A DNA stretch of 64,000 bases from Labia minor (taxonomy: Eukaryota; Arthropoda; Insecta; Dermaptera; Spongiphoridae), in NCBI GenBank assembly GCA_963082975.1, contig OY720345.1, positions 33,860,611 to 33,924,610 on the forward strand. Direction: 5' to 3'. Of the stretch, positions 1 to 64,000 are shown one piece after another; position 1 is the stretch's first letter; each line of letters starts with the position of its first letter. The notes beneath the pieces were generated by a model. The model ran no database searches. It was not told the origin of the DNA and was given only the letters and a program-made list of their open reading frames with translations. The position numbers and the translations under genes were made by a program.

Positions 1-2
1 GG

Positions 3-590
3 AAAAACTTAATCCTTAATGCCTTTATTGACCCTGGGTCTGAAATTAATTTGATTAGTTCTCAAGCCGCTCAGCATATCGAAACCGTTCCTTTCGATTC
101 GAAAATCCAAGTTCAGGGTTACAATGATACTCCCTTGGTTGAATCTAAAAATTTCATTAAATTTCGGTTTGGCTCCACCATCAATCCTCGGTTCAATATC
201 CTCGCTAGTTTTTCCATAGTTGACAAAATGAATATCAAGACCCCTTCTTTTCCTCTCGATCCGAATCAGTTTCAATTTACGAAAGGTTTACCATTGGCTG
301 ATAAAGATTACCTCAATCCTCAGTCTGTACAGGTTATTATAGGAGCGCCTTTGTACGCTAAACTTTTAATGGAAAAAATTAAAAAGAATGCTAACTCCAG
401 CCTTGTGGCACAGGCTACAAAATTGGGTTATGTACTATTTGGTAAGGCTAAACCTTTAATTTCTTCAAATGTTGGTGAACAACAAAATAGAAAAATGTTT
501 CACCTTGTATCTTCAGGTGTTGATACACCTCCCATTAATAGTTCAATTCGAAAAAGCTTTTGGCTGCGTCGCTCATTTAGTGTCACATAA
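3..590 (+). pseudogene. BEL/Pao retrotransposon protease fragment
   Basis: An open frame enters from the left edge and runs to a stop at 590. It reads NAFIDPGSEINLISS near its start, the D-x-G-S aspartic protease signature of BEL/Pao polyproteins (DUF1758-type peptidase). It continues through GLPLADKDY and VIIGAPLYAKLL to ATKLGYVLFGK, which match the family pattern LPLAD.., LLIGAD.Y and LGW.L.G. In the family, the protease processes the Gag-Pol polyprotein inside the particle. The frame ends just after SSIRKSFWL, where BEL proteins normally have an R-K-F-W motif leading into the reverse transcriptase. RT, RNase H and most of integrase are missing, so the element cannot be autonomous. Gag lies outside the window if present. 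The family call is confident; the exact lineage is not. Confidence 0.85.
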
Positions 591-669
591 TAACAATAAC
601 TATCTTGCTTCTTCTATTTTATTTTCAAGATTTAGGGTAGCTCCCATTAAAGTTTTAACTCTACCCTGA
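580..669 (+). pseudogene. Possible BEL/Pao polyprotein C-terminal tail after internal deletion
   Basis: In the frame next to the protease, a run ends in SRFRVAPIKVLTLP followed by a stop at 667-669. BEL integrases commonly end in a basic R-x-x-x-K-L-x-x-LP tail shortly before the 3' untranslated region, and this segment has that shape and position. If so, about 1,000 codons between the RKFW motif and this tail were lost in one internal deletion. The segment is short, so chance cannot be excluded. Confidence 0.3.
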
Positions 670-954
670 TTGGAACTTTCTGCTTTATGCATCTTAATTA
701 AAATTTTAAAATTTTATCTACCGACTTTTAATTTTTTCGGTTAGTCATATTCTTCTTTTCTCAGTTTTAATTATTATATTGAATTGAGGCAAGTCCCCTT
801 CTTATGAATATAAGATATTTGTTTCTTATAGAAGAAGGTTAAAAAGAAAAAAAAAAACTTTTTCCCTTCTCTTTCTTATTTACCCTTTTTCTAATGATAT
901 AAATCGGTTTAAAACCAAAGGGTTATCTAATTTTTTCTTTAAAGCAACTATTTC

Positions 955-1418
955 TGTTTGTTTAGTTGCGGAGGCATGGCATTTTGAGATGCGAGAAAAA
1001 TATCGTAGACTCATCTACCCACCTCTATCTCGGTTTTGTTTAAAAAAGGAACAATGCCGCTTTTTGTGGGCCGGTGTGTTAAGGCCTGTTTTCAGACCTT
1101 TGCTTTTTCTATTTTTCGAAGAGTTCAACTGGAGAGGATTTCCTACAAAGGTTTCATTTCTTGCCAAAAGCGCTCCATTCGCTCTAACATGCACGCGAAT
1201 AGAATTCTCTCTCTCTTTTTCTCCTCTCAGAACAGCCAGTTCGGCAGACGACCGTTCCTCCTCCCTCTCTCTCGCCACGACGCCGTCAAGCAAAGACGTG
1301 TTCTTAAATATTAAAATATCTTTGTAATCTAGCTTTATTTAAAGCATTTTTAGTAAATATATTAAACATAATTTATCTTTTCTTTATTTGTCTTGACTGG
1401 TCGGACCGAGATAGCACA
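955..1418 (+). repeat. Probable 3' LTR of the BEL/Pao element
   Basis: A GC-richer block starts with TGTTTGTTTAG and GGCATGGCATTTTGAGATGC and ends GGACCGAGATAGCACA, so it has TG...CA limits. It lies about 290 bp after the possible polyprotein tail. Its composition differs sharply from the A+T-rich DNA on both sides, and overlapping chance ORFs occur in several frames, as in many LTRs. A matching 5' LTR is not in the window, so the boundaries are inferred from the TG/CA ends only. Confidence 0.4.
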
Positions 1419-3190
1419 AGGTATTGGATTTCTTTTGTTAAATCCCTATTTTGTAATTGATTTGTGTAAAAAGGAAAATCCAAAACTTGAAATTTGTCTC
1501 GCCTAGTATTATTAAAGGTAGAACAACATTTTTCTTTTTCCTTTTACATATATTTGAATCAAAAAAAATTAAATATTAATTTAATAATATATGTCTATAA
1601 ATATTATTTTGATTCACTTTCTAAAAAGAAATTTTTTCTCAAATTATTTGTTTGAAAATTAATTATTATATATTTTTAAAATATTCTAAAAACGGATATC
1701 TATCTGAATTTCCCTTTAAATGGAATATTTTATTCAAATTGTTTTATTATAATTTAAATGGTTAGTCGATGAACTAACATTTAATCATATCTTTTTAGTT
1801 AAAACTAAAATTGAATAATTATCTATATAAAATTATCTAATTATATTTATATATATTTTGTTATATCTCAATATACACACCTGTTCGGTGAGAACACGTC
1901 TTATTAATTAATTTAATATAAAATAAGTCTAATTATATTATTTAATTCTTATGGAAAAACAATATTGATAATTTTGTCACATTATCAATTTTGTTTTTAT
2001 AAAAATAAAATTTTTCGATTGAGTTTTGTTTGAAAAATAATCTATTTCAAGGTTATTCGTTCTATTAATATATTACCTTTTACTCGAGAATCATTCACTT
2101 CTATAAACATTAATTATATTTATAGAAGTTATCGAATTATCAGCTGATGAAACAGCTGATTTTCGAATTTAATTTTATTTATATTTGGTTTAAACCAACA
2201 TAATATTTAGTTGACTTGAGTAAAATAATTTATTTTTGTTAAAATATTTTATTAATTTCTTTCATTTAACAATTCCAATCGTCAAATTTAATCTCTTAAA
2301 GAAAAAATAGAATTGAGGACTTTGTCCTTTCAAACAATTCTAACTTTTCTTTATATTTAACTTAAAAGTTTCTAATAAGATATTCAACTTGTAATCAAAT
2401 TAAAAGATTATTTCGTTGTATTAATACATTATATTATTGATAATTATTCTGTTTAAGTAAAATTAATTGCTTAATAATATCTCTTGCCCTTGGCATAAAT
2501 TTTGTTTTATTATAAAAGATTTACTAAACTATAAAAAATCAAAAAAAAAAATTTCAAATTTAAGATTTAATATTTTCATATTGTCTTAAAATACAATCTC
2601 TATTTGTTTATTATTGTAATTTATTATTTATTTTAAAGAGTTAACCTAATTATAACGTTTTATGAAACTTTGGCTTTTATTTATTCTGAAAAATACCCAT
2701 CTCTTTTCCATACAAGGACCCTAACAGTTCCCGTGGTTTTGCACATGTGAAGGGATTAAGGAACAAATCTGCAACTTCGAGATCCTTTATACGCAAGCGA
2801 TTTTATTGGCTCCGTATGAAGTCAGTTGGGTACTCCATTGAATACCCTTCATCGAGTTAAAGTCGTTTTGGCTTTAACATATATCTACCTCATATATTTT
2901 TATTATATTAAATCATTTTTTTATTAAATGCTGAATTAATTGGAAAAAATTTAATATACTAAATTCCCGGAGTTGAGATTAACTGCACCTTGAATTATTG
3001 TTAGATTAAAATATGAACTAGAATACAAACGACAACCCAAAAAGTAATCCCTCGAGTGGTATATCTAACTCACTCACATTTTGAAAATAAATTAAAATAT
3101 AATTGTACAATGAATAAATAAATATATTTTAATATATATAACATATTAATTATTTTTATTAAATTATAAAGGTTTAAACTTTATAATTAC
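1419..3190. other. AT-rich non-coding DNA with one more complex segment
   Basis: No supported coding sequence. Most is low-complexity A/T. From about 2,690 to 3,070 the sequence is more complex (for example AAGGACCCTAACAGTTCCCG and GAGATTAACTGCACC) and may be an unrecognised old repeat or retroelement piece. No terminal repeats were found. Confidence 0.5.
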
Positions 3191-3194
3191 AAGT

Positions 3195-3725
3195 ATTTTC
3201 AACTCACCCTATTATATTTAAATTAAATTTAATTAATTATAAATTATAAATTAAAGTTACTTTTAAACCAGCGCGTGTTTGGCTCTTTGTTGATGGCACC
3301 ACGTCACGTGCTAGCACGTGATTTGCGGTGTTAAAAAATTAATTCCGGTACTTTCAGTGAATCAATCAAGATGAAATTCTATATATAGCAGTTTTATACA
3401 ATTTTTAATCATGTAAAAAACTATCAAGCAGATATCTTTATTTTTACGGTCACTTTAGAGGAAAATTAAACACGTGGTAGATAATGACCCTCTTCTGGAT
3501 GAGCTACATTTCTCAAAAGTTGATAGAAAACTACGAATTTTGAATAATGCCCTTGTACCATATTTCATGATTCTAGCTCTAACCGTTTTTGCGTAATCTT
3601 GACTACATACACACAGACATTTTTCTCAACCTTAATGAAAATGACTCAGGGACCTTCAAAACGTATAAAAACATCAAAATCTCGACATCGAAAATTTTCG
3701 TGATCGCAATACTGGCGAGATAGTA
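3195..3725 (-). repeat. R1 repeat, copy a (hairpin end missing)
   Basis: One of about seven copies of a roughly 600-bp family called R1 here. Shared blocks are CCAGCGCGTGTTTGGCTCTT, CACCACGTCACGTGCT, TTCTATATATAGCAGTTTTA, GACCCTCTTC.GGATGAGCTA, CTCAACCTTA.TGAAAATG and TCGAAAATTTTCGTGATCGC. This copy is long and keeps the 5' end (GGCGAGATAGT at the right edge, minus strand). It lacks the CTGGAGTG...CTATCTCGC hairpin end on its left. It contains no coding capacity. Confidence 0.75.
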
Positions 3726-5153
3726 AAAAGTAGTAATTAAAATTTGATTGGATTTTCATAATACTCCATACCAATAAAGTGTATTTCTATCTTAATATTT
3801 TACTTCAAAAATTCACATTCATCTCTTGTAAAATATGTGAATAAATTTATTTGTTTGTTTACCCCGTAATATAATAAAACCGTAAATGTAACAACCTCAT
3901 GATAAGAAGTTCTTTTTTTAGTTTAAGCGAAAAAAAAATATAAAATGAAAAAAAAAAAATAAATTTGAAATTTAAATGCTTTTAAGGAGAAAACTGATCC
4001 TTTAAAGAGTTGTTGGAGAGTTTTCCCTTCGGGGTTGAAAGGAAACCAGTCGAATCAGCAACTGAAGCTGTTTAACAAAATGCATCCCCAAGTAGAAAGT
4101 GATCCAAGCCCTTTTGATTGAGTGCTGAGAGGTTTTACTTAATACTTAATTATAATGAAGGGAGGAAATCTCTTTGAAAAATCTTTCCCTTGACCTATTG
4201 ATAAAAACAATACATTGGGAAAATGAAAGTCTTTTACTATTATTTTCCAATTAAAACAATTATATTTTAATAATTTTATTTTTTGTCTTTTAGATGTCCT
4301 TTTCAAGGATCGTTACTTTCAATCACTCAAAGAAGGTCAAAATCAAAAGTAAATACCATAATTACAATATACAATAGTTATATAATGAATGTACTTTAAC
4401 TAAATCATTCGTAATATACAATTTTATAATTCATTATTTTAACCAAGGTTTATAGTTTTTGAATTGAAACATTTACATAACGAATATTAATTTCTAAAAT
4501 TTTAATCGATAAGAAATATCTAAATAAATATATTTTAAAGGAATAACTATTACTAATAATTAATGGAAATAAAATTAAAATTAAAGGAAATAAATTTGAA
4601 AAATTGAAGAAAAAATAATTAAATTATTTTTATTTCTTTTATACATTATTAAAAGTTTAGATATATTAGATTATATAATGAAGAATAGAGAGTAATCTAG
4701 ATGGAGTGCTATAATAATATTACATATATTCTTAAGTGATTTTAAATAAAATTGTACATAAATTTTATAATTATTTACTTACAGAATTATAATGAAATTA
4801 ATTTTTTATCATTAATAAAATATTAAATATTAAATGGTTGATTAGATGTCATCTAGAAGAAAACTTACCTGAAACAAAAAAGGAAAACACACAATTAATA
4901 TAATTTAATATTAAATTTATTTATTATCATACTTTTAATTAATTTATATTTATATACATATGTTATAACATAATATGCTTATATATATAATATAATTTTT
5001 AACACCTAGTAAAAATTGGATGTGGAAATATATTATATATATATTAAGGTATACAATACTGTATATCAACTAAGAGCAAAATCGGTTTGGTTTTTTTATT
5101 TGAAGTATAATTAATTAATAACATGTTTAATATATTATTCAAATCAAAATATG
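3726..5153. other. AT-rich non-coding DNA
   Basis: No ORF or repeat boundary could be supported. A slightly GC-richer patch lies near 4,010-4,130 (GTTTTCCCTTCGGGGTTGAA). The remainder is poly(A/T)-like sequence with (TA)n runs near 4,980-5,045. Confidence 0.5.
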
Positions 5154-5509
5154 TGTAATTATTCAAATAAACGCCTTTGGATAATACTTACCAGAGGGTT
5201 CCTTTTGCAATTCCATATAAACTTTTCTTAAGAAATTTTTTCGGACCTCTTCTAGTTTACAATTTTTCTATATCCAAACCGAACTTATAAAAACCGAAAA
5301 TTAGTGTGCCCTCTGGTGGTCAAACGGTTAAAACATGCTAGCTAAATAGAATATCAATGGATTTATATGAAAATTTTAATAATTTTTATCTCGTAAACTA
5401 GAAGAGGCCCGAAAAAATTTCCTAAGAAAAGTTCATCTGGAATTGCAAAAAGAACTCACTGGTAAGTATTATCCAAATCCACGAAAAGGCGTTTTCTTTA
5501 ATAATTACC
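5154..5509. mobile_element. Long-TIR MITE, copy A
   Basis: A 356-bp element with imperfect terminal inverted repeats of about 115 bp. The left arm reads GTAATTATTCAAATAAACGC ... GACCTCTTCTAGTTTAC, and the right arm is its complement. An identical 8-bp flank, AAAATATG, lies at 5,146-5,153 and 5,510-5,517, which is a target-site duplication. The centre contains TGGTCAAACGG, which happens to match a Pol III A-box. An 8-bp duplication with long TIRs fits hAT, Merlin or Mutator-like MITEs, and there is no coding sequence to decide. Related copies lie at 13,570-14,757 and 46,052-46,282. Confidence 0.85.
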
Positions 5510-6024
5510 AAAATATGTATTATTATGTCTAAGGTTTATAAGAAAAATATATTTATATGAATATTATTATTTTTAATATATATATGTGGTCTTACAATCT
5601 TTCTTTAATTGAAATTAATTTTAAATGATAATTAAAAAAAATTCAATCTTATTTGCAATAATTATGATCAAATATTTATAATGTAATTAAATTATTCTGG
5701 GAATTTTTAGAATTCAAATTAATTTTGTATTCAATTTCAGACGGGTTCTCTGAACTGAGGAAAATATCATATTAACAGCAAGGAATTTTACATAAATTAT
5801 TATTCATATGAAAATTAATTTTTAGTTTTTTTTGAATATATGATTTATTGTCTATGCCTAAATAGTGGGATATTGCTAAGGTAATACTTTTCAGGAAGAT
5901 ATTTATAATAAACTATATATTTATTTCTAAAACTATAGTGTCACAATATTCATGGACAAACGTGAAAATTGTTTAAAACAATAGATTTATATTTTTTAAA
6001 CCAGAAACTTAAAGTTGAAATAAG
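5510..6024. other. AT-rich non-coding DNA
   Basis: No coding sequence or repeat ends seen beyond the target-site copy at its left edge. Confidence 0.5.
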
Positions 6025-6467
6025 CTGGAGTGTCTTCACTCCACTATCTCGCAATTTGAATTGGATTAAATAACATAATTATATTTAAATTAAATTTAAT
6101 TAATTAAATTAAAATTAATAAATAATATTTATTAAACCAGCGCGTGTTTGACTCTTTGTTGATGGCGCCACGTCACGTGCTGGCGCGTGATTTGCGATCT
6201 TGTTAAAAAATTAATTCCAGTACTTTCAAACAAAAACTACAAAATTTTTAATAATGCCCGTATACCAAATTTCATTATTCTAGCTCAAACCATTTTGCCG
6301 ATATCTTGTTTACACACACATACACACACTCACAGAGAGAGAGAGAGAGAGAGAGACATTTTTCTCAACCTTAGTGAAAATGCCTCAGCTACCTTCAAAG
6401 CATATAAAAACAACAAAATTTTGATTTCGAAAATTTTCGTGATCGCAATACTATCTCCGACGATAGT
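6025..6467 (-). repeat. R1 repeat, copy b (both ends, internal deletion)
   Basis: Starts CTGGAGTGTCTTCACTC then CACTATCTCGC and ends CTCCGACGATAGT, so both ends of the R1 family are present. About 150 bp are missing between GGTACTTTCA-type and ATAATGCCC-type blocks. The (GA)n microsatellite at 6,334-6,356 occupies the place where other copies carry CA or GACA repeats, so this internal site is a recurrent microsatellite seed. The 110-residue ORF across it is a shadow. Confidence 0.8.
6334..6356. repeat. (AG)n microsatellite inside R1
   Basis: Perfect dinucleotide run preceded by CACACA. It sits at the variable simple-repeat site of the R1 element. Confidence 0.95.
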
Positions 6468-8538
6468 AAAAAATTCAAGTAATAAAAAATTCAATTCCAA
6501 AGATTTTATTTATATATGAGATAATTATATTATTGTTTAGAGTACCTAGAGAAACGTCATAGTAAATTAGTTAATTAATTTAATACCATCACTTTAATAA
6601 CTTTTAACATCTATTAAATTTTCCAAATAAAAAAATCTTCCTTAATCTATCTATAGTTTAACTTTATTAAAAGGTTCTAAATTATTCATTTTAATGTCGA
6701 TAAATTTGTTTAAGTGGCTTCATTAATAAATAATGCAAATTACCGTAGGCGGTAGATGCATATTTTTTTCCTAATCGAGAATTAAAGTATTAAAGTGGAA
6801 GTAAAAGAGAAGATGGAGAAAGTGTGGTATATATATATCGTACACCTTCGATAAGTCCTTCTATTTACTGGGCTCATCTCTTGTGGTTTACTAGTTATTA
6901 GAGAGAAGGGGATATAATCCAATCTAAGCTGAGGCTCTGTGAAGTAAGTTAAATGGTTGGCTGGCTGGTTGGATCGGACCTTGGAATCCCAGTGGGTCGT
7001 TTGGCCCTCTTACGACTCAGGACAGGACACTAATTTGGATGTCAGAACCAGAGAGACTGAATATGGCACAAATCCCCAACATTTCATTCTTATTCATAGA
7101 GAAAGAGAGAGAAACTTCTAGCGATTTGATGGACTCTTTCCCTCTCATGGAAATAAAAATGAAATTTTACAAACAATAACATTTTCTATTAAATATGTTT
7201 AAAAAAAGGTATCAAAAAGAAAAATTAATCAAAAATATGAGCTGAGTTGCTATCATAAGCAGAACCTATAATAAGATAATAAGAATTATTGTATGTTTTT
7301 ATTGAGAATACTAGCGATTACATCGATTTATAAGAAGAATAAATCTCCAAATAACTAACAGTACTTATTTTTAACATTTATTAGATAAAGAATTTTAAAA
7401 ATTAACCATTTTTATGCCTCTTGTTGTATAAAGTAGATAAATTTTCACTGACAACTTCTTAAGTATTTTTCAGAATTATTATATTATATATTAGATAAAT
7501 ACATTATCCATTTATTATTAATGTTTAACTTGAGGTTAACGACATGCATTAAAATAAAAGGTTCCTTGTTATATTCTCATCAGTGATTCTCGTTAAATTA
7601 ATTGTGAGATAACAGACAGTCACTTAAAATTGAATGCATTAACTTTAACGAAGTGGACGTTGGAATAGCAGAAGAGTTTACTCCTTAAAAGGACATCTCA
7701 CCTTCAAAGCATCCAGATTGAGAGTGTATTAAGGAGGTTTCACTCTCCCTTCCATCACACACCCTTTTACTTATACACCAGATTGATCCATACAATTTCA
7801 TTTAAACTCAATTGAAAAGCTTAATTGATATTATAAAAGCTGACAGAATAGAGTTTATTGAATTAAATCTAAGACAAAGATATTTTAAATAATTAAATTA
7901 TTATATTTTAATTTGAATCTTTAGTAGTCCTACTACTAAATTTATATATAACATATATTTATAATTTATATTATGTCAATGAATTTATACAATAATAAAT
8001 CTTTTATTAGAGAAAATTTTTTTTTCTTAAAATAAACTTTGACAGTTGATCTTTTATAAAATTTTAGTAAAACAGAATTCCTTAATTCCTTAAGCAAGGG
8101 ACTGACAAAGAGATTCTTACTGTAAAGCAGAGTGAACAAGAAATGAATGAATTGAAAAGTTGAATCTTGACACATTTTAATTCAATTTTTATTTATATTT
8201 AATCTATTTTTTTTACTATTAAACTATTAATTATACCAATTATTACTATTTTATTTATATAGAACAAATGAAAATTTAAAAAAAAAATCAAAGAATTAAG
8301 AATTATTTATATAAATTATATAAAAATGTGCACTGTGACGGTAAATGAAGATATAAAAACAGTGAAAGGAAAAATTTAAAAAAATAAAATATGAAACTAT
8401 GGAGTTAAAATCAGATTTTTATTATTTTACTTCCACTTTTGAGAGTATTCGATTTAGTTTTTCGCTATTATGAAAAAATAAAATTATGAATTTTAAATGA
8501 AGAAAAAAACTATTAGTGACATAAAGTATGTTCTAAGA
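6468..8538. other. Non-coding DNA with two higher-complexity islands
   Basis: About 6,830-7,140 and 7,620-7,790 stand out in GC and complexity (for example GGCTGGTTGGATCGGACCTT and AAGCATCCAGATTGAGAGTG). They contain no long ORF and match no repeat seen elsewhere in the window. They could be regulatory DNA. The rest is A/T-rich and featureless. Confidence 0.4.
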
Positions 8539-8539
8539 C

Positions 8540-8776
8540 AGGGGTGTCTAAACATAATGGGTGAATATGAGCTAAATTGTATAGTTATTTTAAAAATATT
8601 TTGATTGTTATAAATAAACATTTAATAAATAATTGAAAATAATATTCATATATATTTAAAATTAAAATTTAATTATTTGACAAAAATGATATTAATCAAC
8701 CAAAAAAAAAAGAACGAATAAAATAATAATAAATTGTAATAAACAAATACTCCTATTAAATGTTTAGGCATTTATA
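8540..8776. mobile_element. Degenerate hAT-like MITE (possible)
   Basis: Begins CAGGGGTGTCTAAACATAAT, a typical hAT terminal sequence. A partly matching complement lies at about 8,755-8,776 (ATGTTTAGGCATT), where TG.CTAAACAT is shared, but the outer bases of the right end are lost. No clear 8-bp duplication. Confidence 0.3.
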
Positions 8777-10515
8777 TTTATAAACCAAAAAGATTGTAGT
8801 CATTTTTATTCTTTAAAAATATTAATTTTCAATAACAATTTATAAAATAAAATATTTAATGACGATAAAGATGATTTTTATTTTAATAAAGTTCATGTTT
8901 AACTAAATAAATACGAATAATATTTATATTTATGGGATATTCAACAAAAAGTTAACATTTAATTAAATAAATGGATTATTTCGAAAATACCATAATAATT
9001 ATAAATGATTAAAAATTAAAAGATTATGGTATTTATAGCTTTCTATTGTGAGAGGAAACAAATTAGTGGGAATTTAGAATTGAATCGTTTTTTACAATTA
9101 AAATCACTTTTAAACATTTATTACATAAAAAAATGAAATATAAAAATATAGGGTTTAAAAATTAATCCTAAAAATAAAAACAAATAAAATAATAAAAAAA
9201 GTTTAAAAAATACTATATAATGTCTAATGGATTTATAGAAGCGCCTTGTAACTTTGCAACCTGTTACACAATCATGTCACTTTTTAAATTAAAAAAAAAA
9301 TATATAAAATAAAATAAAATGAAAAACATGAAGACTATATTTTTATTGGAGCCATAAACTTTCGATATATATATATTAATAATATTAATTAAGTAAGTAA
9401 GTAAAATATGAATAAATTAATAAGAAGAATATAAATATCAAATAAAATAAAGACTATATAACAATTTTCCGTTTTTAATTAATTTCTTTTTATCATTTGA
9501 ATAAATTTTAAATACATCTTAAATATTAATAATGTCTTATAAATATAATAATGAATTATATTTAAGTCATTCCCCTTCAAATATATATGATTCTTGCTAT
9601 TATGTCTGTAAAATAGGATAAGATTAACATGGCATGGATCGAAAGGATCTAAAAAAGAAAATCAATAAGAAGATTAAGGCTTTTATCTTGAAAACAAATA
9701 AAGTGGAAAATGATTCATTTTCTCTTTTGTTCTATTCAGTTCTGTTTGTACTGTTGGGATTTTTACGTTTTTATAACTGAAGAGGAAAAAAAGAAGGGAT
9801 CTGTTTTAAAAAGAAACCATACCTCATGATTCAGGATGGAATTTAATATTGCAAGTCGTCACTCATATTGCACAATATATGCCAAAGAAAACAGATAAAT
9901 TATCAATGATAAATTGGCTAATCGTGTAAAAAATAAACTTTATTTTAATTAAAAATGTATTTTTAATATCATGGAAAAAAAAACTAATTCCCTTCTTTTT
10001 GGCAATAACGAAAATCTATTTAGGTTTTGTTGTCTATGTGGAAATATCCAGGAAGCAGATTGTATGTTTGTTCGTGCAACGATGAAACTAGAAGAACGTT
10101 TCTCTTTGCTTTGCTCCCACTTCTTCAGTCTTTAATAATATCTATTTTTTTTTCTTAACTGAGGAAAATATCGCAGAAAATTCAGATAAATGAAGAGGAG
10201 TTAGATAAAGAGATAAGACAAGATGGTGCACCAATATAATTTCTCAAAGCAATCATTTGACAAATAAAAAAAGGAAGGGGGGAATATTAAAAAAAAACAT
10301 CGGAAGAAATAAGATAAAAAGGAAAAGATAAATAAACCATGATAAATATATTTTTCTCGTTTATTATATAGATTTTTCAAAAAAAAATTGCTTCAAACGG
10401 GAATATAAGCATTTTTACACCAAATTGGTTTATAGGTTTATACCATATAAATTTGCAAATAGAATATAGATAAAAAATAAAAATTCTCTCCTCTTTCCCT
10501 ATATTAATAATTTAA

Positions 10516-10551
<36 letters not shown>

Positions 10552-10938
10552 TGAATTGTTTGCCTCAACATATTCACAACTTCATTATATATATAATACA
10601 TGTGTGGAAATAATAATAGACAAACAATTCAAAAGTATTAAAATAGAAATTGAAATAGATAAAAGAAGAAATCATTAGTTAATAAATGATATAAAAATAA
10701 TATAAATTATCAATTTTTTCTAATTTTAATAATTCTACCAATAATGTATAATTTTTAAATTAAATAAAAAAAAATTCAAACTTTTCATTCTATAACAGAA
10801 TAACTAAGAAAAATTTAGAAACTCAGTGGGGGGCAAATGCTACATTTACCACCCTCTCACAAATCAGACAATGATTTTAGAGGTCAATATTATGTTAGTA
10901 GCCTAAAATCATTGTTTAAAGACATTGAATTACAATGA
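8777..10938. other. AT-rich non-coding DNA
   Basis: No supported gene. A somewhat complex patch at 10,010-10,140 has a short open frame but no recognised motif or splice context. A (TA)n run is listed separately. Confidence 0.5.
10521..10549. repeat. (TA)n microsatellite
   Basis: Uninterrupted TA dinucleotides. Confidence 0.95.
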
Positions 10939-10939
10939 A

Positions 10940-11000
10940 TTTAAATATAAAGAACACACCGGGCTCGACCCTTTAACAAATATTGTTAAACAAATTGTTA
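10940..11000 (-). repeat. Short copy of the GGGTCGAGC repeat end
   Basis: Reverse complement reads TTGTTAAAGGGTCGAGCCCGGTGT, matching the block at 22,365-22,395 and 63,840-63,880 for about 25 bp. It is probably a truncated 3' end of the same element. Confidence 0.45.
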
Positions 11001-11216
11001 ATTTTATTTATTACAATTATTAAATGAATTTTTTAAAAATGAGACAACAAATATTTCCTAAAATTATTGTTATACTTAGATGGCTTCAGTATTATATTTT
11101 TCAAAGTAGCAATAGCTTATAGATTGTTTAGACCAACAATTAATAATTTTAATAATATGTTATATGAATTAGTAAAATATATAAGTAGTAGTATATATAA
11201 ATTATAATACCATGGT

Positions 11217-11375
11217 CATGATCTAGTAGTCGTCAACAACGCTTATTCCCAGTCCACATGCTTGCAAATCATTAACTCAAATGTGTTTTCGCTACGGTCG
11301 TTGCAATCGTGGCGACCATGGTGCATCATCTAAAGGAGTGTTTTTATCGTTATAGACGACTACTGGATCTTGATG
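11217..11375. mobile_element. Short palindromic MITE-like element
   Basis: Left end CATGATCTAGTAGTCGTC and right end GACGACTACTGGATCTTGATG are imperfect inverted complements around a GC-rich centre of about 120 bp. The centre has its own CCATGG palindrome. Length, palindromy and contrast with its surroundings suggest a foldback element or MITE. Superfamily and target duplication are not clear. Confidence 0.55.
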
Positions 11376-12224
11376 ATAATATGTATATACTTAGAATGTT
11401 GCAAGACTAGTAAGATAAATTTTAGATTAATATATAAATTGTAAACTATCAAGAATATCAATCAATTAGTTATTTTGTTTTTATTGCTGCTTACATCATG
11501 GATATTTTTTGGTCGGGGAATGATATTCCTATATATTCCCTAATTATATTCTTAAAATAAATATTTTTTAGTTTATTTTGAAATTAAATTAAAAATTTTA
11601 AAATATTTTAAATATAAAAAAATGATTAATACAATATCAATTAAAAAAGAATATGTCGGGAGGCAAATTTCAATATGGATTTAATATAAACACGTTTTAT
11701 GACAAGCCCGATAAAGTGGACCAAGTACAAAAATAGTTGCAAAGCATCCAAAAAGCTTTGTCGATTTTAAAAAAAAAAAATTATAAGATTAGCAACTAGT
11801 TTTAAAATTTTTTTATAATTTTTTAAAAAATCTGCCGCCCCAATCTAAGTGTCGCCCTTCATTCACTAATTCTTATTTATCAATTCATATAATATTTATT
11901 TTATTGATTATTTCATTTTTTGAAACAAAACAAAACTATTTATTATGAGAAAATTCAAATTCCAATAAATTCATTAAGTTTACATGGATTCGTTGTTTAT
12001 TTTTACATAAATGTCTTTAGAACATTATAGCTTTTAAAATCATTTCTAAAGCTAAATAATAAATTTAAAAAGATTATTAAACAAATTAAAGATATAATCA
12101 TGCTTGTTGAGTATTAAGAATGCTTTTCTAATAGTCATATTTTGTTTGCTAATTAGTTTGATAAAAAATGTTTTCAGAGTAGCAATTTTTCAGTTATCAT
12201 ACAACAACAAATCATAACCTTTTC
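11376..12224. other. AT-rich non-coding DNA
   Basis: No supported coding or repeat structure. Confidence 0.5.
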
Positions 12225-12288
12225 TCTTTAAAACCTCGATTAATCGAAATCTCGGATAGCCAAAACACCGATAATCGATGTTCTACTG
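12225..12288. mobile_element. Pogo/Tigger-like transposon terminus
   Basis: Reading the minus strand from the TA at 12,289-12,290 gives CAGTAGAACATCGATTATCG, followed by GAGATTTCGATTAATCGAGG. This is the form of Tigger/pogo-type ends (CAGTAGAACCTCGATTATCCG) beside a TA target. Only one end is visible; no matching left terminus or transposase was found. Confidence 0.45.
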
Positions 12289-12290
12289 TA

Positions 12291-13569
12291 TTTTTTTACT
12301 ATCGAACCTTACCTATAAAAATAAATCATATTCTCTCTCATTCATTACTACAAATTTGACTTTGATTGAATCATTAATTTTTTTCAATTATTTGTAATTT
12401 ATTTTTTCCTATTTATTTAATGATTAATCCCCTTTAAACTACTTACATATTCATTGGTTCATTTGTTTTTTTCATATTTACTTCACCCATCGTTTTGATT
12501 AAATTATTTGATATTTGCTTTTCAATCCAACTATAGGGTTATTTCAATTGTGTTTGCTTTTTCAATAAATTGAAAAAAAAATTGTGATTTTATTTAATAA
12601 TTATCACTCTATAATTGAGTATAATATCATTCAGTGGATAGATATATTCTGAGCATTAAAGTCCAAGTTAGGTTATTAATTCATATATGAAAAAAATTAA
12701 AATAATAAAATAAAAACACATATTTTCAATTCTAATACTTCTACTAAAAATAATATTCGAATTTCAATGCAGATAAAAATAAAAAGAGATTTTTAAATCT
12801 CGAAATAGAATAATTTATTAAATTAGTCAAATACTTTTTATAATTATTCAAGGAGCGATAAAAAATTATTTTAATATAGTTTATAATATAATTTTTAAAC
12901 AGTTAGGAAAAAAAAGTAATTTCCCCCCCACCATCTGAATATCAAGGGAAGAGAAGAACAACTGTAAACTTTTTATGCTTTAGTCCAATGAACCTTCCTT
13001 GGATGTTTGAAGGGAAATTTTGACAACTAATTACATTTACAAAAAACTTTGCTACAAGAACATCTCAATTTCAAAATTATTAACAATCCGGCCTTTTATA
13101 AAAAATTCTTAAAACATTCCAAGAGAACGAAACTATGGGCTTAAAGATTTTTTTATTATATAAATTATATAATATATAAATTTAATTTAATTTTATATAT
13201 TATTAATAATTCATACTTAATAGGGAAAATAGGATTTGATATCAAATCTAATAATATTGTCCGGCTTAGTTAAAAGCACTTAAAATAACACTTAAATTAT
13301 AGACAAAATCAATTGTAATATAATAATTATTATAAGTCACTTGGCTCCTTCATGTATCTTGATCTTTTATATTCCCAGCATCTGAATATTCACACAACAC
13401 ATATAACTTACTATAATCATATTTATGTTGGATGAAGGATACTTTTAATGTTTGCATAAAAAAATGGAAATTTTTCTAGGAATGAAGAAGTAGATCGTTT
13501 GATAAAAAAGGCCAAATAAAATTTTTAATGATTTCCTAATCTATTTGAAAATGTTCCAAATCTTAAAAT
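12291..13569. other. AT-rich non-coding DNA
   Basis: No supported feature. Confidence 0.5.
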
Positions 13570-13689
13570 GGTAATTATTCAAGTAAACACCTTTTCGTGG
13601 ATTTGGATAATACTTTTGCCAGTGGGTTCCTTTTGCAATTCCAAATAAACTTTTCTTATTAAATTTTTTCGGGCCTCTTCTAGTATAGG

Positions 13690-14345
13690 TAGGGCTTATA
13701 ATACCGAACTAAAATCTGAATACCAGTATTTGGTATTTGAAATTTGAAATACCGGTATTATTAATAATAAATTTATTAGCTATATTTCTACTTGCCTCAG
13801 TTGTTATATTGAATTTTTAACAAATAATATATGAAATCCAATATATATTGTTCTGAAATGAGTAGATATTATTTATTTTATTACATAGAAAGAATAGTAG
13901 GAGTATATAGATACAAATAAAGGTGCAAATAAATTAAAGTAAATATTAAATTCTATGTTACATTTTACAAAAAATAGGCTCGTATGGTATTATATAATTA
14001 AAGAATTAAATATAATTAAAGAAGTAAAAAATATAAAAATATAAATTGAAAGTATTTATTATTAATAACTTGCGTTTTGTTTATTAAAGTTTGCTCTTAA
14101 AAAACACAACGAATCAAGCGTTTCATCATCAAGCGAGGACCGAATTTTCGTACAAATATAACCAGCGGCCGAAAAAGCTCTTTCTGATTCTACACTATTG
14201 TCATTAAAAAATCATACAGTTTCATATAGTTTTGTAAATTCGTAAATTCGTAATACCAAAATACCGGTATTTTTACATAAATACCGGTTTTTAATACCGG
14301 ACAAAAATCGTCCGGGATCCCGAGATCGCGGTATTGTAAGCCCTA
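13690..14345 (-). mobile_element. Nested hAT element with transposase tail
   Basis: Ends are TAGGGCTTATAATACCG on the left and, complemented, TAGGGCTTACAATACCGCG on the right. Both lead into repeated ATACCGGTATT subterminal motifs typical of one hAT group. The sequence AGTATA flanks both sides, a partial target duplication. At 656 bp it is an internally deleted derivative (autonomous hATs are 2.5-5 kb) but keeps the last part of the transposase. It inserted into the CTAGTTTACGAG region of the long-TIR MITE, so it is younger than that element. Confidence 0.8.
14062..14211 (-). pseudogene. hAT transposase C-terminal dimerisation domain
   Basis: On the minus strand a frame of about 50 codons ending at the stop at 14,062-14,064 reads ...NSVESERAFSAAG, then IRSSLDDETLDSLCFLRAN. 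This is the conserved hAT C-terminal domain (pattern S.E..FS..G.....R..L.......L.FLR.N), which mediates dimerisation. The DDE catalytic region and zinc finger are absent, since a stop lies immediately upstream in frame. It is a relic and cannot act alone. Confidence 0.85.
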
Positions 14346-14765
14346 AGTATACGAGATAAAACTTATTAAAATAAAGATTTTTTAAGTTTGACATATTATA
14401 GTTATGAACGTCGAAATGTGCCATTAAGTAATGTTTTATTGACCAATTCACTAATTATTCACTTATTCACTAATTTTCGGTTTGGATATTTAATTCATTA
14501 ATTTTTTAATTTTCATAAATCCAAACCAAACATAAAAAAAAACCAAAAAATAGTGCGCCATCTGGTGGTCAATTGATAAAACATGGAAGCTAATTAGAAT
14601 AACAATGGTTTAGATGCAAATTTTAATAATTTTTATCTCGTAAACTAGAAGAGGCCCGTAAAATTTCATAAGAAAAGTTTATTTGGAATTGCAAAAGGAA
14701 CCCACTGGTAAAAGTATTATCCAAATCCACGAAAATACGTTTACTTGAATAATTACCCTTAAAAT

Positions 14766-16089
14766 AATATAAATTTAATGATAATGAAAAATGAATTTAT
14801 AATTAATAAATTATTTATTATTGGGCTATAATCTGGTAAATGGCTTGGGATGGTGACACACCTTTAATATTTTAATATTAATATAATATAATTTTTCTAT
14901 TTGTAATAAAAACTAGGTAAAATTGTATTGAAAGATTTACTTAATTTTCTAAAGAGATAAATTAACGAAATTACAAATTTAATTATATGTCCTATAATAA
15001 AGCAAAATATAACCAACTGTATTGTTATTGTCTATAAACAGTTAATAGGATATTGATAGCTAATCTCACTAATTTAATTAAATTTATATATTATAAACTC
15101 TATCTAAATAAATATTAATGGAAATAAATGAAGGGATCAAATGAGAAATTATTTAAACTGCTCGGAAGAGATATTCACAGGTAATATATTATATAATTAG
15201 AACAAAGGGCTGGAGTGGTCACTGTTCGATATTAACAATCGATATTTAATATCAGCATGTTTCAAAATTATGTTTATTGATGATGTTTAAAACGATATTT
15301 AAATATATATACTTATATTCATTGTTAAATAAGGATCTCAATTTTCACAATAATGTAAATAATTTTAAATATAGTATATGTTTGTACTATCTATTTTTGG
15401 GAGTTAAAGGAAATGAATAATAATTTATCATATCTTCTTAGATTAGTTTTTCTCTTACATAAGAAACGCCATTAAGGAGAAAAGAGGTATTATGACATTA
15501 TGCCAGGCGAACTTTAAGTAAACTGTACTCCAACCTAGAATCTACTGTCACCGGGTGGATAAATTTTTTTTTTTTCGATTCCTAACATAAATAAATAAAT
15601 AAATAATATATTACAAACTCGTGAGAGCTGTCAAATGATCCACATTGACTATAACTATAATAATTAAATAATAAATAATAAAGAAGAATGACATATATTA
15701 AATAAATAATAATAAAAAACATAACAATATGTTCAAATAAATACTTAATTTAAATGATTAATAATATTCCCTCCTAGACAATAAATTATTAAGCAATTCA
15801 TTATTTCTATATCCCTAATCATTTTCACAGGCCATGGTTAATAAGTTTAATATATTTATATATTTTTTCTAAACAATTTTTCCTGCAAACCCCTAAGAGG
15901 ATAGGAGAAATTAAATTCTCGTATATCAAGAAGGCCAGTTTGTAGGTTACTTATAATTATAATAATCCTTAAAATTGGTCTTATATCAAAGGACTAATTT
16001 AAGTGTCTTTAATTATAACGCCAAAATAATAGTCTTTCACATTTCATCCCTAACTATAATAAATTTGACACATGCGCACTTTATATATA
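14766..16089. other. AT-rich non-coding DNA
   Basis: No supported gene or repeat boundary. An (AAAT)n-like run occurs near 15,585-15,605. Confidence 0.5.
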
Positions 16090-16145
16090 CCAGCTGGTCA
16101 GAGCGCCTTCGGCGCTCTTCACAGCTGGACGGGGGCTCCGCCCCC
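16090..16145 (-). repeat. Helitron 3' end with two GC hairpins
   Basis: Stem GAGCGCC/GGCGCTC with a 3-nt loop lies at 16,101-16,117. Around it, CCAGCTG and CAGCTGG form an outer 7-bp stem. A second stem-loop, GGGGGC-TCC-GCCCCC, lies at 16,131-16,145. Helitron 3' hairpins act as the stop signal for rolling-circle transfer. The extra outer stem and second hairpin are unusually strong. Confidence 0.85.
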
Positions 16146-16329
16146 TGTACCCCCGAGTGGTACATCGTATTTGGTTAAAAGTAGTAAAAGGTTTTCATCC
16201 ATTTTGTTTCAATCAGTATATTACATAAAACATTCATTTCTTTTTGTGTTCTTATTTAAAATATATTTTAATTTAATCAGTAAATTAATTATATATATTA
16301 TTATTGTATATGTTATATCTATCTATTTA

Positions 16330-16700
16330 TATAGCTCAAAGATAGTCTCGAAAGTTCTTGGCCACATTTCTCCAAATGTCCCTATCCTGAGCCCTTGTCC
16401 TATCTCTCTTACGTCCCTTCCTATGCGTCCATGGTCTTGATTCCCTTTGATAATAATTTTGATGAGATAAGCCTCTTTACTGCATGATAACAGGCGTTTC
16501 CCGATTGATACCTCGATTTAAATTGTATATTAAGATTTTGTATGTTAATACTGTTCCTCTTTGTCACTAAATATTTTTTCTTATCACTATTAATTTCAAA
16601 CCTCCATTAATTTTTCCTCGCTATCTGTAATTGCAATTGCCGAATCTCTTATAATATTTAAGACGTCTGCTTAGCCTAACTTTTCAATTATTTTGTTTAA
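16330..16700 (-). pseudogene. LINE reverse-transcriptase fragment inside Helitron H1
   Basis: The minus strand encodes pieces related to the better copy at 32.6-33.3 kb, including DSAIAITDSEE and KKYLVTKR. The catalytic box is degraded (stop-ADV where the other copy has YSDD). The region after KYLVTKR is shortened by a deletion and then resumes near the C-terminal block. It was probably captured or inserted before the Helitron copied itself, because copy 3 carries the same junctions. Confidence 0.7.
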
Positions 16701-17521
16701 TTGCATTTCGAGTGATTTTTTCCCAATTTGTGCAATCACATACTCACAACATGCAACATATAATTGGTCAAAGAATATGTATATAATATTTATAATTTTT
16801 ATGTTTTATTTATATTTATAATTTAATTTTGTTTTTGTTTTCTTTTAATAAATAATTATAATATTAAAAATGCGTAGAGGACGTCTAAAAAATCATATTT
16901 TAATTTTTATATAACCAAGAAATCATTTTTCACTCATTTTCAATTGGCGTTTTGATATACAAAATTAAAGATTATATAAATAATTAATTTTAATTTTGAT
17001 CTCATAATTGGATTTCCTTTTTCATGTAAGTATATAATTAAGAGTGGAATTACAATATAATCAATAGCTAATATATAATATTAAAAATATATTTACGGAT
17101 TCGTTCTATAATAAATTGATGATGTCATTTAATTCTCCTACTATGTATCGAATCGAATATAAAGATAAATCTTCTTTTAAATGTTGTGTGAAACAATTTC
17201 AAATAATTTAAATGTAAAACTATTAATGAAATTAAAAAATCAAATATATGAATATAATATAAATATTTTTAATTTTATTTTAAGAATATATATATCTCAC
17301 AGGCGGTGGTTGTGACGTCATCCATATATTATAAATTTAAATTAAGAAGAACTAATAAAGATGTAGTTTTCCAGAGATGTGGTCAATAAAACTCAATTTT
17401 TCTTTATAAATACTATCTCTGTTGTGAATTTCAAAAAAATCGTTAGAGCGGTTTTTGAGAACAATGAAACAGAGAAACAAACAGAGAAACAAACAATTTT
17501 TACTCTCATAAGAAGATAAGA

Positions 17522-18465
17522 TTTATATAGATATATATGATTGTTAATTAAATTTAAAAGACATCATTTGGAAATTTTCTTACTCACTAAATCTTGAAAA
17601 ACTTTTTACCGAACTAAATTATTACTTAAGTACTCTTTCTGAAGTTTCCAGAGTTGTAGGAATTTCTCTATGATACAATAGTAGTATTAATATGTATTTT
17701 ATAATAACTTTTCTATTAATTATATATATGAGAAATAAGTATATTTTTATTAAAATAGGAAAAATTTTAAACTATAAAAATATTATTATTTATAGTGTTT
17801 TATATTAAAATTTGTAAAAAATATTCTTTTTAAGGGAATTTAAAATTTCTACATCAATTTAATAAAATTCAAACATAAAAAATGGTATAATTATATAAAT
17901 GTATATAATATTATATACATTGAATAAATAAATAACTATAAAAAATTACATAATCTATTGATTCATATTGACATTTATACTGTCAAAAGCAATTATCTAT
18001 TTTTTAGTAAAATATAAATTGGATTATGCCTTTGGCTTACTTTCTTTTCTTTTTATTTTTTGAACAAATTATTCAAAAGTTATGAAGCTCTTGTATAATG
18101 GATTTAATGTAAATTTGTCAATGTCACTGACATCGAATTATATCAATTAATATTCTATCTCCACTATTTGATTTATTAATTAAATAGTGTTTTTGTAAAC
18201 CAGACATACTTAGTTTCATTTTATGTAGATTTCACACTACTAACCAACTACTATCAATAATATTCACATTAAAGTTTTATAAAACTAAAATTAAACTTAT
18301 ATATTATTAATTACAAAAATTACTTTTGTAAGTTTATCCACATATCATCAATGAAATAAATCTAGGTCAAATGTTATTAAAAAAATAATCAATATCTTAT
18401 AAATAAATAAGCAAAGGTTTTGATTCTATTTATTTTGATTTCTAGACTCTATCGGATTTATTCCT

Positions 18466-18501
<36 letters not shown>

Positions 18502-20214
18502 ATAAATGATTGAACAGATCCATACAGACACATTTTAAGGTAACGGTTGACGAGCTCTTCAAACAAGAAAATCTCTCGCCCCAAACCAAGATATATGAGA
18601 AACAACGAGAACGAAAAAAACCAAACATGTTTAGTCTTATATCTATAGAAAAAAGAGAGAGAGAAAGAAGAAAAGTTGGAAAAAAATAAAAATAAATTCA
18701 CTCTGTTCGGTATATGTTATACAAAAAAAAAACTCCATTTGACGGAATTAACCTAAAGAATAGAATAAAAAAAAGAAACGAAATATAGTTTTTTTTATTT
18801 TGCTTTTGCTTTTACTCTTTTGCTAAAGGGGAGAGTAATAGATAAACATGATATACTCTCACTAATGATTCTAAGAAAAACAAGTTTGCAATTTTCTACA
18901 AAAAAAAAAAAAAAATTTAATGAGTAAATAATAAATGTGTCTTTTATTGGGAATAGTTTAATTTGTCATAATAGATAAGATTATTTATTTTTAAAGTTTT
19001 AAAATATGATGCATTAGTTTTAAGTAAATTAAAAAAAAGGTAGTGGAATTCATCATTCAACTTTCCCTTAACACTCTACTTTTGTAATTTTCTTGCTTTC
19101 AAGTTCTTTTAGAGTAGTTCAAAGTGAATAAAATCTTCTTGATATTAAAGATAATTTTATTTTACATAGATGGAGCCGTTATTCAGTAAATTACAAAAAG
19201 GTATAAAATCATATATGTACAATTGCAGCTCCGGTTAATTGATTTAAACAAAAAAGTTACTAAAATTAATGCTTAAATGTTAAATAATTGGGTATATAAT
19301 GACAAGAATTTTTCGTCCATGCCATCTTATATTCCGATGTTAAAAAAAATTAAATAATGCCTATATCAAATAATAAATTTGAGTTTCTCTTTATTTTTGA
19401 ACTACATTTTCCATTTACACACTCACACCGATCATTTTGCGGGGTATGATATTTGAAGACTGTGAAACTTAAAACTCAAATTCAAATTTTTCGACCGAAT
19501 ACTTTTAAGTTTATAAACATATGCATATATTATTTACATACATAAACTAAAAAATTAATTACTACTATTCAATTGAAATTGAAATCTATTAATCCATTGA
19601 ATATTGATTTATTAAATTTTCTATTCTTTAAAATGTCCTTCTCATAAACCAATGAAAAATAAACACTTGTTCAAATAATCTATAATTTGTTCGTTAATCA
19701 AATTATCAATCCTTTTCATAAGTTTTCTTCTAATTGATTAATTAAATTATTATTATATACTCCACACATTCTCGTTGATATAAAAGAAAATCCTTCTACT
19801 TTTATATGAACAACAAAATCCTTAAAATCCTTGTTGAAATGCTAATAATACAATAATACAATTTTTTATAATGTATAATTATTTGTTTTCTTACAATTGA
19901 AAAAGCTGCTTAGCTTTTTACTTTTAATAATAGAAAATATACATATATTTAAGACAAATAATGTAATAATATGTTAATTCATTATAAATAGCATAAAACT
20001 ACAAATCTACTAGTTAATATTTATAGATGATATGAATATAATGTATGTATATGTATCTAATATGATAATGAATATATATATATATATTCTAATTGTAAAT
20101 TATTAAAAGTGAATTGTAATATTTCATTGAGTGTATATATATGTAAGTTATAGTGTAAGAATAAAAAATAAAGATTATTATTATTATATATATATATGTA
20201 GTAGGTGATGAAGA
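17522..20214. other. AT-rich non-coding DNA
   Basis: No supported gene. A (TA)n run and a purine-rich stretch near 18,650-18,690 are the only notable structures. Confidence 0.5.
18471..18497. repeat. (TA)n microsatellite
   Basis: Uninterrupted TA run. Confidence 0.95.
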
Positions 20215-20480
20215 AGACGCTCAGTGTGGGGGTTAACAGCGTTAACCCATAACCTGGAAGTCCCGAAGTCAATTCCAGAGCCTAGCAAGGGAATTTCTCT
20301 ATCTGGACTCTATGAGGCTGAGTACACCTAGACTCCGGGATTAAATTGGGAAGCTAATTGAGAAAAAAATAGCACCTCCAATGAAAAAAATCAAAGGTTG
20401 ATAGGACCCATTTTACTGACCATAGGACACCTAATTTATATAACCGGCTTAGTAGGCGCTGTCCTTGCGTAGGATGTACA
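20215..20480 (+). mobile_element. tRNA-derived SINE, copy 1
   Basis: The head has an A-box-like TGGGGGTTAACAGCG and a degraded B-box (AAGTCAATTCC). The body reads AGCAAGGGAATTTCTCTATC and the tail AGGACACCTAATTTATATAA, then GTAGGCGCTGTCCTTGCG. The same order occurs in the minus-strand copy at 30,592-30,848. Such elements are Pol III transcripts mobilised by a LINE. The B-box substitutions suggest this copy is old. Confidence 0.8.
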
Positions 20481-20639
20481 AAAGTCAAAGGATTATTTAT
20501 ATATAAGTAATAATATACTGTGTGTGTGTATCTGAAAAAATCACCTTTTATTCTTAGAACAACATTAATAGATTAATAAATAAATTAATCGATTAGAAAG
20601 AAAACAAAATGTAATTATAATAACTATTTAAAGAAATAT

Positions 20640-21030
20640 TAAAATTGATGATAATCTCATTGGAAAGGTCTTTTAGCTACGAGTTAAGCATTATGAGATG
20701 AGATTGAAATTAAAACAGACGGTTGCAATTTCGGTGGGTCGTTAATGAACGGCTGATGAGCGCCATTCATTAAGAAAAGATTCCGTGATAGTGAATCGTT
20801 TTCGATCAAGTCGGATGGTTCATCAAATGCTCCAGGAATGAATGCCTCCCTCCCCTCGTACCATTTGCCTTCTAACGATCTTGACTATTTAGAGACAGAC
20901 GGACAGACATTAGTCTTGGAAGCCCGAGGCAATTAAATGCGAATGGTTACAAATAAGCTTTTGAGCTTGATTAAGTCCTTTTAATGTGTGTATGTGTGCC
21001 GGCGTGGGTGGTTGGTCAAAGTTCAAATGA
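20640..21030. promoter_or_regulatory. Higher-complexity island, candidate cis-regulatory DNA
   Basis: About 390 bp of balanced composition, including GGTCGTTAATGAACGGCTGA, GAATGAATGCCTCCCTCC and GGCAATTAAATGCGAATGG. It contains homeodomain-type TAAT/ATTA cores and no long ORF, and it is not repeated in the window. The regulatory role is inference from composition only. Confidence 0.3.
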
Positions 21031-21620
21031 CGTATTTCGTAGGAGTACTTCAAATATTAAACTATACTCAAGCATATATATAATATACTTAGAAATTTCA
21101 ACTATTTGTTTCAACTATTCATTTCGTTTCAACAGTTTGACAATTAACTAAGATTTCTTTAAAATTAACTGTAACACAATAAAGATAAATTTTACTTTTA
21201 TATAATATATTTTAAAATATCTTCTATATCTTCTCTTATTATATTAGCAAATATTGTATATATATGTATATTCAATTGTAATTTATTAATTAACCGCTCG
21301 AAGGTTTTTTGAAATTCACACCATAATAATAATAATATTTATAAATACAAATCGATCTGTATTGGACCTGGAGAAAAATCATCTTCATTAGTTTTTTCTT
21401 AATTTAAATTTAAATATCTTATTCATAATAAATTATTGAATAAATATGATCTAATATTATTAAATAGAATTAGAAATAAGCGGGAGTGTCCTCCCCTAGA
21501 CTTTCCCACATATAAATAGGTATGAAGAGTTGTGAATGAATATTTAGAATGTGTAAACTTGGTATTGATAAAGAGCCAGTTCGTATTAGTTTATTGGTGT
21601 CAAATTTGATATTTGGTAAC

Positions 21621-21623
<3 letters not shown>

Positions 21624-21653
<30 letters not shown>
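21624..21653. repeat. (TA)n microsatellite
   Basis: Uninterrupted TA run beside the nested B repeat. Confidence 0.95.
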
Positions 21654-21657
<4 letters not shown>

Positions 21658-21660
21658 AAA

Positions 21661-22232
21661 GTGCTACTTCCGGTTAACTGATATTTTAAATGTAAAAAAA
21701 ACAGATATGGATATAATATAAATATTTTTAATTTTATTTTATTTATAATATATAAGGGCTGGCAGTGACGTCATGAAGTGCTGGGTGATGTCATATAATT
21801 TTAAATTAAGAAAAAACTAATGAAGATGATTTTTCTTGAGGATAAAACCAATACAAAGTGCATAACACGTGGAGATATGTCCTCACGTGAAATTTGATAT
21901 GAAAATAACCCTTCACTTCCTCTCTTCGATCGGCAATACTAGCACTTCCGGTTTCCAGATTTGCACCAAAAGTTGATCAATTCATTCTACTGATGTATTA
22001 AGTAAATATACCAAATTTCATCAAAATCCGTTGAGCCGTTCAGGCTGTACACATCTATACGGACGGACAGACGGACAGACGGACAGACGGACGGACAGAC
22101 ATCATGCTAAAAATACTTTTTTCTGTTAAGAAAATGCATGATTCGTGGAGATATGTAAAAATCTCCACATGTGAAATTTGGTGTGAAAACAATACCTCCC
22201 TTACTATCGTCGGTCGGTAAAAAATTGTGTAT
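21661..22232 (-). repeat. B repeat, copy 2
   Basis: Shares with the copies at 40.4 and 50.8 kb the blocks AAACAGATATGGATATAA, TGACGTCATGAAG, CTTCCGGTTTCCAGATTTGC, TTGAGCCGTTCAGGCTGTAC, an (ACGG/ACAG)n run and ATCATGCTAAAAATACTTTT. The 5' end is intact on the right (complement TTTTTTACCGACCGACGATA). The 3' hairpin end on the left is missing or degraded. No coding sequence. Confidence 0.8.
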
Positions 22233-22254
22233 ATATATTATATATTTATTTATG

Positions 22255-22395
22255 TATTATTGAGGAGACCACAAGTTCCATTCATTTTAATCATATTGAT
22301 GCAATGATATAACATTTAATAATTGTAATAATTAAAGAATTGTATATCAATAATTTTTAAAGGGTCGAGCGAGATCTCGGTGTCCCAGGTACTAA
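22255..22395 (+). repeat. GAGGACCCC/GGGTCGAGC repeat block, copy 1
   Basis: About 140 bp shared with 63,750-63,880: TTGAGGA.ACC.CAAGTTCC, TTTTAATCA, AAAGAATTGTATATCAATA and AAAGGGTCGAGCGA, ending CCAGGTACTAA. Interpreted as the 3' portion of the plus-strand Helitron-like element. Confidence 0.65.
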
Positions 22396-22969
22396 TTATT
22401 TATTTATGATTAGTAATTAATATTTTTTAAGAATTATTAAGTTTTTAGGTAAAATGGTTATAATATTTAAAAAATACATGATGATTTATTTTAACCATTA
22501 ATAAAAATTTTGATGTGAATTATCTATATATAAAGTAAAACATGAATTTAAGCACAAATACAATTCATACATTTAATAAAATAAGTTTTTATTTTTCAGT
22601 TAAATTTATATAGGAATATTTAAGGATTTTCAGTAATGATACAAAGTTTATTGTTTACGTAATTAATAATTTAAAAATTTCCGTTTGTAATTTATCTTAT
22701 TTTATTTTTAAACCAAATTTATGAGAACAACCCATAATATGGTACAATATATTATAAAAAAATAGTAATAGCCGAACCGAGTATTTTCTAATACTCCCTA
22801 TTTCTCTTTTCCCTTCAGTAACTATCACTATTATATTGTTGTAAATATTATTGTAAACGATTTATTGTTGCCCAAAGGAAGGGCAGATGTAGATCTAAAT
22901 TGGAAAATAAAAATAAAAAAAAATAATATTTGACTGTTAAAGAATTTTAAATAATTATATTTGAAGAGT
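22396..22969. other. AT-rich non-coding DNA
   Basis: No supported feature. Confidence 0.5.
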
Positions 22970-23225
22970 AGGGATTTTTTAAGAAGTTCGAAACGGAAAA
23001 CCATTTGAAGATTTCCGGTTTGAGTCTCCCTTTTCCTATGTGTACCTAGAGAGTACTACGTGTAGGAAAATATGGGCCCCGTTGGTCGCTTATCTGAGGC
23101 CCGCACCTGTCGACAGATTGGCCTAATCTCCAGGGGCATTAGTGCCGCCAGCACTCGTCGCCTCTTCCCCCCTACCCACACCACTCAACATCTGCCTTTT
23201 CTGTGAGCTATTTGCAAACCAAAAA
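22970..23225. promoter_or_regulatory. GC-rich island, candidate cis-regulatory DNA
   Basis: Balanced-to-GC-rich segment including ATATGGGCCCCGTTGGTCGC, CCCGCACCTGTCGACAG and CTCCAGGGGCATTAGTGCCG. It contains a CACCTG E-box and a GGCATTAGTGCC palindrome. The 88-residue ORF crossing its edge looks fortuitous. Function is inferred only from contrast with its surroundings. Confidence 0.3.
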
Positions 23226-24229
23226 CAGAAAACGATGAGCAGTTTTTTCTATCTCTTTCTCTATCTTTCTATTACATCCAATTTCTTTTCCATGAAAAAT
23301 ACTAGAAAGTATATTAATACTTATAAATATTATTATCATAATAAATCTATTTTTAACAGCATATATTCTGATATCGATTTTGCTGATTTATGCCACTTTT
23401 TAATATAATTTTTTTTTGTTTATAAATAATAATAATACATTTTATAATAAAAAAATTAATTTAAAATTTAAAAATTATGAAACTATAAATTATTATAGTT
23501 TACTAATAAATAAATACATTAAAAGAAATATTAATCGAATATGATAGAAAAAATATAGTTTGAAATTTCAATGGATTTGTATTTGCTTTGATGACCCAGG
23601 CATACAATAAACAAATGTCATTTGTAATTGAAAAGTTTAAAGAAAAAAATTATATTTATATGGTTGAAATTAAATTAATCCGATCTAGACCCATATATAT
23701 ATATACATTACATTTATTACATATACGAGTATAGTTCGGTTCAAAGTTTAACAAATTATTTGTTTTTTTCAAAAAATTAAATGAAGATGAATGAATTTCT
23801 TGAAAGATAAATGAGTGTTTCAAAACTTGTCAAAATAAATTTATATTGAATAAAAAGTTCAATAAAGTATTTATCAAATTAGTTATAACCAATTTCATAA
23901 TTTATAAAAAAAAATATTATTAATAGATTTCAATAATTTACAAATATGAAGAGAACAACATTAAATAAATTATAATAAAAACTATGTAAAAATACAAAAT
24001 ATTTATTTTTTATTTCAATAGTATCTAGTAATAAAATACAACAATTTTTAAATTAATATAATGTTATTTTTAAGAAATAATATATAGTGATCAAATAGAC
24101 AAATACATTTATAATTATTTCATAGTTGAAATAAACAATAATAATAATAATAATTATATAATATTTTATTATTATTAATTATTATTGTAAAATATATATT
24201 CTGTTTTAAAATACTAGTAATATATGTGT
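23226..24229. other. AT-rich non-coding DNA
   Basis: No supported feature. Confidence 0.5.
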
Positions 24230-24472
24230 CACTCAGAAGCTAAACCGATTAACTCCAATTTTTAAAATTTTGCTACTAATGTAATGTAATGTAAGGTAAT
24301 CTGCAACATATGATGTGAATAATGAACTTGATAATCTTAATATTACAATGCAATATACATTTTCATGTAATCAATAAACCTGAATTTTCTACAAGCTGTG
24401 AACTTTGGGCTTCATTTTCTCAGTTTCTTTAAAAGTGGAAAATGTGGAGTTAATCCCTTTGGCTTCTGAGGG
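24230..24472. mobile_element. CACTCAGAAG MITE, copy 1
   Basis: A 243-bp element with imperfect inverted ends of about 32 bp. Left CACTCAGAAGCTAAACCGAT then TAACTCCAATTTTTAA; right complement CCCTCAGAAGCCAAAGGGAT then TAACTCCACATTTT. A second copy lies at 59,269-59,509, including the GAACTTTGGGCTTCATTTTC internal block. Non-coding. Superfamily is not assigned because no convincing target duplication was seen. Confidence 0.8.
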
Positions 24473-26095
24473 GTTTTGAATTTCCCGTCTCTTAAGCAAT
24501 ATTCATACTTTTATTAAAATTAAATCCTATACAGCAAAAATATATTGCATATAAATAATAAATAAATATTTTAAATAAATGTTTTTTTGGAAATAGAGAT
24601 ATGTTCCATGACAGATATTTAAAGATTTCTTCAAATAGTATATTATTCTGGTCTCTTTGCTGAATAATAAACTTTAATTGATAATTTAAATAGAGAATAA
24701 AAGACATTAGCAACATTAATAAAATACATTGAAAATGATTAGAGAGTAATAATAAACACACACAAATAGGAAGGAACTTAAAGCTATATAATTTAATACT
24801 CATGAGACAAAACTATCTTCATTGGAGAGAATTATTGAAAATTATACTCGTTCTAACTCTATAAGCGGACTAATTATAATTTATATTCCCTTAGCAAATA
24901 GGCAAAATGTGTCTGATATTTCGAAATACATAGAAATAAAATAAATTTTGTTAGTTATAGGATCCTTCTTGCTTATTAAATAATCATGAGAAATATGTTT
25001 TCTTTTTTGAAATAAATAAATAAATAAATAAATAAATAAATTGGAGTAATTGAAATTAAGAAAATTTAAAAAAATATTTTTTTTTTATTTTTAGTCGAAG
25101 TAATTTTAATATTTTGATGGAAACAAAAGAAAATACAAAATGTTTATCACTTATATATATTTATTATATTAAAATAACAGTAAACGGGGACTATTTTCAC
25201 TTTTATTTATATTTTTAGAAAGAGTAAAAATATTTAATTTAGGCAACAGTTCAAAATGGAATTAACAGAAATTCACGTTATAAGGTTTCTGGAGTCAAAA
25301 AAAATCACTCGATGAAATCGAAACGACAATTTCAATTTATTTGTTCAATATGAAGACAAATGGCCTCTGCTAAGGTCATTGAACAATTTAAATTGATATT
25401 TTCAGATACGGAATCAACGATCTCTTACAATGATGATGAAATAAGTCCGTGAAAATACATGAATTTCTGAAAAGGAAGATAATCCGATTGTAGTAACATT
25501 GTGTAGTGAGTTTCTATCAACTAAACTGAAAGGGTTAATTTACAAGACTCAGTATTTGAAATTACTCATTTGAATTTAAAATGGAAACCAAGGTTTTATC
25601 TAATCCTACGTGAAAGAATCCCCTGCTTAGTTAAAGAAAATTAAAAATGAACTAAATGATGAATAATTTAGGAAGTTTTCAAAAGGGAAAAAAATTGGGA
25701 TATGCAAATGAGTTAAGGGCAAGTCATCATCATCAAGATGGCTTCTAAAATTGTAAAAATTATTTTATTTTTGTGTATAATCGAAATAAAGAATTATTTA
25801 ATGATTTTTCTTTTGATATTTTGCATCTTTTTTGTTCTTTTATTTATTAAACTTTTTTTAATTTAATTGTGATATTCAATTAAAAGGAAATGTAAGATCA
25901 TGGTTGTTAAATATTAAGGGGTTCAGGAAAAGTGTTTACCAAGAAAGAAATAAAAATAAAATATTTTAATATTAATATTATTCTTTTGTTTTTTGTGTTC
26001 AATTTATTTTTAGATTTTTTCTATTACCTGCCTTCGGTGTAGATAATAAAACAAAACAGTAAAAATCTTCAGTAATAATAAATATAAACATAAGT
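24473..26095. other. Mostly AT-rich non-coding DNA
   Basis: No supported gene. The stretch 25,255-25,730 is less A/T-biased but has stops in all frames and matches no other part of the window. An (AAAT)n run is listed separately. Confidence 0.45.
25011..25041. repeat. (AAAT)n microsatellite
   Basis: Tetranucleotide run of about seven units. Confidence 0.95.
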
Positions 26096-26345
26096 AATGT
26101 AGATGTCTTTGAAGACAGGTGTATTTCATTGGAGTTGTGTATCACCTTGTATGCTACTTTGGAGGAATGCCTCCCCCTCGTCGAACATGCTTAGCACACG
26201 TGCATCCACCACCACCCTTGAACATCAATCACATCCAGTCCAGATCACAGTTGTATAGCTTGTTCCTCGCATAGAAACATGTTCGTTGAAATTCAACAAG
26301 TTCAATGAACAGAATCTAGACAGTCAGTCAGACATACTGCCAGTG
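26096..26345. promoter_or_regulatory. Higher-complexity island, candidate cis-regulatory DNA
   Basis: Single-copy segment with AATGCCTCCCCCTCGTCGAA, TTAGCACACGTGCATCCACC (CACGTG E-box) and AATCACATCCAGTCCAGATC. No coding frame of note. The regulatory role is inference. Confidence 0.3.
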
Positions 26346-26574
26346 ATTGATTACAGTATTTTATTTTTATTTTTTTATTTTTTAAAGAATTACCTAAACA
26401 TTTTATGCATATGTATAGAAAACGAATAGGTTTTTAGGTTATTTTTTTCTTTCTCTTGAAATTATTTCATTGTCACAATTGAACTTTAAATAATGTAATT
26501 TATATGAATGTGATTTGGACTATGCTATCATATATTAATTAGTTGATGACGACAGTTAGATTTCCTATTTAAAA

Positions 26575-26922
26575 TTAAGAAAAAACTAATAAACGTTCTG
26601 AATAATTCAAATAATTTAAATGTATGTATTAATGCAATAAAAAACAGATATAGATACCTATAACATAAATATTTTTAATTTTATTTTATTTATAATATAT
26701 TTTGTATATAAGGAAGCGCTGGCTGACGTAGATGGTGGCGTCATATAAATGTAAATTAAGAAAAAACTAATGAAAATGATTTTCCCGAGGTGGAAACAAA
26801 TACAGATTGATTTTTATTTATAAAAATTATCTATGGTGTGAATTTAAAAAAAATTCTTAGAAGGGTTAAATATATCCCAAATACAAATATATATACATTT
26901 TTCCTAGTATAATAAGATAAGA
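26575..26922 (-). mobile_element. Helitron H1-type 5' end, truncated copy
   Basis: On the minus strand it begins A|TCTTATCTTATTATACTAGG at 26,922. It continues through the H1 blocks (AACCCTTCTAAG, CACACCATAGATAATTTTTA, CATTTTCATTAGTTTTTTCT, ACAGATATAG-type). No 3' hairpin was found to the left, so it is 3'-truncated or has a different 3' end. Confidence 0.7.
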
Positions 26923-29104
26923 TATAAAACTGGAGAAATCTTAATAATTCAGACTTCTATGATAGTAGTGAATATGCCACATTAAATATTTATTTTTTAA
27001 TTAATTAAAATAATAATTGTTTTAATTATATAAAGATATTTTTTTTAAAATTGCAATAACTGTTATATAAATTAGTATAAAACAAATTAAAATTTCAAAA
27101 CAAAATAAGATGTATACCTTAATTAGTATAATAATACAAATCTTAATGTTCAGTAATTTCCATAAATTAATTAAGAATATAAATGATATTAATGAAATAT
27201 AAAATGAATCAAAAAAATAAAGTTAACATTTTTTGATTATAAATTTATTAAAATATTAATTTCCTTTACGATATTTTCCAATTAAATTTTTTCCAGATGA
27301 AAATAATTAATTACAAGCTTTCAAGAAATTCAATTTTGATAGGTCGCATTTTGGATGATTGAATTTAATTTAATAAGAAAGAACATTAAAGAATTTGTCG
27401 TAAATTAAAATGAAAATGTTTCATTTTCTGTTCTGTTAAGTTTCAATTTGTATTTTAATTAAACTATCAATTGAAAAATCAAAATAGACTACCCATCCAC
27501 TTAAGCCCGTTTAATTTAGTTCACACAGTTTAATGCAAATTCCTTTTAAGAAAATACGGTTAGCATTGATTGTGTAGAGACACGAGGCAGCCAGACGAGC
27601 GAGGAAGTTACTGGTGGGGGGTCAGTCATTTGATTAAATCCCAAAAAGAGAGGAAAAAAATGGGACAGAAGCCAATTTTGTAGAAAGATTTAACAAAAGA
27701 AATTGATGCAATTTGCTATAAATCGTCGACAACAAAATGTCAATAAGTCTCCAAGGATTTGGAATTCAATATTATTAAAGAGAATGAAAAAGTACTTTAC
27801 AATCCAAATTCCTATCATATAAGTAAAACTTAAGTGAATTGAACAGTTAAAAAATAATTTAGGATTTCATGTATTTTTATTACATAATGATTAGATGGGG
27901 AATTTTTGAAATCGCCTAAATGACGGCAACCATTCACACAAAGAAGACCACAATTTTTTAATAGATTATATCTCGTATATATACTATATATTGTATAATA
28001 TATTATCTCTCATTTTTATAATAATATTAATAATTATAATAATTATAATAATTTACTTAGTTATAGCCTTTTTATTATTAATACTTTTACTTTTATTTAA
28101 ATAATTATGAAAATATTACATTTTATATTATCATCAGTTAAAATAAAATTTGAATTCAATTTAAATGTAATATCCAAAATTGATCAATCTTCCTACTAAA
28201 ATATAAATAAATAAAATATAATATAAAACAATTAAACATTTAATAGAATTTAAAATTTATCAAATTGAAAAATCATAGTAATATATAATATGATATAATA
28301 ATAATATAATTGGTAGTAATCAGCATATTAAAATATTATAAATTAGATTAATAAATTATGAAAGAATATTTATTTAATTTATTTATTTCGTTTTAAGATT
28401 GTATAGAATAAAATAGATAAAAACATTTGTTATATGTGATTTATTTTCAGAACAACCCTTGTACGTGTCATTTGAATAGTTATTTCTAGTTTCTACCAAC
28501 CTCGTTCATTGCTACGCAATGTAACAATTAATGATTAGTATTAAATTTTCTATTACAAAGAGAAATAGCCGTGGAAGGTGTGTATGTATATTATATTGAG
28601 GTAAATATCAACAGAGACGAGTCAAAGCGCTTTAAATAGATACTAAAATTAAACATGCGGGCTTGTATGTTTATTATTCGTTCATTCAGCATATGGGCTA
28701 AGTAATAATAATCTATCAAGCTAATATCCGCTCCACATTTATTATATAATATCTCATATAATTAATCTCTATTTCACAATGAAATATTTCTATTTAAAGA
28801 AATATAATACATTAAATTATAAAAAAATTACGAAATTTATTAATATGTATTTAGATTTTAAAAATTTGTGAAACTTTATTTATATGAAATATAAATAAAA
28901 TAAAATTGATTTTAATGATAAAAAATTTGATTTAAAAAAATTTAGACCAACACAATATTTAAACAAAAAATACTGTTTTATTTTCAACTTATGATTTTTG
29001 ATTTTTCTAAAGTACCTATAAAAAAATAAATTTTGTTAAATTATATATTATTATATATTATATGACTTTCCTTTGCTTCTTGGACAATATAATTTTTACG
29101 CTAC
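26923..29104. other. AT-rich non-coding DNA
   Basis: No supported gene. A short complex patch at 27,570-27,640 includes GAGACACGAGGCAGCCAGAC. Confidence 0.5.
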
Positions 29105-29262
29105 TTTTTATCAAGAGTTTACCAATGTTGATCCAAGAAGCTGGGTTGACTCTGTCCCATAGACCCCAGATAAAGAAATTTTCTTGCCAGGTCCGGGACT
29201 TGAACCCGGGACCACGAGAATGTGAGAAAGCTACACTAGCTCCCATCCTGTGGCGCCTTGTT
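29105..29262 (-). mobile_element. tRNA-derived SINE, copy 2 (3'-truncated)
   Basis: The minus strand carries a perfect Pol III B-box (GGTTCAAGTCC) within GGTCCCGGGTTCAAGTCCCG. It is preceded by a tRNA-like head starting GGCGCCACAGGATGGGAG and followed by the SINE body GACAGAGTCAACCCAGCTTC. The head differs from copies 1 and 3, so it may be a subfamily. ORFs on both strands across it are artefacts of the palindromic T-arm. Confidence 0.8.
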
Positions 29263-29589
29263 AAATTTTGATACTTTAATTTAATTTTAATAGAAATTTT
29301 CAGATCTATCTATTTGTTGATTTGATTTGGTTTAGTCAGCATCTGAACCTCTTTTATAGATTATATATGGTAGTTGCTTCTTTTAACATGCAATAGGTAT
29401 ATACTGTAATTTTGTATAAGACATGAGTCGTACTTGAAGAGCATATTTTTTATTTTATAAATATAGTATTTTAATTATATATAGTTTATTATTTCTTTCT
29501 ATCATGCATTATGTAGTAAATAGTCTTTTTAAGACAATGAATATAGACGTTTTATTAAATAAAAAAAAAAAACAGAAAGTAGGATATTC

Positions 29590-30240
29590 ACTTAAGAGAA
29601 ACAGAATGGCTCTTAAAAATTCGCGTCACAGCACCAACTTCTCGCTTAGTTTAAGTAGAAAACCTTCCTTTTCTCGTCTAATATCTTTCTATTTCGGGAA
29701 TAACCTCCTTAAGAAGCTCTCAAAATGGGAGAGGGTTGTAAGAGGAAAATCGGGTGAAGGCGGGGAAGGAAGGGGAGGGATATCATAAACGCTTACGATT
29801 GCAATGACACCATCAAGTGTAATTTCACTTGGAATATTTCCGAAGGGACTTTTTTTAACGGAATAAACGATTAGAAGGGTGGAGGAGGAAACGGAAATCC
29901 AGATCGATTGTGATCATTCAACCAACCACCTGATCCTCCAGGCCGGATGTTTCGGCCCTGACGACATACGGAAGAAAATTGTTAATAATAAAGAGTCGCG
30001 TGGCTCTGAATAGAATTACCAGATATAAAACGAATAACGGAGTGATACGAATCTAGTTAAAGGAAATCTCCTATCCTTTTCCAATCCAGAAGGGCTACTT
30101 CTCACGGACATCGATCTTGGCTCGCTACTATTATCGTTTTACACTCATCCAAACGAAAACTCGTTAGGATCTTTTCGTTTCGTAGAAGATTCTCTCCTCC
30201 ATCACTTTATGTGAAAACAAACACCATCAAATGAAAATAG
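29590..30240. promoter_or_regulatory. Largest single-copy, GC-richer island
   Basis: About 650 bp without visible repeats. It includes TCGCGTCACAGCACCAACTT, the CCTCCAGGCCGGATGTTTCG / GGCCCTGACGACATACGG core, and GGACATCGATCTTGGCTCGC. A 94-residue ORF overlaps the left part, but it starts in poly(A)-rich DNA, ends in a G-rich run and has no recognisable domain. The size and composition fit a cis-regulatory module or an unrecognised non-coding exon. Confidence 0.35.
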
Positions 30241-30591
30241 AAAAAAATTTCCAAGAAAAAAATATAATTCAATTATTTGAGTAAATAACGAATTTTTTTA
30301 TCTGTGCTTTATTTACTTTGCGATTCTGCATTTTTGCTTTTCACAAATATGATCATTCTATAATATAATCATAATAATGAATTTAAAAAAATAATATAAA
30401 ATATTTAGCATTTTCGTTTTAGATATATATTTCATTATGTCGATGGTTCGGGTTTCATCAAGACTCATTGATCTTTGTTTTTCAAGATTTGGCCTGAGAC
30501 AAGCATAGATAATTACATTTAAATAATAATATATAAATTCAAAAAGGAAAAATTTAAAAACTAAATAAAAAAAACCTCGGACGTTTATATA

Positions 30592-30848
30592 TATTACACA
30601 AGGACAACGCCTATTAAGTCGGTTATATAAATTAGGTGTCCTATGATCAGTAGAACCGGTCCTATCAACCTTTACCTTGATTTTCTTAATGCTTTTTTTC
30701 AAGAAGCTTCTCAATTTTGATCCTGAAGACTGAGTTGACTCTGTCACATTAACACCAGCTAGAGAAATTCCCTTGCCAGCTCCGGGACTTGAACCCGGGA
30801 CTTCGAGGTTGTGAGTTAACGCCGTTAACCCCAACCAAGTGATGTCCC
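30592..30848 (-). mobile_element. tRNA-derived SINE, copy 3 (best copy)
   Basis: On the minus strand the order is A-box-like TTGGGGTTAACGGCGTTAAC, then TCGAAGTCCCGGGTTCAAGT with a perfect B-box (GGTTCAAGTCC). The body AGCTGGCAAGGGAATTTCTC follows, and the 3' tail contains AGGACACCTAATTTATATAA and AATAGGCGTTGTCCTTGTG. At about 255 bp it matches copy 1 end to end. The 214-residue minus ORF that crosses it is a translation of the SINE plus flanks, not a gene. Confidence 0.85.
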
Positions 30849-31661
30849 CTTGATAATTCAATAGCAAAAGATAAATCCACTCAAAAATGTATGCAGTTAG
30901 GTTAGAAAAAAAAGTCGAATTGGCAGTCGTGGGACTGGCAGACAGAAGTGAAAACTTGTGCGCAAGAAATTTGAAAGCAGACGGAATGCGCACCAGCTTC
31001 ACGAGAAAAATGAAATTTATATACGTATATATATATATATAAAATTCATAATTATTTTTTTCAGCAAACTGATTATTATTACAAAAATATTAAAAATACG
31101 ATGTGTATGAATATATATATATATGTCTGTCTGTCTGTCTGTCTGTGTGTGTGTGTCTGTCAAATACTCAAAAACTACCCGTCCGATTGCGATGAAACTT
31201 TCAGGGATTGTTGTGGGCGTCCCAGGGAAGGTTTTAGTGTAGTTAAATCCAAAATTAATTTATCCAAAATTAATTTAAATAGTAATATTTTGGTAAAAGT
31301 CTATTTATGGTTACCATGGTTACATTGAAAAATTTACAATAAATAAATAAAAATAATTGGAAATCTTTTCAAATTATTATTTTGATAAATTTTATTAATA
31401 TTTTTAATTTTTTTTAAACTGCCAAAAATAACATACCCATAATTATAGTTGTAATAAAAATAAAAATATAAATCACAATGTAAGTAAAATATTGAATCGT
31501 TTTATTTATATTGTTTCAATTATTGTTTGAATATTTATTAAATTTATATATAGATTAATTTACATGTTTAAATGTATATTTAATAAATTTATTTATTGAT
31601 TCTTAATATTAATAATTCCAATTACTTTCTTGAAAATTTTTTTTATTTAAAAGCATATTCA
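30849..31661. other. Non-coding DNA with a (TGTC)n-led repeat
   Basis: At 31,101-31,325 a (TGTC)n/(TG)n run (31,124-31,158) is followed by CTCAAAAACTACCCGTCCGA and TGCGATGAAACTTTCAGGG. This is the type of segment (short tandem run, then 'accgattgcgatgaaatttgg') seen in many invertebrate Helitron-related repeats, but no termini were identified. The remainder is A/T-rich. Confidence 0.4.
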
Positions 31662-32185
31662 GCATATCTCGCAAATTTGAATTGGATTAAATAACATATA
31701 TTAATTTAAATTAAATTAAATTAATTCAATTATAAATTAAAATTAATAAATAATATTTATTAAACCAGCGAAAGTTTGGCTCTCTTTTGATGGCACCACG
31801 TCACGTGTTGGCGCGTGAGATTTCCAGTGTTAAAAAATTAATTCTGGTACTTTCAGCAATTCAATTTTCGATGTTGAGATTTTGATGTTTTTGATTTTAT
31901 AAATAATATTTATTAAATTATAATTTAATTAATTTAATTTAATTTAAATTAATAAATATTATTTAATCAAATTCAAATTTGCAAGATAGTCGAGTGGATA
32001 GTGGAGTGTTTGGCTCTTTGTTGATGGCACCACGTCACGTGTTGGCGCGTGAGATTTCCAGTGTAAAAAAATTAATTCTGGTACTTTCAGCGATTCTATC
32101 AGGCTGAAATTCTATATATAGCAGTTTTATACAATTATTAATCATGTGAAAAATTATCAAACATATATCTTTATTTTTACGGTCA
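31662..32185. repeat. R1 repeat copies c/d, rearranged in mixed orientation
   Basis: Two minus-orientation partial copies (31,662-31,858 and about 32,005-32,185) both carry GTTTGGCTCT, CACCACGTCACGTGTTGGCG and TTCTGGTACTTTCAGC. Between them, 31,859-31,997 holds plus-orientation R1 ends (TTCGATGTTGAGATTTTGAT ... TTGCAAGATAGTCGAGTGGA). The cluster looks like nested insertion or a fold-back rearrangement. Confidence 0.7.
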
Positions 32186-32204
32186 CACACACACACACAC
32201 ACAT
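32183..32204. repeat. (AC)n microsatellite
   Basis: Dinucleotide run at the end of the R1 fragment. Confidence 0.95.
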
Positions 32205-32315
32205 ATTTAAAAATTAATTTATTAAAATATATATTATATAATATATTATATATAGTATATAATTTAATATATATATATATATATTCTGAAATTAATTTTA
32301 AATTATATAAATATA

Positions 32316-33300
32316 CTAGCTGCTCAGAGCGCCTTCGGCGCTCTTCACACCTAGACGGGGGCTCCGCCCCCTGTACCCCCGAGTTGTACATAGTATTTGG
32401 TGGTTGAAAGTATTAAAAGGTTTTCATCCATATTGTTTCAATCAGTATATTACATAAAACATTCATTTCTTTTTGTGTTCTTATTTAAAAAATATATTTT
32501 AATTTAATCACTATATTAATTATATATATTATTATTGTATATGTTATATCTATCTACCTATGTGGCTCAAAGATACTCTAAAGTTCTTAGCCGCAACAAC
32601 CACATTTCTCCAAGTGTCCCTATCCTGAGCCCTTATTCCATCTCTCTTACGTCCCTTCCTACGCGTCATTGGTTTTCCAAGCGGACGTTTTCCAATCGGT
32701 CTTCCCACCAATATCTTTTTCCTCTCCCATTCTTGCCACGTGCCCTGCCTATCGCAACTTTTCCCTTTTATAACCCTAACTATTTCTGAAGATGCAGAGA
32801 GGCCATGCAATTTCTTGTTATACAGTCTCCCTCATACCCGGTGACCTCATCTTTCTTTGGCCAATAAATGCAGGGAAGAATCCTATTCTCAAATACTCTG
32901 AATCTACTCTCATCTCCAAGGGTCATAGACCATGCCTCCCACCCATATAATGCAACAGGCAAAATAATCTTTTTATATATTCCCTTTGATAATAATTTTG
33001 AAGAGATAAGCCTCTTTATTGCAGATAACAGGCGTTTCCCGATTGCAACCCCGATTTAAATTCTTCTCAAATATTATTATCCTTCGTGATTACATTCAAT
33101 TTTTCTACATATTCAAATTCTACATTTTGCATCTTAAGATTTTGTATGTTAATACTCTTCCTCTTTGTTACTAAATATTTTTTCTTATCACTATTAATTT
33201 CAAACCTCCATTAAATTTTCCTCGCTATCTGTAATTGCAATTGCCGAATCTCCTATTATATTTAAGTCGTCTGAGTAACCTAATATTTTACAATTGATTT
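32316..33300 (-). mobile_element. Helitron H1-type 3' end joined to a long LINE RT fragment (copy 2)
   Basis: The minus strand ends with GAGCGCCGAAGGCGCTC, then TGAGCAGCTAG|T at 32,316, the canonical Helitron CTAG|T. The second hairpin lies at 32,357-32,371. Upstream is the longest RT fragment of the window. The H1 5' terminus is not found at the right edge. A different block related to the H2 Helitron follows at 33,380-33,640. The left (3') boundary is firm, the right one is not. Confidence 0.75.
32570..33290 (-). pseudogene. Non-LTR retrotransposon reverse transcriptase, C-terminal part
   Basis: About 240 codons on the minus strand with frameshifts and stops. In order: GYSDDLNIIGDSAIAIADSE (the catalytic Y-x-D-D box, here YSDD), KKYLVTKR, LKMQNVEFEYVEKLNV, VALYGWEAWSMTLGDESRF, then ENRILPCIYWPK, then KLR-stop-AGHVARM, and finally GRPIGKRPLGKPMTRRKGRK and AQDRDTWRNVV. 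This is the usual order for LINE polymerase C-termini (YxDD, 'YG.E.W', 'F..R.LR.I', 'GH..RM', 'GRP..RW'). Broken: at least one stop replaces the expected W before AGHVARM, and the reading frame shifts after it. RTE- or CR1-like; the clade is not resolved by eye. Confidence 0.85.
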
Positions 33301-33379
33301 CCGCATCTTATTCTTTCTTTACTACCTTCAAGAGAAATTTGAAGATTGAAAATTTGAAAAAGTTTATCCGGATCTATTG

Positions 33380-33640
33380 AGTCATGCGTAGGTTTTACTA
33401 AAGTCTACAAATAATTAGTGAACAGAAATATTGAATTCGCGGTTTTGTTCCTAATATCTGTCATAATGAAAATATCTTAATTAATGTTGGTCGATTTGGC
33501 CTGAACCCGCAATGATATCTCCTAATATTTCCTCCGCCTATGGTTCTTAAGTATTGTATATGTTATAATAGTGAAATAGAGTATAATATTTCTTGATCAT
33601 TACATTTTGGTATTTTATTTTCATTGCTAGATTATTATTG
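33380..33640 (-). repeat. H2-related Helitron segment
   Basis: AAGTCTACAAATAATTAGTG, ACAGAAATATTGAATTCGCG and GGTCGATTTGGCCTGAACC match the complement of 47,240-47,400 (Helitron H2). A weaker third copy appears at 34,075-34,190. The termini are degraded. Confidence 0.6.
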
Positions 33641-34795
33641 AATATTTTTAATTATAATGAAACTTGAGAAAATGCAAAAATAGAGACTTGAGATAATTTA
33701 TAAAAATTAACGGTATAAAACTATAGATAAATGACCAATATATACATTCATTAATAGTATTAATTTAAATTAATTGATTTATTTGTTTTTTTTATTATTA
33801 AGTTCATTTATTAATTTTTTTAGATCATAGTTATTTTCCTTAAAAGTGGTGCTAGGGGATTTGAAAATTATTCGTCGCAATATGAAGATTTCGCTTACAG
33901 TTTCTGTCATGTCCGACCTCCATCCAACAGTTATTTTCTATTAAGTTTTTTGCTTCTCTTAATCATGTGATCTATATATTTAATTTTTTTTGATTCATTA
34001 TAATAAAATTTAAACAAATAAAAATTTTTACTTTGTTAATTTATATAAATTTCAATATAAACTGATTGTGAGTGATACGCTTAGCCAATACTCTGAATAT
34101 TTTGTGTACAAAAATATTGAATGTTCTTAGCGAGATTTGATATAATGTTGTACGATTTGTCCTAAATCTGAATTAGAAGAAAATTATAAATTGCATTAAA
34201 ATGAGACCTTTTAGAATAAATTATTTAATTGAAATGATATTTAAATATAAGAATTTAAAAAAATATTATATTCTTTGTTTGGCAATTGTTATTTAATTAT
34301 GTGCAACATGATTCGACTTCGTTATTTTTTATTAATATCACATAATAAAAATGAATCTTTTAAACATAATAAATAAAAAAGACATTTTAATAAATTTAAA
34401 AAATATACCCAATTTAAAAATGTCAAAAATTTAAAACAACTTTATATCATCATATTTTAATTTTTATATAATATATATATATTTAGTAATTAATAATAGA
34501 GTAATTAAATTAAAATAAAAAACAAAGATAATATAATTCAGTCATTTTAATTCAGGTTAAATAATATTTTTTTTTATTATTCAATGATAAAATTTATATA
34601 TTATTATATATTATTATAGAAAAGAAGAAATATTCAATTAAATAAAAAATAATTTAAGATAAAAATATGATCTAATAAATATTTTAATTAAATTGAGAAC
34701 TTTTAGAATAAATTATTTAATTGAATTGATATTTGTATATTAGAATTTAAAATAAAAAGGGAAATATTATAATAATTCTTCGATTGGGAATCTCT
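33641..34795. other. AT-rich non-coding DNA
   Basis: No gene seen. Includes the weak H2-like fragment near 34,075-34,190. Confidence 0.45.
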
Positions 34796-34799
34796 ATGA

Positions 34800-35030
34800 T
34801 AATTCATTGTTTGAAATGATTCCGCTAGGCCGACAGTGAGCCGCGAGCTGCTCTTGAATGAACAACACGGAGAATTATATAAACTTTAAAAAATTAATTT
34901 CTGCGGTTATTGATAAGATATTAATAAAATTTATAGCCTATGTTACTCTAGAGGTATATAAGAATATTGTGATGTAATTTCAAAGAAATCGGTTCAGCCA
35001 ATTCTGAGTCTATAAAATAGTAATTTTCCG

Positions 35031-35109
<79 letters not shown>

Positions 35110-35223
35110 GTGAAAAATTCTAAAGTCACTTTTGGATTCTAGAGGTCATGAAACGCGAAGATATGCAAAAATTTTTAAATTCTGAGCAATGTGCAGACAA
35201 AAACCTTTTTTTATATATATAGA
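34800..35223 (-). mobile_element. Helitron-like element H3
   Basis: The minus strand begins A|TCTATATATATAAAAAAAGG at 35,223, a common Helitron 5' form. It continues through a long (GTCT)n run and then GACTCAGAATTGGCTGAACCG, as in related repeats. The 3' end is unclear. A GAGC...GCTC fold and CCTAG lie near 34,825-34,855, but the flanking base does not fit well. Confidence 0.45.
35031..35109. repeat. (GACA)n microsatellite, about 20 units
   Basis: Uninterrupted GACA tetranucleotides over about 79 bp. In the B repeats the same position, next to 'ccgattt.atgaaattt', holds shorter (GACG/GACA) runs, so it is an expansion of a transposon-borne motif. Confidence 0.95.
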
Positions 35224-35389
35224 TTAGAAATTAATTTAATATAATTTAACACATAATAATATATTAAAATATTTTATTTTATATATACATAATTTAGTAA
35301 TACTGATTATTAATGTAAATATAAATAATAATATTTAATATGGCAAATATGTAAAATTTCGTAAAGAATGTATCAGAAGTTTAGTGTCT

Positions 35390-35505
35390 AACATTCTGGC
35401 GTATTGCGCATGCGTATATCGGTCGGTCGGTCGGGTCGGTGTCGTTTTGGAATCTCACGCGAAATCTATATTTTTTCCCCATCCGCAAAAGTGCTCAACG
35501 CCGCT
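35390..35505. promoter_or_regulatory. CpG-rich patch with NRF-1-like site
   Basis: Contains TTGCGCATGCGTA, which matches the NRF-1/Ewg palindrome core (GCGCATGCG). A (TCGG)n run and several CpGs follow in an otherwise CpG-poor region. A promoter role is possible, but no transcript structure is visible. The (TCGG) run could also derive from a B-repeat end. Confidence 0.25.
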
Positions 35506-37904
35506 AAAGAAGTTTTCACTTCAAAAAATTTCCAAAATTATCCAATAATTAATATTTAAAAATAATTACTTCTTTCACGGAAGCAAAAATATTAGATTCA
35601 TAATTAAAATAAAAATTCCAACTTTTAAAAATTTTAAAATTCGAACATATTTAATTAAAACAACAATTTCATTGGTTTATTATCTTATATCGATTTTTTT
35701 TTTGTTTCTTTTTTGTGTTCTGTTCTTTTTGAGATTTTTTCCTCCGATAAACTATAGCCATTAGGCAAAGTAATTAAATTTTCTGCTTAAAATCTTTTAG
35801 CTTAAAAAAAAAGAAAAAAGTCTTTGAAGACGTTGATCGATTGAGACAGAATTTGTTTTAATCTTTAAAAGTTCTTCATCCTTAATTCTTTGTATAATTT
35901 AATAATATTTTCATTGAAAAGAAAATGCTATTTATTAATAGAGATATGTAAAATTCATTCATTGGATAATTATACAACCAACGATATCACAATAAGATTC
36001 TAGTTAATATTTGTAAATGAATAAAAATAAAAAAAAATTAAAAATTTTTGCTTAATAAATGGTAAATGTTTTCATGAATCAGCCCTTTCTTTAGGTGAAT
36101 TGCGGAAAATGTTGACAATTAGTTTAGGGAGGAAGATTTACTTTACTACTAATTACCCAAACGAAACACATACAATCATACCCAATCGTGTTTTATATCA
36201 ATAAAATTATAATAATAATATTATAATTATAATATGAAAAAAGTCAAATTCAAAATGGAGATGTAGCCCAAATTAGAAAAATCAAATTAAATTTACTTGT
36301 ATTGGTAAAACATAAGAAATTTTAAATTAAATGAAAATGAAAATGAATTATAAAAAGAGAAATAAAAGTAATAATACCACTTTTTTAATATTTCATAATA
36401 AAAGAAAAAAAAGATAAAGGAATGTTATGAAGGAAAGAAATCAAAACATAAAACACAATTCTCATATTTTTTACTTTTTTTCATTGATTTAATGTAAATG
36501 ATTGTTGTTATATATTGTTGTAACTCATTTCTAAAGTAGAAAAATTCATTTCCTTTAAAATTTAATTTGTTTTTTTTTGTTTTTGTTTAGAATTTGAAAA
36601 AGATTGAAAATTCAACGTGAAAAATATGTTTGGGAGAATGGTCCATTTTTCGTTTATATATATAAATTCCATTTAATACCAATTCAAATTCACCTCTTAT
36701 CGAGATCCATGTTCTCTACTACAATCCAAATCACAATTCAATCGATTTTTAAAAGTGCTGCCCAATTGGTATCAAATAAGAAGATTTATACACGGATTAG
36801 ACCCTTAATAAAGGGAAAAATCAGTTGAAGGGTTTATTATTATGAAATGGATGATATATGCTTCTATTAACTAAGCTATAACTTTCAATTAAAATAGAAA
36901 TATTATGAAAACATTTTTGTTTTTTAACCCTTAAAAAATTACTTCAATGAAAATTTATTTATATTTTATTTAATAGATTATAAATTTTATATTTGACAGA
37001 GCATTGCTTTTGACAACATATGATCTCAACTTCAAGGGAATGATGAGAATTATACATAGGTTTATTGTTCAACTAAAATATACATTCTAAATAATGACCA
37101 TTTAAATATTTATTGCATTATGAAAAAGACAATTTCTAAATTAACTCAGTAGTTTCTATAGTTAAAGAGTAATTATAGAAAGTGACGATAATTTATATTT
37201 CAATCATTCTTATAAAACATGAAATTAATTATTTTATTTAATTAATTAATTTTATTGATTAATTATTTTTTCCTTAATTGAATATCATAAAAAGAGGAAT
37301 GTTAAACCTGAATGGGATTTCTTCAACGTTTGGTTATTTTTATAAATGGATTATTTGGAGTTTTCTTGGCCTAACTTGGAGGAAATCCTGTTCGTGTATT
37401 TAGGTCTTTAAGAATTTAAAAAATTTCCTATAAAAAATCTTTAATAATTATAATAAGAGAATTGTAGCTTTAGATACCTTCCAGCTAGTAAAACTTAATT
37501 ATTATAAAGTATAATCACTTTTTATTTTTATTTATTCAAGTGAAACGAAAAAGACTCCATCATATCGTACATGTCAGACTCGATTACTTTTCTTATCTTA
37601 TTTTATAAAGTTGATTTTCATTTAAAGAGTAAAAATACTAATTAAAATATGAAAAGAAATATTAGCAATTATTCTCCTAATGATAATATATATTTGTTTT
37701 GTTTATAAATTGTATATATTCATGTATTGTTAATAAAAATATTCATCTCAAGTCTGGATGGAAAGATAACCAAAGGGGAACTAAGAATTTATAAATTAAT
37801 TAATTTTTATTTCATTAAAAGGTTATTGATATTCTATGAATCATGAATCAACAAATTCGATGCTCGTATTAAAAATAAAAAATTAAAGTAGAGATAATGA
37901 TGTG
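35506..37904. other. AT-rich non-coding DNA
   Basis: No supported gene. A 74-residue ORF at 36,604-36,828 has no recognisable features. Confidence 0.45.
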
Positions 37905-37911
37905 AACTTAC

Positions 37912-37967
37912 TGATTCTCCGAAAAGCCCAGGCTCCTTCATTCCATTTCTCTTATCAGCGCGGCCAC
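37912..37967 (-). CDS. Candidate 56-bp internal exon of an unknown gene
   Basis: On the minus strand, TATTGTCCATGTTGCAG (3' splice site) precedes GTGGCCGCGC..., and the segment ends ...GGAGAATCA|GTAAGTTCAC, a full-consensus donor. After two leading bases (upstream phase 1) the single open frame reads GRADKRNGMKEPGLFGES and ends on a codon boundary. The GC-rich block stands out sharply from A/T-rich flanks. The peptide is not recognised. No partner exon is found in the window, so it would be a small exon between very long introns of a minus-strand gene. It could also be a conserved non-coding element with fortuitous splice sites. Confidence 0.4.
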
Positions 37968-38260
37968 CTGCAACATGGACAATAGGATGTATGAGAAATT
38001 GCAACAGTTCAACGGAAGAGAAAGCAATAAATATTTGATTCGTTTATCAAAGATATAGAATTAAAAAAAAATAAAAAAAAAATAGTACAATTCTTGTCAA
38101 AAAAGAAATCATCTAAATAAGAACTTTTGGAATATTCAAAATTACATAATAAATAATAATAAACGATTTACATTTAATCACTACTTAAATAGAGATATAG
38201 AATCAATATAATTTTATCTAATAAAGATTTTTAAATTACACCTTTTATACAATCTCGACA
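37968..38260. other. AT-rich non-coding DNA
   Basis: Nothing recognised beyond the possible branch-point region of the candidate exon. Confidence 0.4.
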
Positions 38261-38826
38261 GAGATAGTATTGAGATCACGAAAATTTTCGAGATTTTGAT
38301 GTTTTTATACGTTTTGAAGGTTCCTGAATCATTTTCACTAAGGTTGAGAAAAATATCTCTGTGTGACTGTGTGTGTGGGGGGGGGGGGGGGGCAAGATTA
38401 CGCAAAAACGGTTTGAGCGAGAATAATGAAATTTGGTACACGGGCATTATTCAAAATTCGTAGTTTTCTCTCAACTTTTGAGAAATGTAGCTCATCCGGA
38501 AGAGGGTCAGTACCTACCACGTATTCATGTTTTTACTCTAAACTGTCCGTAAAAATAGATATATGATTGAAAGTTTTTCACAAAATTAGAAATTAAATAA
38601 AACTGCTATATATAGAATTTCAGCTGAATCGCTGAAAGTACCGGAATTAAGTTTTTAACACGTCTGCAAAAACGCGCCACGTGATATGGTGCCATCAACA
38701 AAGAGCCAAACCCGCGCTGGTTTAATACATATTATTTATTAATTTTAATTTATAATTTAATTTAAATATAATATATGTTATTTAATCCAATTCAAATTGC
38801 AAGATAGTCGAGTGGAGACACTCCAG
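38261..38826 (+). repeat. R1 repeat, copy e (near full length)
   Basis: Begins GAGATAGTATTGAGATCACG and ends GCAAGATAGTCGAGTGGAGA then CACTCCAG. It therefore shows the 5' inverted motif, all internal blocks and the 3' hairpin (GAGTG-GAGA-CACTC). A (TG)n/poly(G) run marks the internal microsatellite site. About 566 bp. No coding capacity. Confidence 0.8.
38377..38392. repeat. Poly(G) run inside R1
   Basis: Sixteen consecutive G following (TG)n. Likely slippage-prone. Confidence 0.9.
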
Positions 38827-39861
38827 AAAGACATTTTCCTAAATTTTAACTTATTTTATATAATTAGTACAAATGTGTGGTTTATATTATTACAATAAAA
38901 TAATAATAAACAAAAAAGTGAATTGTAAGGACCAGAGTCCTATTTTTATATTATTAAGTAATATTTATAATATAATTTTTAATTAATTATATCTGTTTCT
39001 TTGCTCTGTTATTTTATCTATTCGGAATACAAGTTATATTTTATTAAATTAAATTTATCTCCGTCTCTCTCTCTCTTTTTCTTAATTAATATTGGAATTT
39101 TATTTGATTTGATAACTTAATAGGAATAAATTCATGATTAAATGGTTTGAATAACAATGATAATAGCGATGAATAATAAGAAATTAATTCAACGATGAGA
39201 TTAATTCAATTAAGAAATTCATCAATAAAGATTCAATAAAACCTAAAAAGCCTCTTAAAGAAATTAGAAGAGTAAAGTTTAGTAAAGAAAGGTTTATAAC
39301 AAAATATATTTTCATAATATTATCTTGAAATATTTCAAATTGTGAGTGCAATTATGCTTTTCAAAATTAAAACTTAATATTTCAAATCTTTCTGAAATTC
39401 TGTAAATCGAAGAACGAATAATATATTTCTTTCATGAGATAATAAAATTATATTTAGCTTTATAAAATAATAATAATTTATTTTTTATAAACTCACTTAA
39501 AGGGCGGAATTACAGACCTTGGTGGTAAGCCAAGGGAACTTCCACATTCTGATTCCCAACACTAATAGTTTTAAAACCATTTACCTTTGAGAGAGAGAGA
39601 GATAGAATGTAATGAACAGGAAGTACATGGAATATTTCCTCTTTTTACAACACACAATTATTCTTTTAAAAAATTAGTCTTAGACACGTTTTATATAGCA
39701 ACTATATATTAATTATTTATAAAAAAAATTAAAATGATAAATATATAATAAAGTTATGAATTATACTAGCTTATACAAATCTGAATGAAAAACTAAGAAT
39801 AAAATTTTAGAAAACAGATACGATATTTTTAGATTAAAAAACAAAATAATATTCCTATATA
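38827..39861. other. AT-rich non-coding DNA
   Basis: No supported gene. A complex patch at 39,500-39,580 (GGCGGAATTACAGACCTTGG) has splice-like motifs, but no frame could be supported. Confidence 0.4.
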
Positions 39862-40366
39862 CAAAGGGAGGTCAATAAGTCTGTGACTTTTTGAATTTCC
39901 TGTCTCTTAAATAAGATGACATTACTGTTCCTGTCAACAGAAAACTATCAATTGACTCCTGTCGAAATTTGAACCAGCTTCTTTTAGTCTTTTAGTTTTT
40001 GTTTGAAATAGCAGAGTACCTCGTGATTTGGGCAGAAAATGGAAAAAAGTGAATTTCCATGAAAATCTATGAGTCTCTGGGATACAAATTGCTCTCTCAT
40101 CTGTCTTATTCTCCGGATTTAGCCCCGAGTGACTATTTCTTGTTTCAAACCTGAAGAAATAGCTCGGCGGAAAGAGATTCGAGTTCAACGATAAAAACAT
40201 CTCACTAACAAATAATTATTTTGATGTCCTCGACAAATCTTATTTTTTGAAAGGGATAAAAAAATTAGAGGAACGTTGGACGAAGTGTATTGAGCTCAAA
40301 AATAAAATAATTTTTATCCAAAAAACTGTTTCATTCACCAAGTCACAGACTTATTGATCTGCCCTC
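39862..40366 (+). mobile_element. Mariner deletion derivative, copy 1
   Basis: Flanked by TA. Ends are CAAAGGGAGGTCAATAAGTC and, complemented, CGAGGGCAGATCAATAAGTC then TGTGAC, about 28-bp mariner-type TIRs. At 505 bp it has lost more than half of a typical 1.3-kb mariner. The plus strand retains HLSYSPDLAPSDYFLFQT, the catalytic block holding the D of the DD34D triad, with stops and shifts after it. A further block, KGIKKLEERWTKCIELK, shows an error-free family motif only when frames are switched. Confidence 0.85.
40080..40300 (+). pseudogene. Mariner transposase C-terminal relic
   Basis: YSPDLAPSDYFLF is the hallmark mariner motif and is followed about 40 codons later by ERW.KCIELKGDY-like residues at the C-terminus. 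A premature stop follows SDYFLFQT. The N-terminal DNA-binding part and the first catalytic D are deleted. Confidence 0.85.
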
Positions 40367-40440
40367 GTATGTTTGTTATTTTATGTTTTAAAGCAGTAAA
40401 ATTTCTAAAACGAAATTTTAATGAAAATAAATATAATATT

Positions 40441-41635
40441 TTTTTTACCGACCGACGATAGTAAGGGAGGTATTGTTTTCACACCACACATGTGGAGATT
40501 TTTACATATCTCCACGAATCATGCATTTTCTTAACAGAAAAAAGTATTTTTAGCATGATGTCTGTCCGTCCGTCCGTCCGTCCGTCCGTATAGATGTGTA
40601 CAGCCTGAACGGCTCAACCGATTTCGATGAAATTTGGTATATTTACTTAATGCATCAGTGGGATGAATTGATCAACTTTTGGTGCAAATCCGAAAACCGG
40701 AAGTGGTCCGTCCGTCCGTCTGTCCGTATAGATGTGTACAGCCTGAACGGCTCAACCGATTTTGATGAAATTTGGTATATTTACTTAATGCCTCAGTGGG
40801 AGGAATTGATCAACTTTTGGTGCAAATCCGGAAACCGGAAGTGGTCCGTCCGTCCGTCCGTCCGTCCGTATAGATGTGTACAGCCTGAACGGCTCAACCG
40901 ATTTTGATGAAATTTGGTATATTTACTTAATGCATCAGTGGGATGAATTGATCAACTTTTGGTGCAAATCCCGAAACCGGAAGTGGTAGTATTAGCGATC
41001 GACGATAGGAAGGGAAGGGTTATTTTCACACCAAATTTCACATGAGGAGATTTTTTTATATATCACCACGAATCATGCATTTTCTTAACAGACAAAAGTA
41101 TTTTTAGCATGATGTCTGTCCGTGCGTCGGTCCGTCCTTCCGTCTGTCCGTATAAATGTGTACAGCCTGAACGGCTCAACCGATTTTGATCAAATTTGGT
41201 ATCTTTACTTAATGCATCAGTGGGATGAATTGATCAACTTTTGGTACAAATCCGGAAACCGGAAGTGGTAGTATTAGCGATCGACGATAAGAAGGGAAGG
41301 GTTATTTTCGCACCAAATTTCACATAAGGAGATTTTTTTACATATCACCACGAATGTATTGGTTTTATCCTCGGGAAAAATCATCTTCATTATGTTTTTC
41401 TTAATTTAAAATTATATGACGTCACCCAGCCCTTCATGACGTCACAGCCTCGGGTAACGCCGGCTACCTCAGCTATATATTATAAATAAAATAAAATTAA
41501 AAATATTTATGTTTTATCCATATCTGTTTTTTATTACATTAATAGATATATTAAAATTATTTGAAATTGTTTCTGTAGCTGGAAATTAATTTACTTCAAA
41601 CCGTCGGTCGGTTCGGACCTGGCCACAGGTCAACT
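40441..41635 (+). repeat. B repeat, copy 1 (expanded, both ends)
   Basis: The 5' end is TTTTTTACCGACCGACGATA. The 3' end has CGTCGGTCGGT followed by TCGGACCTGGCCACAGGTCA, where GACCTG/CAGGTC forms a 6-bp hairpin. The copy is about 1.2 kb because of a roughly 553-bp internal duplication plus a local triplication (see tandem entry). Two perfect TGACGTCA palindromes lie at 41,417-41,424 and 41,437-41,444. No real gene: the 103-residue ORF at 40,596-40,907 is a translation of the tandem repeat. Confidence 0.85.
40563..40990. repeat. Three tandem units of about 140 bp inside B
   Basis: The landmark TAGATGTGTACAGCCTGAAC starts at 40,591, 40,729 and 40,871, spacing 138 and 142 bp. A fourth, TAAATGTGTACAGCC, lies at 41,153. 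Each unit runs from the (TCCG)n run to AACCGGAAGTGG. Differences in (TCCG)n length and point changes show it is not an assembly duplicate of one molecule. Confidence 0.9.
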
Positions 41636-42835
41636 TATTTAACTTACAGACAGATTTAACAATTTAATTATCTTATCTAACTAATTAAAAATTATAATAA
41701 AATAATGAATTATCTATGATTGGAACATTTGATTTATGTAAATTGTTCTATTCAATTTCTTACATACAATATGTAATTATAAATATTATAATTAGTCACC
41801 TTCTTGTTTCATAGTAAACAACTCAACAAAATTTTTTGTTGTTATTATGGCAAATGAGCGAATATCTAAATATAATTGTAAAATAAATTTTATTTACTAA
41901 TTTATTTTTTGTCACTAATAATATATAAAAAAACAACAACAAATAGCTAAATACAAATAAGACATTAATTAATTATGTTAACAGTTTAATTTAATTTAAT
42001 TTTTTATTTTTAGGGATATAGTCGGAGGTCAAATGAAATGTGAACAATTAAATTCATATATATACAAATATTCTATTATTATAATTAAATTTTAATTGAA
42101 CAATTGTGCATTGAAGTGCATTAACCGGTCAATCATGATGACGATCGACATTATAATTATCATTATCGTTTTATATAATAATGGGAATATTGGAAAAAAG
42201 CTAAATTTCAAGTGCAATGGAATGTATTTAATTATTATAAAAATTAAAAATATTTCATATTTGATATACTAATATTAAACATTAAATTATTATTAGATAA
42301 ATTAGGGATGATAGATAAAATGTTAAAAAGGAGTCATTAATAAAACAGTTTCCCCTCTCTCTAAATTTATTATTATTATTATTAATATTATTAACATTAT
42401 TACCTTTATTATTTGTTAAATGCAAATAGGCCAAGATTAAATTTCATATTATTTCATTCCTCCTGTCCTTTCTGTCTGTTATAATTTTATTTAGTTGAAC
42501 ATTAAATATCAAATTATACCGAATTAATTAACTACGCTCTCATATTATTAACGATATACATAAATTTATAACTGATTGAATATAAAGTAGATATATTTAA
42601 TATAATGAATTTAATAAAAATAATTTATATTTTTATATCTGTTTAAAGTATTTTCATAAAAAAAATTATTTTAAAAATTTACATAATTTGCCTATTCAAA
42701 AATAAAATAGTTAAAAAAAAATATATTTTTATTTATGAACTTAATAAGATTTATATTTTTAAACAAATTCTTTCGTATTCAAATTCATAAAATAAAATTT
42801 CAATTCTAACAAGAGGGGTCGGGGAAGTCCCTAAA
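41636..42835. other. AT-rich non-coding DNA
   Basis: No supported feature. Confidence 0.5.
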
Positions 42836-43121
42836 GCCCAATTTACACGGGCTTACTACTACTTGTCATTAGTTCAGGGGTGGGCAAATACTTTTAAGCG
42901 CGGGCTTTTTGAACGCCCGACGACCCGTTAAAAAAGTTGACTCTTATTTTGATTTTTTGTTCAATATGTCTCTAAAAAAAAAGATAAATTTTTTTATTAG
43001 TGTTTTCGAAATATGGTCCTCCGGCCCGGAAGACATTTAGAAAATTTCATTTTGGCCCGCGCTTAAAAGTATTTGCCCACCCCTGAACTAATGACAAGTA
43101 CTACGCCCGTGTAAATTGGGC
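42836..43121. mobile_element. Long-TIR MITE containing hAT-like ends
   Basis: A 286-bp palindromic element. Outer ends GCCCAATTTACACGGGC and GCCCGTGTAAATTGGGC are exact complements, and the inverted repeat continues inward for about 70 bp through ACTTGTCATTAGTT. Inside it, CAGGGGTGGGCAAATACTTT at 42,875 and its complement ending at 43,085 have the exact form of hAT ends. Either the hAT-like motif is part of the outer element's TIR, or the outer arms were copied around it. Non-coding. Confidence 0.75.
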
Positions 43122-43127
43122 TTAAGG

Positions 43128-43360
43128 CAGTGATTCTCAACCACTGTGCCGCGGTCTTTAGTGTGCCGCGAGATTATGAGGCTCTTAAACATTTCCTACT
43201 TTTCTTCTAAATTTTCCCAATATGGTTCTTAAAAAAGGTAAACCGTTTTTGGGACCACTTTTTTCAATATGGTAAACTTTTACACTTATCTTTTTCTTTG
43301 TGTGCCGTTGTTAAACCGTTAAAAGTGTACCGCGGTAAAAAAAAAGGTTGAGAATCACTG
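43128..43360. mobile_element. hAT MITE
   Basis: A 233-bp element: CAGTGATTCTCAACCACTGT on the left and, complemented, CAGTGATTCTCAACC with GTACCGCGG-type subterminal sequence on the right. The CAGTG.TTCTCAACC end is characteristic of hAT non-autonomous elements. Flanks GCTTAAGG and CCCTAAGG match at 6 of 8 positions, a decayed 8-bp duplication. It inserted immediately beside the preceding MITE. Confidence 0.85.
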
Positions 43361-43984
43361 CCCTAAGGGCTTGGGCTAATGACTTTAAAATCTTATTCCT
43401 TAGTACAATAATAAATTTTATTTTATGTTATTATATAACAATTAAATTTTTGTAAAATGAAAAAATGGAATGTTAAAAAAAATAATGAGAAATAATAATA
43501 TATTTATTCAATTCAATTATAAACATAATTCTTCTTCTCATTATTATTATTAATGTTTCGGATGTGGAGAATTTCTATTTATCAATACATTAACAAGAAA
43601 TAGAAAATAAATTATAAGGGTTAAGGAAAAAACGAAAATGTAATAATTTCTATTTCATTAGTGGAAATCTACACACTGAAGGAGAACAAAAAGAATATAT
43701 TCTATCTTAATACCTTAAAAATCCTTAATAATTATTGATTAAAGTTAAATGATTTAATATGATTATGATTATATAATGTTTATGAAAATTATTAATTAAA
43801 TGAAATTTTATTTTCAGCCAATTAGTTTGTATTAATATTAGTTATGTGAATATTATTAATAATTCATCATTTCTTCTATTAAAATAGAATATTACTTTTA
43901 CCATATAAAATGAAAAACCAATAAATAGATAATCTATAATATAATATTAATTTAGATCATTGGCGGTTCAATAATCTTTTTTTT
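43361..43984. other. AT-rich non-coding DNA
   Basis: No supported feature. Confidence 0.5.
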
Positions 43985-44102
43985 CTATCTTGTTAATAGT
44001 ATTGCGATCGACGAAAATTTTCGATGTCGAGATTTTGATGTTTTTATACGTTTTGAAGGTCCCTGGTTCATTTTCACTAAGATTGAGAAAAATGTCATTG
44101 AG

Positions 44103-44138
<36 letters not shown>

Positions 44139-44595
44139 GGTGTGTGTAGACAAGATTACACAAAAACGGTTTGGAGCTAGAATAATGAAATTTGATACAC
44201 GGGTATTATTCAAAACTGGTAGTTTTCCATCAACTTTTGAGAAAGGTAGCTCATCCGGAAGAGGGTCGTTACTTACAACGTTTTCATTTTTTTTCCTCTA
44301 AACTGACTATAAAAATAAAGATATATGTTTGATAGTTTTTTCACATGATTAACAATTTTATAAAACTGCTATATATATAATTTCAGCTTGATTGAATCCC
44401 TGAACGTACCGGAATTAATTTTTTAACAATTCTGCGAATAACGCGCCAGCTCGTGCCGTGGTGCCATCAACGCGCTGGTTTAATATATATTTATTAATTT
44501 TAATTTATAATTTATAATTAATTAAATTTAATTTAAATATAATATGTGTTAAATTCAATTAAAATTCGCGAGATAGTTGAGTGGAAACACTCCAG
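43985..44595 (+). repeat. R1 repeat, copy f (full length)
   Basis: Runs from CTATCTTGTTAATAGTATTG to GCGAGATAGTTGAGTGGAAA then CACTCCAG. All internal R1 blocks are present, and a (TA)n(TG)n microsatellite at 44,102-44,147 replaces the poly(G)/(GA)n/(CA)n of other copies. ORFs on both strands across it are shadows. Confidence 0.8.
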
Positions 44596-46051
44596 ATTTT
44601 TTGATATATCTTGGTTGGAATTTAAGTTAAATAAAAAACATTGGTAAATATATATATAAGATGAAATTTTCTTTAGAGTGGCGACCCCTCTCCATCTTTC
44701 TAATATTAAATGAGTTTTTTTTTTTCCAAAAGATGGTGAACCTGAAGAAGGTTAATTCGATTAGTAAGAATAATATAAAGTTAACTTGGAGAAGTTAAAG
44801 TCATGCATCTCAAAAGAAAAAAAAGAAAAAGAAAAAATAATAATAATTTCTATCTTAACTAGAAATGATGTCAATATTGTCCTTCTTTACCCTAAATAAA
44901 TTTGAAGTTCACTTTGAATTAAGGTAAATATAGCAAAAATAAACTAATTTCCTCGTAACCAACCAGAGAATTTACGATTGTTATTAAATGAAGCACATTT
45001 GGGACTTTGATTGAAACTTAATTTTATTTGTGCAATCATTTAGGAAGCTATTCCTTGTTGGCTGTTAAATACAAGAATTTATCAGACCCAAATTGATTTG
45101 CCTGCATCTTATTGGGGAGTCATGCGAGATTAACATTTGGAAACTTTGAATTCCATTGACCTGGAATATATCTAAAGAGAGAAGTTACAAACAGATTGAA
45201 AAATATCACTTTATTTAATTCATTTAACAATTCAAATAATATTATGTATTTTAAAGAAGGAATATTAATTAAATTACTATAACTATGTCTATTAATAAAA
45301 TATTATTTATAAAATATATTTCTCAGCATATATATCCGAACCATTTATTATTCGGCTCACATCAATTGATTCGAATCCAATAGCTATCAATAGAATTTGC
45401 TTACTCAGGGATTTCCTAACAATCCTATTATCGATAATCACGTTTAGTTATTCCATTTTATTTTTTTCCCTCTTTTTTTGTTAGAATTTTATAAATGATT
45501 TTTTCACAATTAATCAGAAAATTATATTTATTTAGAATTAAAATTAATTTTAAAAATGGGGTTTAATAATTAATTCTTTCTTTTATGTCCTCTCTGAACT
45601 GTTTTTTTTTTGTCATATAATGAGAATTGTGATGATTGTAATTAGTTAAAGTAATTTATCGTTTGTCCTACTTTTTTTTTGTTGCTGATACAAATACAAC
45701 TGGAAATGAAATTTATCGTATAATAGTAACAAGTTCTAGAAAAAGGTTAATTTCCTATATTGTTTCGCATTGCTTAATTAAATTAAAATTTATCCATTAC
45801 AAATACAATTTTATAAAAAAAATTAATTTAATTTTAATTTTATTCTATTAATTAATCCTCTTTAATTTAACAATTTTAATTTTAATGTGTTGTGAAAATA
45901 ATAAATCAGGAAATATCCATATACCAACTCATTATATTTATTCATACAAAAAATATTTTCCAATAATAATCATTCACTTTTAAAAACAATTAAAAATAAT
46001 TCACCAAATTTTAATTTTGGATTTCGAAACCAAAAAAACAAAAAAAAACAG
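44596..46051. other. AT-rich non-coding DNA
   Basis: No supported gene. 44,900-45,190 is moderately complex but has frequent stops. Confidence 0.45.
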
Positions 46052-46282
46052 GGTAATTATTCAACTAAACGCCCTTTCGTGGATTTGGATAAAACTTTAC
46101 CAGTGGGTTCCTTTTACAATTCCAAATAAATTTTTCTTATGAAATTTGTTCGGGCCCCTTCTAGTTTACGAGATAAAAATTATTAAAATCCGCATAAACC
46201 CATTGATATTCTATTTAGCTACCATGTTTTATCCACTGATAAAGTGTTATCCAAATCCACGAAAAGACGTTTATTAGAATTA
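46052..46282. mobile_element. Long-TIR MITE, copy C (internally deleted)
   Basis: The left arm GGTAATTATTCAACTAAACG ... TAGTTTACGAGATAAAAA is intact. The right arm survives only as ATCCAAATCCACGAAAAGAC and a degraded tip. About 130 bp of the centre and right arm are missing compared with copy A. Confidence 0.75.
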
Positions 46283-46359
46283 AAAATAGTTAGGTTCTTA
46301 TTTGGATTATATATATTGACCTGATTTTTTTTTCATTGAAAATTATATAATAGTTGAAG

Positions 46360-46690
46360 AGTTAATAGAGGATCGCGTGTGGAGATGAAACGGGAGAGGC
46401 CAAGAGAAAAGTTTCCGTTCGGCGCCAACCACAGAAAGAGAGACGGCTACCAAATGGAATAATTATATAGAGCGCAAAGAAGTATATGTTAATAGAGGTG
46501 ACTCTCTAGAAATTCTTACGGCATAGTAAATTTCCTGTGGGTGTGGTCCAGTGAATTGGAGGGAGGGCAAAGGTGAATGAATGAGTCACGAGTGTCGCGT
46601 GACAACAATAACCAGCTGCTACCCACAAAACCCACAATACCCGGAAATGACCGTCATAATTTGGGGCAGACAAATCCAACGGTAAACAAA
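46360..46690. promoter_or_regulatory. Single-copy island with clustered transcription-factor-like motifs
   Basis: About 330 bp of balanced composition. ATGAGTCACG is an AP-1 consensus (46,582 region), CAGCTGC an E-box, AACCACAG a Runt-type site and GGGTGTGG a KLF-type box. The coding potential is poor. The motif matches are short and can occur by chance, but their density in a GC-richer unique block is notable. Confidence 0.35.
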
Positions 46691-47084
46691 AAAAAAATAT
46701 ACAAAGTCATATTTTCCAAATCAAAATAGTTTTGGTTATTTATTTAAATTTTTTTTTCAGGATTATAAATTGTGGGTAATTTTCCTAAAAGGTTAGCTTT
46801 GTGTAATGTGAAGTTCAAGTTCATTTATTTATTTAAATAAAAATAATATTATAGTAAATTTAAGAGATGGATTCTATTATATTAGTTATAATGTATTCAG
46901 AAAATAAGGAAAAAACACTAATATATAAGTATTTATATATACTAACAGTGCTAAGGCCATAAACAAGCACATATTTAAGATATACAAATGATCAACTAAT
47001 TTTAATATTATATAATTTATAATAATATATTCTTATAATAAATATTATTTAATCTAATTAATTTTTAAATAAAAAAACATCTAA

Positions 47085-47412
47085 TCTAATATATATTATA
47101 AAAGCAAATGTTTGAGAGGATGTTTGTTACTCTTAAAATAAAAATACTGAATAGCTCTTAATGAAATTTTACAATAATATAGTCTATACATCAGAATAAT
47201 ACATGGACTAATAATTACTTATATTGTTATATTTTTTCCGTGGAAGATGGTCGAACATACTAACACATTAGGAGAATAACAATGCTGGTTCAGGCCAAAT
47301 CGATCAACATTTGATCAGATATTTTCATTAAGACTGACATTAGAAAAAAAACGCAAATTCAATATTTCTGTTCACCAATTATTTGTAGACTTTAGTGCGA
47401 AGAGCGCCGAAA
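47085..47412 (+). mobile_element. Helitron H2, truncated inside its 3' hairpin
   Basis: The 5' end A|TCTAATATATATTATAAAAG leads into CAAATGTTTGAGAGGATGTT. It continues through GGTTCAGGCCAAATCGATCA and ends GCGAAGAGCGCCGAA, the first half of the H1/H2 hairpin, after which the sequence diverges. It thus shares its 3' end with H1 but has a different 5' end and body. Confidence 0.7.
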
Positions 47413-47929
47413 GTAAATATTTAACAGATAATAAACTGACTAACTCTAAATTGATATAGATATGATAGATTGATAGATTGATATATTTAACTCTAAATTG
47501 ATATAGATATGTATATACATAGGTATATTTTAAAATTAAAAAAACAAATAAATTTATATAGATAAGTTAACTAACATTCAATAATTAAAATATACTTTAA
47601 AGTGGGATTTAATTAAATACATCCCTATTAATATTTATTTAATTAGTAAATTGATATTGTAGAGTATACATTTTATTACTTATTGATTTTTATTTTTGAT
47701 AATTAATTTTATTTTTCTTTAAATGTTTAAAGATTTTTCCTCCACCCAATTTCTTCCAAAAAATAAATATATCATAACATCTACTTAGCGAAAGTGATAA
47801 GTGAAAAAATATTTATTTCGAGATAAAACTGAGACATTTCAGCTTTCAATTTCTATTTAATATTATTAGATAAGATTTATTCAACAATTTATTTTTAATA
47901 AGATATTCTTTAATTATCATTTTTTTTTA
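47413..47929. other. AT-rich non-coding DNA
   Basis: Contains a short direct repeat (TAACTCTAAATTGATATAGA at 47,441 and 47,489). Otherwise nothing recognised. Confidence 0.5.
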
Positions 47930-48177
47930 AATATGTCCTGTCAGGTGTCAATATGAAAGCGCTGTTGAAGTGACGTGTCGATTTAAAGAAACACTGACTG
48001 AGATGTCAATTAATTTTTTAAAAATTGTAAATGATTTTGATTAATTTATAATTAATATTTAAGTAATTATTATGTTTTCTGTCAATCTGATATATAAGCT
48101 ATAGTATTGTAAAATTTTATTAAAATCCATTCAGTACTTTTTCCTCACGAACAACCACATTTATAATATATATAAGA
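47930..48177 (-). mobile_element. Helitron H2-like 5' part abutting H1 copy 3
   Basis: The minus strand begins A|TCTTATATATATTATAAATG, then GTTGTTCGTGAGGAAAAAGT and ACTGAATGGATTTTAATAAA, matching the H2 5' region. It begins only 13 bp downstream of the CTGG|T end of H1 copy 3, in the same orientation. The left end near a TGTCAGGTGTCA palindrome (about 47,940) is uncertain. Confidence 0.6.
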
Positions 48178-48190
48178 TATAAGATATATA

Positions 48191-49239
48191 CCAGCTGGTC
48201 AGAGCGCCTTCGGCGCTCTTCACAGCTGGACGGGGGCTCCGCCCCCTGTACCCCCGAGTGGTACATCGTATTTGGTTAAAAGTAGTATTCTTCTATTTAT
48301 ATAGCTCAAAGATAGTCGAAAGTTCTTGGCCACATTTCTCCAAATGTCCCTATCCTGAGCCCTTGTCCTATCTCTCTTACGTCCCTTCCTATGCGTCCAT
48401 GGTCTTGATTCCCTTTGATAATAATTTTCTTTAATTGCATTTCGAGTGATTTTTTCCCAATTTGTGTAATCACGTACTCACAACATGCAACATATAATTG
48501 GTCAAAGAATATGTATATAATATTTATAATTTTTATGTTTTATTTATATTTATAATTTAATTTTGTTTTTGTTTTCTTTTAATAAATAATTCTAATATTA
48601 AAAATGCGTAGAGAACGTCTAAAAAATCATATTTTAATTTTTATATAACCAAGAAATCATTTTTCACTCATTTTCAATTGGCGTTTTGAATATACAAAAT
48701 TAAAGATTATAAAAATAAATAATTTTAATTTTGATCTCATAATTGGATTTCCTTTTTCATGTAAGTATATAATTAAGAGTGGAATTACAATATAATCAAT
48801 AGCTAATATATAATATTAAAAATATATTTACGGATTCGTTCTATAATAAATTGATGATGTCATTTAATTCTCCTACTATGTATCGAATCGAATATAAAGA
48901 TAAATCTTCTTTTAAACGTTGTGTGAAACAATTTCAAATAATTTAAATGTAAAACTATTAATGAAATTAAAAAATCAAATATATGAATATAATATAAATA
49001 TTTTTAATTTTATTTTAAGAATAGATATATATCTCACAGGCGGTGGTTGTGACGTCATCCATATATTATAAATTTAAATTAAGAAGAACTAATAAAGTTT
49101 CGTGAGATGTGATCAATAAAACTCAATTTTTCTTTATAAATACTATCTCTGTTGTGAATTTCAAAAAAATCGTTAGAGCGGTTTTTGAGAACAATGAAAC
49201 AAAGAAACAAACAATTTTTACTCGTATAAGAAGATAAGA
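48191..49239 (-). mobile_element. Helitron H1, copy 3 (complete, shortened)
   Basis: Same ends as copy 1: A|TCTTATCTTCTTATACGAG at 49,239 and hairpin plus CTGG|T at 48,191, with hairpins at 48,202-48,218 and 48,232-48,246. Compared with copy 1 it lacks about 110 bp after TTAAAAGTAGTA and about 250 bp after TTTGATAATAATTTT, the latter removing most of the RT fragment. The rest is nearly identical by eye, implying a fairly recent common source. Confidence 0.9.
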
Positions 49240-50100
49240 TATATATATTTTCATTTGTGAAAATAAATTCTATCACAAATTGTTGATTTGGGAAAGTTGG
49301 TTTTTTATAATTATATTTTTCGCGGTTTCAATCAAATATCAAATGAATAAAAGAGGAAATGTAATGAAATGGATACAACAAGAGAAAATCTTTTCATATG
49401 AAATTATCTGGATGGATGACAATTTATTCAGGCAGAGAAAAAACAAATACAATTAAAATGATTTTGTCATATCCTTTTATAAAGTTAATCAGCTTAGAAT
49501 TTTCCAATACAATTTAAATACGTGCAAAACTTTAATTGCGACAATTTTCAATAATTCCAGGAATTTTATACGTTTGGTCAATCAACAAAAAATTATTAAA
49601 TACATTGTATTATTATTATTATTACTTTTATAATCATCTTAAATCAATATTTCTATAATATAATATATTTATTTTGTTAAAGGTACAACAAATAGGATAA
49701 TAAATTATAAATGTCAATCAAACTTCTTGTAATTGATTTCATAATTGTATAATTTTATAAATTTTAGAAATCGAATATATCACTGTTATCTAAAAATAGT
49801 ATATTATATTATTTCTTAATTCCCTCTATATTCGCACGTAAAATTTATTACATTCATAACCAAAATGCCGACCTTCAATTTTGCCAGAGAGAGCTCTGAA
49901 TAAACACATTTAATTTCTATAACAAGTGTATCAAGTCATTTACCTTATTTATTCTATTTATTTATATTTAAAAAGGTCATTGAAATAACGACGAGAATTA
50001 TTATTGCATAGTTATTTAATTATAATTATTATTATTTGCGAATAGACCCTGAAGATCACACAGTGCTTTAAAGAGAAATGATTAATTATTCAATTTCCTA
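49240..50100. other. AT-rich non-coding DNA
   Basis: No supported feature. Confidence 0.5.
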
Positions 50101-50170
50101 AGGCCCGCACTCAAGTCTTCAGTGTGGTAGACTGTCGTGCTAACCACTAAACCACTGAAGAGACTTTAAT
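50101..50170 (-). pseudogene. Degenerate tRNA-like sequence
   Basis: The minus strand reads CAGTGGTTTAGTGGTTAGCA, an excellent tRNA D-arm/A-box, then CAGT-CTACCAC-ACTG, an anticodon-arm-like hairpin with a 7-nt loop and U33. The T-arm is poor (GACTTGAGTGC instead of GGTTCRANTCC) and no 7-bp acceptor stem pairs. It is therefore a tRNA pseudogene or the head of another SINE rather than a functional tRNA. Confidence 0.4.
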
Positions 50171-50519
50171 ATACAATTATTTATATATAATTCATTTTTA
50201 TTTGGCGATAATACAATATATTAATTTGAAGATTATTGGTTTTTATAAGTTGTCATACTAAAATGGAATGGCTCTCTCTGATCATCATGTCTGTTAATTA
50301 AAAATTATTTTTAAATATAAAAAAATAGATAATGATGTTGAGGCATAATTAAAAAGAATAATTATTATGATCATATAAAAGCCAATTTCCTTTATGGTAA
50401 GAATGTATATATATTATAAGTTAAAATTTTTTGTAAGTATAAAATTAATAAAATAAAATTTGTTCTTTTAAGCCTTTAAGGTAAATTCAACCAAGCCAAA
50501 ATATATCCAATTATCAACA

Positions 50520-50520
<1 letters not shown>

Positions 50521-50566
<46 letters not shown>
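50521..50566. repeat. (TA)n(GA)n compound microsatellite
   Basis: Fifteen TA units followed directly by eight GA units. Confidence 0.95.
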
Positions 50567-50644
50567 TTGAATGAGAATCTAAAATAAAATGTGATTTTGA
50601 GAAAAAAGCATTTGAAAAGATTTTTATTGTTGGCGTTATATATT

Positions 50645-51516
50645 TGCAGTCGTGTTAAAAAAATGAATTCCGGTACTTTCAGCTAAAGTTCAATATATGG
50701 CAGTTTTATACAATTTTTAATCGTGTAAAAAACTATCAATATATCTTTATTTTTACGGTCACTTTAGAAGAAAATAAGTTGACCTGTGGCTAGGTCCGAA
50801 CCGACCGACGGTTTGAAGTAAATTAATTTCCAGCTACAGAAACAATTTCAAAAAATTTTAATATATCTAATGTAATAAAAAACAGATATGGATATAACAT
50901 AAATATTTTTAATTTTATTTTATTTATAATATATAAGACCAGGCTGTGACGTCATGAATGGCTGGATGTCGTCATATAATTTTAAATTAAGAAAAATCTA
51001 ATAAATATGATTTTTCTCGTGGATAAAATCAATACAAAGTGCATGATTCATGGTGATATATAAAAAAAATCTCCTCATTTGAAATTTGGTGTGAAAATAA
51101 CCCTTCCCTTCCTATCGTCGATCGCTAATACTACCACTTTCGGTTTCCGGATTTGCACCAAAAGTTGATCAATTCATCCTACTGATGTATTAAGTAAATA
51201 TACCAAATTTCATCAAAATCGGTTGAGCCATTCAGGCTGTACACATCTATACGGACGGACGGACAGACATCATGCTAAAAATACTTTTTTCTGTTTAGAA
51301 AATGCATGATTCGTGGAGATATGTAAAAATCTCCACATGTGAAATTTGGTGTGAAAACAATACCTCCCTTACTATCGTCGGTCGGTAAAAAATGAAAAGA
51401 GAGAGAGACAGACAGACATTTTTCTTAACCTTAGTGAAAATGATTCAAGGGCTTTCAAAAAGTATAAAAACATCAAAATTTCGACACAGGAAATTTTCAT
51501 GGCGAGATAGTAAAAA
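50645..51516 (-). repeat. R1 repeat, copy h, interrupted by a B repeat
   Basis: R1 sequence at 50,645-50,774 (AATTCCGGTACTTTCAGCTA ... CGGTCACTTTAGAAGAAAA) stops where the B repeat starts. R1 resumes at about 51,400 (GACATTTTTCTTAACCTTAG) and ends GGCGAGATAGT at 51,516. B therefore inserted into R1 and is younger at this site. The 5' end is intact and the hairpin end is missing. Confidence 0.75.
50775..51394 (-). repeat. B repeat, copy 3 (near full length, nested)
   Basis: Both ends are present. The right end complements to TTTTTTACCGACCGACGATA. On the left, AAGTTGACCTGTGGCTAGGT then CCGAACCGACCGACGG carries the subterminal inverted motif and the hairpin. This unexpanded copy is about 620 bp, close to the probable ancestral length, with one TGACGTCA (about 50,948). 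Confidence 0.85.
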
Positions 51517-53089
51517 TACAATATTATAGATTCTTTGAGAAGTTTATTAAGGTAATGGAAAAAAATATTTGAACTGATGTCCAGTTGGACCTTTGATTGA
51601 ACAGTGGAGGCCATTCCAATTTCAAATATCATTCTCAATAATTCATGTTTCATTTCGGGACAATAGAACAAATATCAATTAGAAGAGGCATCGTTTCATA
51701 TTCCAAAACAAAAGGACCTATATACAATCTCATATATATATATTGTATATGTATCATAATCAAAATCTCAATTTATCCATCAAATCTACTTGATAATTAA
51801 TTCACAAATGAAATGAAAACTTCTACTCAATATTTATTCATCGTAATTCATTGTTTGATTCAATTGTAGTCGAGTAATGATAATTTCTTGATTGCTCTTC
51901 TTTACTAGCAAATGGATTTTTCTTAATCTAAAATGGCAATGGACCGATCTCATTATAATTAGCGAGTAACCACAGAAGACAAGGGAGCATCTGCTCGCTT
52001 GCTCTTTCGCCGCTTGTTCCAATTAGTTTGCCCTACCCCTCCCCCCCCCGTCTCCCTAAACCTTCCACCTCGCGTTTGCTTTTCATAACCGTCAATAAAA
52101 CCGCAGTCTTGCTTCTCAAGTCTTACTTCTGAGACCACTAACGTAATTTCAACTTAAATTAATCCCCACTTATTTGTTTTATTAACAAACAATTGCGTTG
52201 CTTTTATTTATATAGTAGTTAATCAATGTTAGATTTAATTAACTAGATCTATTTATTTTAGTTTGATTAAAATGATACTTTAAGATTTCTCTCTGTATAG
52301 TATATTATTCTAAATATTTTAAATAAGTTTAATTTTAAAATCAAATTAAAATAAATATCACTTAATTAATTTTGTGTTAAATTATGTTATTCTACAAATT
52401 TATGCTTTGCTGAGAGTAATAGGTTTTTTAAATAAAATTAAATCCATTTATTATTTATTTTAAATCAAATATATTTATATAACATTCATTATACTTTATT
52501 CCATATATATATATATATATATATTAGATTTTTAATTGGTTAATAAAAAAATAATATATAAAAATAACATATTATATTAAATGAAATTTTTATTAAAATG
52601 TCTGCTAGAGGTATATATATATATTATATAAATTAAATTGTAATTATTATTATGCCATTTTTAATAAATTAATTTATTTATGATAATAAATTAGAAATAA
52701 ATTAGGATAACATTTTGTCATTTCTAATGATTTAATTAAAACAAAAATAAAGGATTTTTAAGAAATAATTAAGACTATTATAATTATGATCATATTAGTA
52801 TTTAGGAGTATTTTATTTGAATATATAAACTTAAAAATAATTGCACTTTCTATTAAATTCTAATTGATTTCAATTTTAATCATTATACAATATTTATAAA
52901 TTCAAAAGGAATTATTATTATTTTAAATTGATTCAATATATAAATTCAATTTTAAAATTTTTACAATTGTTTCGAGTTCGTCTCACTCTCAACTAAATTT
53001 TATCTTATATAAACTAATTTTCTAGATTCTATATATTTGAAAATAATAATTTGAAATTTTAATAATGAATTATTTATAAATATAGTATA
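51517..53089. other. Mostly AT-rich non-coding DNA
   Basis: No supported gene. 51,890-52,140 is a modest higher-GC island (TCTGCTCGCTTGCTCTTTCG, a poly(C) tract, CTTCCACCTCGCGTTTGCTT) of unknown role. A (TA)n run lies near 52,504-52,525. Confidence 0.4.
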
Positions 53090-53576
53090 CGAGGGCAGGT
53101 AAATAAATCCGTGACTTTTTGAATGAAACCCTTGGATAAAAATTATTTTATTTTTCAACGTAGTCTTTTTTGAGCACAATACATTTCGTCCACGTTTTTC
53201 TAATTTTTTTTATCCCTTCCAAAAATTAAGATTTGTCGAGGACATCAAAATAGGTATTTGTTTGTGAGATGATTTTATAGTTGGAGTTTGAGGCCGGAGG
53301 TTTGAAACAAGAAATAGTCACTGGGGCTAAATCCGGAGAATAAGGCAGATCAGAGATCAATTAGTATCCCAATTCATCTATTTTCATTGAAATTCACTTT
53401 TTACATTTTCCTCTCACATCACGAGGTAGCCTGTTATTAATGGATGCCAAACAAATATTAAACGACCCAGCTGGATCAAATTTCGACAGGATCAGCTGAT
53501 AGTTGCCTGTTGACAAAAGTGTTGCCATTTCATTTAACAGATGGGCAATTATTACGGACTTATTGACCTGCTCTCA
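53090..53576 (-). mobile_element. Mariner deletion derivative, copy 2
   Basis: TA-flanked, 487 bp, with ends CGAGGGCAGGTAAATAAATC and, complemented, TGAGAGCAGGTCAATAAGTC. It is collinear with the element at 39,862-40,366 but inverted. The minus strand holds PYSPDLAP, then a 1-bp deletion in CCCC-AGTGAC, so SDYFLF is out of frame. Both copies share the same internal deletion, so this shortened form itself transposed. Confidence 0.85.
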
Positions 53577-53605
53577 TATATTATAATTTAAATAATTAAT
53601 ATTTT

Positions 53606-53625
53606 TATTGGGCGGGGGGGGGGGG
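53606..53625. repeat. Poly(G) tract
   Basis: GGCGGGG... run of about 13 consecutive G next to A/T-rich DNA. Confidence 0.85.
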
Positions 53626-53738
53626 CAGAATAGCTTATTAGGAAGCGCATAACACTAGCAAATCAACGAAATTTCATTAAATGAATTTAAAAAATTAATA
53701 AAATATGAATAAAATATTCCCCAGCCCTAAGAGTAGCG

Positions 53739-53880
53739 GGTGGACAATCTCTATGACCCCGATAGAGATAGGTCCACTTCAGGGAAGCAACCCTGCTCAC
53801 GCAAGCCACGACTTTTCCCCACCTTCATTTGCCGAAGTCGTGTCCCAAACCCTAAAAATCCTATCTATTCGATATTAAAA
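53739..53880 (+). pseudogene. Possible retroelement ORF1-like fragment
   Basis: A GC-rich island carries a plus frame containing GPLQGSNPAHASHDFSPP followed by SFAEVVSQTLKIL. The pattern P-S-F-A-E-V-V resembles a stretch common in non-LTR ORF1/gag-like proteins. A 65-residue ORF in another frame overlaps it. The fragment is too short for a firm call. Confidence 0.25.
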
Positions 53881-54489
53881 ATCCTTCCAATATATACTCC
53901 ATCCACTCACCCGTCTTGCCAACGTGGCGTTTCATGACTAACAACTCCTTAATCATTCAATGGCGAATCATAAAATAATAGAGAAACTAAAAAAAAAAAA
54001 ATTAGGGGAGACCTACATATGAAAATGGATAAAGATAAGGAAATAGAGATTTAAAAAATAAATTATAATTTAAATAATTATAAATTTAATATAAATATCT
54101 TTAATTTAAGAATATAAGTGAATTTCTATTTCTCTTTCCTATTTCATTATCGAATTATCTATATTATTATAGAATTGAATTGCCATTATCATTAAATGCA
54201 AACTAAGATCACGAAAAATACATTTAGTCAAACTACTTTTTAATGATAATTTTCAGGTAAAGGAAGTTAGTAAAATTGCAATCATTCTTTCATAGTACAT
54301 ATTCAGTTTTAATAAATCTTAAGAATTTTTTTGAAAAATTTCTAATGACCTTGGAACGAATCATTCATTACATGTTCTAATTCTAAATGGAAAATTTAAA
54401 ATCGAAATCAGCAATTTGTTAATTCTTTTTTTTTTTATTTCAAGTTTTATTTAAATAGATAGATTCCTGACTGGAATTTACACTATAAA
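53881..54489. other. AT-rich non-coding DNA
   Basis: No supported feature. Confidence 0.5.
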
Positions 54490-54720
54490 AGTGCAAACGC
54501 TGAGAATTAATGAATTGGCCAGGTCATTGAAAAAAACTTCGGGAGAATGTTGCGGCTTCCCTGTCGTGCAAGTTTCCTTATGAGGCGACAAGCCCAGGAA
54601 GCGTGCAGCACGCATTCGTGATGTTTGCGTTTCATTAATTAGCAGACAGTCAAGGGAGATGCACCAGGCGCTCGCTTGGCTTCACCAAAAACAATGCCAC
54701 CCACAATAATACTATTTGTA
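54490..54720. promoter_or_regulatory. High-complexity island, candidate conserved enhancer
   Basis: About 230 bp, one of the most information-rich blocks of the window: GCCAGGTCATTGAAAAAAAC, GGAAGCGTGCAGCACGCATT, GTTTGCGTTTCATTAATTAG. It holds TTCATTAATTAGC (homeodomain core), a nuclear-receptor half site (AGGTCA), and GCGTGCAGCACGC, a perfect palindrome. Stops occur in the reading frames examined. Enhancer function is inference. Confidence 0.4.
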
Positions 54721-55772
54721 TATTTATCAAATATTTTTAATAAAATCAGTGAATATCGATGATAATGATATAAAATTAATAGATTATTCGTATAAAACGA
54801 CTAATTTTATAATCAAAGTTTATTTAAAATTTCAAACAGGTTTTCAATAACAAATTGCAAAATTATATTTTAAATAATCATTCTTATACGTGAAGTAGCT
54901 TAATTAATTAATTATTATTGTAAATTCAATGAAATTTTATATTTATTCAACTTTCATTATTATATCATAATATAATGTAATTTGAATATAATAATATATA
55001 TATTAATACATTATTAAATTCAAGTCAAATAAAAGTGCCTAACTCAATCATGGATCTTTAAAAGATTTACAAATATATGAAGTGAAATGTTGATTTATGA
55101 GATGCTTTTTATACATTTAAGAAATTGCTTTTAATTGTTTAATAGTGTATATTATTATTTTTTAATAAAATATATAAGTACCTATGTTATTGCTTGAAAT
55201 AAATTATACATATATATAGTTAAGTTAAGTATAGCTAAAAAAATAACGATAAATTTATATAGGATTACAATAAAATATAGAAATTAAAATTTATAATGAT
55301 TTGTACATTGAGTGACCATAAAACAGCATGTAAACAAGGAAAGTGAATTAATGGAGTATAAAATTGTCACTTAAATATATAAATTGTATTAAGTAACATT
55401 CAAAGTTAACAAAATAAGTACAATCTAAATATTTTTAACAACATTTAATGGTTCAATGTTAAACTTATTGTGAATTCAACATGATTTTAAATTAAATTAG
55501 AATTATAATTAAATTATACAAACTATCTTTTGTATTTAAATATTCATTGTATTTTCATACATTTCATTTCTTCATTTGAATTTATATTACATGAAATCAT
55601 AATGAAGTTTTTTCTTCTCAACCTTGTTTGGTTAAAGAAGACTTTATGAGCGCAGGTCAGGGTTAATGGTACCTAGGTAGGTGTAAACTTTGTCGTAGTT
55701 TCCGATTGAATTGAGGTCATATGTAATATATTTATTATTTTATAATATTAAGGAAGTAATAATATATTAACA

Positions 55773-55815
<43 letters not shown>

Positions 55816-56773
55816 ATTTATCTATTAGATTCAAATTGTTGATACTATATTTATACTATATATAGTATATAATCGATAATTTAATTATTACATAGATTCT
55901 TAATTACTATAGTTTTTAAATAACTAAATTTTTTTAAAGTAATAAATGTAATTTAAATTAAACCCCTTTTTTCCGAAAATCATAAATACAAACTACTTTT
56001 AAGATAATTGATATTTCAAATTTCCATTATATGTATATTTATTTTCAACATAATAAATACAAAGATTTTGGGAGTTGGATATCTAATATTAAAGTGGTTT
56101 GAAATTAAAGGAATATATCTATTCTTTAAAAAACTAATGTTTATAAAATTTCAAGAATCTGGAGAATCAACTAGAAGTGTAATATTGTTCTTATTGAATT
56201 TATAAATGATTTAATGAAACACACACACACACACAACTTGTTTCATATTAATTAAGAAATAATAATTCAGATATATTTTAAATAAAAGAAATACACGAAA
56301 CTGGATTGATAAAATAATTGGAAGAGAAAGGGTGACAGAGAGAAAAAATAAATAAATAACTGAATAAAATAAATTAAATTAAAGTATAGGAAATCTCCAG
56401 GTAGCTCTGATTCTATTATTTCTATAAGGGCTCTCTCCATCCATTGACATAATCCTATCAGGATTTAACCAGAGATGATCGGATTAACCTTGTTTCGACC
56501 TTCCTAGTTTAATTGTTCTATTGAATAGAAACTGCGTTTCACTTCTATCGATATAAGTATGTCGGTATCAATAACAAAAGAATAATAATAAAATTAACAA
56601 TATATTTATATTTATTTCTAAATGGAAAATTATTCAAGTTTTCAATAAATTAATGATATTTTAATTGAAATTTTTTGACGGAAAAAAATTGAAACAAGTT
56701 TAATCTCTGATGGATAACCTAAAACTATTTTATCAAAAAAAAGTACCAGTAAAATTTATATATTATTTTTTTT
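54721..56773. other. AT-rich non-coding DNA
   Basis: No supported gene. A short complex patch lies at 55,630-55,720 (GGTTAATGGTACCTAGGTAG), and another at 56,390-56,560 contains CCAGAGATGATCGGATTAAC. Confidence 0.45.
55772..55814. repeat. (TA)n(GA)n compound microsatellite
   Basis: TA run followed by GA run, the same order as at 50,521. Confidence 0.95.
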
Positions 56774-57048
56774 ACTATCTCGCCAGAGATTAAAAATTGT
56801 ATAAAACTGCTATATATAGAATTTCAGCTTGATTGGAACGCTGAAAGTACCGGATTTAATTTTTTTAACACGTTGACTGCAAATCACGCCCCAGTACGTG
56901 ACGTGGTGCCATCAACAAAGAGCCAAACACGCGCTGGATTATTAATTTTAATTTATAATTTATAATTAATTAAATTTAAGTTAAATATAATATATATATT
57001 AATTAACCCAATTCAAATTTGCGAGATAGTCGAGTGGAGACACTCCAG
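56774..57048 (+). repeat. R1 repeat, copy g (both ends, 5' half deleted)
   Basis: Starts ACTATCTCGCCAGAGATTAA and jumps directly to TTGTATAAAACTGCTATATA. It ends GCGAGATAGTCGAGTGGAGA then CACTCCAG. Both ends are well preserved at 275 bp, making it the minimal version of the family. Confidence 0.8.
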
Positions 57049-57277
57049 ATTTTTTTTCTTTAGTTGTATTATTTTATAATATTAATAAATTAATAACTTT
57101 ATAATATTAATTTAACAATACATGTATTAGGTTTTTATGAAAGTAGTTTCGTTTTTTTCGTATAATGAATAAATATTTAATGATAAATTACTGATCCAGA
57201 TGATTTTTTTAAACCCCTTCATTTGAAGTAAAGGTTTTTTTGTTCAAAAAATTAATTAATGCCTATATTGTGTCTTA

Positions 57278-57460
57278 ATCAGCTTCAATCGGCCTTCCAG
57301 TGCATCTTGCAAAATTGCCGTATCTAAATTTTTCAAACGAGTTCTGGCAGTGGCGTATTCCCAAAACATCTTCCTCGTACACATCCGTTAATTTCTTTCT
57401 GGCTTGGACAGCATTTACCTTTTCTTTAGGGGAAGAGTATAATATAAATATATGCTTAGT
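57278..57460 (-). pseudogene. Mariner transposase N-terminal HTH relic
   Basis: The minus strand reads VNAVQARKKLTDVYEEDVLG, then IRHCQNSFEKFRYGNFARCT, then GRPIEAD followed by a stop. This is the mariner/SETMAR-type DNA-binding region (pattern A..I..VYG.....CQ.WF..F..G.F....R.GRP.E.D). W is replaced by S in the CQNWF motif, and the D/A-P-R-S before GRP is partly lost. The preceding HIFILYSSPKEK is in another frame. No TIRs or catalytic domain nearby. Confidence 0.8.
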
Positions 57461-57479
57461 GCTTTCATATTTAAAAGGG

Positions 57480-58175
57480 CACCAACCATAAAACTACTAT
57501 TTAGTTCATTAGAACTTTTTCACATACAAGAATTGCTATATCACCTCTCCAAACATATAATGATTATGAGGCTCAAGTGTGAAGTTGTGTGCGAAAAAAA
57601 TATAAATAAATCCTCTATCGAAAAAAACGAAATTATTTTTTCTAAACAATCTAATATTTCTAGTGATTTTCTTTTATTAAATTTGATAAAAAAATCTCCC
57701 TTCAGGAAGAAATGGAGTAGGTTTTTTTTTGTTTTACATTACCTTATTTTTCTTTTATTAAAAAAAAAATGAATATTCACAAAATTTCTCTTGAATTAAT
57801 CCTGAATTGTGGTGAGAACTTTATCCAATACAAAGTTTTTAATACTTGCCAGACTATCTTTTCACTTCACTTTGTTTTTATGAATATTAATTTAAAGAAA
57901 TTTTTTTTTAATTTTATTAAAAATTCTAATTACACCTATCCATTAAGTTCGAATATTGTAATATTAAAAGTAATAATATTATTAAATAGTATAATTCTTG
58001 TAGTAATAGTAATAATTTTATTTTGAAGTTAATAATAATAGTAATAATAGTAATAATATTAAAGGTAAATCTTTTGAAATTGAATAAATAAATAAAAAAA
58101 AAATATATTATTTTTCTGTGGAATTTTAATTTTTTCTTTTTCTTTCCATTATTATTTATGCTATCTATGATTGAG
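57480..58175. other. AT-rich DNA with chance ORFs
   Basis: Several 60-117 residue frames on both strands are K/N/I/F-rich translations of A/T-rich DNA. No domain, start context or splice evidence supports a gene. Confidence 0.5.
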
Positions 58176-58360
58176 GTCATGTCTGAGATGATGACCGATT
58201 GCCTCTGTCTTTTGTGGAAAGTCTGCTTGATTATCCACGTGCGTCGGTAACCAACCACTGCCAATGACCAAACCGTCATTAGGCACGTGCAGTAACGCCC
58301 TTAATGCTCGGATTAAAGGAGACTACGACTTCTGACCTTTCTCTCGCCTCCCATTCCCAG
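58176..58360. promoter_or_regulatory. Island with paired CACGTG E-boxes
   Basis: TTATCCACGTGCGTCGGTAA (58,235 region) and TTAGGCACGTGCAGTAACGC (58,282 region) put two CACGTG sites about 45 bp apart. ACCAACCACTGCCAATGACC lies between them, and GGATTAAAGG nearby. Unique in the window, and GC-rich against A/T flanks. Candidate bHLH-bound regulatory element; inference only. Confidence 0.35.
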
Positions 58361-59268
58361 ACAAACTTTTTCTTCTTTGTGCTTGTAGAAAATGTAAAAT
58401 CCAATTTCAATGCTTGAAATGTCATCAAATACCATCCAGAAAGTATGTTTGTTTACAAATGTTAAAACCATTAAAGTAATAAGATAGAACTTTTTTTTTT
58501 TAATTCAAATCGTCTTTTTTTAAATTATTATTCAGTGTCCCTTGATTTCATTCTTTATTTGAAAGTTATAAACATCAAATGATCAACCAATTTTATAAAT
58601 AATATCAACTTTTTTCCCTTCCCCACTCTTTGAATTTCAAAAGATTTCATAATCTTAACCGATACAAATACAAATGGATCACGTCGAATGAATTGTAGTT
58701 TATCGCAATTTAATTCATACAATATACACATTTTTAAAAGAAACAATCTAATTTCAAATGCAACTCACAAACTTCCTGGTTAGAGTGATTTCTAAGAATA
58801 AAAAATGGATGAAATAAAATATATTTTTATGGTAAGAGCTAAGAAAACCGTTCTAATAAAAAAAAGTGACAGGAAACAATTCATCAAAGATTAATTCCAT
58901 TCATGTCATCTTATTCTATTGATATTTAATAAAGATGTAATTAATTGATAATGAGAGATATTTTTCCAAAAGATAATGTGTCAAATATCAAAGCACCTCT
59001 ATAAGTACAATATATATAATTTTGACCTTAAATTCAAATATTTTCATAAATTTTCTAACGCTTTTTTTAAATTTTCTGTAAATTTAATTCATATTTATTT
59101 TTTCAATTTAAATGTTTGAATTGGGTAAACAATATTGTATTTAAAATTAGTAGCTTAAAAAATTTAATTTACAGTTTAGTTAATTATCATTAAATTTCAT
59201 TCAATTAAGGGTCTCCCTGATATCTTCAAATAATATTATGAGACGGAGAAACAATTAAATATATGTGC
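58361..59268. other. AT-rich non-coding DNA
   Basis: No supported feature. Confidence 0.5.
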
Positions 59269-59509
59269 CACTCAGAAGCCAAACCGACTAACTCCAATTT
59301 TTAAAATTTTGTAAGTAATGAAATGTAATGTAATGTAATGTAATCTGCAACATGAATAATTAACTTGATAATCTTAATATTGCAGTGCAATATATATTTT
59401 TCTGTAATCACAGTTGTGTTTATGTTTTATTAACCCATTAAGCTGTGAACTTTGGGCTTCATTTTCTCAGATTCTTTAAATTGGAGTTAATCCCTTTGAC
59501 TTCTTAGTG
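59269..59509. mobile_element. CACTCAGAAG MITE, copy 2
   Basis: A 241-bp element. Left CACTCAGAAGCCAAACCGAC then TAACTCCAATTT; right complement CACTAAGAAGTCAAAGGGAT then TAACTCCAATTT. A (AATGT)n-like short tandem is shared with copy 1 at 24,230-24,472. Better preserved ends than copy 1. Confidence 0.8.
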
Positions 59510-60399
59510 GTACAATATAGGTAACCCCTTTTCTCTCAAAACTTGATATCTATTATATTAGAAGAAAGTTCCCTCAAATAAGAAATAAAAAATATAAAAA
59601 ATCTGAAAGTAATAAGATTTTTGTTTTCTTTTCTTCAATTGAATTGCAGAGTGTCTCTTGGGTTGACTGTTTCTGGTTATGTAATGCATTTTAAATAATC
59701 TAAAACTCCCAAAGAAAGATATTTGTTTTGTTTTTATCATATTTTATATAAAGATAAATAAAATAAAACAAATAATGATAACCTATAAACATAAATTCAA
59801 TATAATTATAATTAAAATAAATTAAAGATAGATATAATAAACATAACAAATATAATAATTAAAATATTAAATAACTCGTATATAAACAGATTAAGTATAA
59901 TTATTGAATTTTCAAATGCTTTTCATTGCTTTATATATTTAATTGATTAATCATAATACGCTTTTAATGATCGATTTGACAGACAAAATGAGTATAGTAA
60001 TTGCATAAACAGACTGCGGAATCAGGAAGAGAAATTTTTTTTCTCAAAATACAGTTGAATTCCTATTGAAGATGTTTTCTAGACCATAAGAAAATTAATC
60101 CTTCTGATACTTATTGATAGAATAGTCTCTCAATCTTTTGATTGCCTCTCATCATTTTGGTGTAGGTTATACGTATTGGAATCTTATTTTAAAATCAAAT
60201 TAGAAAATTTCATTTTGCAAAAAATTATTTTTTAATATATTCAAGGAGAATTATAAAATTATCAAAATTATAATGAAAACGATGATAAAAAAAAATAATC
60301 AATTATTTTGTTCATTTAGAATATAAATTTCTTTTTAGAAATAATATTAAAGTAAAAGGGAGAAGAAAAAGAAAGATTATTATATTGAGACAAAAAGAA
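59510..60399. other. AT-rich non-coding DNA
   Basis: No supported feature. Confidence 0.5.
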
Positions 60400-60590
60400 T
60401 ATTTCACAATGTTGTAAAAAAATCAGAGTAAAGTCAGGATGAGGGATGTGGGTAGAGGAGGAAGGGAGGTTAACATGAACGAGGTGGGAGAATGCGATTG
60501 GGCACGAATCCACTCTCACAGTTTGTGTTTTAACAAACCCGATCATTTCATTTAAACGGATCATTCAGATTCACCCCTCTATAACATAAA
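60400..60590. promoter_or_regulatory. Higher-complexity island
   Basis: Segment including GGGATGTGGGTAGAGGAGGA, GAATGCGATTGGGCACGAAT and AAACCCGATCATTTCATTTA. Partly purine-rich. No coding or repeat assignment. Possible regulatory DNA. Confidence 0.25.
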
Positions 60591-61040
60591 ATCGATTATA
60601 TATAAAAGACTTTAAACAAATTATTAGATTAAAATTTATTAAATTAAAATAAAATTGAATTAGAAAAGTTCAAGTAATATGAGTTAAATTGTACTAGAAG
60701 AGTATCTTAATATTTTTAATAAATTAAATTAAATTTTATTAGACAAAATTAAATTTTAGATATAAAACCAGTTAAATATTTATTGTTTAATTTGCAAATT
60801 TAAAAAAAAAAGTATTAGGAGATATCAGTAGGTTGCCTATACTTTATAGTTCATAAAAATTAAAAAAATATAAGAGTCAATTAAAATTCTAACCAACAAA
60901 AAATAATTTCATACCCTTTAAATAGGTAAATTATAATTATAATTTTATTTTATAAAAATTATTTTATACTAACATTATAAATTAAGTTAGAAAAAACAAT
61001 TGCTAAAAATTACTCGTAATGTTTTATTGTAAAGAAATAC

Positions 61041-61075
61041 AAATTCTACCAAAATGCCAAATTTTGGTAGAATTT
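61041..61075. repeat. Perfect 15-bp inverted repeat with a 5-nt loop
   Basis: Arms AAATTCTACCAAAAT and ATTTTGGTAGAATTT flank GCCAA. It is followed by a run of T, which gives it a stem-loop plus poly(T) look. In an animal genome it is more likely a tiny foldback or MITE remnant than a terminator. Confidence 0.85.
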
Positions 61076-62366
61076 TTTTTCAGATATAGTTGACACTACC
61101 CCCCTTAATCTCCCAAAATCATTCTTAAAATAATAATAATTCTTATTGAATATATTAATATTAATATTTTAAATGATTTTTATATTTTTAAATTATTTAT
61201 TTTACAATTATTTCGTTTAAATGATTTTCCAAGTATGAGTAAGAGTTACATATTAGAGCATGTCAATCTTGTGTCTTCTTTAAGCTATTGTTATTATTTA
61301 TTTTATAGCAAGAGCCAAAATCTCTAATTAATTAATTTTAATAATCATATTATATCTTGATAATGAATTAATGAGATTTATGTGATAATTTATATATTTT
61401 GCAACAAAATCTATCAAAATTAATCAAAATTTAATCCTGTGAATATCAAATAATTTAAATCAATTGTTGTGTTATATATAATTCACTTTTTTTAACCAAA
61501 TATACCTATATAATAATAATAATAATAATATTTTATATATGATAACTATTCTGAAATGTTTGAAAATAATTTAATATGCCTACAAGTAGAGATTCTAATC
61601 AAATAGAATTTTGTTTGTATTTTTGTCACACATACCCAAATGTGAAATATTTGGGAATCCTAATATTGGATATTATATATGATAGTGTAATATTAGAGAG
61701 AATCAGTGTGATTTGAATTATAATATTTATTATATCTAGATTTCTTAATTTTGGTAATAGAATTAAAATTGAGATTTTTATTTTATTTTCAATTTATATA
61801 TAGATGGGCTAATTAAAGTAAGCATAATTCAGTTTTATGTTTCTGTTTAAGTTTTATTTAATTTACTGTAAACTGATACTTCGTCTTTAACAAAACAAAA
61901 TTGCTATATTAATCAACTCATTCATAGTAAAGTTTATATCCAACAATTATCAATCTAATAATAAGATACAATAGTTCTATTTGTAATGAGAAATTCTTAG
62001 TCATATTCTAATAATATATATTTTCTAGTAATTGTAATAAAATTTCCATTATTTCAAAATAATCAATATTGGAGAAGATATATAAGTACAATTATTTAAA
62101 TAATAATAAAAATTTTTTTTAAGAGTATATATTTAATTTCATTGAGAAATAAAATAAACTTTCATTACACGTAAATAAATAAAAAGAGAATATATTTTTT
62201 GGCAGGATAAATTTTTATTTAATTTAATGCTTATTTAAATATTATATTTTCTTTCATAACCAGAATATTTATTTTTTTTCTTGTGTAATATAAATAAATA
62301 TATTATTATTTATTTAAATATGAAATTTCTATCAATTTTATTAAAGTAGTCAAGCGATTTGTTTTA

Positions 62367-62368
<2 letters not shown>

Positions 62369-62398
<30 letters not shown>
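62369..62398. repeat. (TA)n microsatellite
   Basis: Uninterrupted TA run. Confidence 0.95.
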
Positions 62399-62400
<2 letters not shown>

Positions 62401-62629
62401 ATATTTATTAGATAAATATATATAAATATAATAAATATCTATATATGTCTATATACATATATAGACATGGATATTTATTTAGTATTTCGTAATTTAATTC
62501 CCTTTAATGATTAAAAGAGAAAGTATTTTTTTATGTTATATGAAATAATATCATAATATACGTAAGTAATAATAATTGAAATACATTTCGTTTATATGGT
62601 AAATAAATGGATCGATAAATAAATGAGAG

Positions 62630-62880
62630 AAAGAAAAAAAAAGTGTAAAATAGGTTTCTTTATGTGCTTCCGTAAAGTTCAATTGTAATGCGAACATATT
62701 TTCTATTCTACTGTTTATTTCTCTCAGCTCCAAGGGCAAAGAGACAGACTTCGTGCATTTGTGTGAGGGAGAAGAACTCTGGCAATGTAATTCCCGATTC
62801 TCTTTCTCTAAAAGCTTTCCAAGGAACTTTTCTCGCACTTTTAACTCTCTTGACTGGGAATTAAAATTTATGCGTAAGTG
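62630..62880. promoter_or_regulatory. Higher-complexity island with a minus-strand open frame
   Basis: A minus frame runs about 80 codons through this block (containing KFLGKLLEKENRELHCQ and LPLELREINSRIENMFALQL) and is preceded by TTTTAATTCCCAG, a passable 3' splice site. It has no ATG at its start, no clear donor within the complex part and no recognised domain. It may be an unrecognised exon or simply an open stretch in a non-coding island. Confidence 0.25.
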
Positions 62881-62981
62881 AAACTGTTTATGTTAATGCC
62901 CCTATTCGTCAAAATTCTAAAGTAACTTATAAATTAATGTTTTTTTTTTGTTTTGTTTTAGTCATATGAGTTGATATCTTA

Positions 62982-63880
62982 TCTTATCTTATTATACTAG
63001 CAAAAATTGTATAAATATATATTTGTATATTTTTGGGATATTAAACCGCTCGATAGATTTTTTTGAAATTCACACCTTACATAATATTTATAAAGAAAAA
63101 TCGATCTGTATTGGTTTCTGCCTCGAGAAAATTTATCTTTATTAGTATTTTCTAAATTTAAAATAGTAAATTTAATGTCGTCACAAATTACGCCATCCAT
63201 ATTGAAATTCTCCTCTTGCCATTCTTTTTTAATTAATATTGTATTAATATTTTTTTATATTTAAAATATTTTAAAAAATTTTACTTAATTTAGAAATAAA
63301 ATTAAAAATATTTATTTTAATAAAATATATTTATTAATCTCACCAAAAAAAAAAAAAAAAAAAAATTATCAATGAAGTTAGCACTATAATAATGCATATG
63401 AACAATTATAATTTAAGAAATTTTAAATATTATTTATTTTATTTAAATGAAATTGAATGAACATTGGAGAGCTTTTAATAAATTTTCAATACTAAAAGAT
63501 TTCTGGGGTTTGTAAGTAACAAATTGATTGATATTTTTGGCTTGGTAGTTTAAAATTTATATTTTAATCCAAAATTTATTTTATTTGTCATTAATTTTAT
63601 GTTTTTTTTTATATTTATTTTCGTGTTTATGTTTTATTAAATTACTAATTGGTATTTATTTATATATTGTTTTTTTATTAATTAGTTTTTAGATAGTTTT
63701 ATAATTTTTAATATTTTTTCACTAAAATATTATTTATTATTTATTAATATTGTATTGAGGACCCCAAGGTCCATTAATTTTAATCAGATTCATGCAATGA
63801 TGATGATGATAAATAATTAAAGAATTGTATATCAATATTTTTTAAAGGGTCGAGCGATAGCTCAGTGTTCCAGGTACTAA
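62982..63880 (+). mobile_element. Helitron-like element, plus strand, second copy of the 21.2-kb type
   Basis: The start A|TCTTATCTTATTATACTAGC is the H1 5' end, followed by AACCGCTCGATAG, CGATCTGTATTGGTTTCTGC and TCTTTATTAGTATTTTCTAA. The other end carries GAGGACCCCAAGGTCC and GGGTCGAGCGATAGCTC (a GAGC/GCTC hairpin), then CCAGGTACTAA. The base after CTAA is A rather than the usual T. A poly(A) run (63,345-63,364) lies inside. Confidence 0.55.
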
Positions 63881-64000
63881 ATATTTTGAATTTAAATTTT
63901 ATATACAATGCGTTTGTGGTAGAAAGTTCAAGGCGAATTTATAGGAGAAAAACCTGTATAACCCTTATATATCTTTTTTTTTATTAGTAATTGGAAAATA
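63881..64000. other. Right edge, non-coding
   Basis: No feature recognised to the window end. Confidence 0.5.

Follow-up and report, generated by a model that had tools for sequence, protein, structure and literature searches.

Results

Structure and Termini of the Three Elements

Three complete canonical non-autonomous Helitrons lie on the minus strand of the window, that is, the whole 64,000-nucleotide stretch of Labia minor DNA that was analyzed (Table 1). Their termini are the 5′ TC and 3′ CTRR of canonical Helitrons. The 3′ ends of copies 1, 2 and 3 read CTGG|T, CTAG|T and CTGG|T, respectively, in agreement with a preliminary description of this DNA, and each copy is flanked by A and T without a target duplication. 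Within the window, the hairpin 3′ end is confined to these three loci, as had been claimed, and it appeared in none of 100 shuffles. In copy 1, an outer stem (16090-16096/16122-16128) takes in the terminal CTGG. Folding was done for copies 1 and 2; a GAGCGCC/GGCGCTC hairpin was present near the 3′ end in all 38 loci. The set of 45 3′ ends was filtered for GTG directly upstream, and window copies 1 and 2 entered it twice.

At the other end, copies 1 and 3 share the expected 5′ terminus A|TCTTATCTTC, at 17521 and 49239. Copy 2 had been described as devoid of a Helitron 5′ end; it carries A|TCTATATATATA, a type unlike that of copies 1 and 3, with its first base at 35223. Instead of the single family that had been proposed, the window holds two families that differ in their 5′ ends and have one 3′ module in common.

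Table 1. Helitron copies in the window and their component parts.
Feature	Position	Strand	Description
Copy 1	16090-17521	minus	1432 bp, non-autonomous Helitron, A|TCTTATCTTCTTATGAG...CTGG|T
Copy 1, 3′ terminus	16090-16145	minus	hairpin 16131-16145, inner hairpin 16100-16118
Copy 1, LINE-type RT remnant	16328-16693	minus	retains three copy-2 RT blocks; two internal deletions
Copy-1/3-type 5′ half	16690-17521	minus	154 bp with 82% similarity to sequence downstream of the L074 Rep-helicase gene
Copy 2	32316-35223	minus	2908 bp, non-autonomous Helitron, A|TCTATATATATAAAAAAAGG...CTAG|T
Copy 2, 3′ module	32316-32466	minus	94% identity (151 bp) with the Rep-helicase Helitron 3′ end
Copy 2, LINE-type RT piece	32549-33570	minus	motifs by eye, from the fingers motif to the C-terminus; frameshifted, with stops
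Copy 2, 5′ 1013 bp	34211-35223	minus	92.7% identity with the 5′-terminal part of the Rep-helicase Helitron at C4:72530932
Copy 3	48191-49239	minus	1049 bp, non-autonomous Helitron, deletion derivative of the copy-1 type
Copy 3, LINE-type RT remnant	48298-48428	minus	deletion junction as in copy 1

Insertion Sites and Abundance

All 38 loci end in CTGG|T or CTAG|T. Both sides of the insertion were read at 25 junctions, which include the three window copies (L001 and L015 are window copies 1 and 2 and were counted as W1 and W2). The site was A|T at 22 junctions, T|T at two and G|T at one, and the 3′ T was present in 25 of 25. Left out of this count were L002 and L004 (no 5′ end located within the first 1200 bases examined), L011 (5′ end within a TA run), L025 and L030-L038 (5′ region outside the sequence taken) and L029, whose 5′ side, in L040, displays two 5′ termini. 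When the words shared by the two ends were compared with 300 re-pairings, no target duplications were detected across the 25 junctions. The mean shared word was 4.2 nt versus a re-pairing mean of 3.5 (range 2.7-4.4), and it falls near the top of that range because one junction sits in a TA run. Such duplications at copies 1 and 3, named beforehand as evidence that would speak against Helitrons, were looked for and none was found. The unoccupied site for L023 is exact at the junction; two others, for L022 and L017, are consistent but lie within TA repeats. As read from the flanks, 3 of the 38 loci (L004, L008 and L028) end exactly at the apparent 5′ terminus of another Helitron. Nested and head-to-tail Helitron copies occur in the genome.

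Both families look abundant and young. The first 511 bp of copy 1, used as a query, were found at 99-100% in at least 40 places, and the copy-2 RT query gave at least 40 full-length places, 10 of these 40 at maximum score (window copy included). These counts are lower bounds, with 40 candidates scored per search.

The Reverse Transcriptase Segment

The RT sequence stands in sense with the Helitron in all three copies, as first noted. The distance of 150-250 bp from the 3′ end given for it holds for copies 1 and 2 (about 235-240 bp) and fails for copy 3, where it is about 107 bp (48298 versus 48191). The blocks retained in copy 1 correspond to bases 46-219, 284-367 and 670-787 of the copy-2 RT, and the junction that joins bases 367 and 670 is common to copies 1 and 3. 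Separate insertion of RT into each copy is ruled out by the common order and by this shared deletion junction. A later independent insertion, another possibility raised at the outset, was not found; identical RT bases, with order and direction unchanged, precede the common 3′ module.

The RT is broken by frameshifts and stops in copies 1-3 and in a further locus, L095, none of which has the intact RT frame of a LINE. In a protein search of the genome for RT, in which 126 of 41083 first-look candidates were scored, each match listed contained at least one stop; other genomic copies match the RT in one frame over 300 or more codons, with stops read through. Across 501 aligned positions, copy 2 and L095 differ at 8 first, 4 second and 8 third codon positions, too few differences for judging selection on the RT since capture.

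The assignment of the piece to LINEs is a tentative one, based on a test of its C-terminal tail and on motifs read by eye. With the C-terminal half, two of nine LINE tails (551 bp stretches) scored above all 150 window and 150 shuffled controls, the window controls having been sampled across the entire window with its RT stretches. The L094 tail scored 73 versus control maxima of 57 (window) and 56 (shuffled), and the less clear L087 tail scored 62 versus 44 and 57. The RVT half gave 62-63 against L080, L081 and L083, within the controls (up to 79 and 82), and the whole piece gave 85-87, a value above every window control (to 77) and below the best shuffles (to 89). Against LINE loci, the part of L095 that reads in a single frame reached at best 24.3 bits (E 0.026, L094), barely more than the 23.9 of the best of 60 shuffles. 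Neither tblastx nor blastn revealed a clear relation between the RT piece and the top RVT_1 family (L080-L085). One 71-bp match of 83% falls in the L084 flank. Pfam and PDB searches with the RT pieces, frames and a read-through matched no RT family; weak matches to PriCT_2, Death_3, HSH49, transglycosylase and plexin were taken as chance. No intact parent LINE was found among the genome loci compared, and none of 33 pattern matches in viral contigs was a relative.

Rep-Helicase Relatives

An 8.2 kb Rep-helicase Helitron (L078+L076) has both copy-2 ends and an open 1722-codon frame with Helitron_like_N, PIF1 and Pif1_2B domains, which gives the copy-2 type an autonomous relative with Rep and a PIF1-type helicase. 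No RT was found in this relative by blastn. Judged by these matches, copy 2 is a derivative, because its ends match the 5′ 1013 bp and 3′ 151 bp of the larger element; a frameshifted LINE-type RT segment stands in place of the Rep-helicase gene. With 6-7% divergence from copy 2, the Rep-helicase copy may be a cousin of the partner. The same 5′ end was reached by 18 of 18 copy-2 relatives examined (17 with exact TCTATATATATA, L043 in a TA run), and all 30 copy-2 loci continue to the edge of the sequence taken. Since the 5′ region is partly duplicated in 8 of 30 copy-2 relatives, 5′ structure varies within the element. In L075 and L076, a short extra copy of the 5′ terminus precedes a single 3′ terminus.

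In copies 1 and 3, another 5′ half is joined to the RT-plus-3′-end module of copy 2, with nested deletions. One element, L039 (1877-4426), combines the copy-1 5′ end with the shared 3′ end; it also contains an RT remnant and 485 bp that are 97% like the Rep-helicase C-terminus and downstream region of L074. This single element suggests a link between the copy-1 5′ end and an L074-type Rep-helicase lineage. Of the Rep-helicase, the copy-1 type has only the C-terminal piece, in L039.

Discussion

The three loci are very probably non-autonomous Helitrons with a captured LINE-type RT piece, whose RT-plus-3′-end module was taken over by a second lineage. The ends, the insertion sites and the common module support the central claim of the preliminary description, namely Helitrons in which a sense-oriented LINE RT fragment sits next to the 3′ hairpin. 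Beyond these observations, the Rep-helicase relative and the nested deletions, we infer in which order the events took place, which way the exchange went and that mobilization occurs in trans. A Helitron of the A|TCTATATA lineage would have gained, directly upstream of its 3′ end, a LINE portion that took in the RT C-terminus, and an internal deletion that removed or replaced the Rep-helicase gene would have produced the copy-2 family. The second lineage (5′ end A|TCTTATCTT, tied to another Rep-helicase type) would then have taken the same module, probably in a round that started at its own 5′ end and finished at the 3′ end of a nearby RT-bearing Helitron (end-bypass/composite). The arrangement required by this route is that of L004, L008 and L028. 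Nested deletions afterwards would have given the copy-1 and copy-3 types. Rep-helicase proteins recognizing the 5′ and 3′ ends would move the three loci in trans.

The LINE part may have entered in two ways. In the first, a serious candidate that falls short of an even chance, target-primed reverse transcription placed a 5′-truncated LINE close to the 3′ end of a single Helitron, which then amplified it. The piece reaches the C-terminal frame end, and an AT-rich stretch of about 80 bp separates it from the common 3′ module, as expected of a 5′-truncated LINE with a 3′ tail. Against this, no pre-insertion Helitron was identified with certainty, and in the Rep-helicase copies the 3′ region at this point is composite. 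Uptake at the DNA level, as break-repair filler or by read-through into a neighboring degraded LINE, is a candidate of the same standing. Both routes have been put forward for capture by Helitrons (PMC6544945), and nested and head-to-tail copies are found here, but the 126 of 41083 first-look candidates scored included no donor locus whose flanks match.

It is very improbable that the present families are the wreckage of an ancestral autonomous Helitron with a continuous LINE-type RT frame downstream of the Rep-helicase and in the same direction. This would agree with L039, a single element that has the C-terminus of a Rep-helicase, an RT remnant and the 3′ end, and with genomic RT matches that follow one frame for 300 or more codons, stops read through. 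Least likely of all is the reverse order, in which a LINE family took on a hairpin 3′ end resembling that of a Helitron and propagates through reverse transcription, its RT recognizing the hairpin as the end of the RNA: each of the three copies does have its RT in sense and upstream of the 3′ end, and the RT is longer in copy 2 than in copies 1 and 3, but the premise of a copy 2 lacking its 5′ end was wrong, and the idea was ruled out by Helitron 5′ termini on all three copies (the same end in 18/18 copy-2 relatives, and 30/30 loci not 5′-truncated in the sequence taken, instead of the variable truncation and target duplications of a LINE), the sites, the exact unoccupied site, the missing target duplications and the broken RT of copies 1-3 and L095.

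Capture by Helitrons and chimeras with one 3′ end and many 5′ ends are already known; an LINE RT is an unusual cargo, and the kind of event is ordinary for Helitrons. The case is well resolved, with a cargo-bearing Helitron 3′ module common to two lineages with different 5′ ends, and with the Rep-helicase relative, derivatives and nested deletions all within one genome. For annotators, an LINE-RT match in the Labia minor genome may belong to a Helitron. As described for the silkworm (PMC3789558), Helitrons are likewise non-autonomous with captured coding fragments, and new ones arise by joining two. That survey, by its account, dropped TE-related proteins, so a captured LINE would go uncounted there, and LINE-like transposon cargo in Helitrons may be under-counted.

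The composite Helitrons of Fusarium, as reported in PMC5148889, combine several 5′ termini with one 3′ terminus and have a short extra 5′ copy, as in L075 and L076; unlike them, the common 3′ module of the copy-1, copy-2 and copy-3 types also bears a LINE-type RT piece. Helentrons, rolling-circle elements with a Rep-helicase-endonuclease, took up a non-LTR retrotransposon domain, the endonuclease being closest to CR1 according to PMC4067079. Unlike Helentrons, the window elements insert at A|T, and their LINE piece is a decayed RT and not a fused working domain. No endonuclease family was detected by Pfam (E 0.001) in the L076 and L074 Rep-helicase proteins, and the endonuclease domain and T|T insertion that mark Helentron/Helitron2 do not characterize these elements. 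Hel-2 of Lepidoptera, a canonical insect Helitron1, likewise has 5′ TC, 3′ CTAG, a 3′ hairpin and flanking A/T (PMC4344730). The likeness lies in these described features, and the account of Hel-2 in that article, as far as it goes, gives no LINE cargo. A (CTGT)n microsatellite is contained in the 5′ region of Hel-2 (PMC4344730), as it is in that of copy 2.

Helitron Ends and Insertion Sites

Copies 1–3 and their relatives in the 604 Mb genome (71 contigs) are Helitrons. The window (GC content 25%) has the hairpin 3′ end at three positions and nowhere else; 100 shuffles produced none. Copy 2 had been described as lacking a Helitron 5′ end, which is wrong: the terminus A|TCTATATATATAAAAAAAGG is read there and was overlooked. 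The 3′ termini in all 38 loci from two genome searches were CTGG|T (8) or CTAG|T (30). None of the 30 copy-2 loci stops short of the 5′ limit of the stretch fetched for it. In 18 of them the 5′ region was retrieved to locate the start: 17 have the exact TCTATATATATA, and the remaining one (L043) sits within a TA run. The 5′ region is partially duplicated in 8 of the 30 (L029–L032, L034, L036–L038); L040, a locus with a duplicated 5′ region that was followed further, has two 5′ termini.

At 25 junctions with both flanks, the base preceding the 5′ end was A (22), T (2), or G (1), and the base following the 3′ end was always T. The sequence shared by the flank ends (mean 4.2) was about the same as in re-paired flanks (3.5; range 2.7–4.4 in 300 re-pairings), and the top value comes from a TA run. 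Comparison of the joined flanks with the sequences fetched revealed an unoccupied site for 3 of the 25: the junction is exact for L023, and the sites of L022 and L017 lie within TA repeats of variable length. The maximum score over 786 bp was reached at 10 of at least 40 full-length copy-2 places, the window copy among them, and the copy-1 query found at least 40 places at 99–100%, both 40-place counts being lower bounds. Both families therefore look young.

The terminal CTRR doubles as the 3′ arm of an outer stem, in which the upstream arm is CTAGGTG for CTAG (35 ends) and CCAGCTG for CTGG (10 ends). This correspondence holds in 45 of 45 ends passing a filter for GTG immediately upstream, with two window copies entered twice. 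A C-G to T-A change between the two forms keeps the pairing and may have been one event.

Features of the window and of related loci
Feature	Coordinates	Size, strand	Remark
Copy 1	16090-17521	1432 bp, minus	A|TCTTATCTTCTTATGAG...CTGG|T
Copy 2	32316-35223	2908 bp, minus	A|TCTATATATATAAAAAAAGG...CTAG|T
Copy 3	48191-49239	1049 bp, minus	A|TCTTATCTTCTTATACG...CTGG|T
Outer stems	16090-16128, 32316-32354, 48191-48229		
Repeats, 71-75% to copy-1 5′ region	21292-21417, 21688-21835, 26606-26867, 41370-41573, 50839-51016, 62981-63186		
Interspersed repeat, group 1	3221-3366, 6090-6237, 31718-32099		common CACGTCACGTG stretch
Interspersed repeat, group 2	3615-3713, 6354-6452, 51414-51512		common AGACATTTTTCT stretch
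Second 5′-terminus copy	L076:5932-6051, L075:5907-6026		~200-320 bp before Rep-helicase Helitron 3′ end
Rep-helicase repeat proteins	L076:263-5428, L075:1-5403, L074:414-5369, L077		

The LINE-Type RT Cargo

In copy 2, a LINE reverse transcriptase (RT) can be read on the minus strand from ~33570 to 32550, across frameshifts, with GFRPNR, VDFSKTYA, GYSDDLNIIG, ILPVALYGWEAW, GHVARMGEE, GRPIGKRPLGKP, and AQDRDTWRNVV, which we take to be LINE motifs. Curated libraries did not detect the piece. Two tests support a LINE origin of its C-terminal half. A piece read in hand-picked frames scored 45 bits against the tail of L094, an intact LINE of the same genome (100 shuffles, at most 28.5). In a frameshift-tolerant alignment of the raw DNA with nine LINE tails (150 window and 150 shuffled controls), the tails of L094 (73; control maxima 57 and 56, respectively) and L087 (62; 44 and 57) exceeded all controls, and the other seven did not. 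The RVT half, compared with another LINE clade, scored inside the control range; the whole piece scored 85–87, above the window controls and below some shuffles. The single-frame piece of L095, a copy-2-type copy, gave a best E of 0.026. In a protein search that scored 126 of 41083 first-look candidates, other copies in the genome carry the hand-joined pieces in a single common frame (e.g., C1:15114066-15115040, residues 1–314, 69%, stops read through). No intact parent was seen among the matches listed, because each has at least one stop.

With the copy-2 RT stretch as a ruler, copy 1 retains bases 46–219, 284–367, and 670–787, and copy 3 retains 347–367 and 670–787; the 367/670 junction is common to both, with greater loss in copy 3. 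L095 and copy 2 are 94.6% identical in an alignment of 1067 bases; L095 has fewer frameshifts, and its 3′ hairpin is broken. Since the RT is broken in copies 1–3 and L095 and mostly deleted in copy 3, whose Helitron ends are both intact despite this loss, it appears, as far as can be seen, to have no role in movement. The first capture may have been LINE retrotransposition into a Helitron, or it may have been uptake at the DNA level.

Rep-Helicase Relatives

Helitron_like_N had 104 matches across the genome. At C4:72530932-72539147 (L078+L076), an open frame of 1722 codons contains the Helitron_like_N, PIF1, and Pif1_2B domains. This element starts A|TCTATATATATA and finishes CTAG|T; its first 1013 bp are 92.7% and its last 151 bp 94% identical to copy 2. 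A second copy (L079+L075; 5′ terminus outside the sequence read) is 99.6% identical across 5.8 kb, and blastn found no RT in either. Because both copy-2 ends are common to a relative with an open Rep-helicase frame, the Rep-helicase would act in trans on matching ends. Ahead of the 3′ end, L076 and L075 have an extra short 5′-end copy (83% to copy-2 bases 3–127), as if the 3′ end were derived from a mini-Helitron inserted downstream. This double 5′ end corresponds to the composite form reported for Fusarium Helitrons (PMC5148889).

Near the N-terminus, the Rep-helicase proteins of both lineages contain tandem repeats of ~23 residues, matched by Pfam STPRs in L074, the second lineage (E 1.4e-18), and recognised by eye in L076, L075, and L077. 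The near-identical L075 and L076 have different numbers of 46-residue (138 bp) units. The repeats look like a putative variable DNA-binding array of a Helitron transposase; no report of STPR together with a Helitron was found in the open-access literature. At C5:46739897-46771612, five Helitron_like_N matches of equal score, spaced by ~9.8, 9.8, 5.7, and 5.7 kb, are possibly a tandem array of Rep-helicase Helitrons.

Probable Chimaeric Origin of Copies 1 and 3

Locus L039 (1877-4426) joins the copy-1 5′ end, an RT remnant, and the 3′ end of copies 1–3, and 485 bp of it are 97% identical to L074, covering the last ~38 Rep-helicase codons and downstream sequence. Judged from this composition, the copy-1/3 lineage has the 5′ side of the second Rep-helicase lineage and, joined to it, the first lineage's RT-plus-3′ module. 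Three of the 38 loci (L004, L008, L028) stand head-to-tail with an apparent 5′ terminus of another Helitron; a missed 3′ end at such a pair would give a chimaera of this kind.

Capture, end bypass, and chimaeras with one 3′ and many 5′ ends are described for Helitrons (PMC6544945, PMC3789558, PMC5148889), as is the endonuclease that Helentrons acquired from a non-LTR element (PMC4067079). No LINE RT fragment within a canonical Helitron was recognised in titles and abstract openings of the open-access papers listed, or in passages of PMC3630058.

Other Repeats in the Window

The six repeats resembling the copy-1 5′ region have neither RT nor the copies' hairpin end and are probably older or different Helitron families. 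Groups 1 and 2 are another interspersed repeat family, one group-1 member lying immediately outside copy 2. An open frame at 51-590 (179 aa), with no Pfam match, presumably resembles part of a BEL/Pao-type retrotransposon polyprotein.
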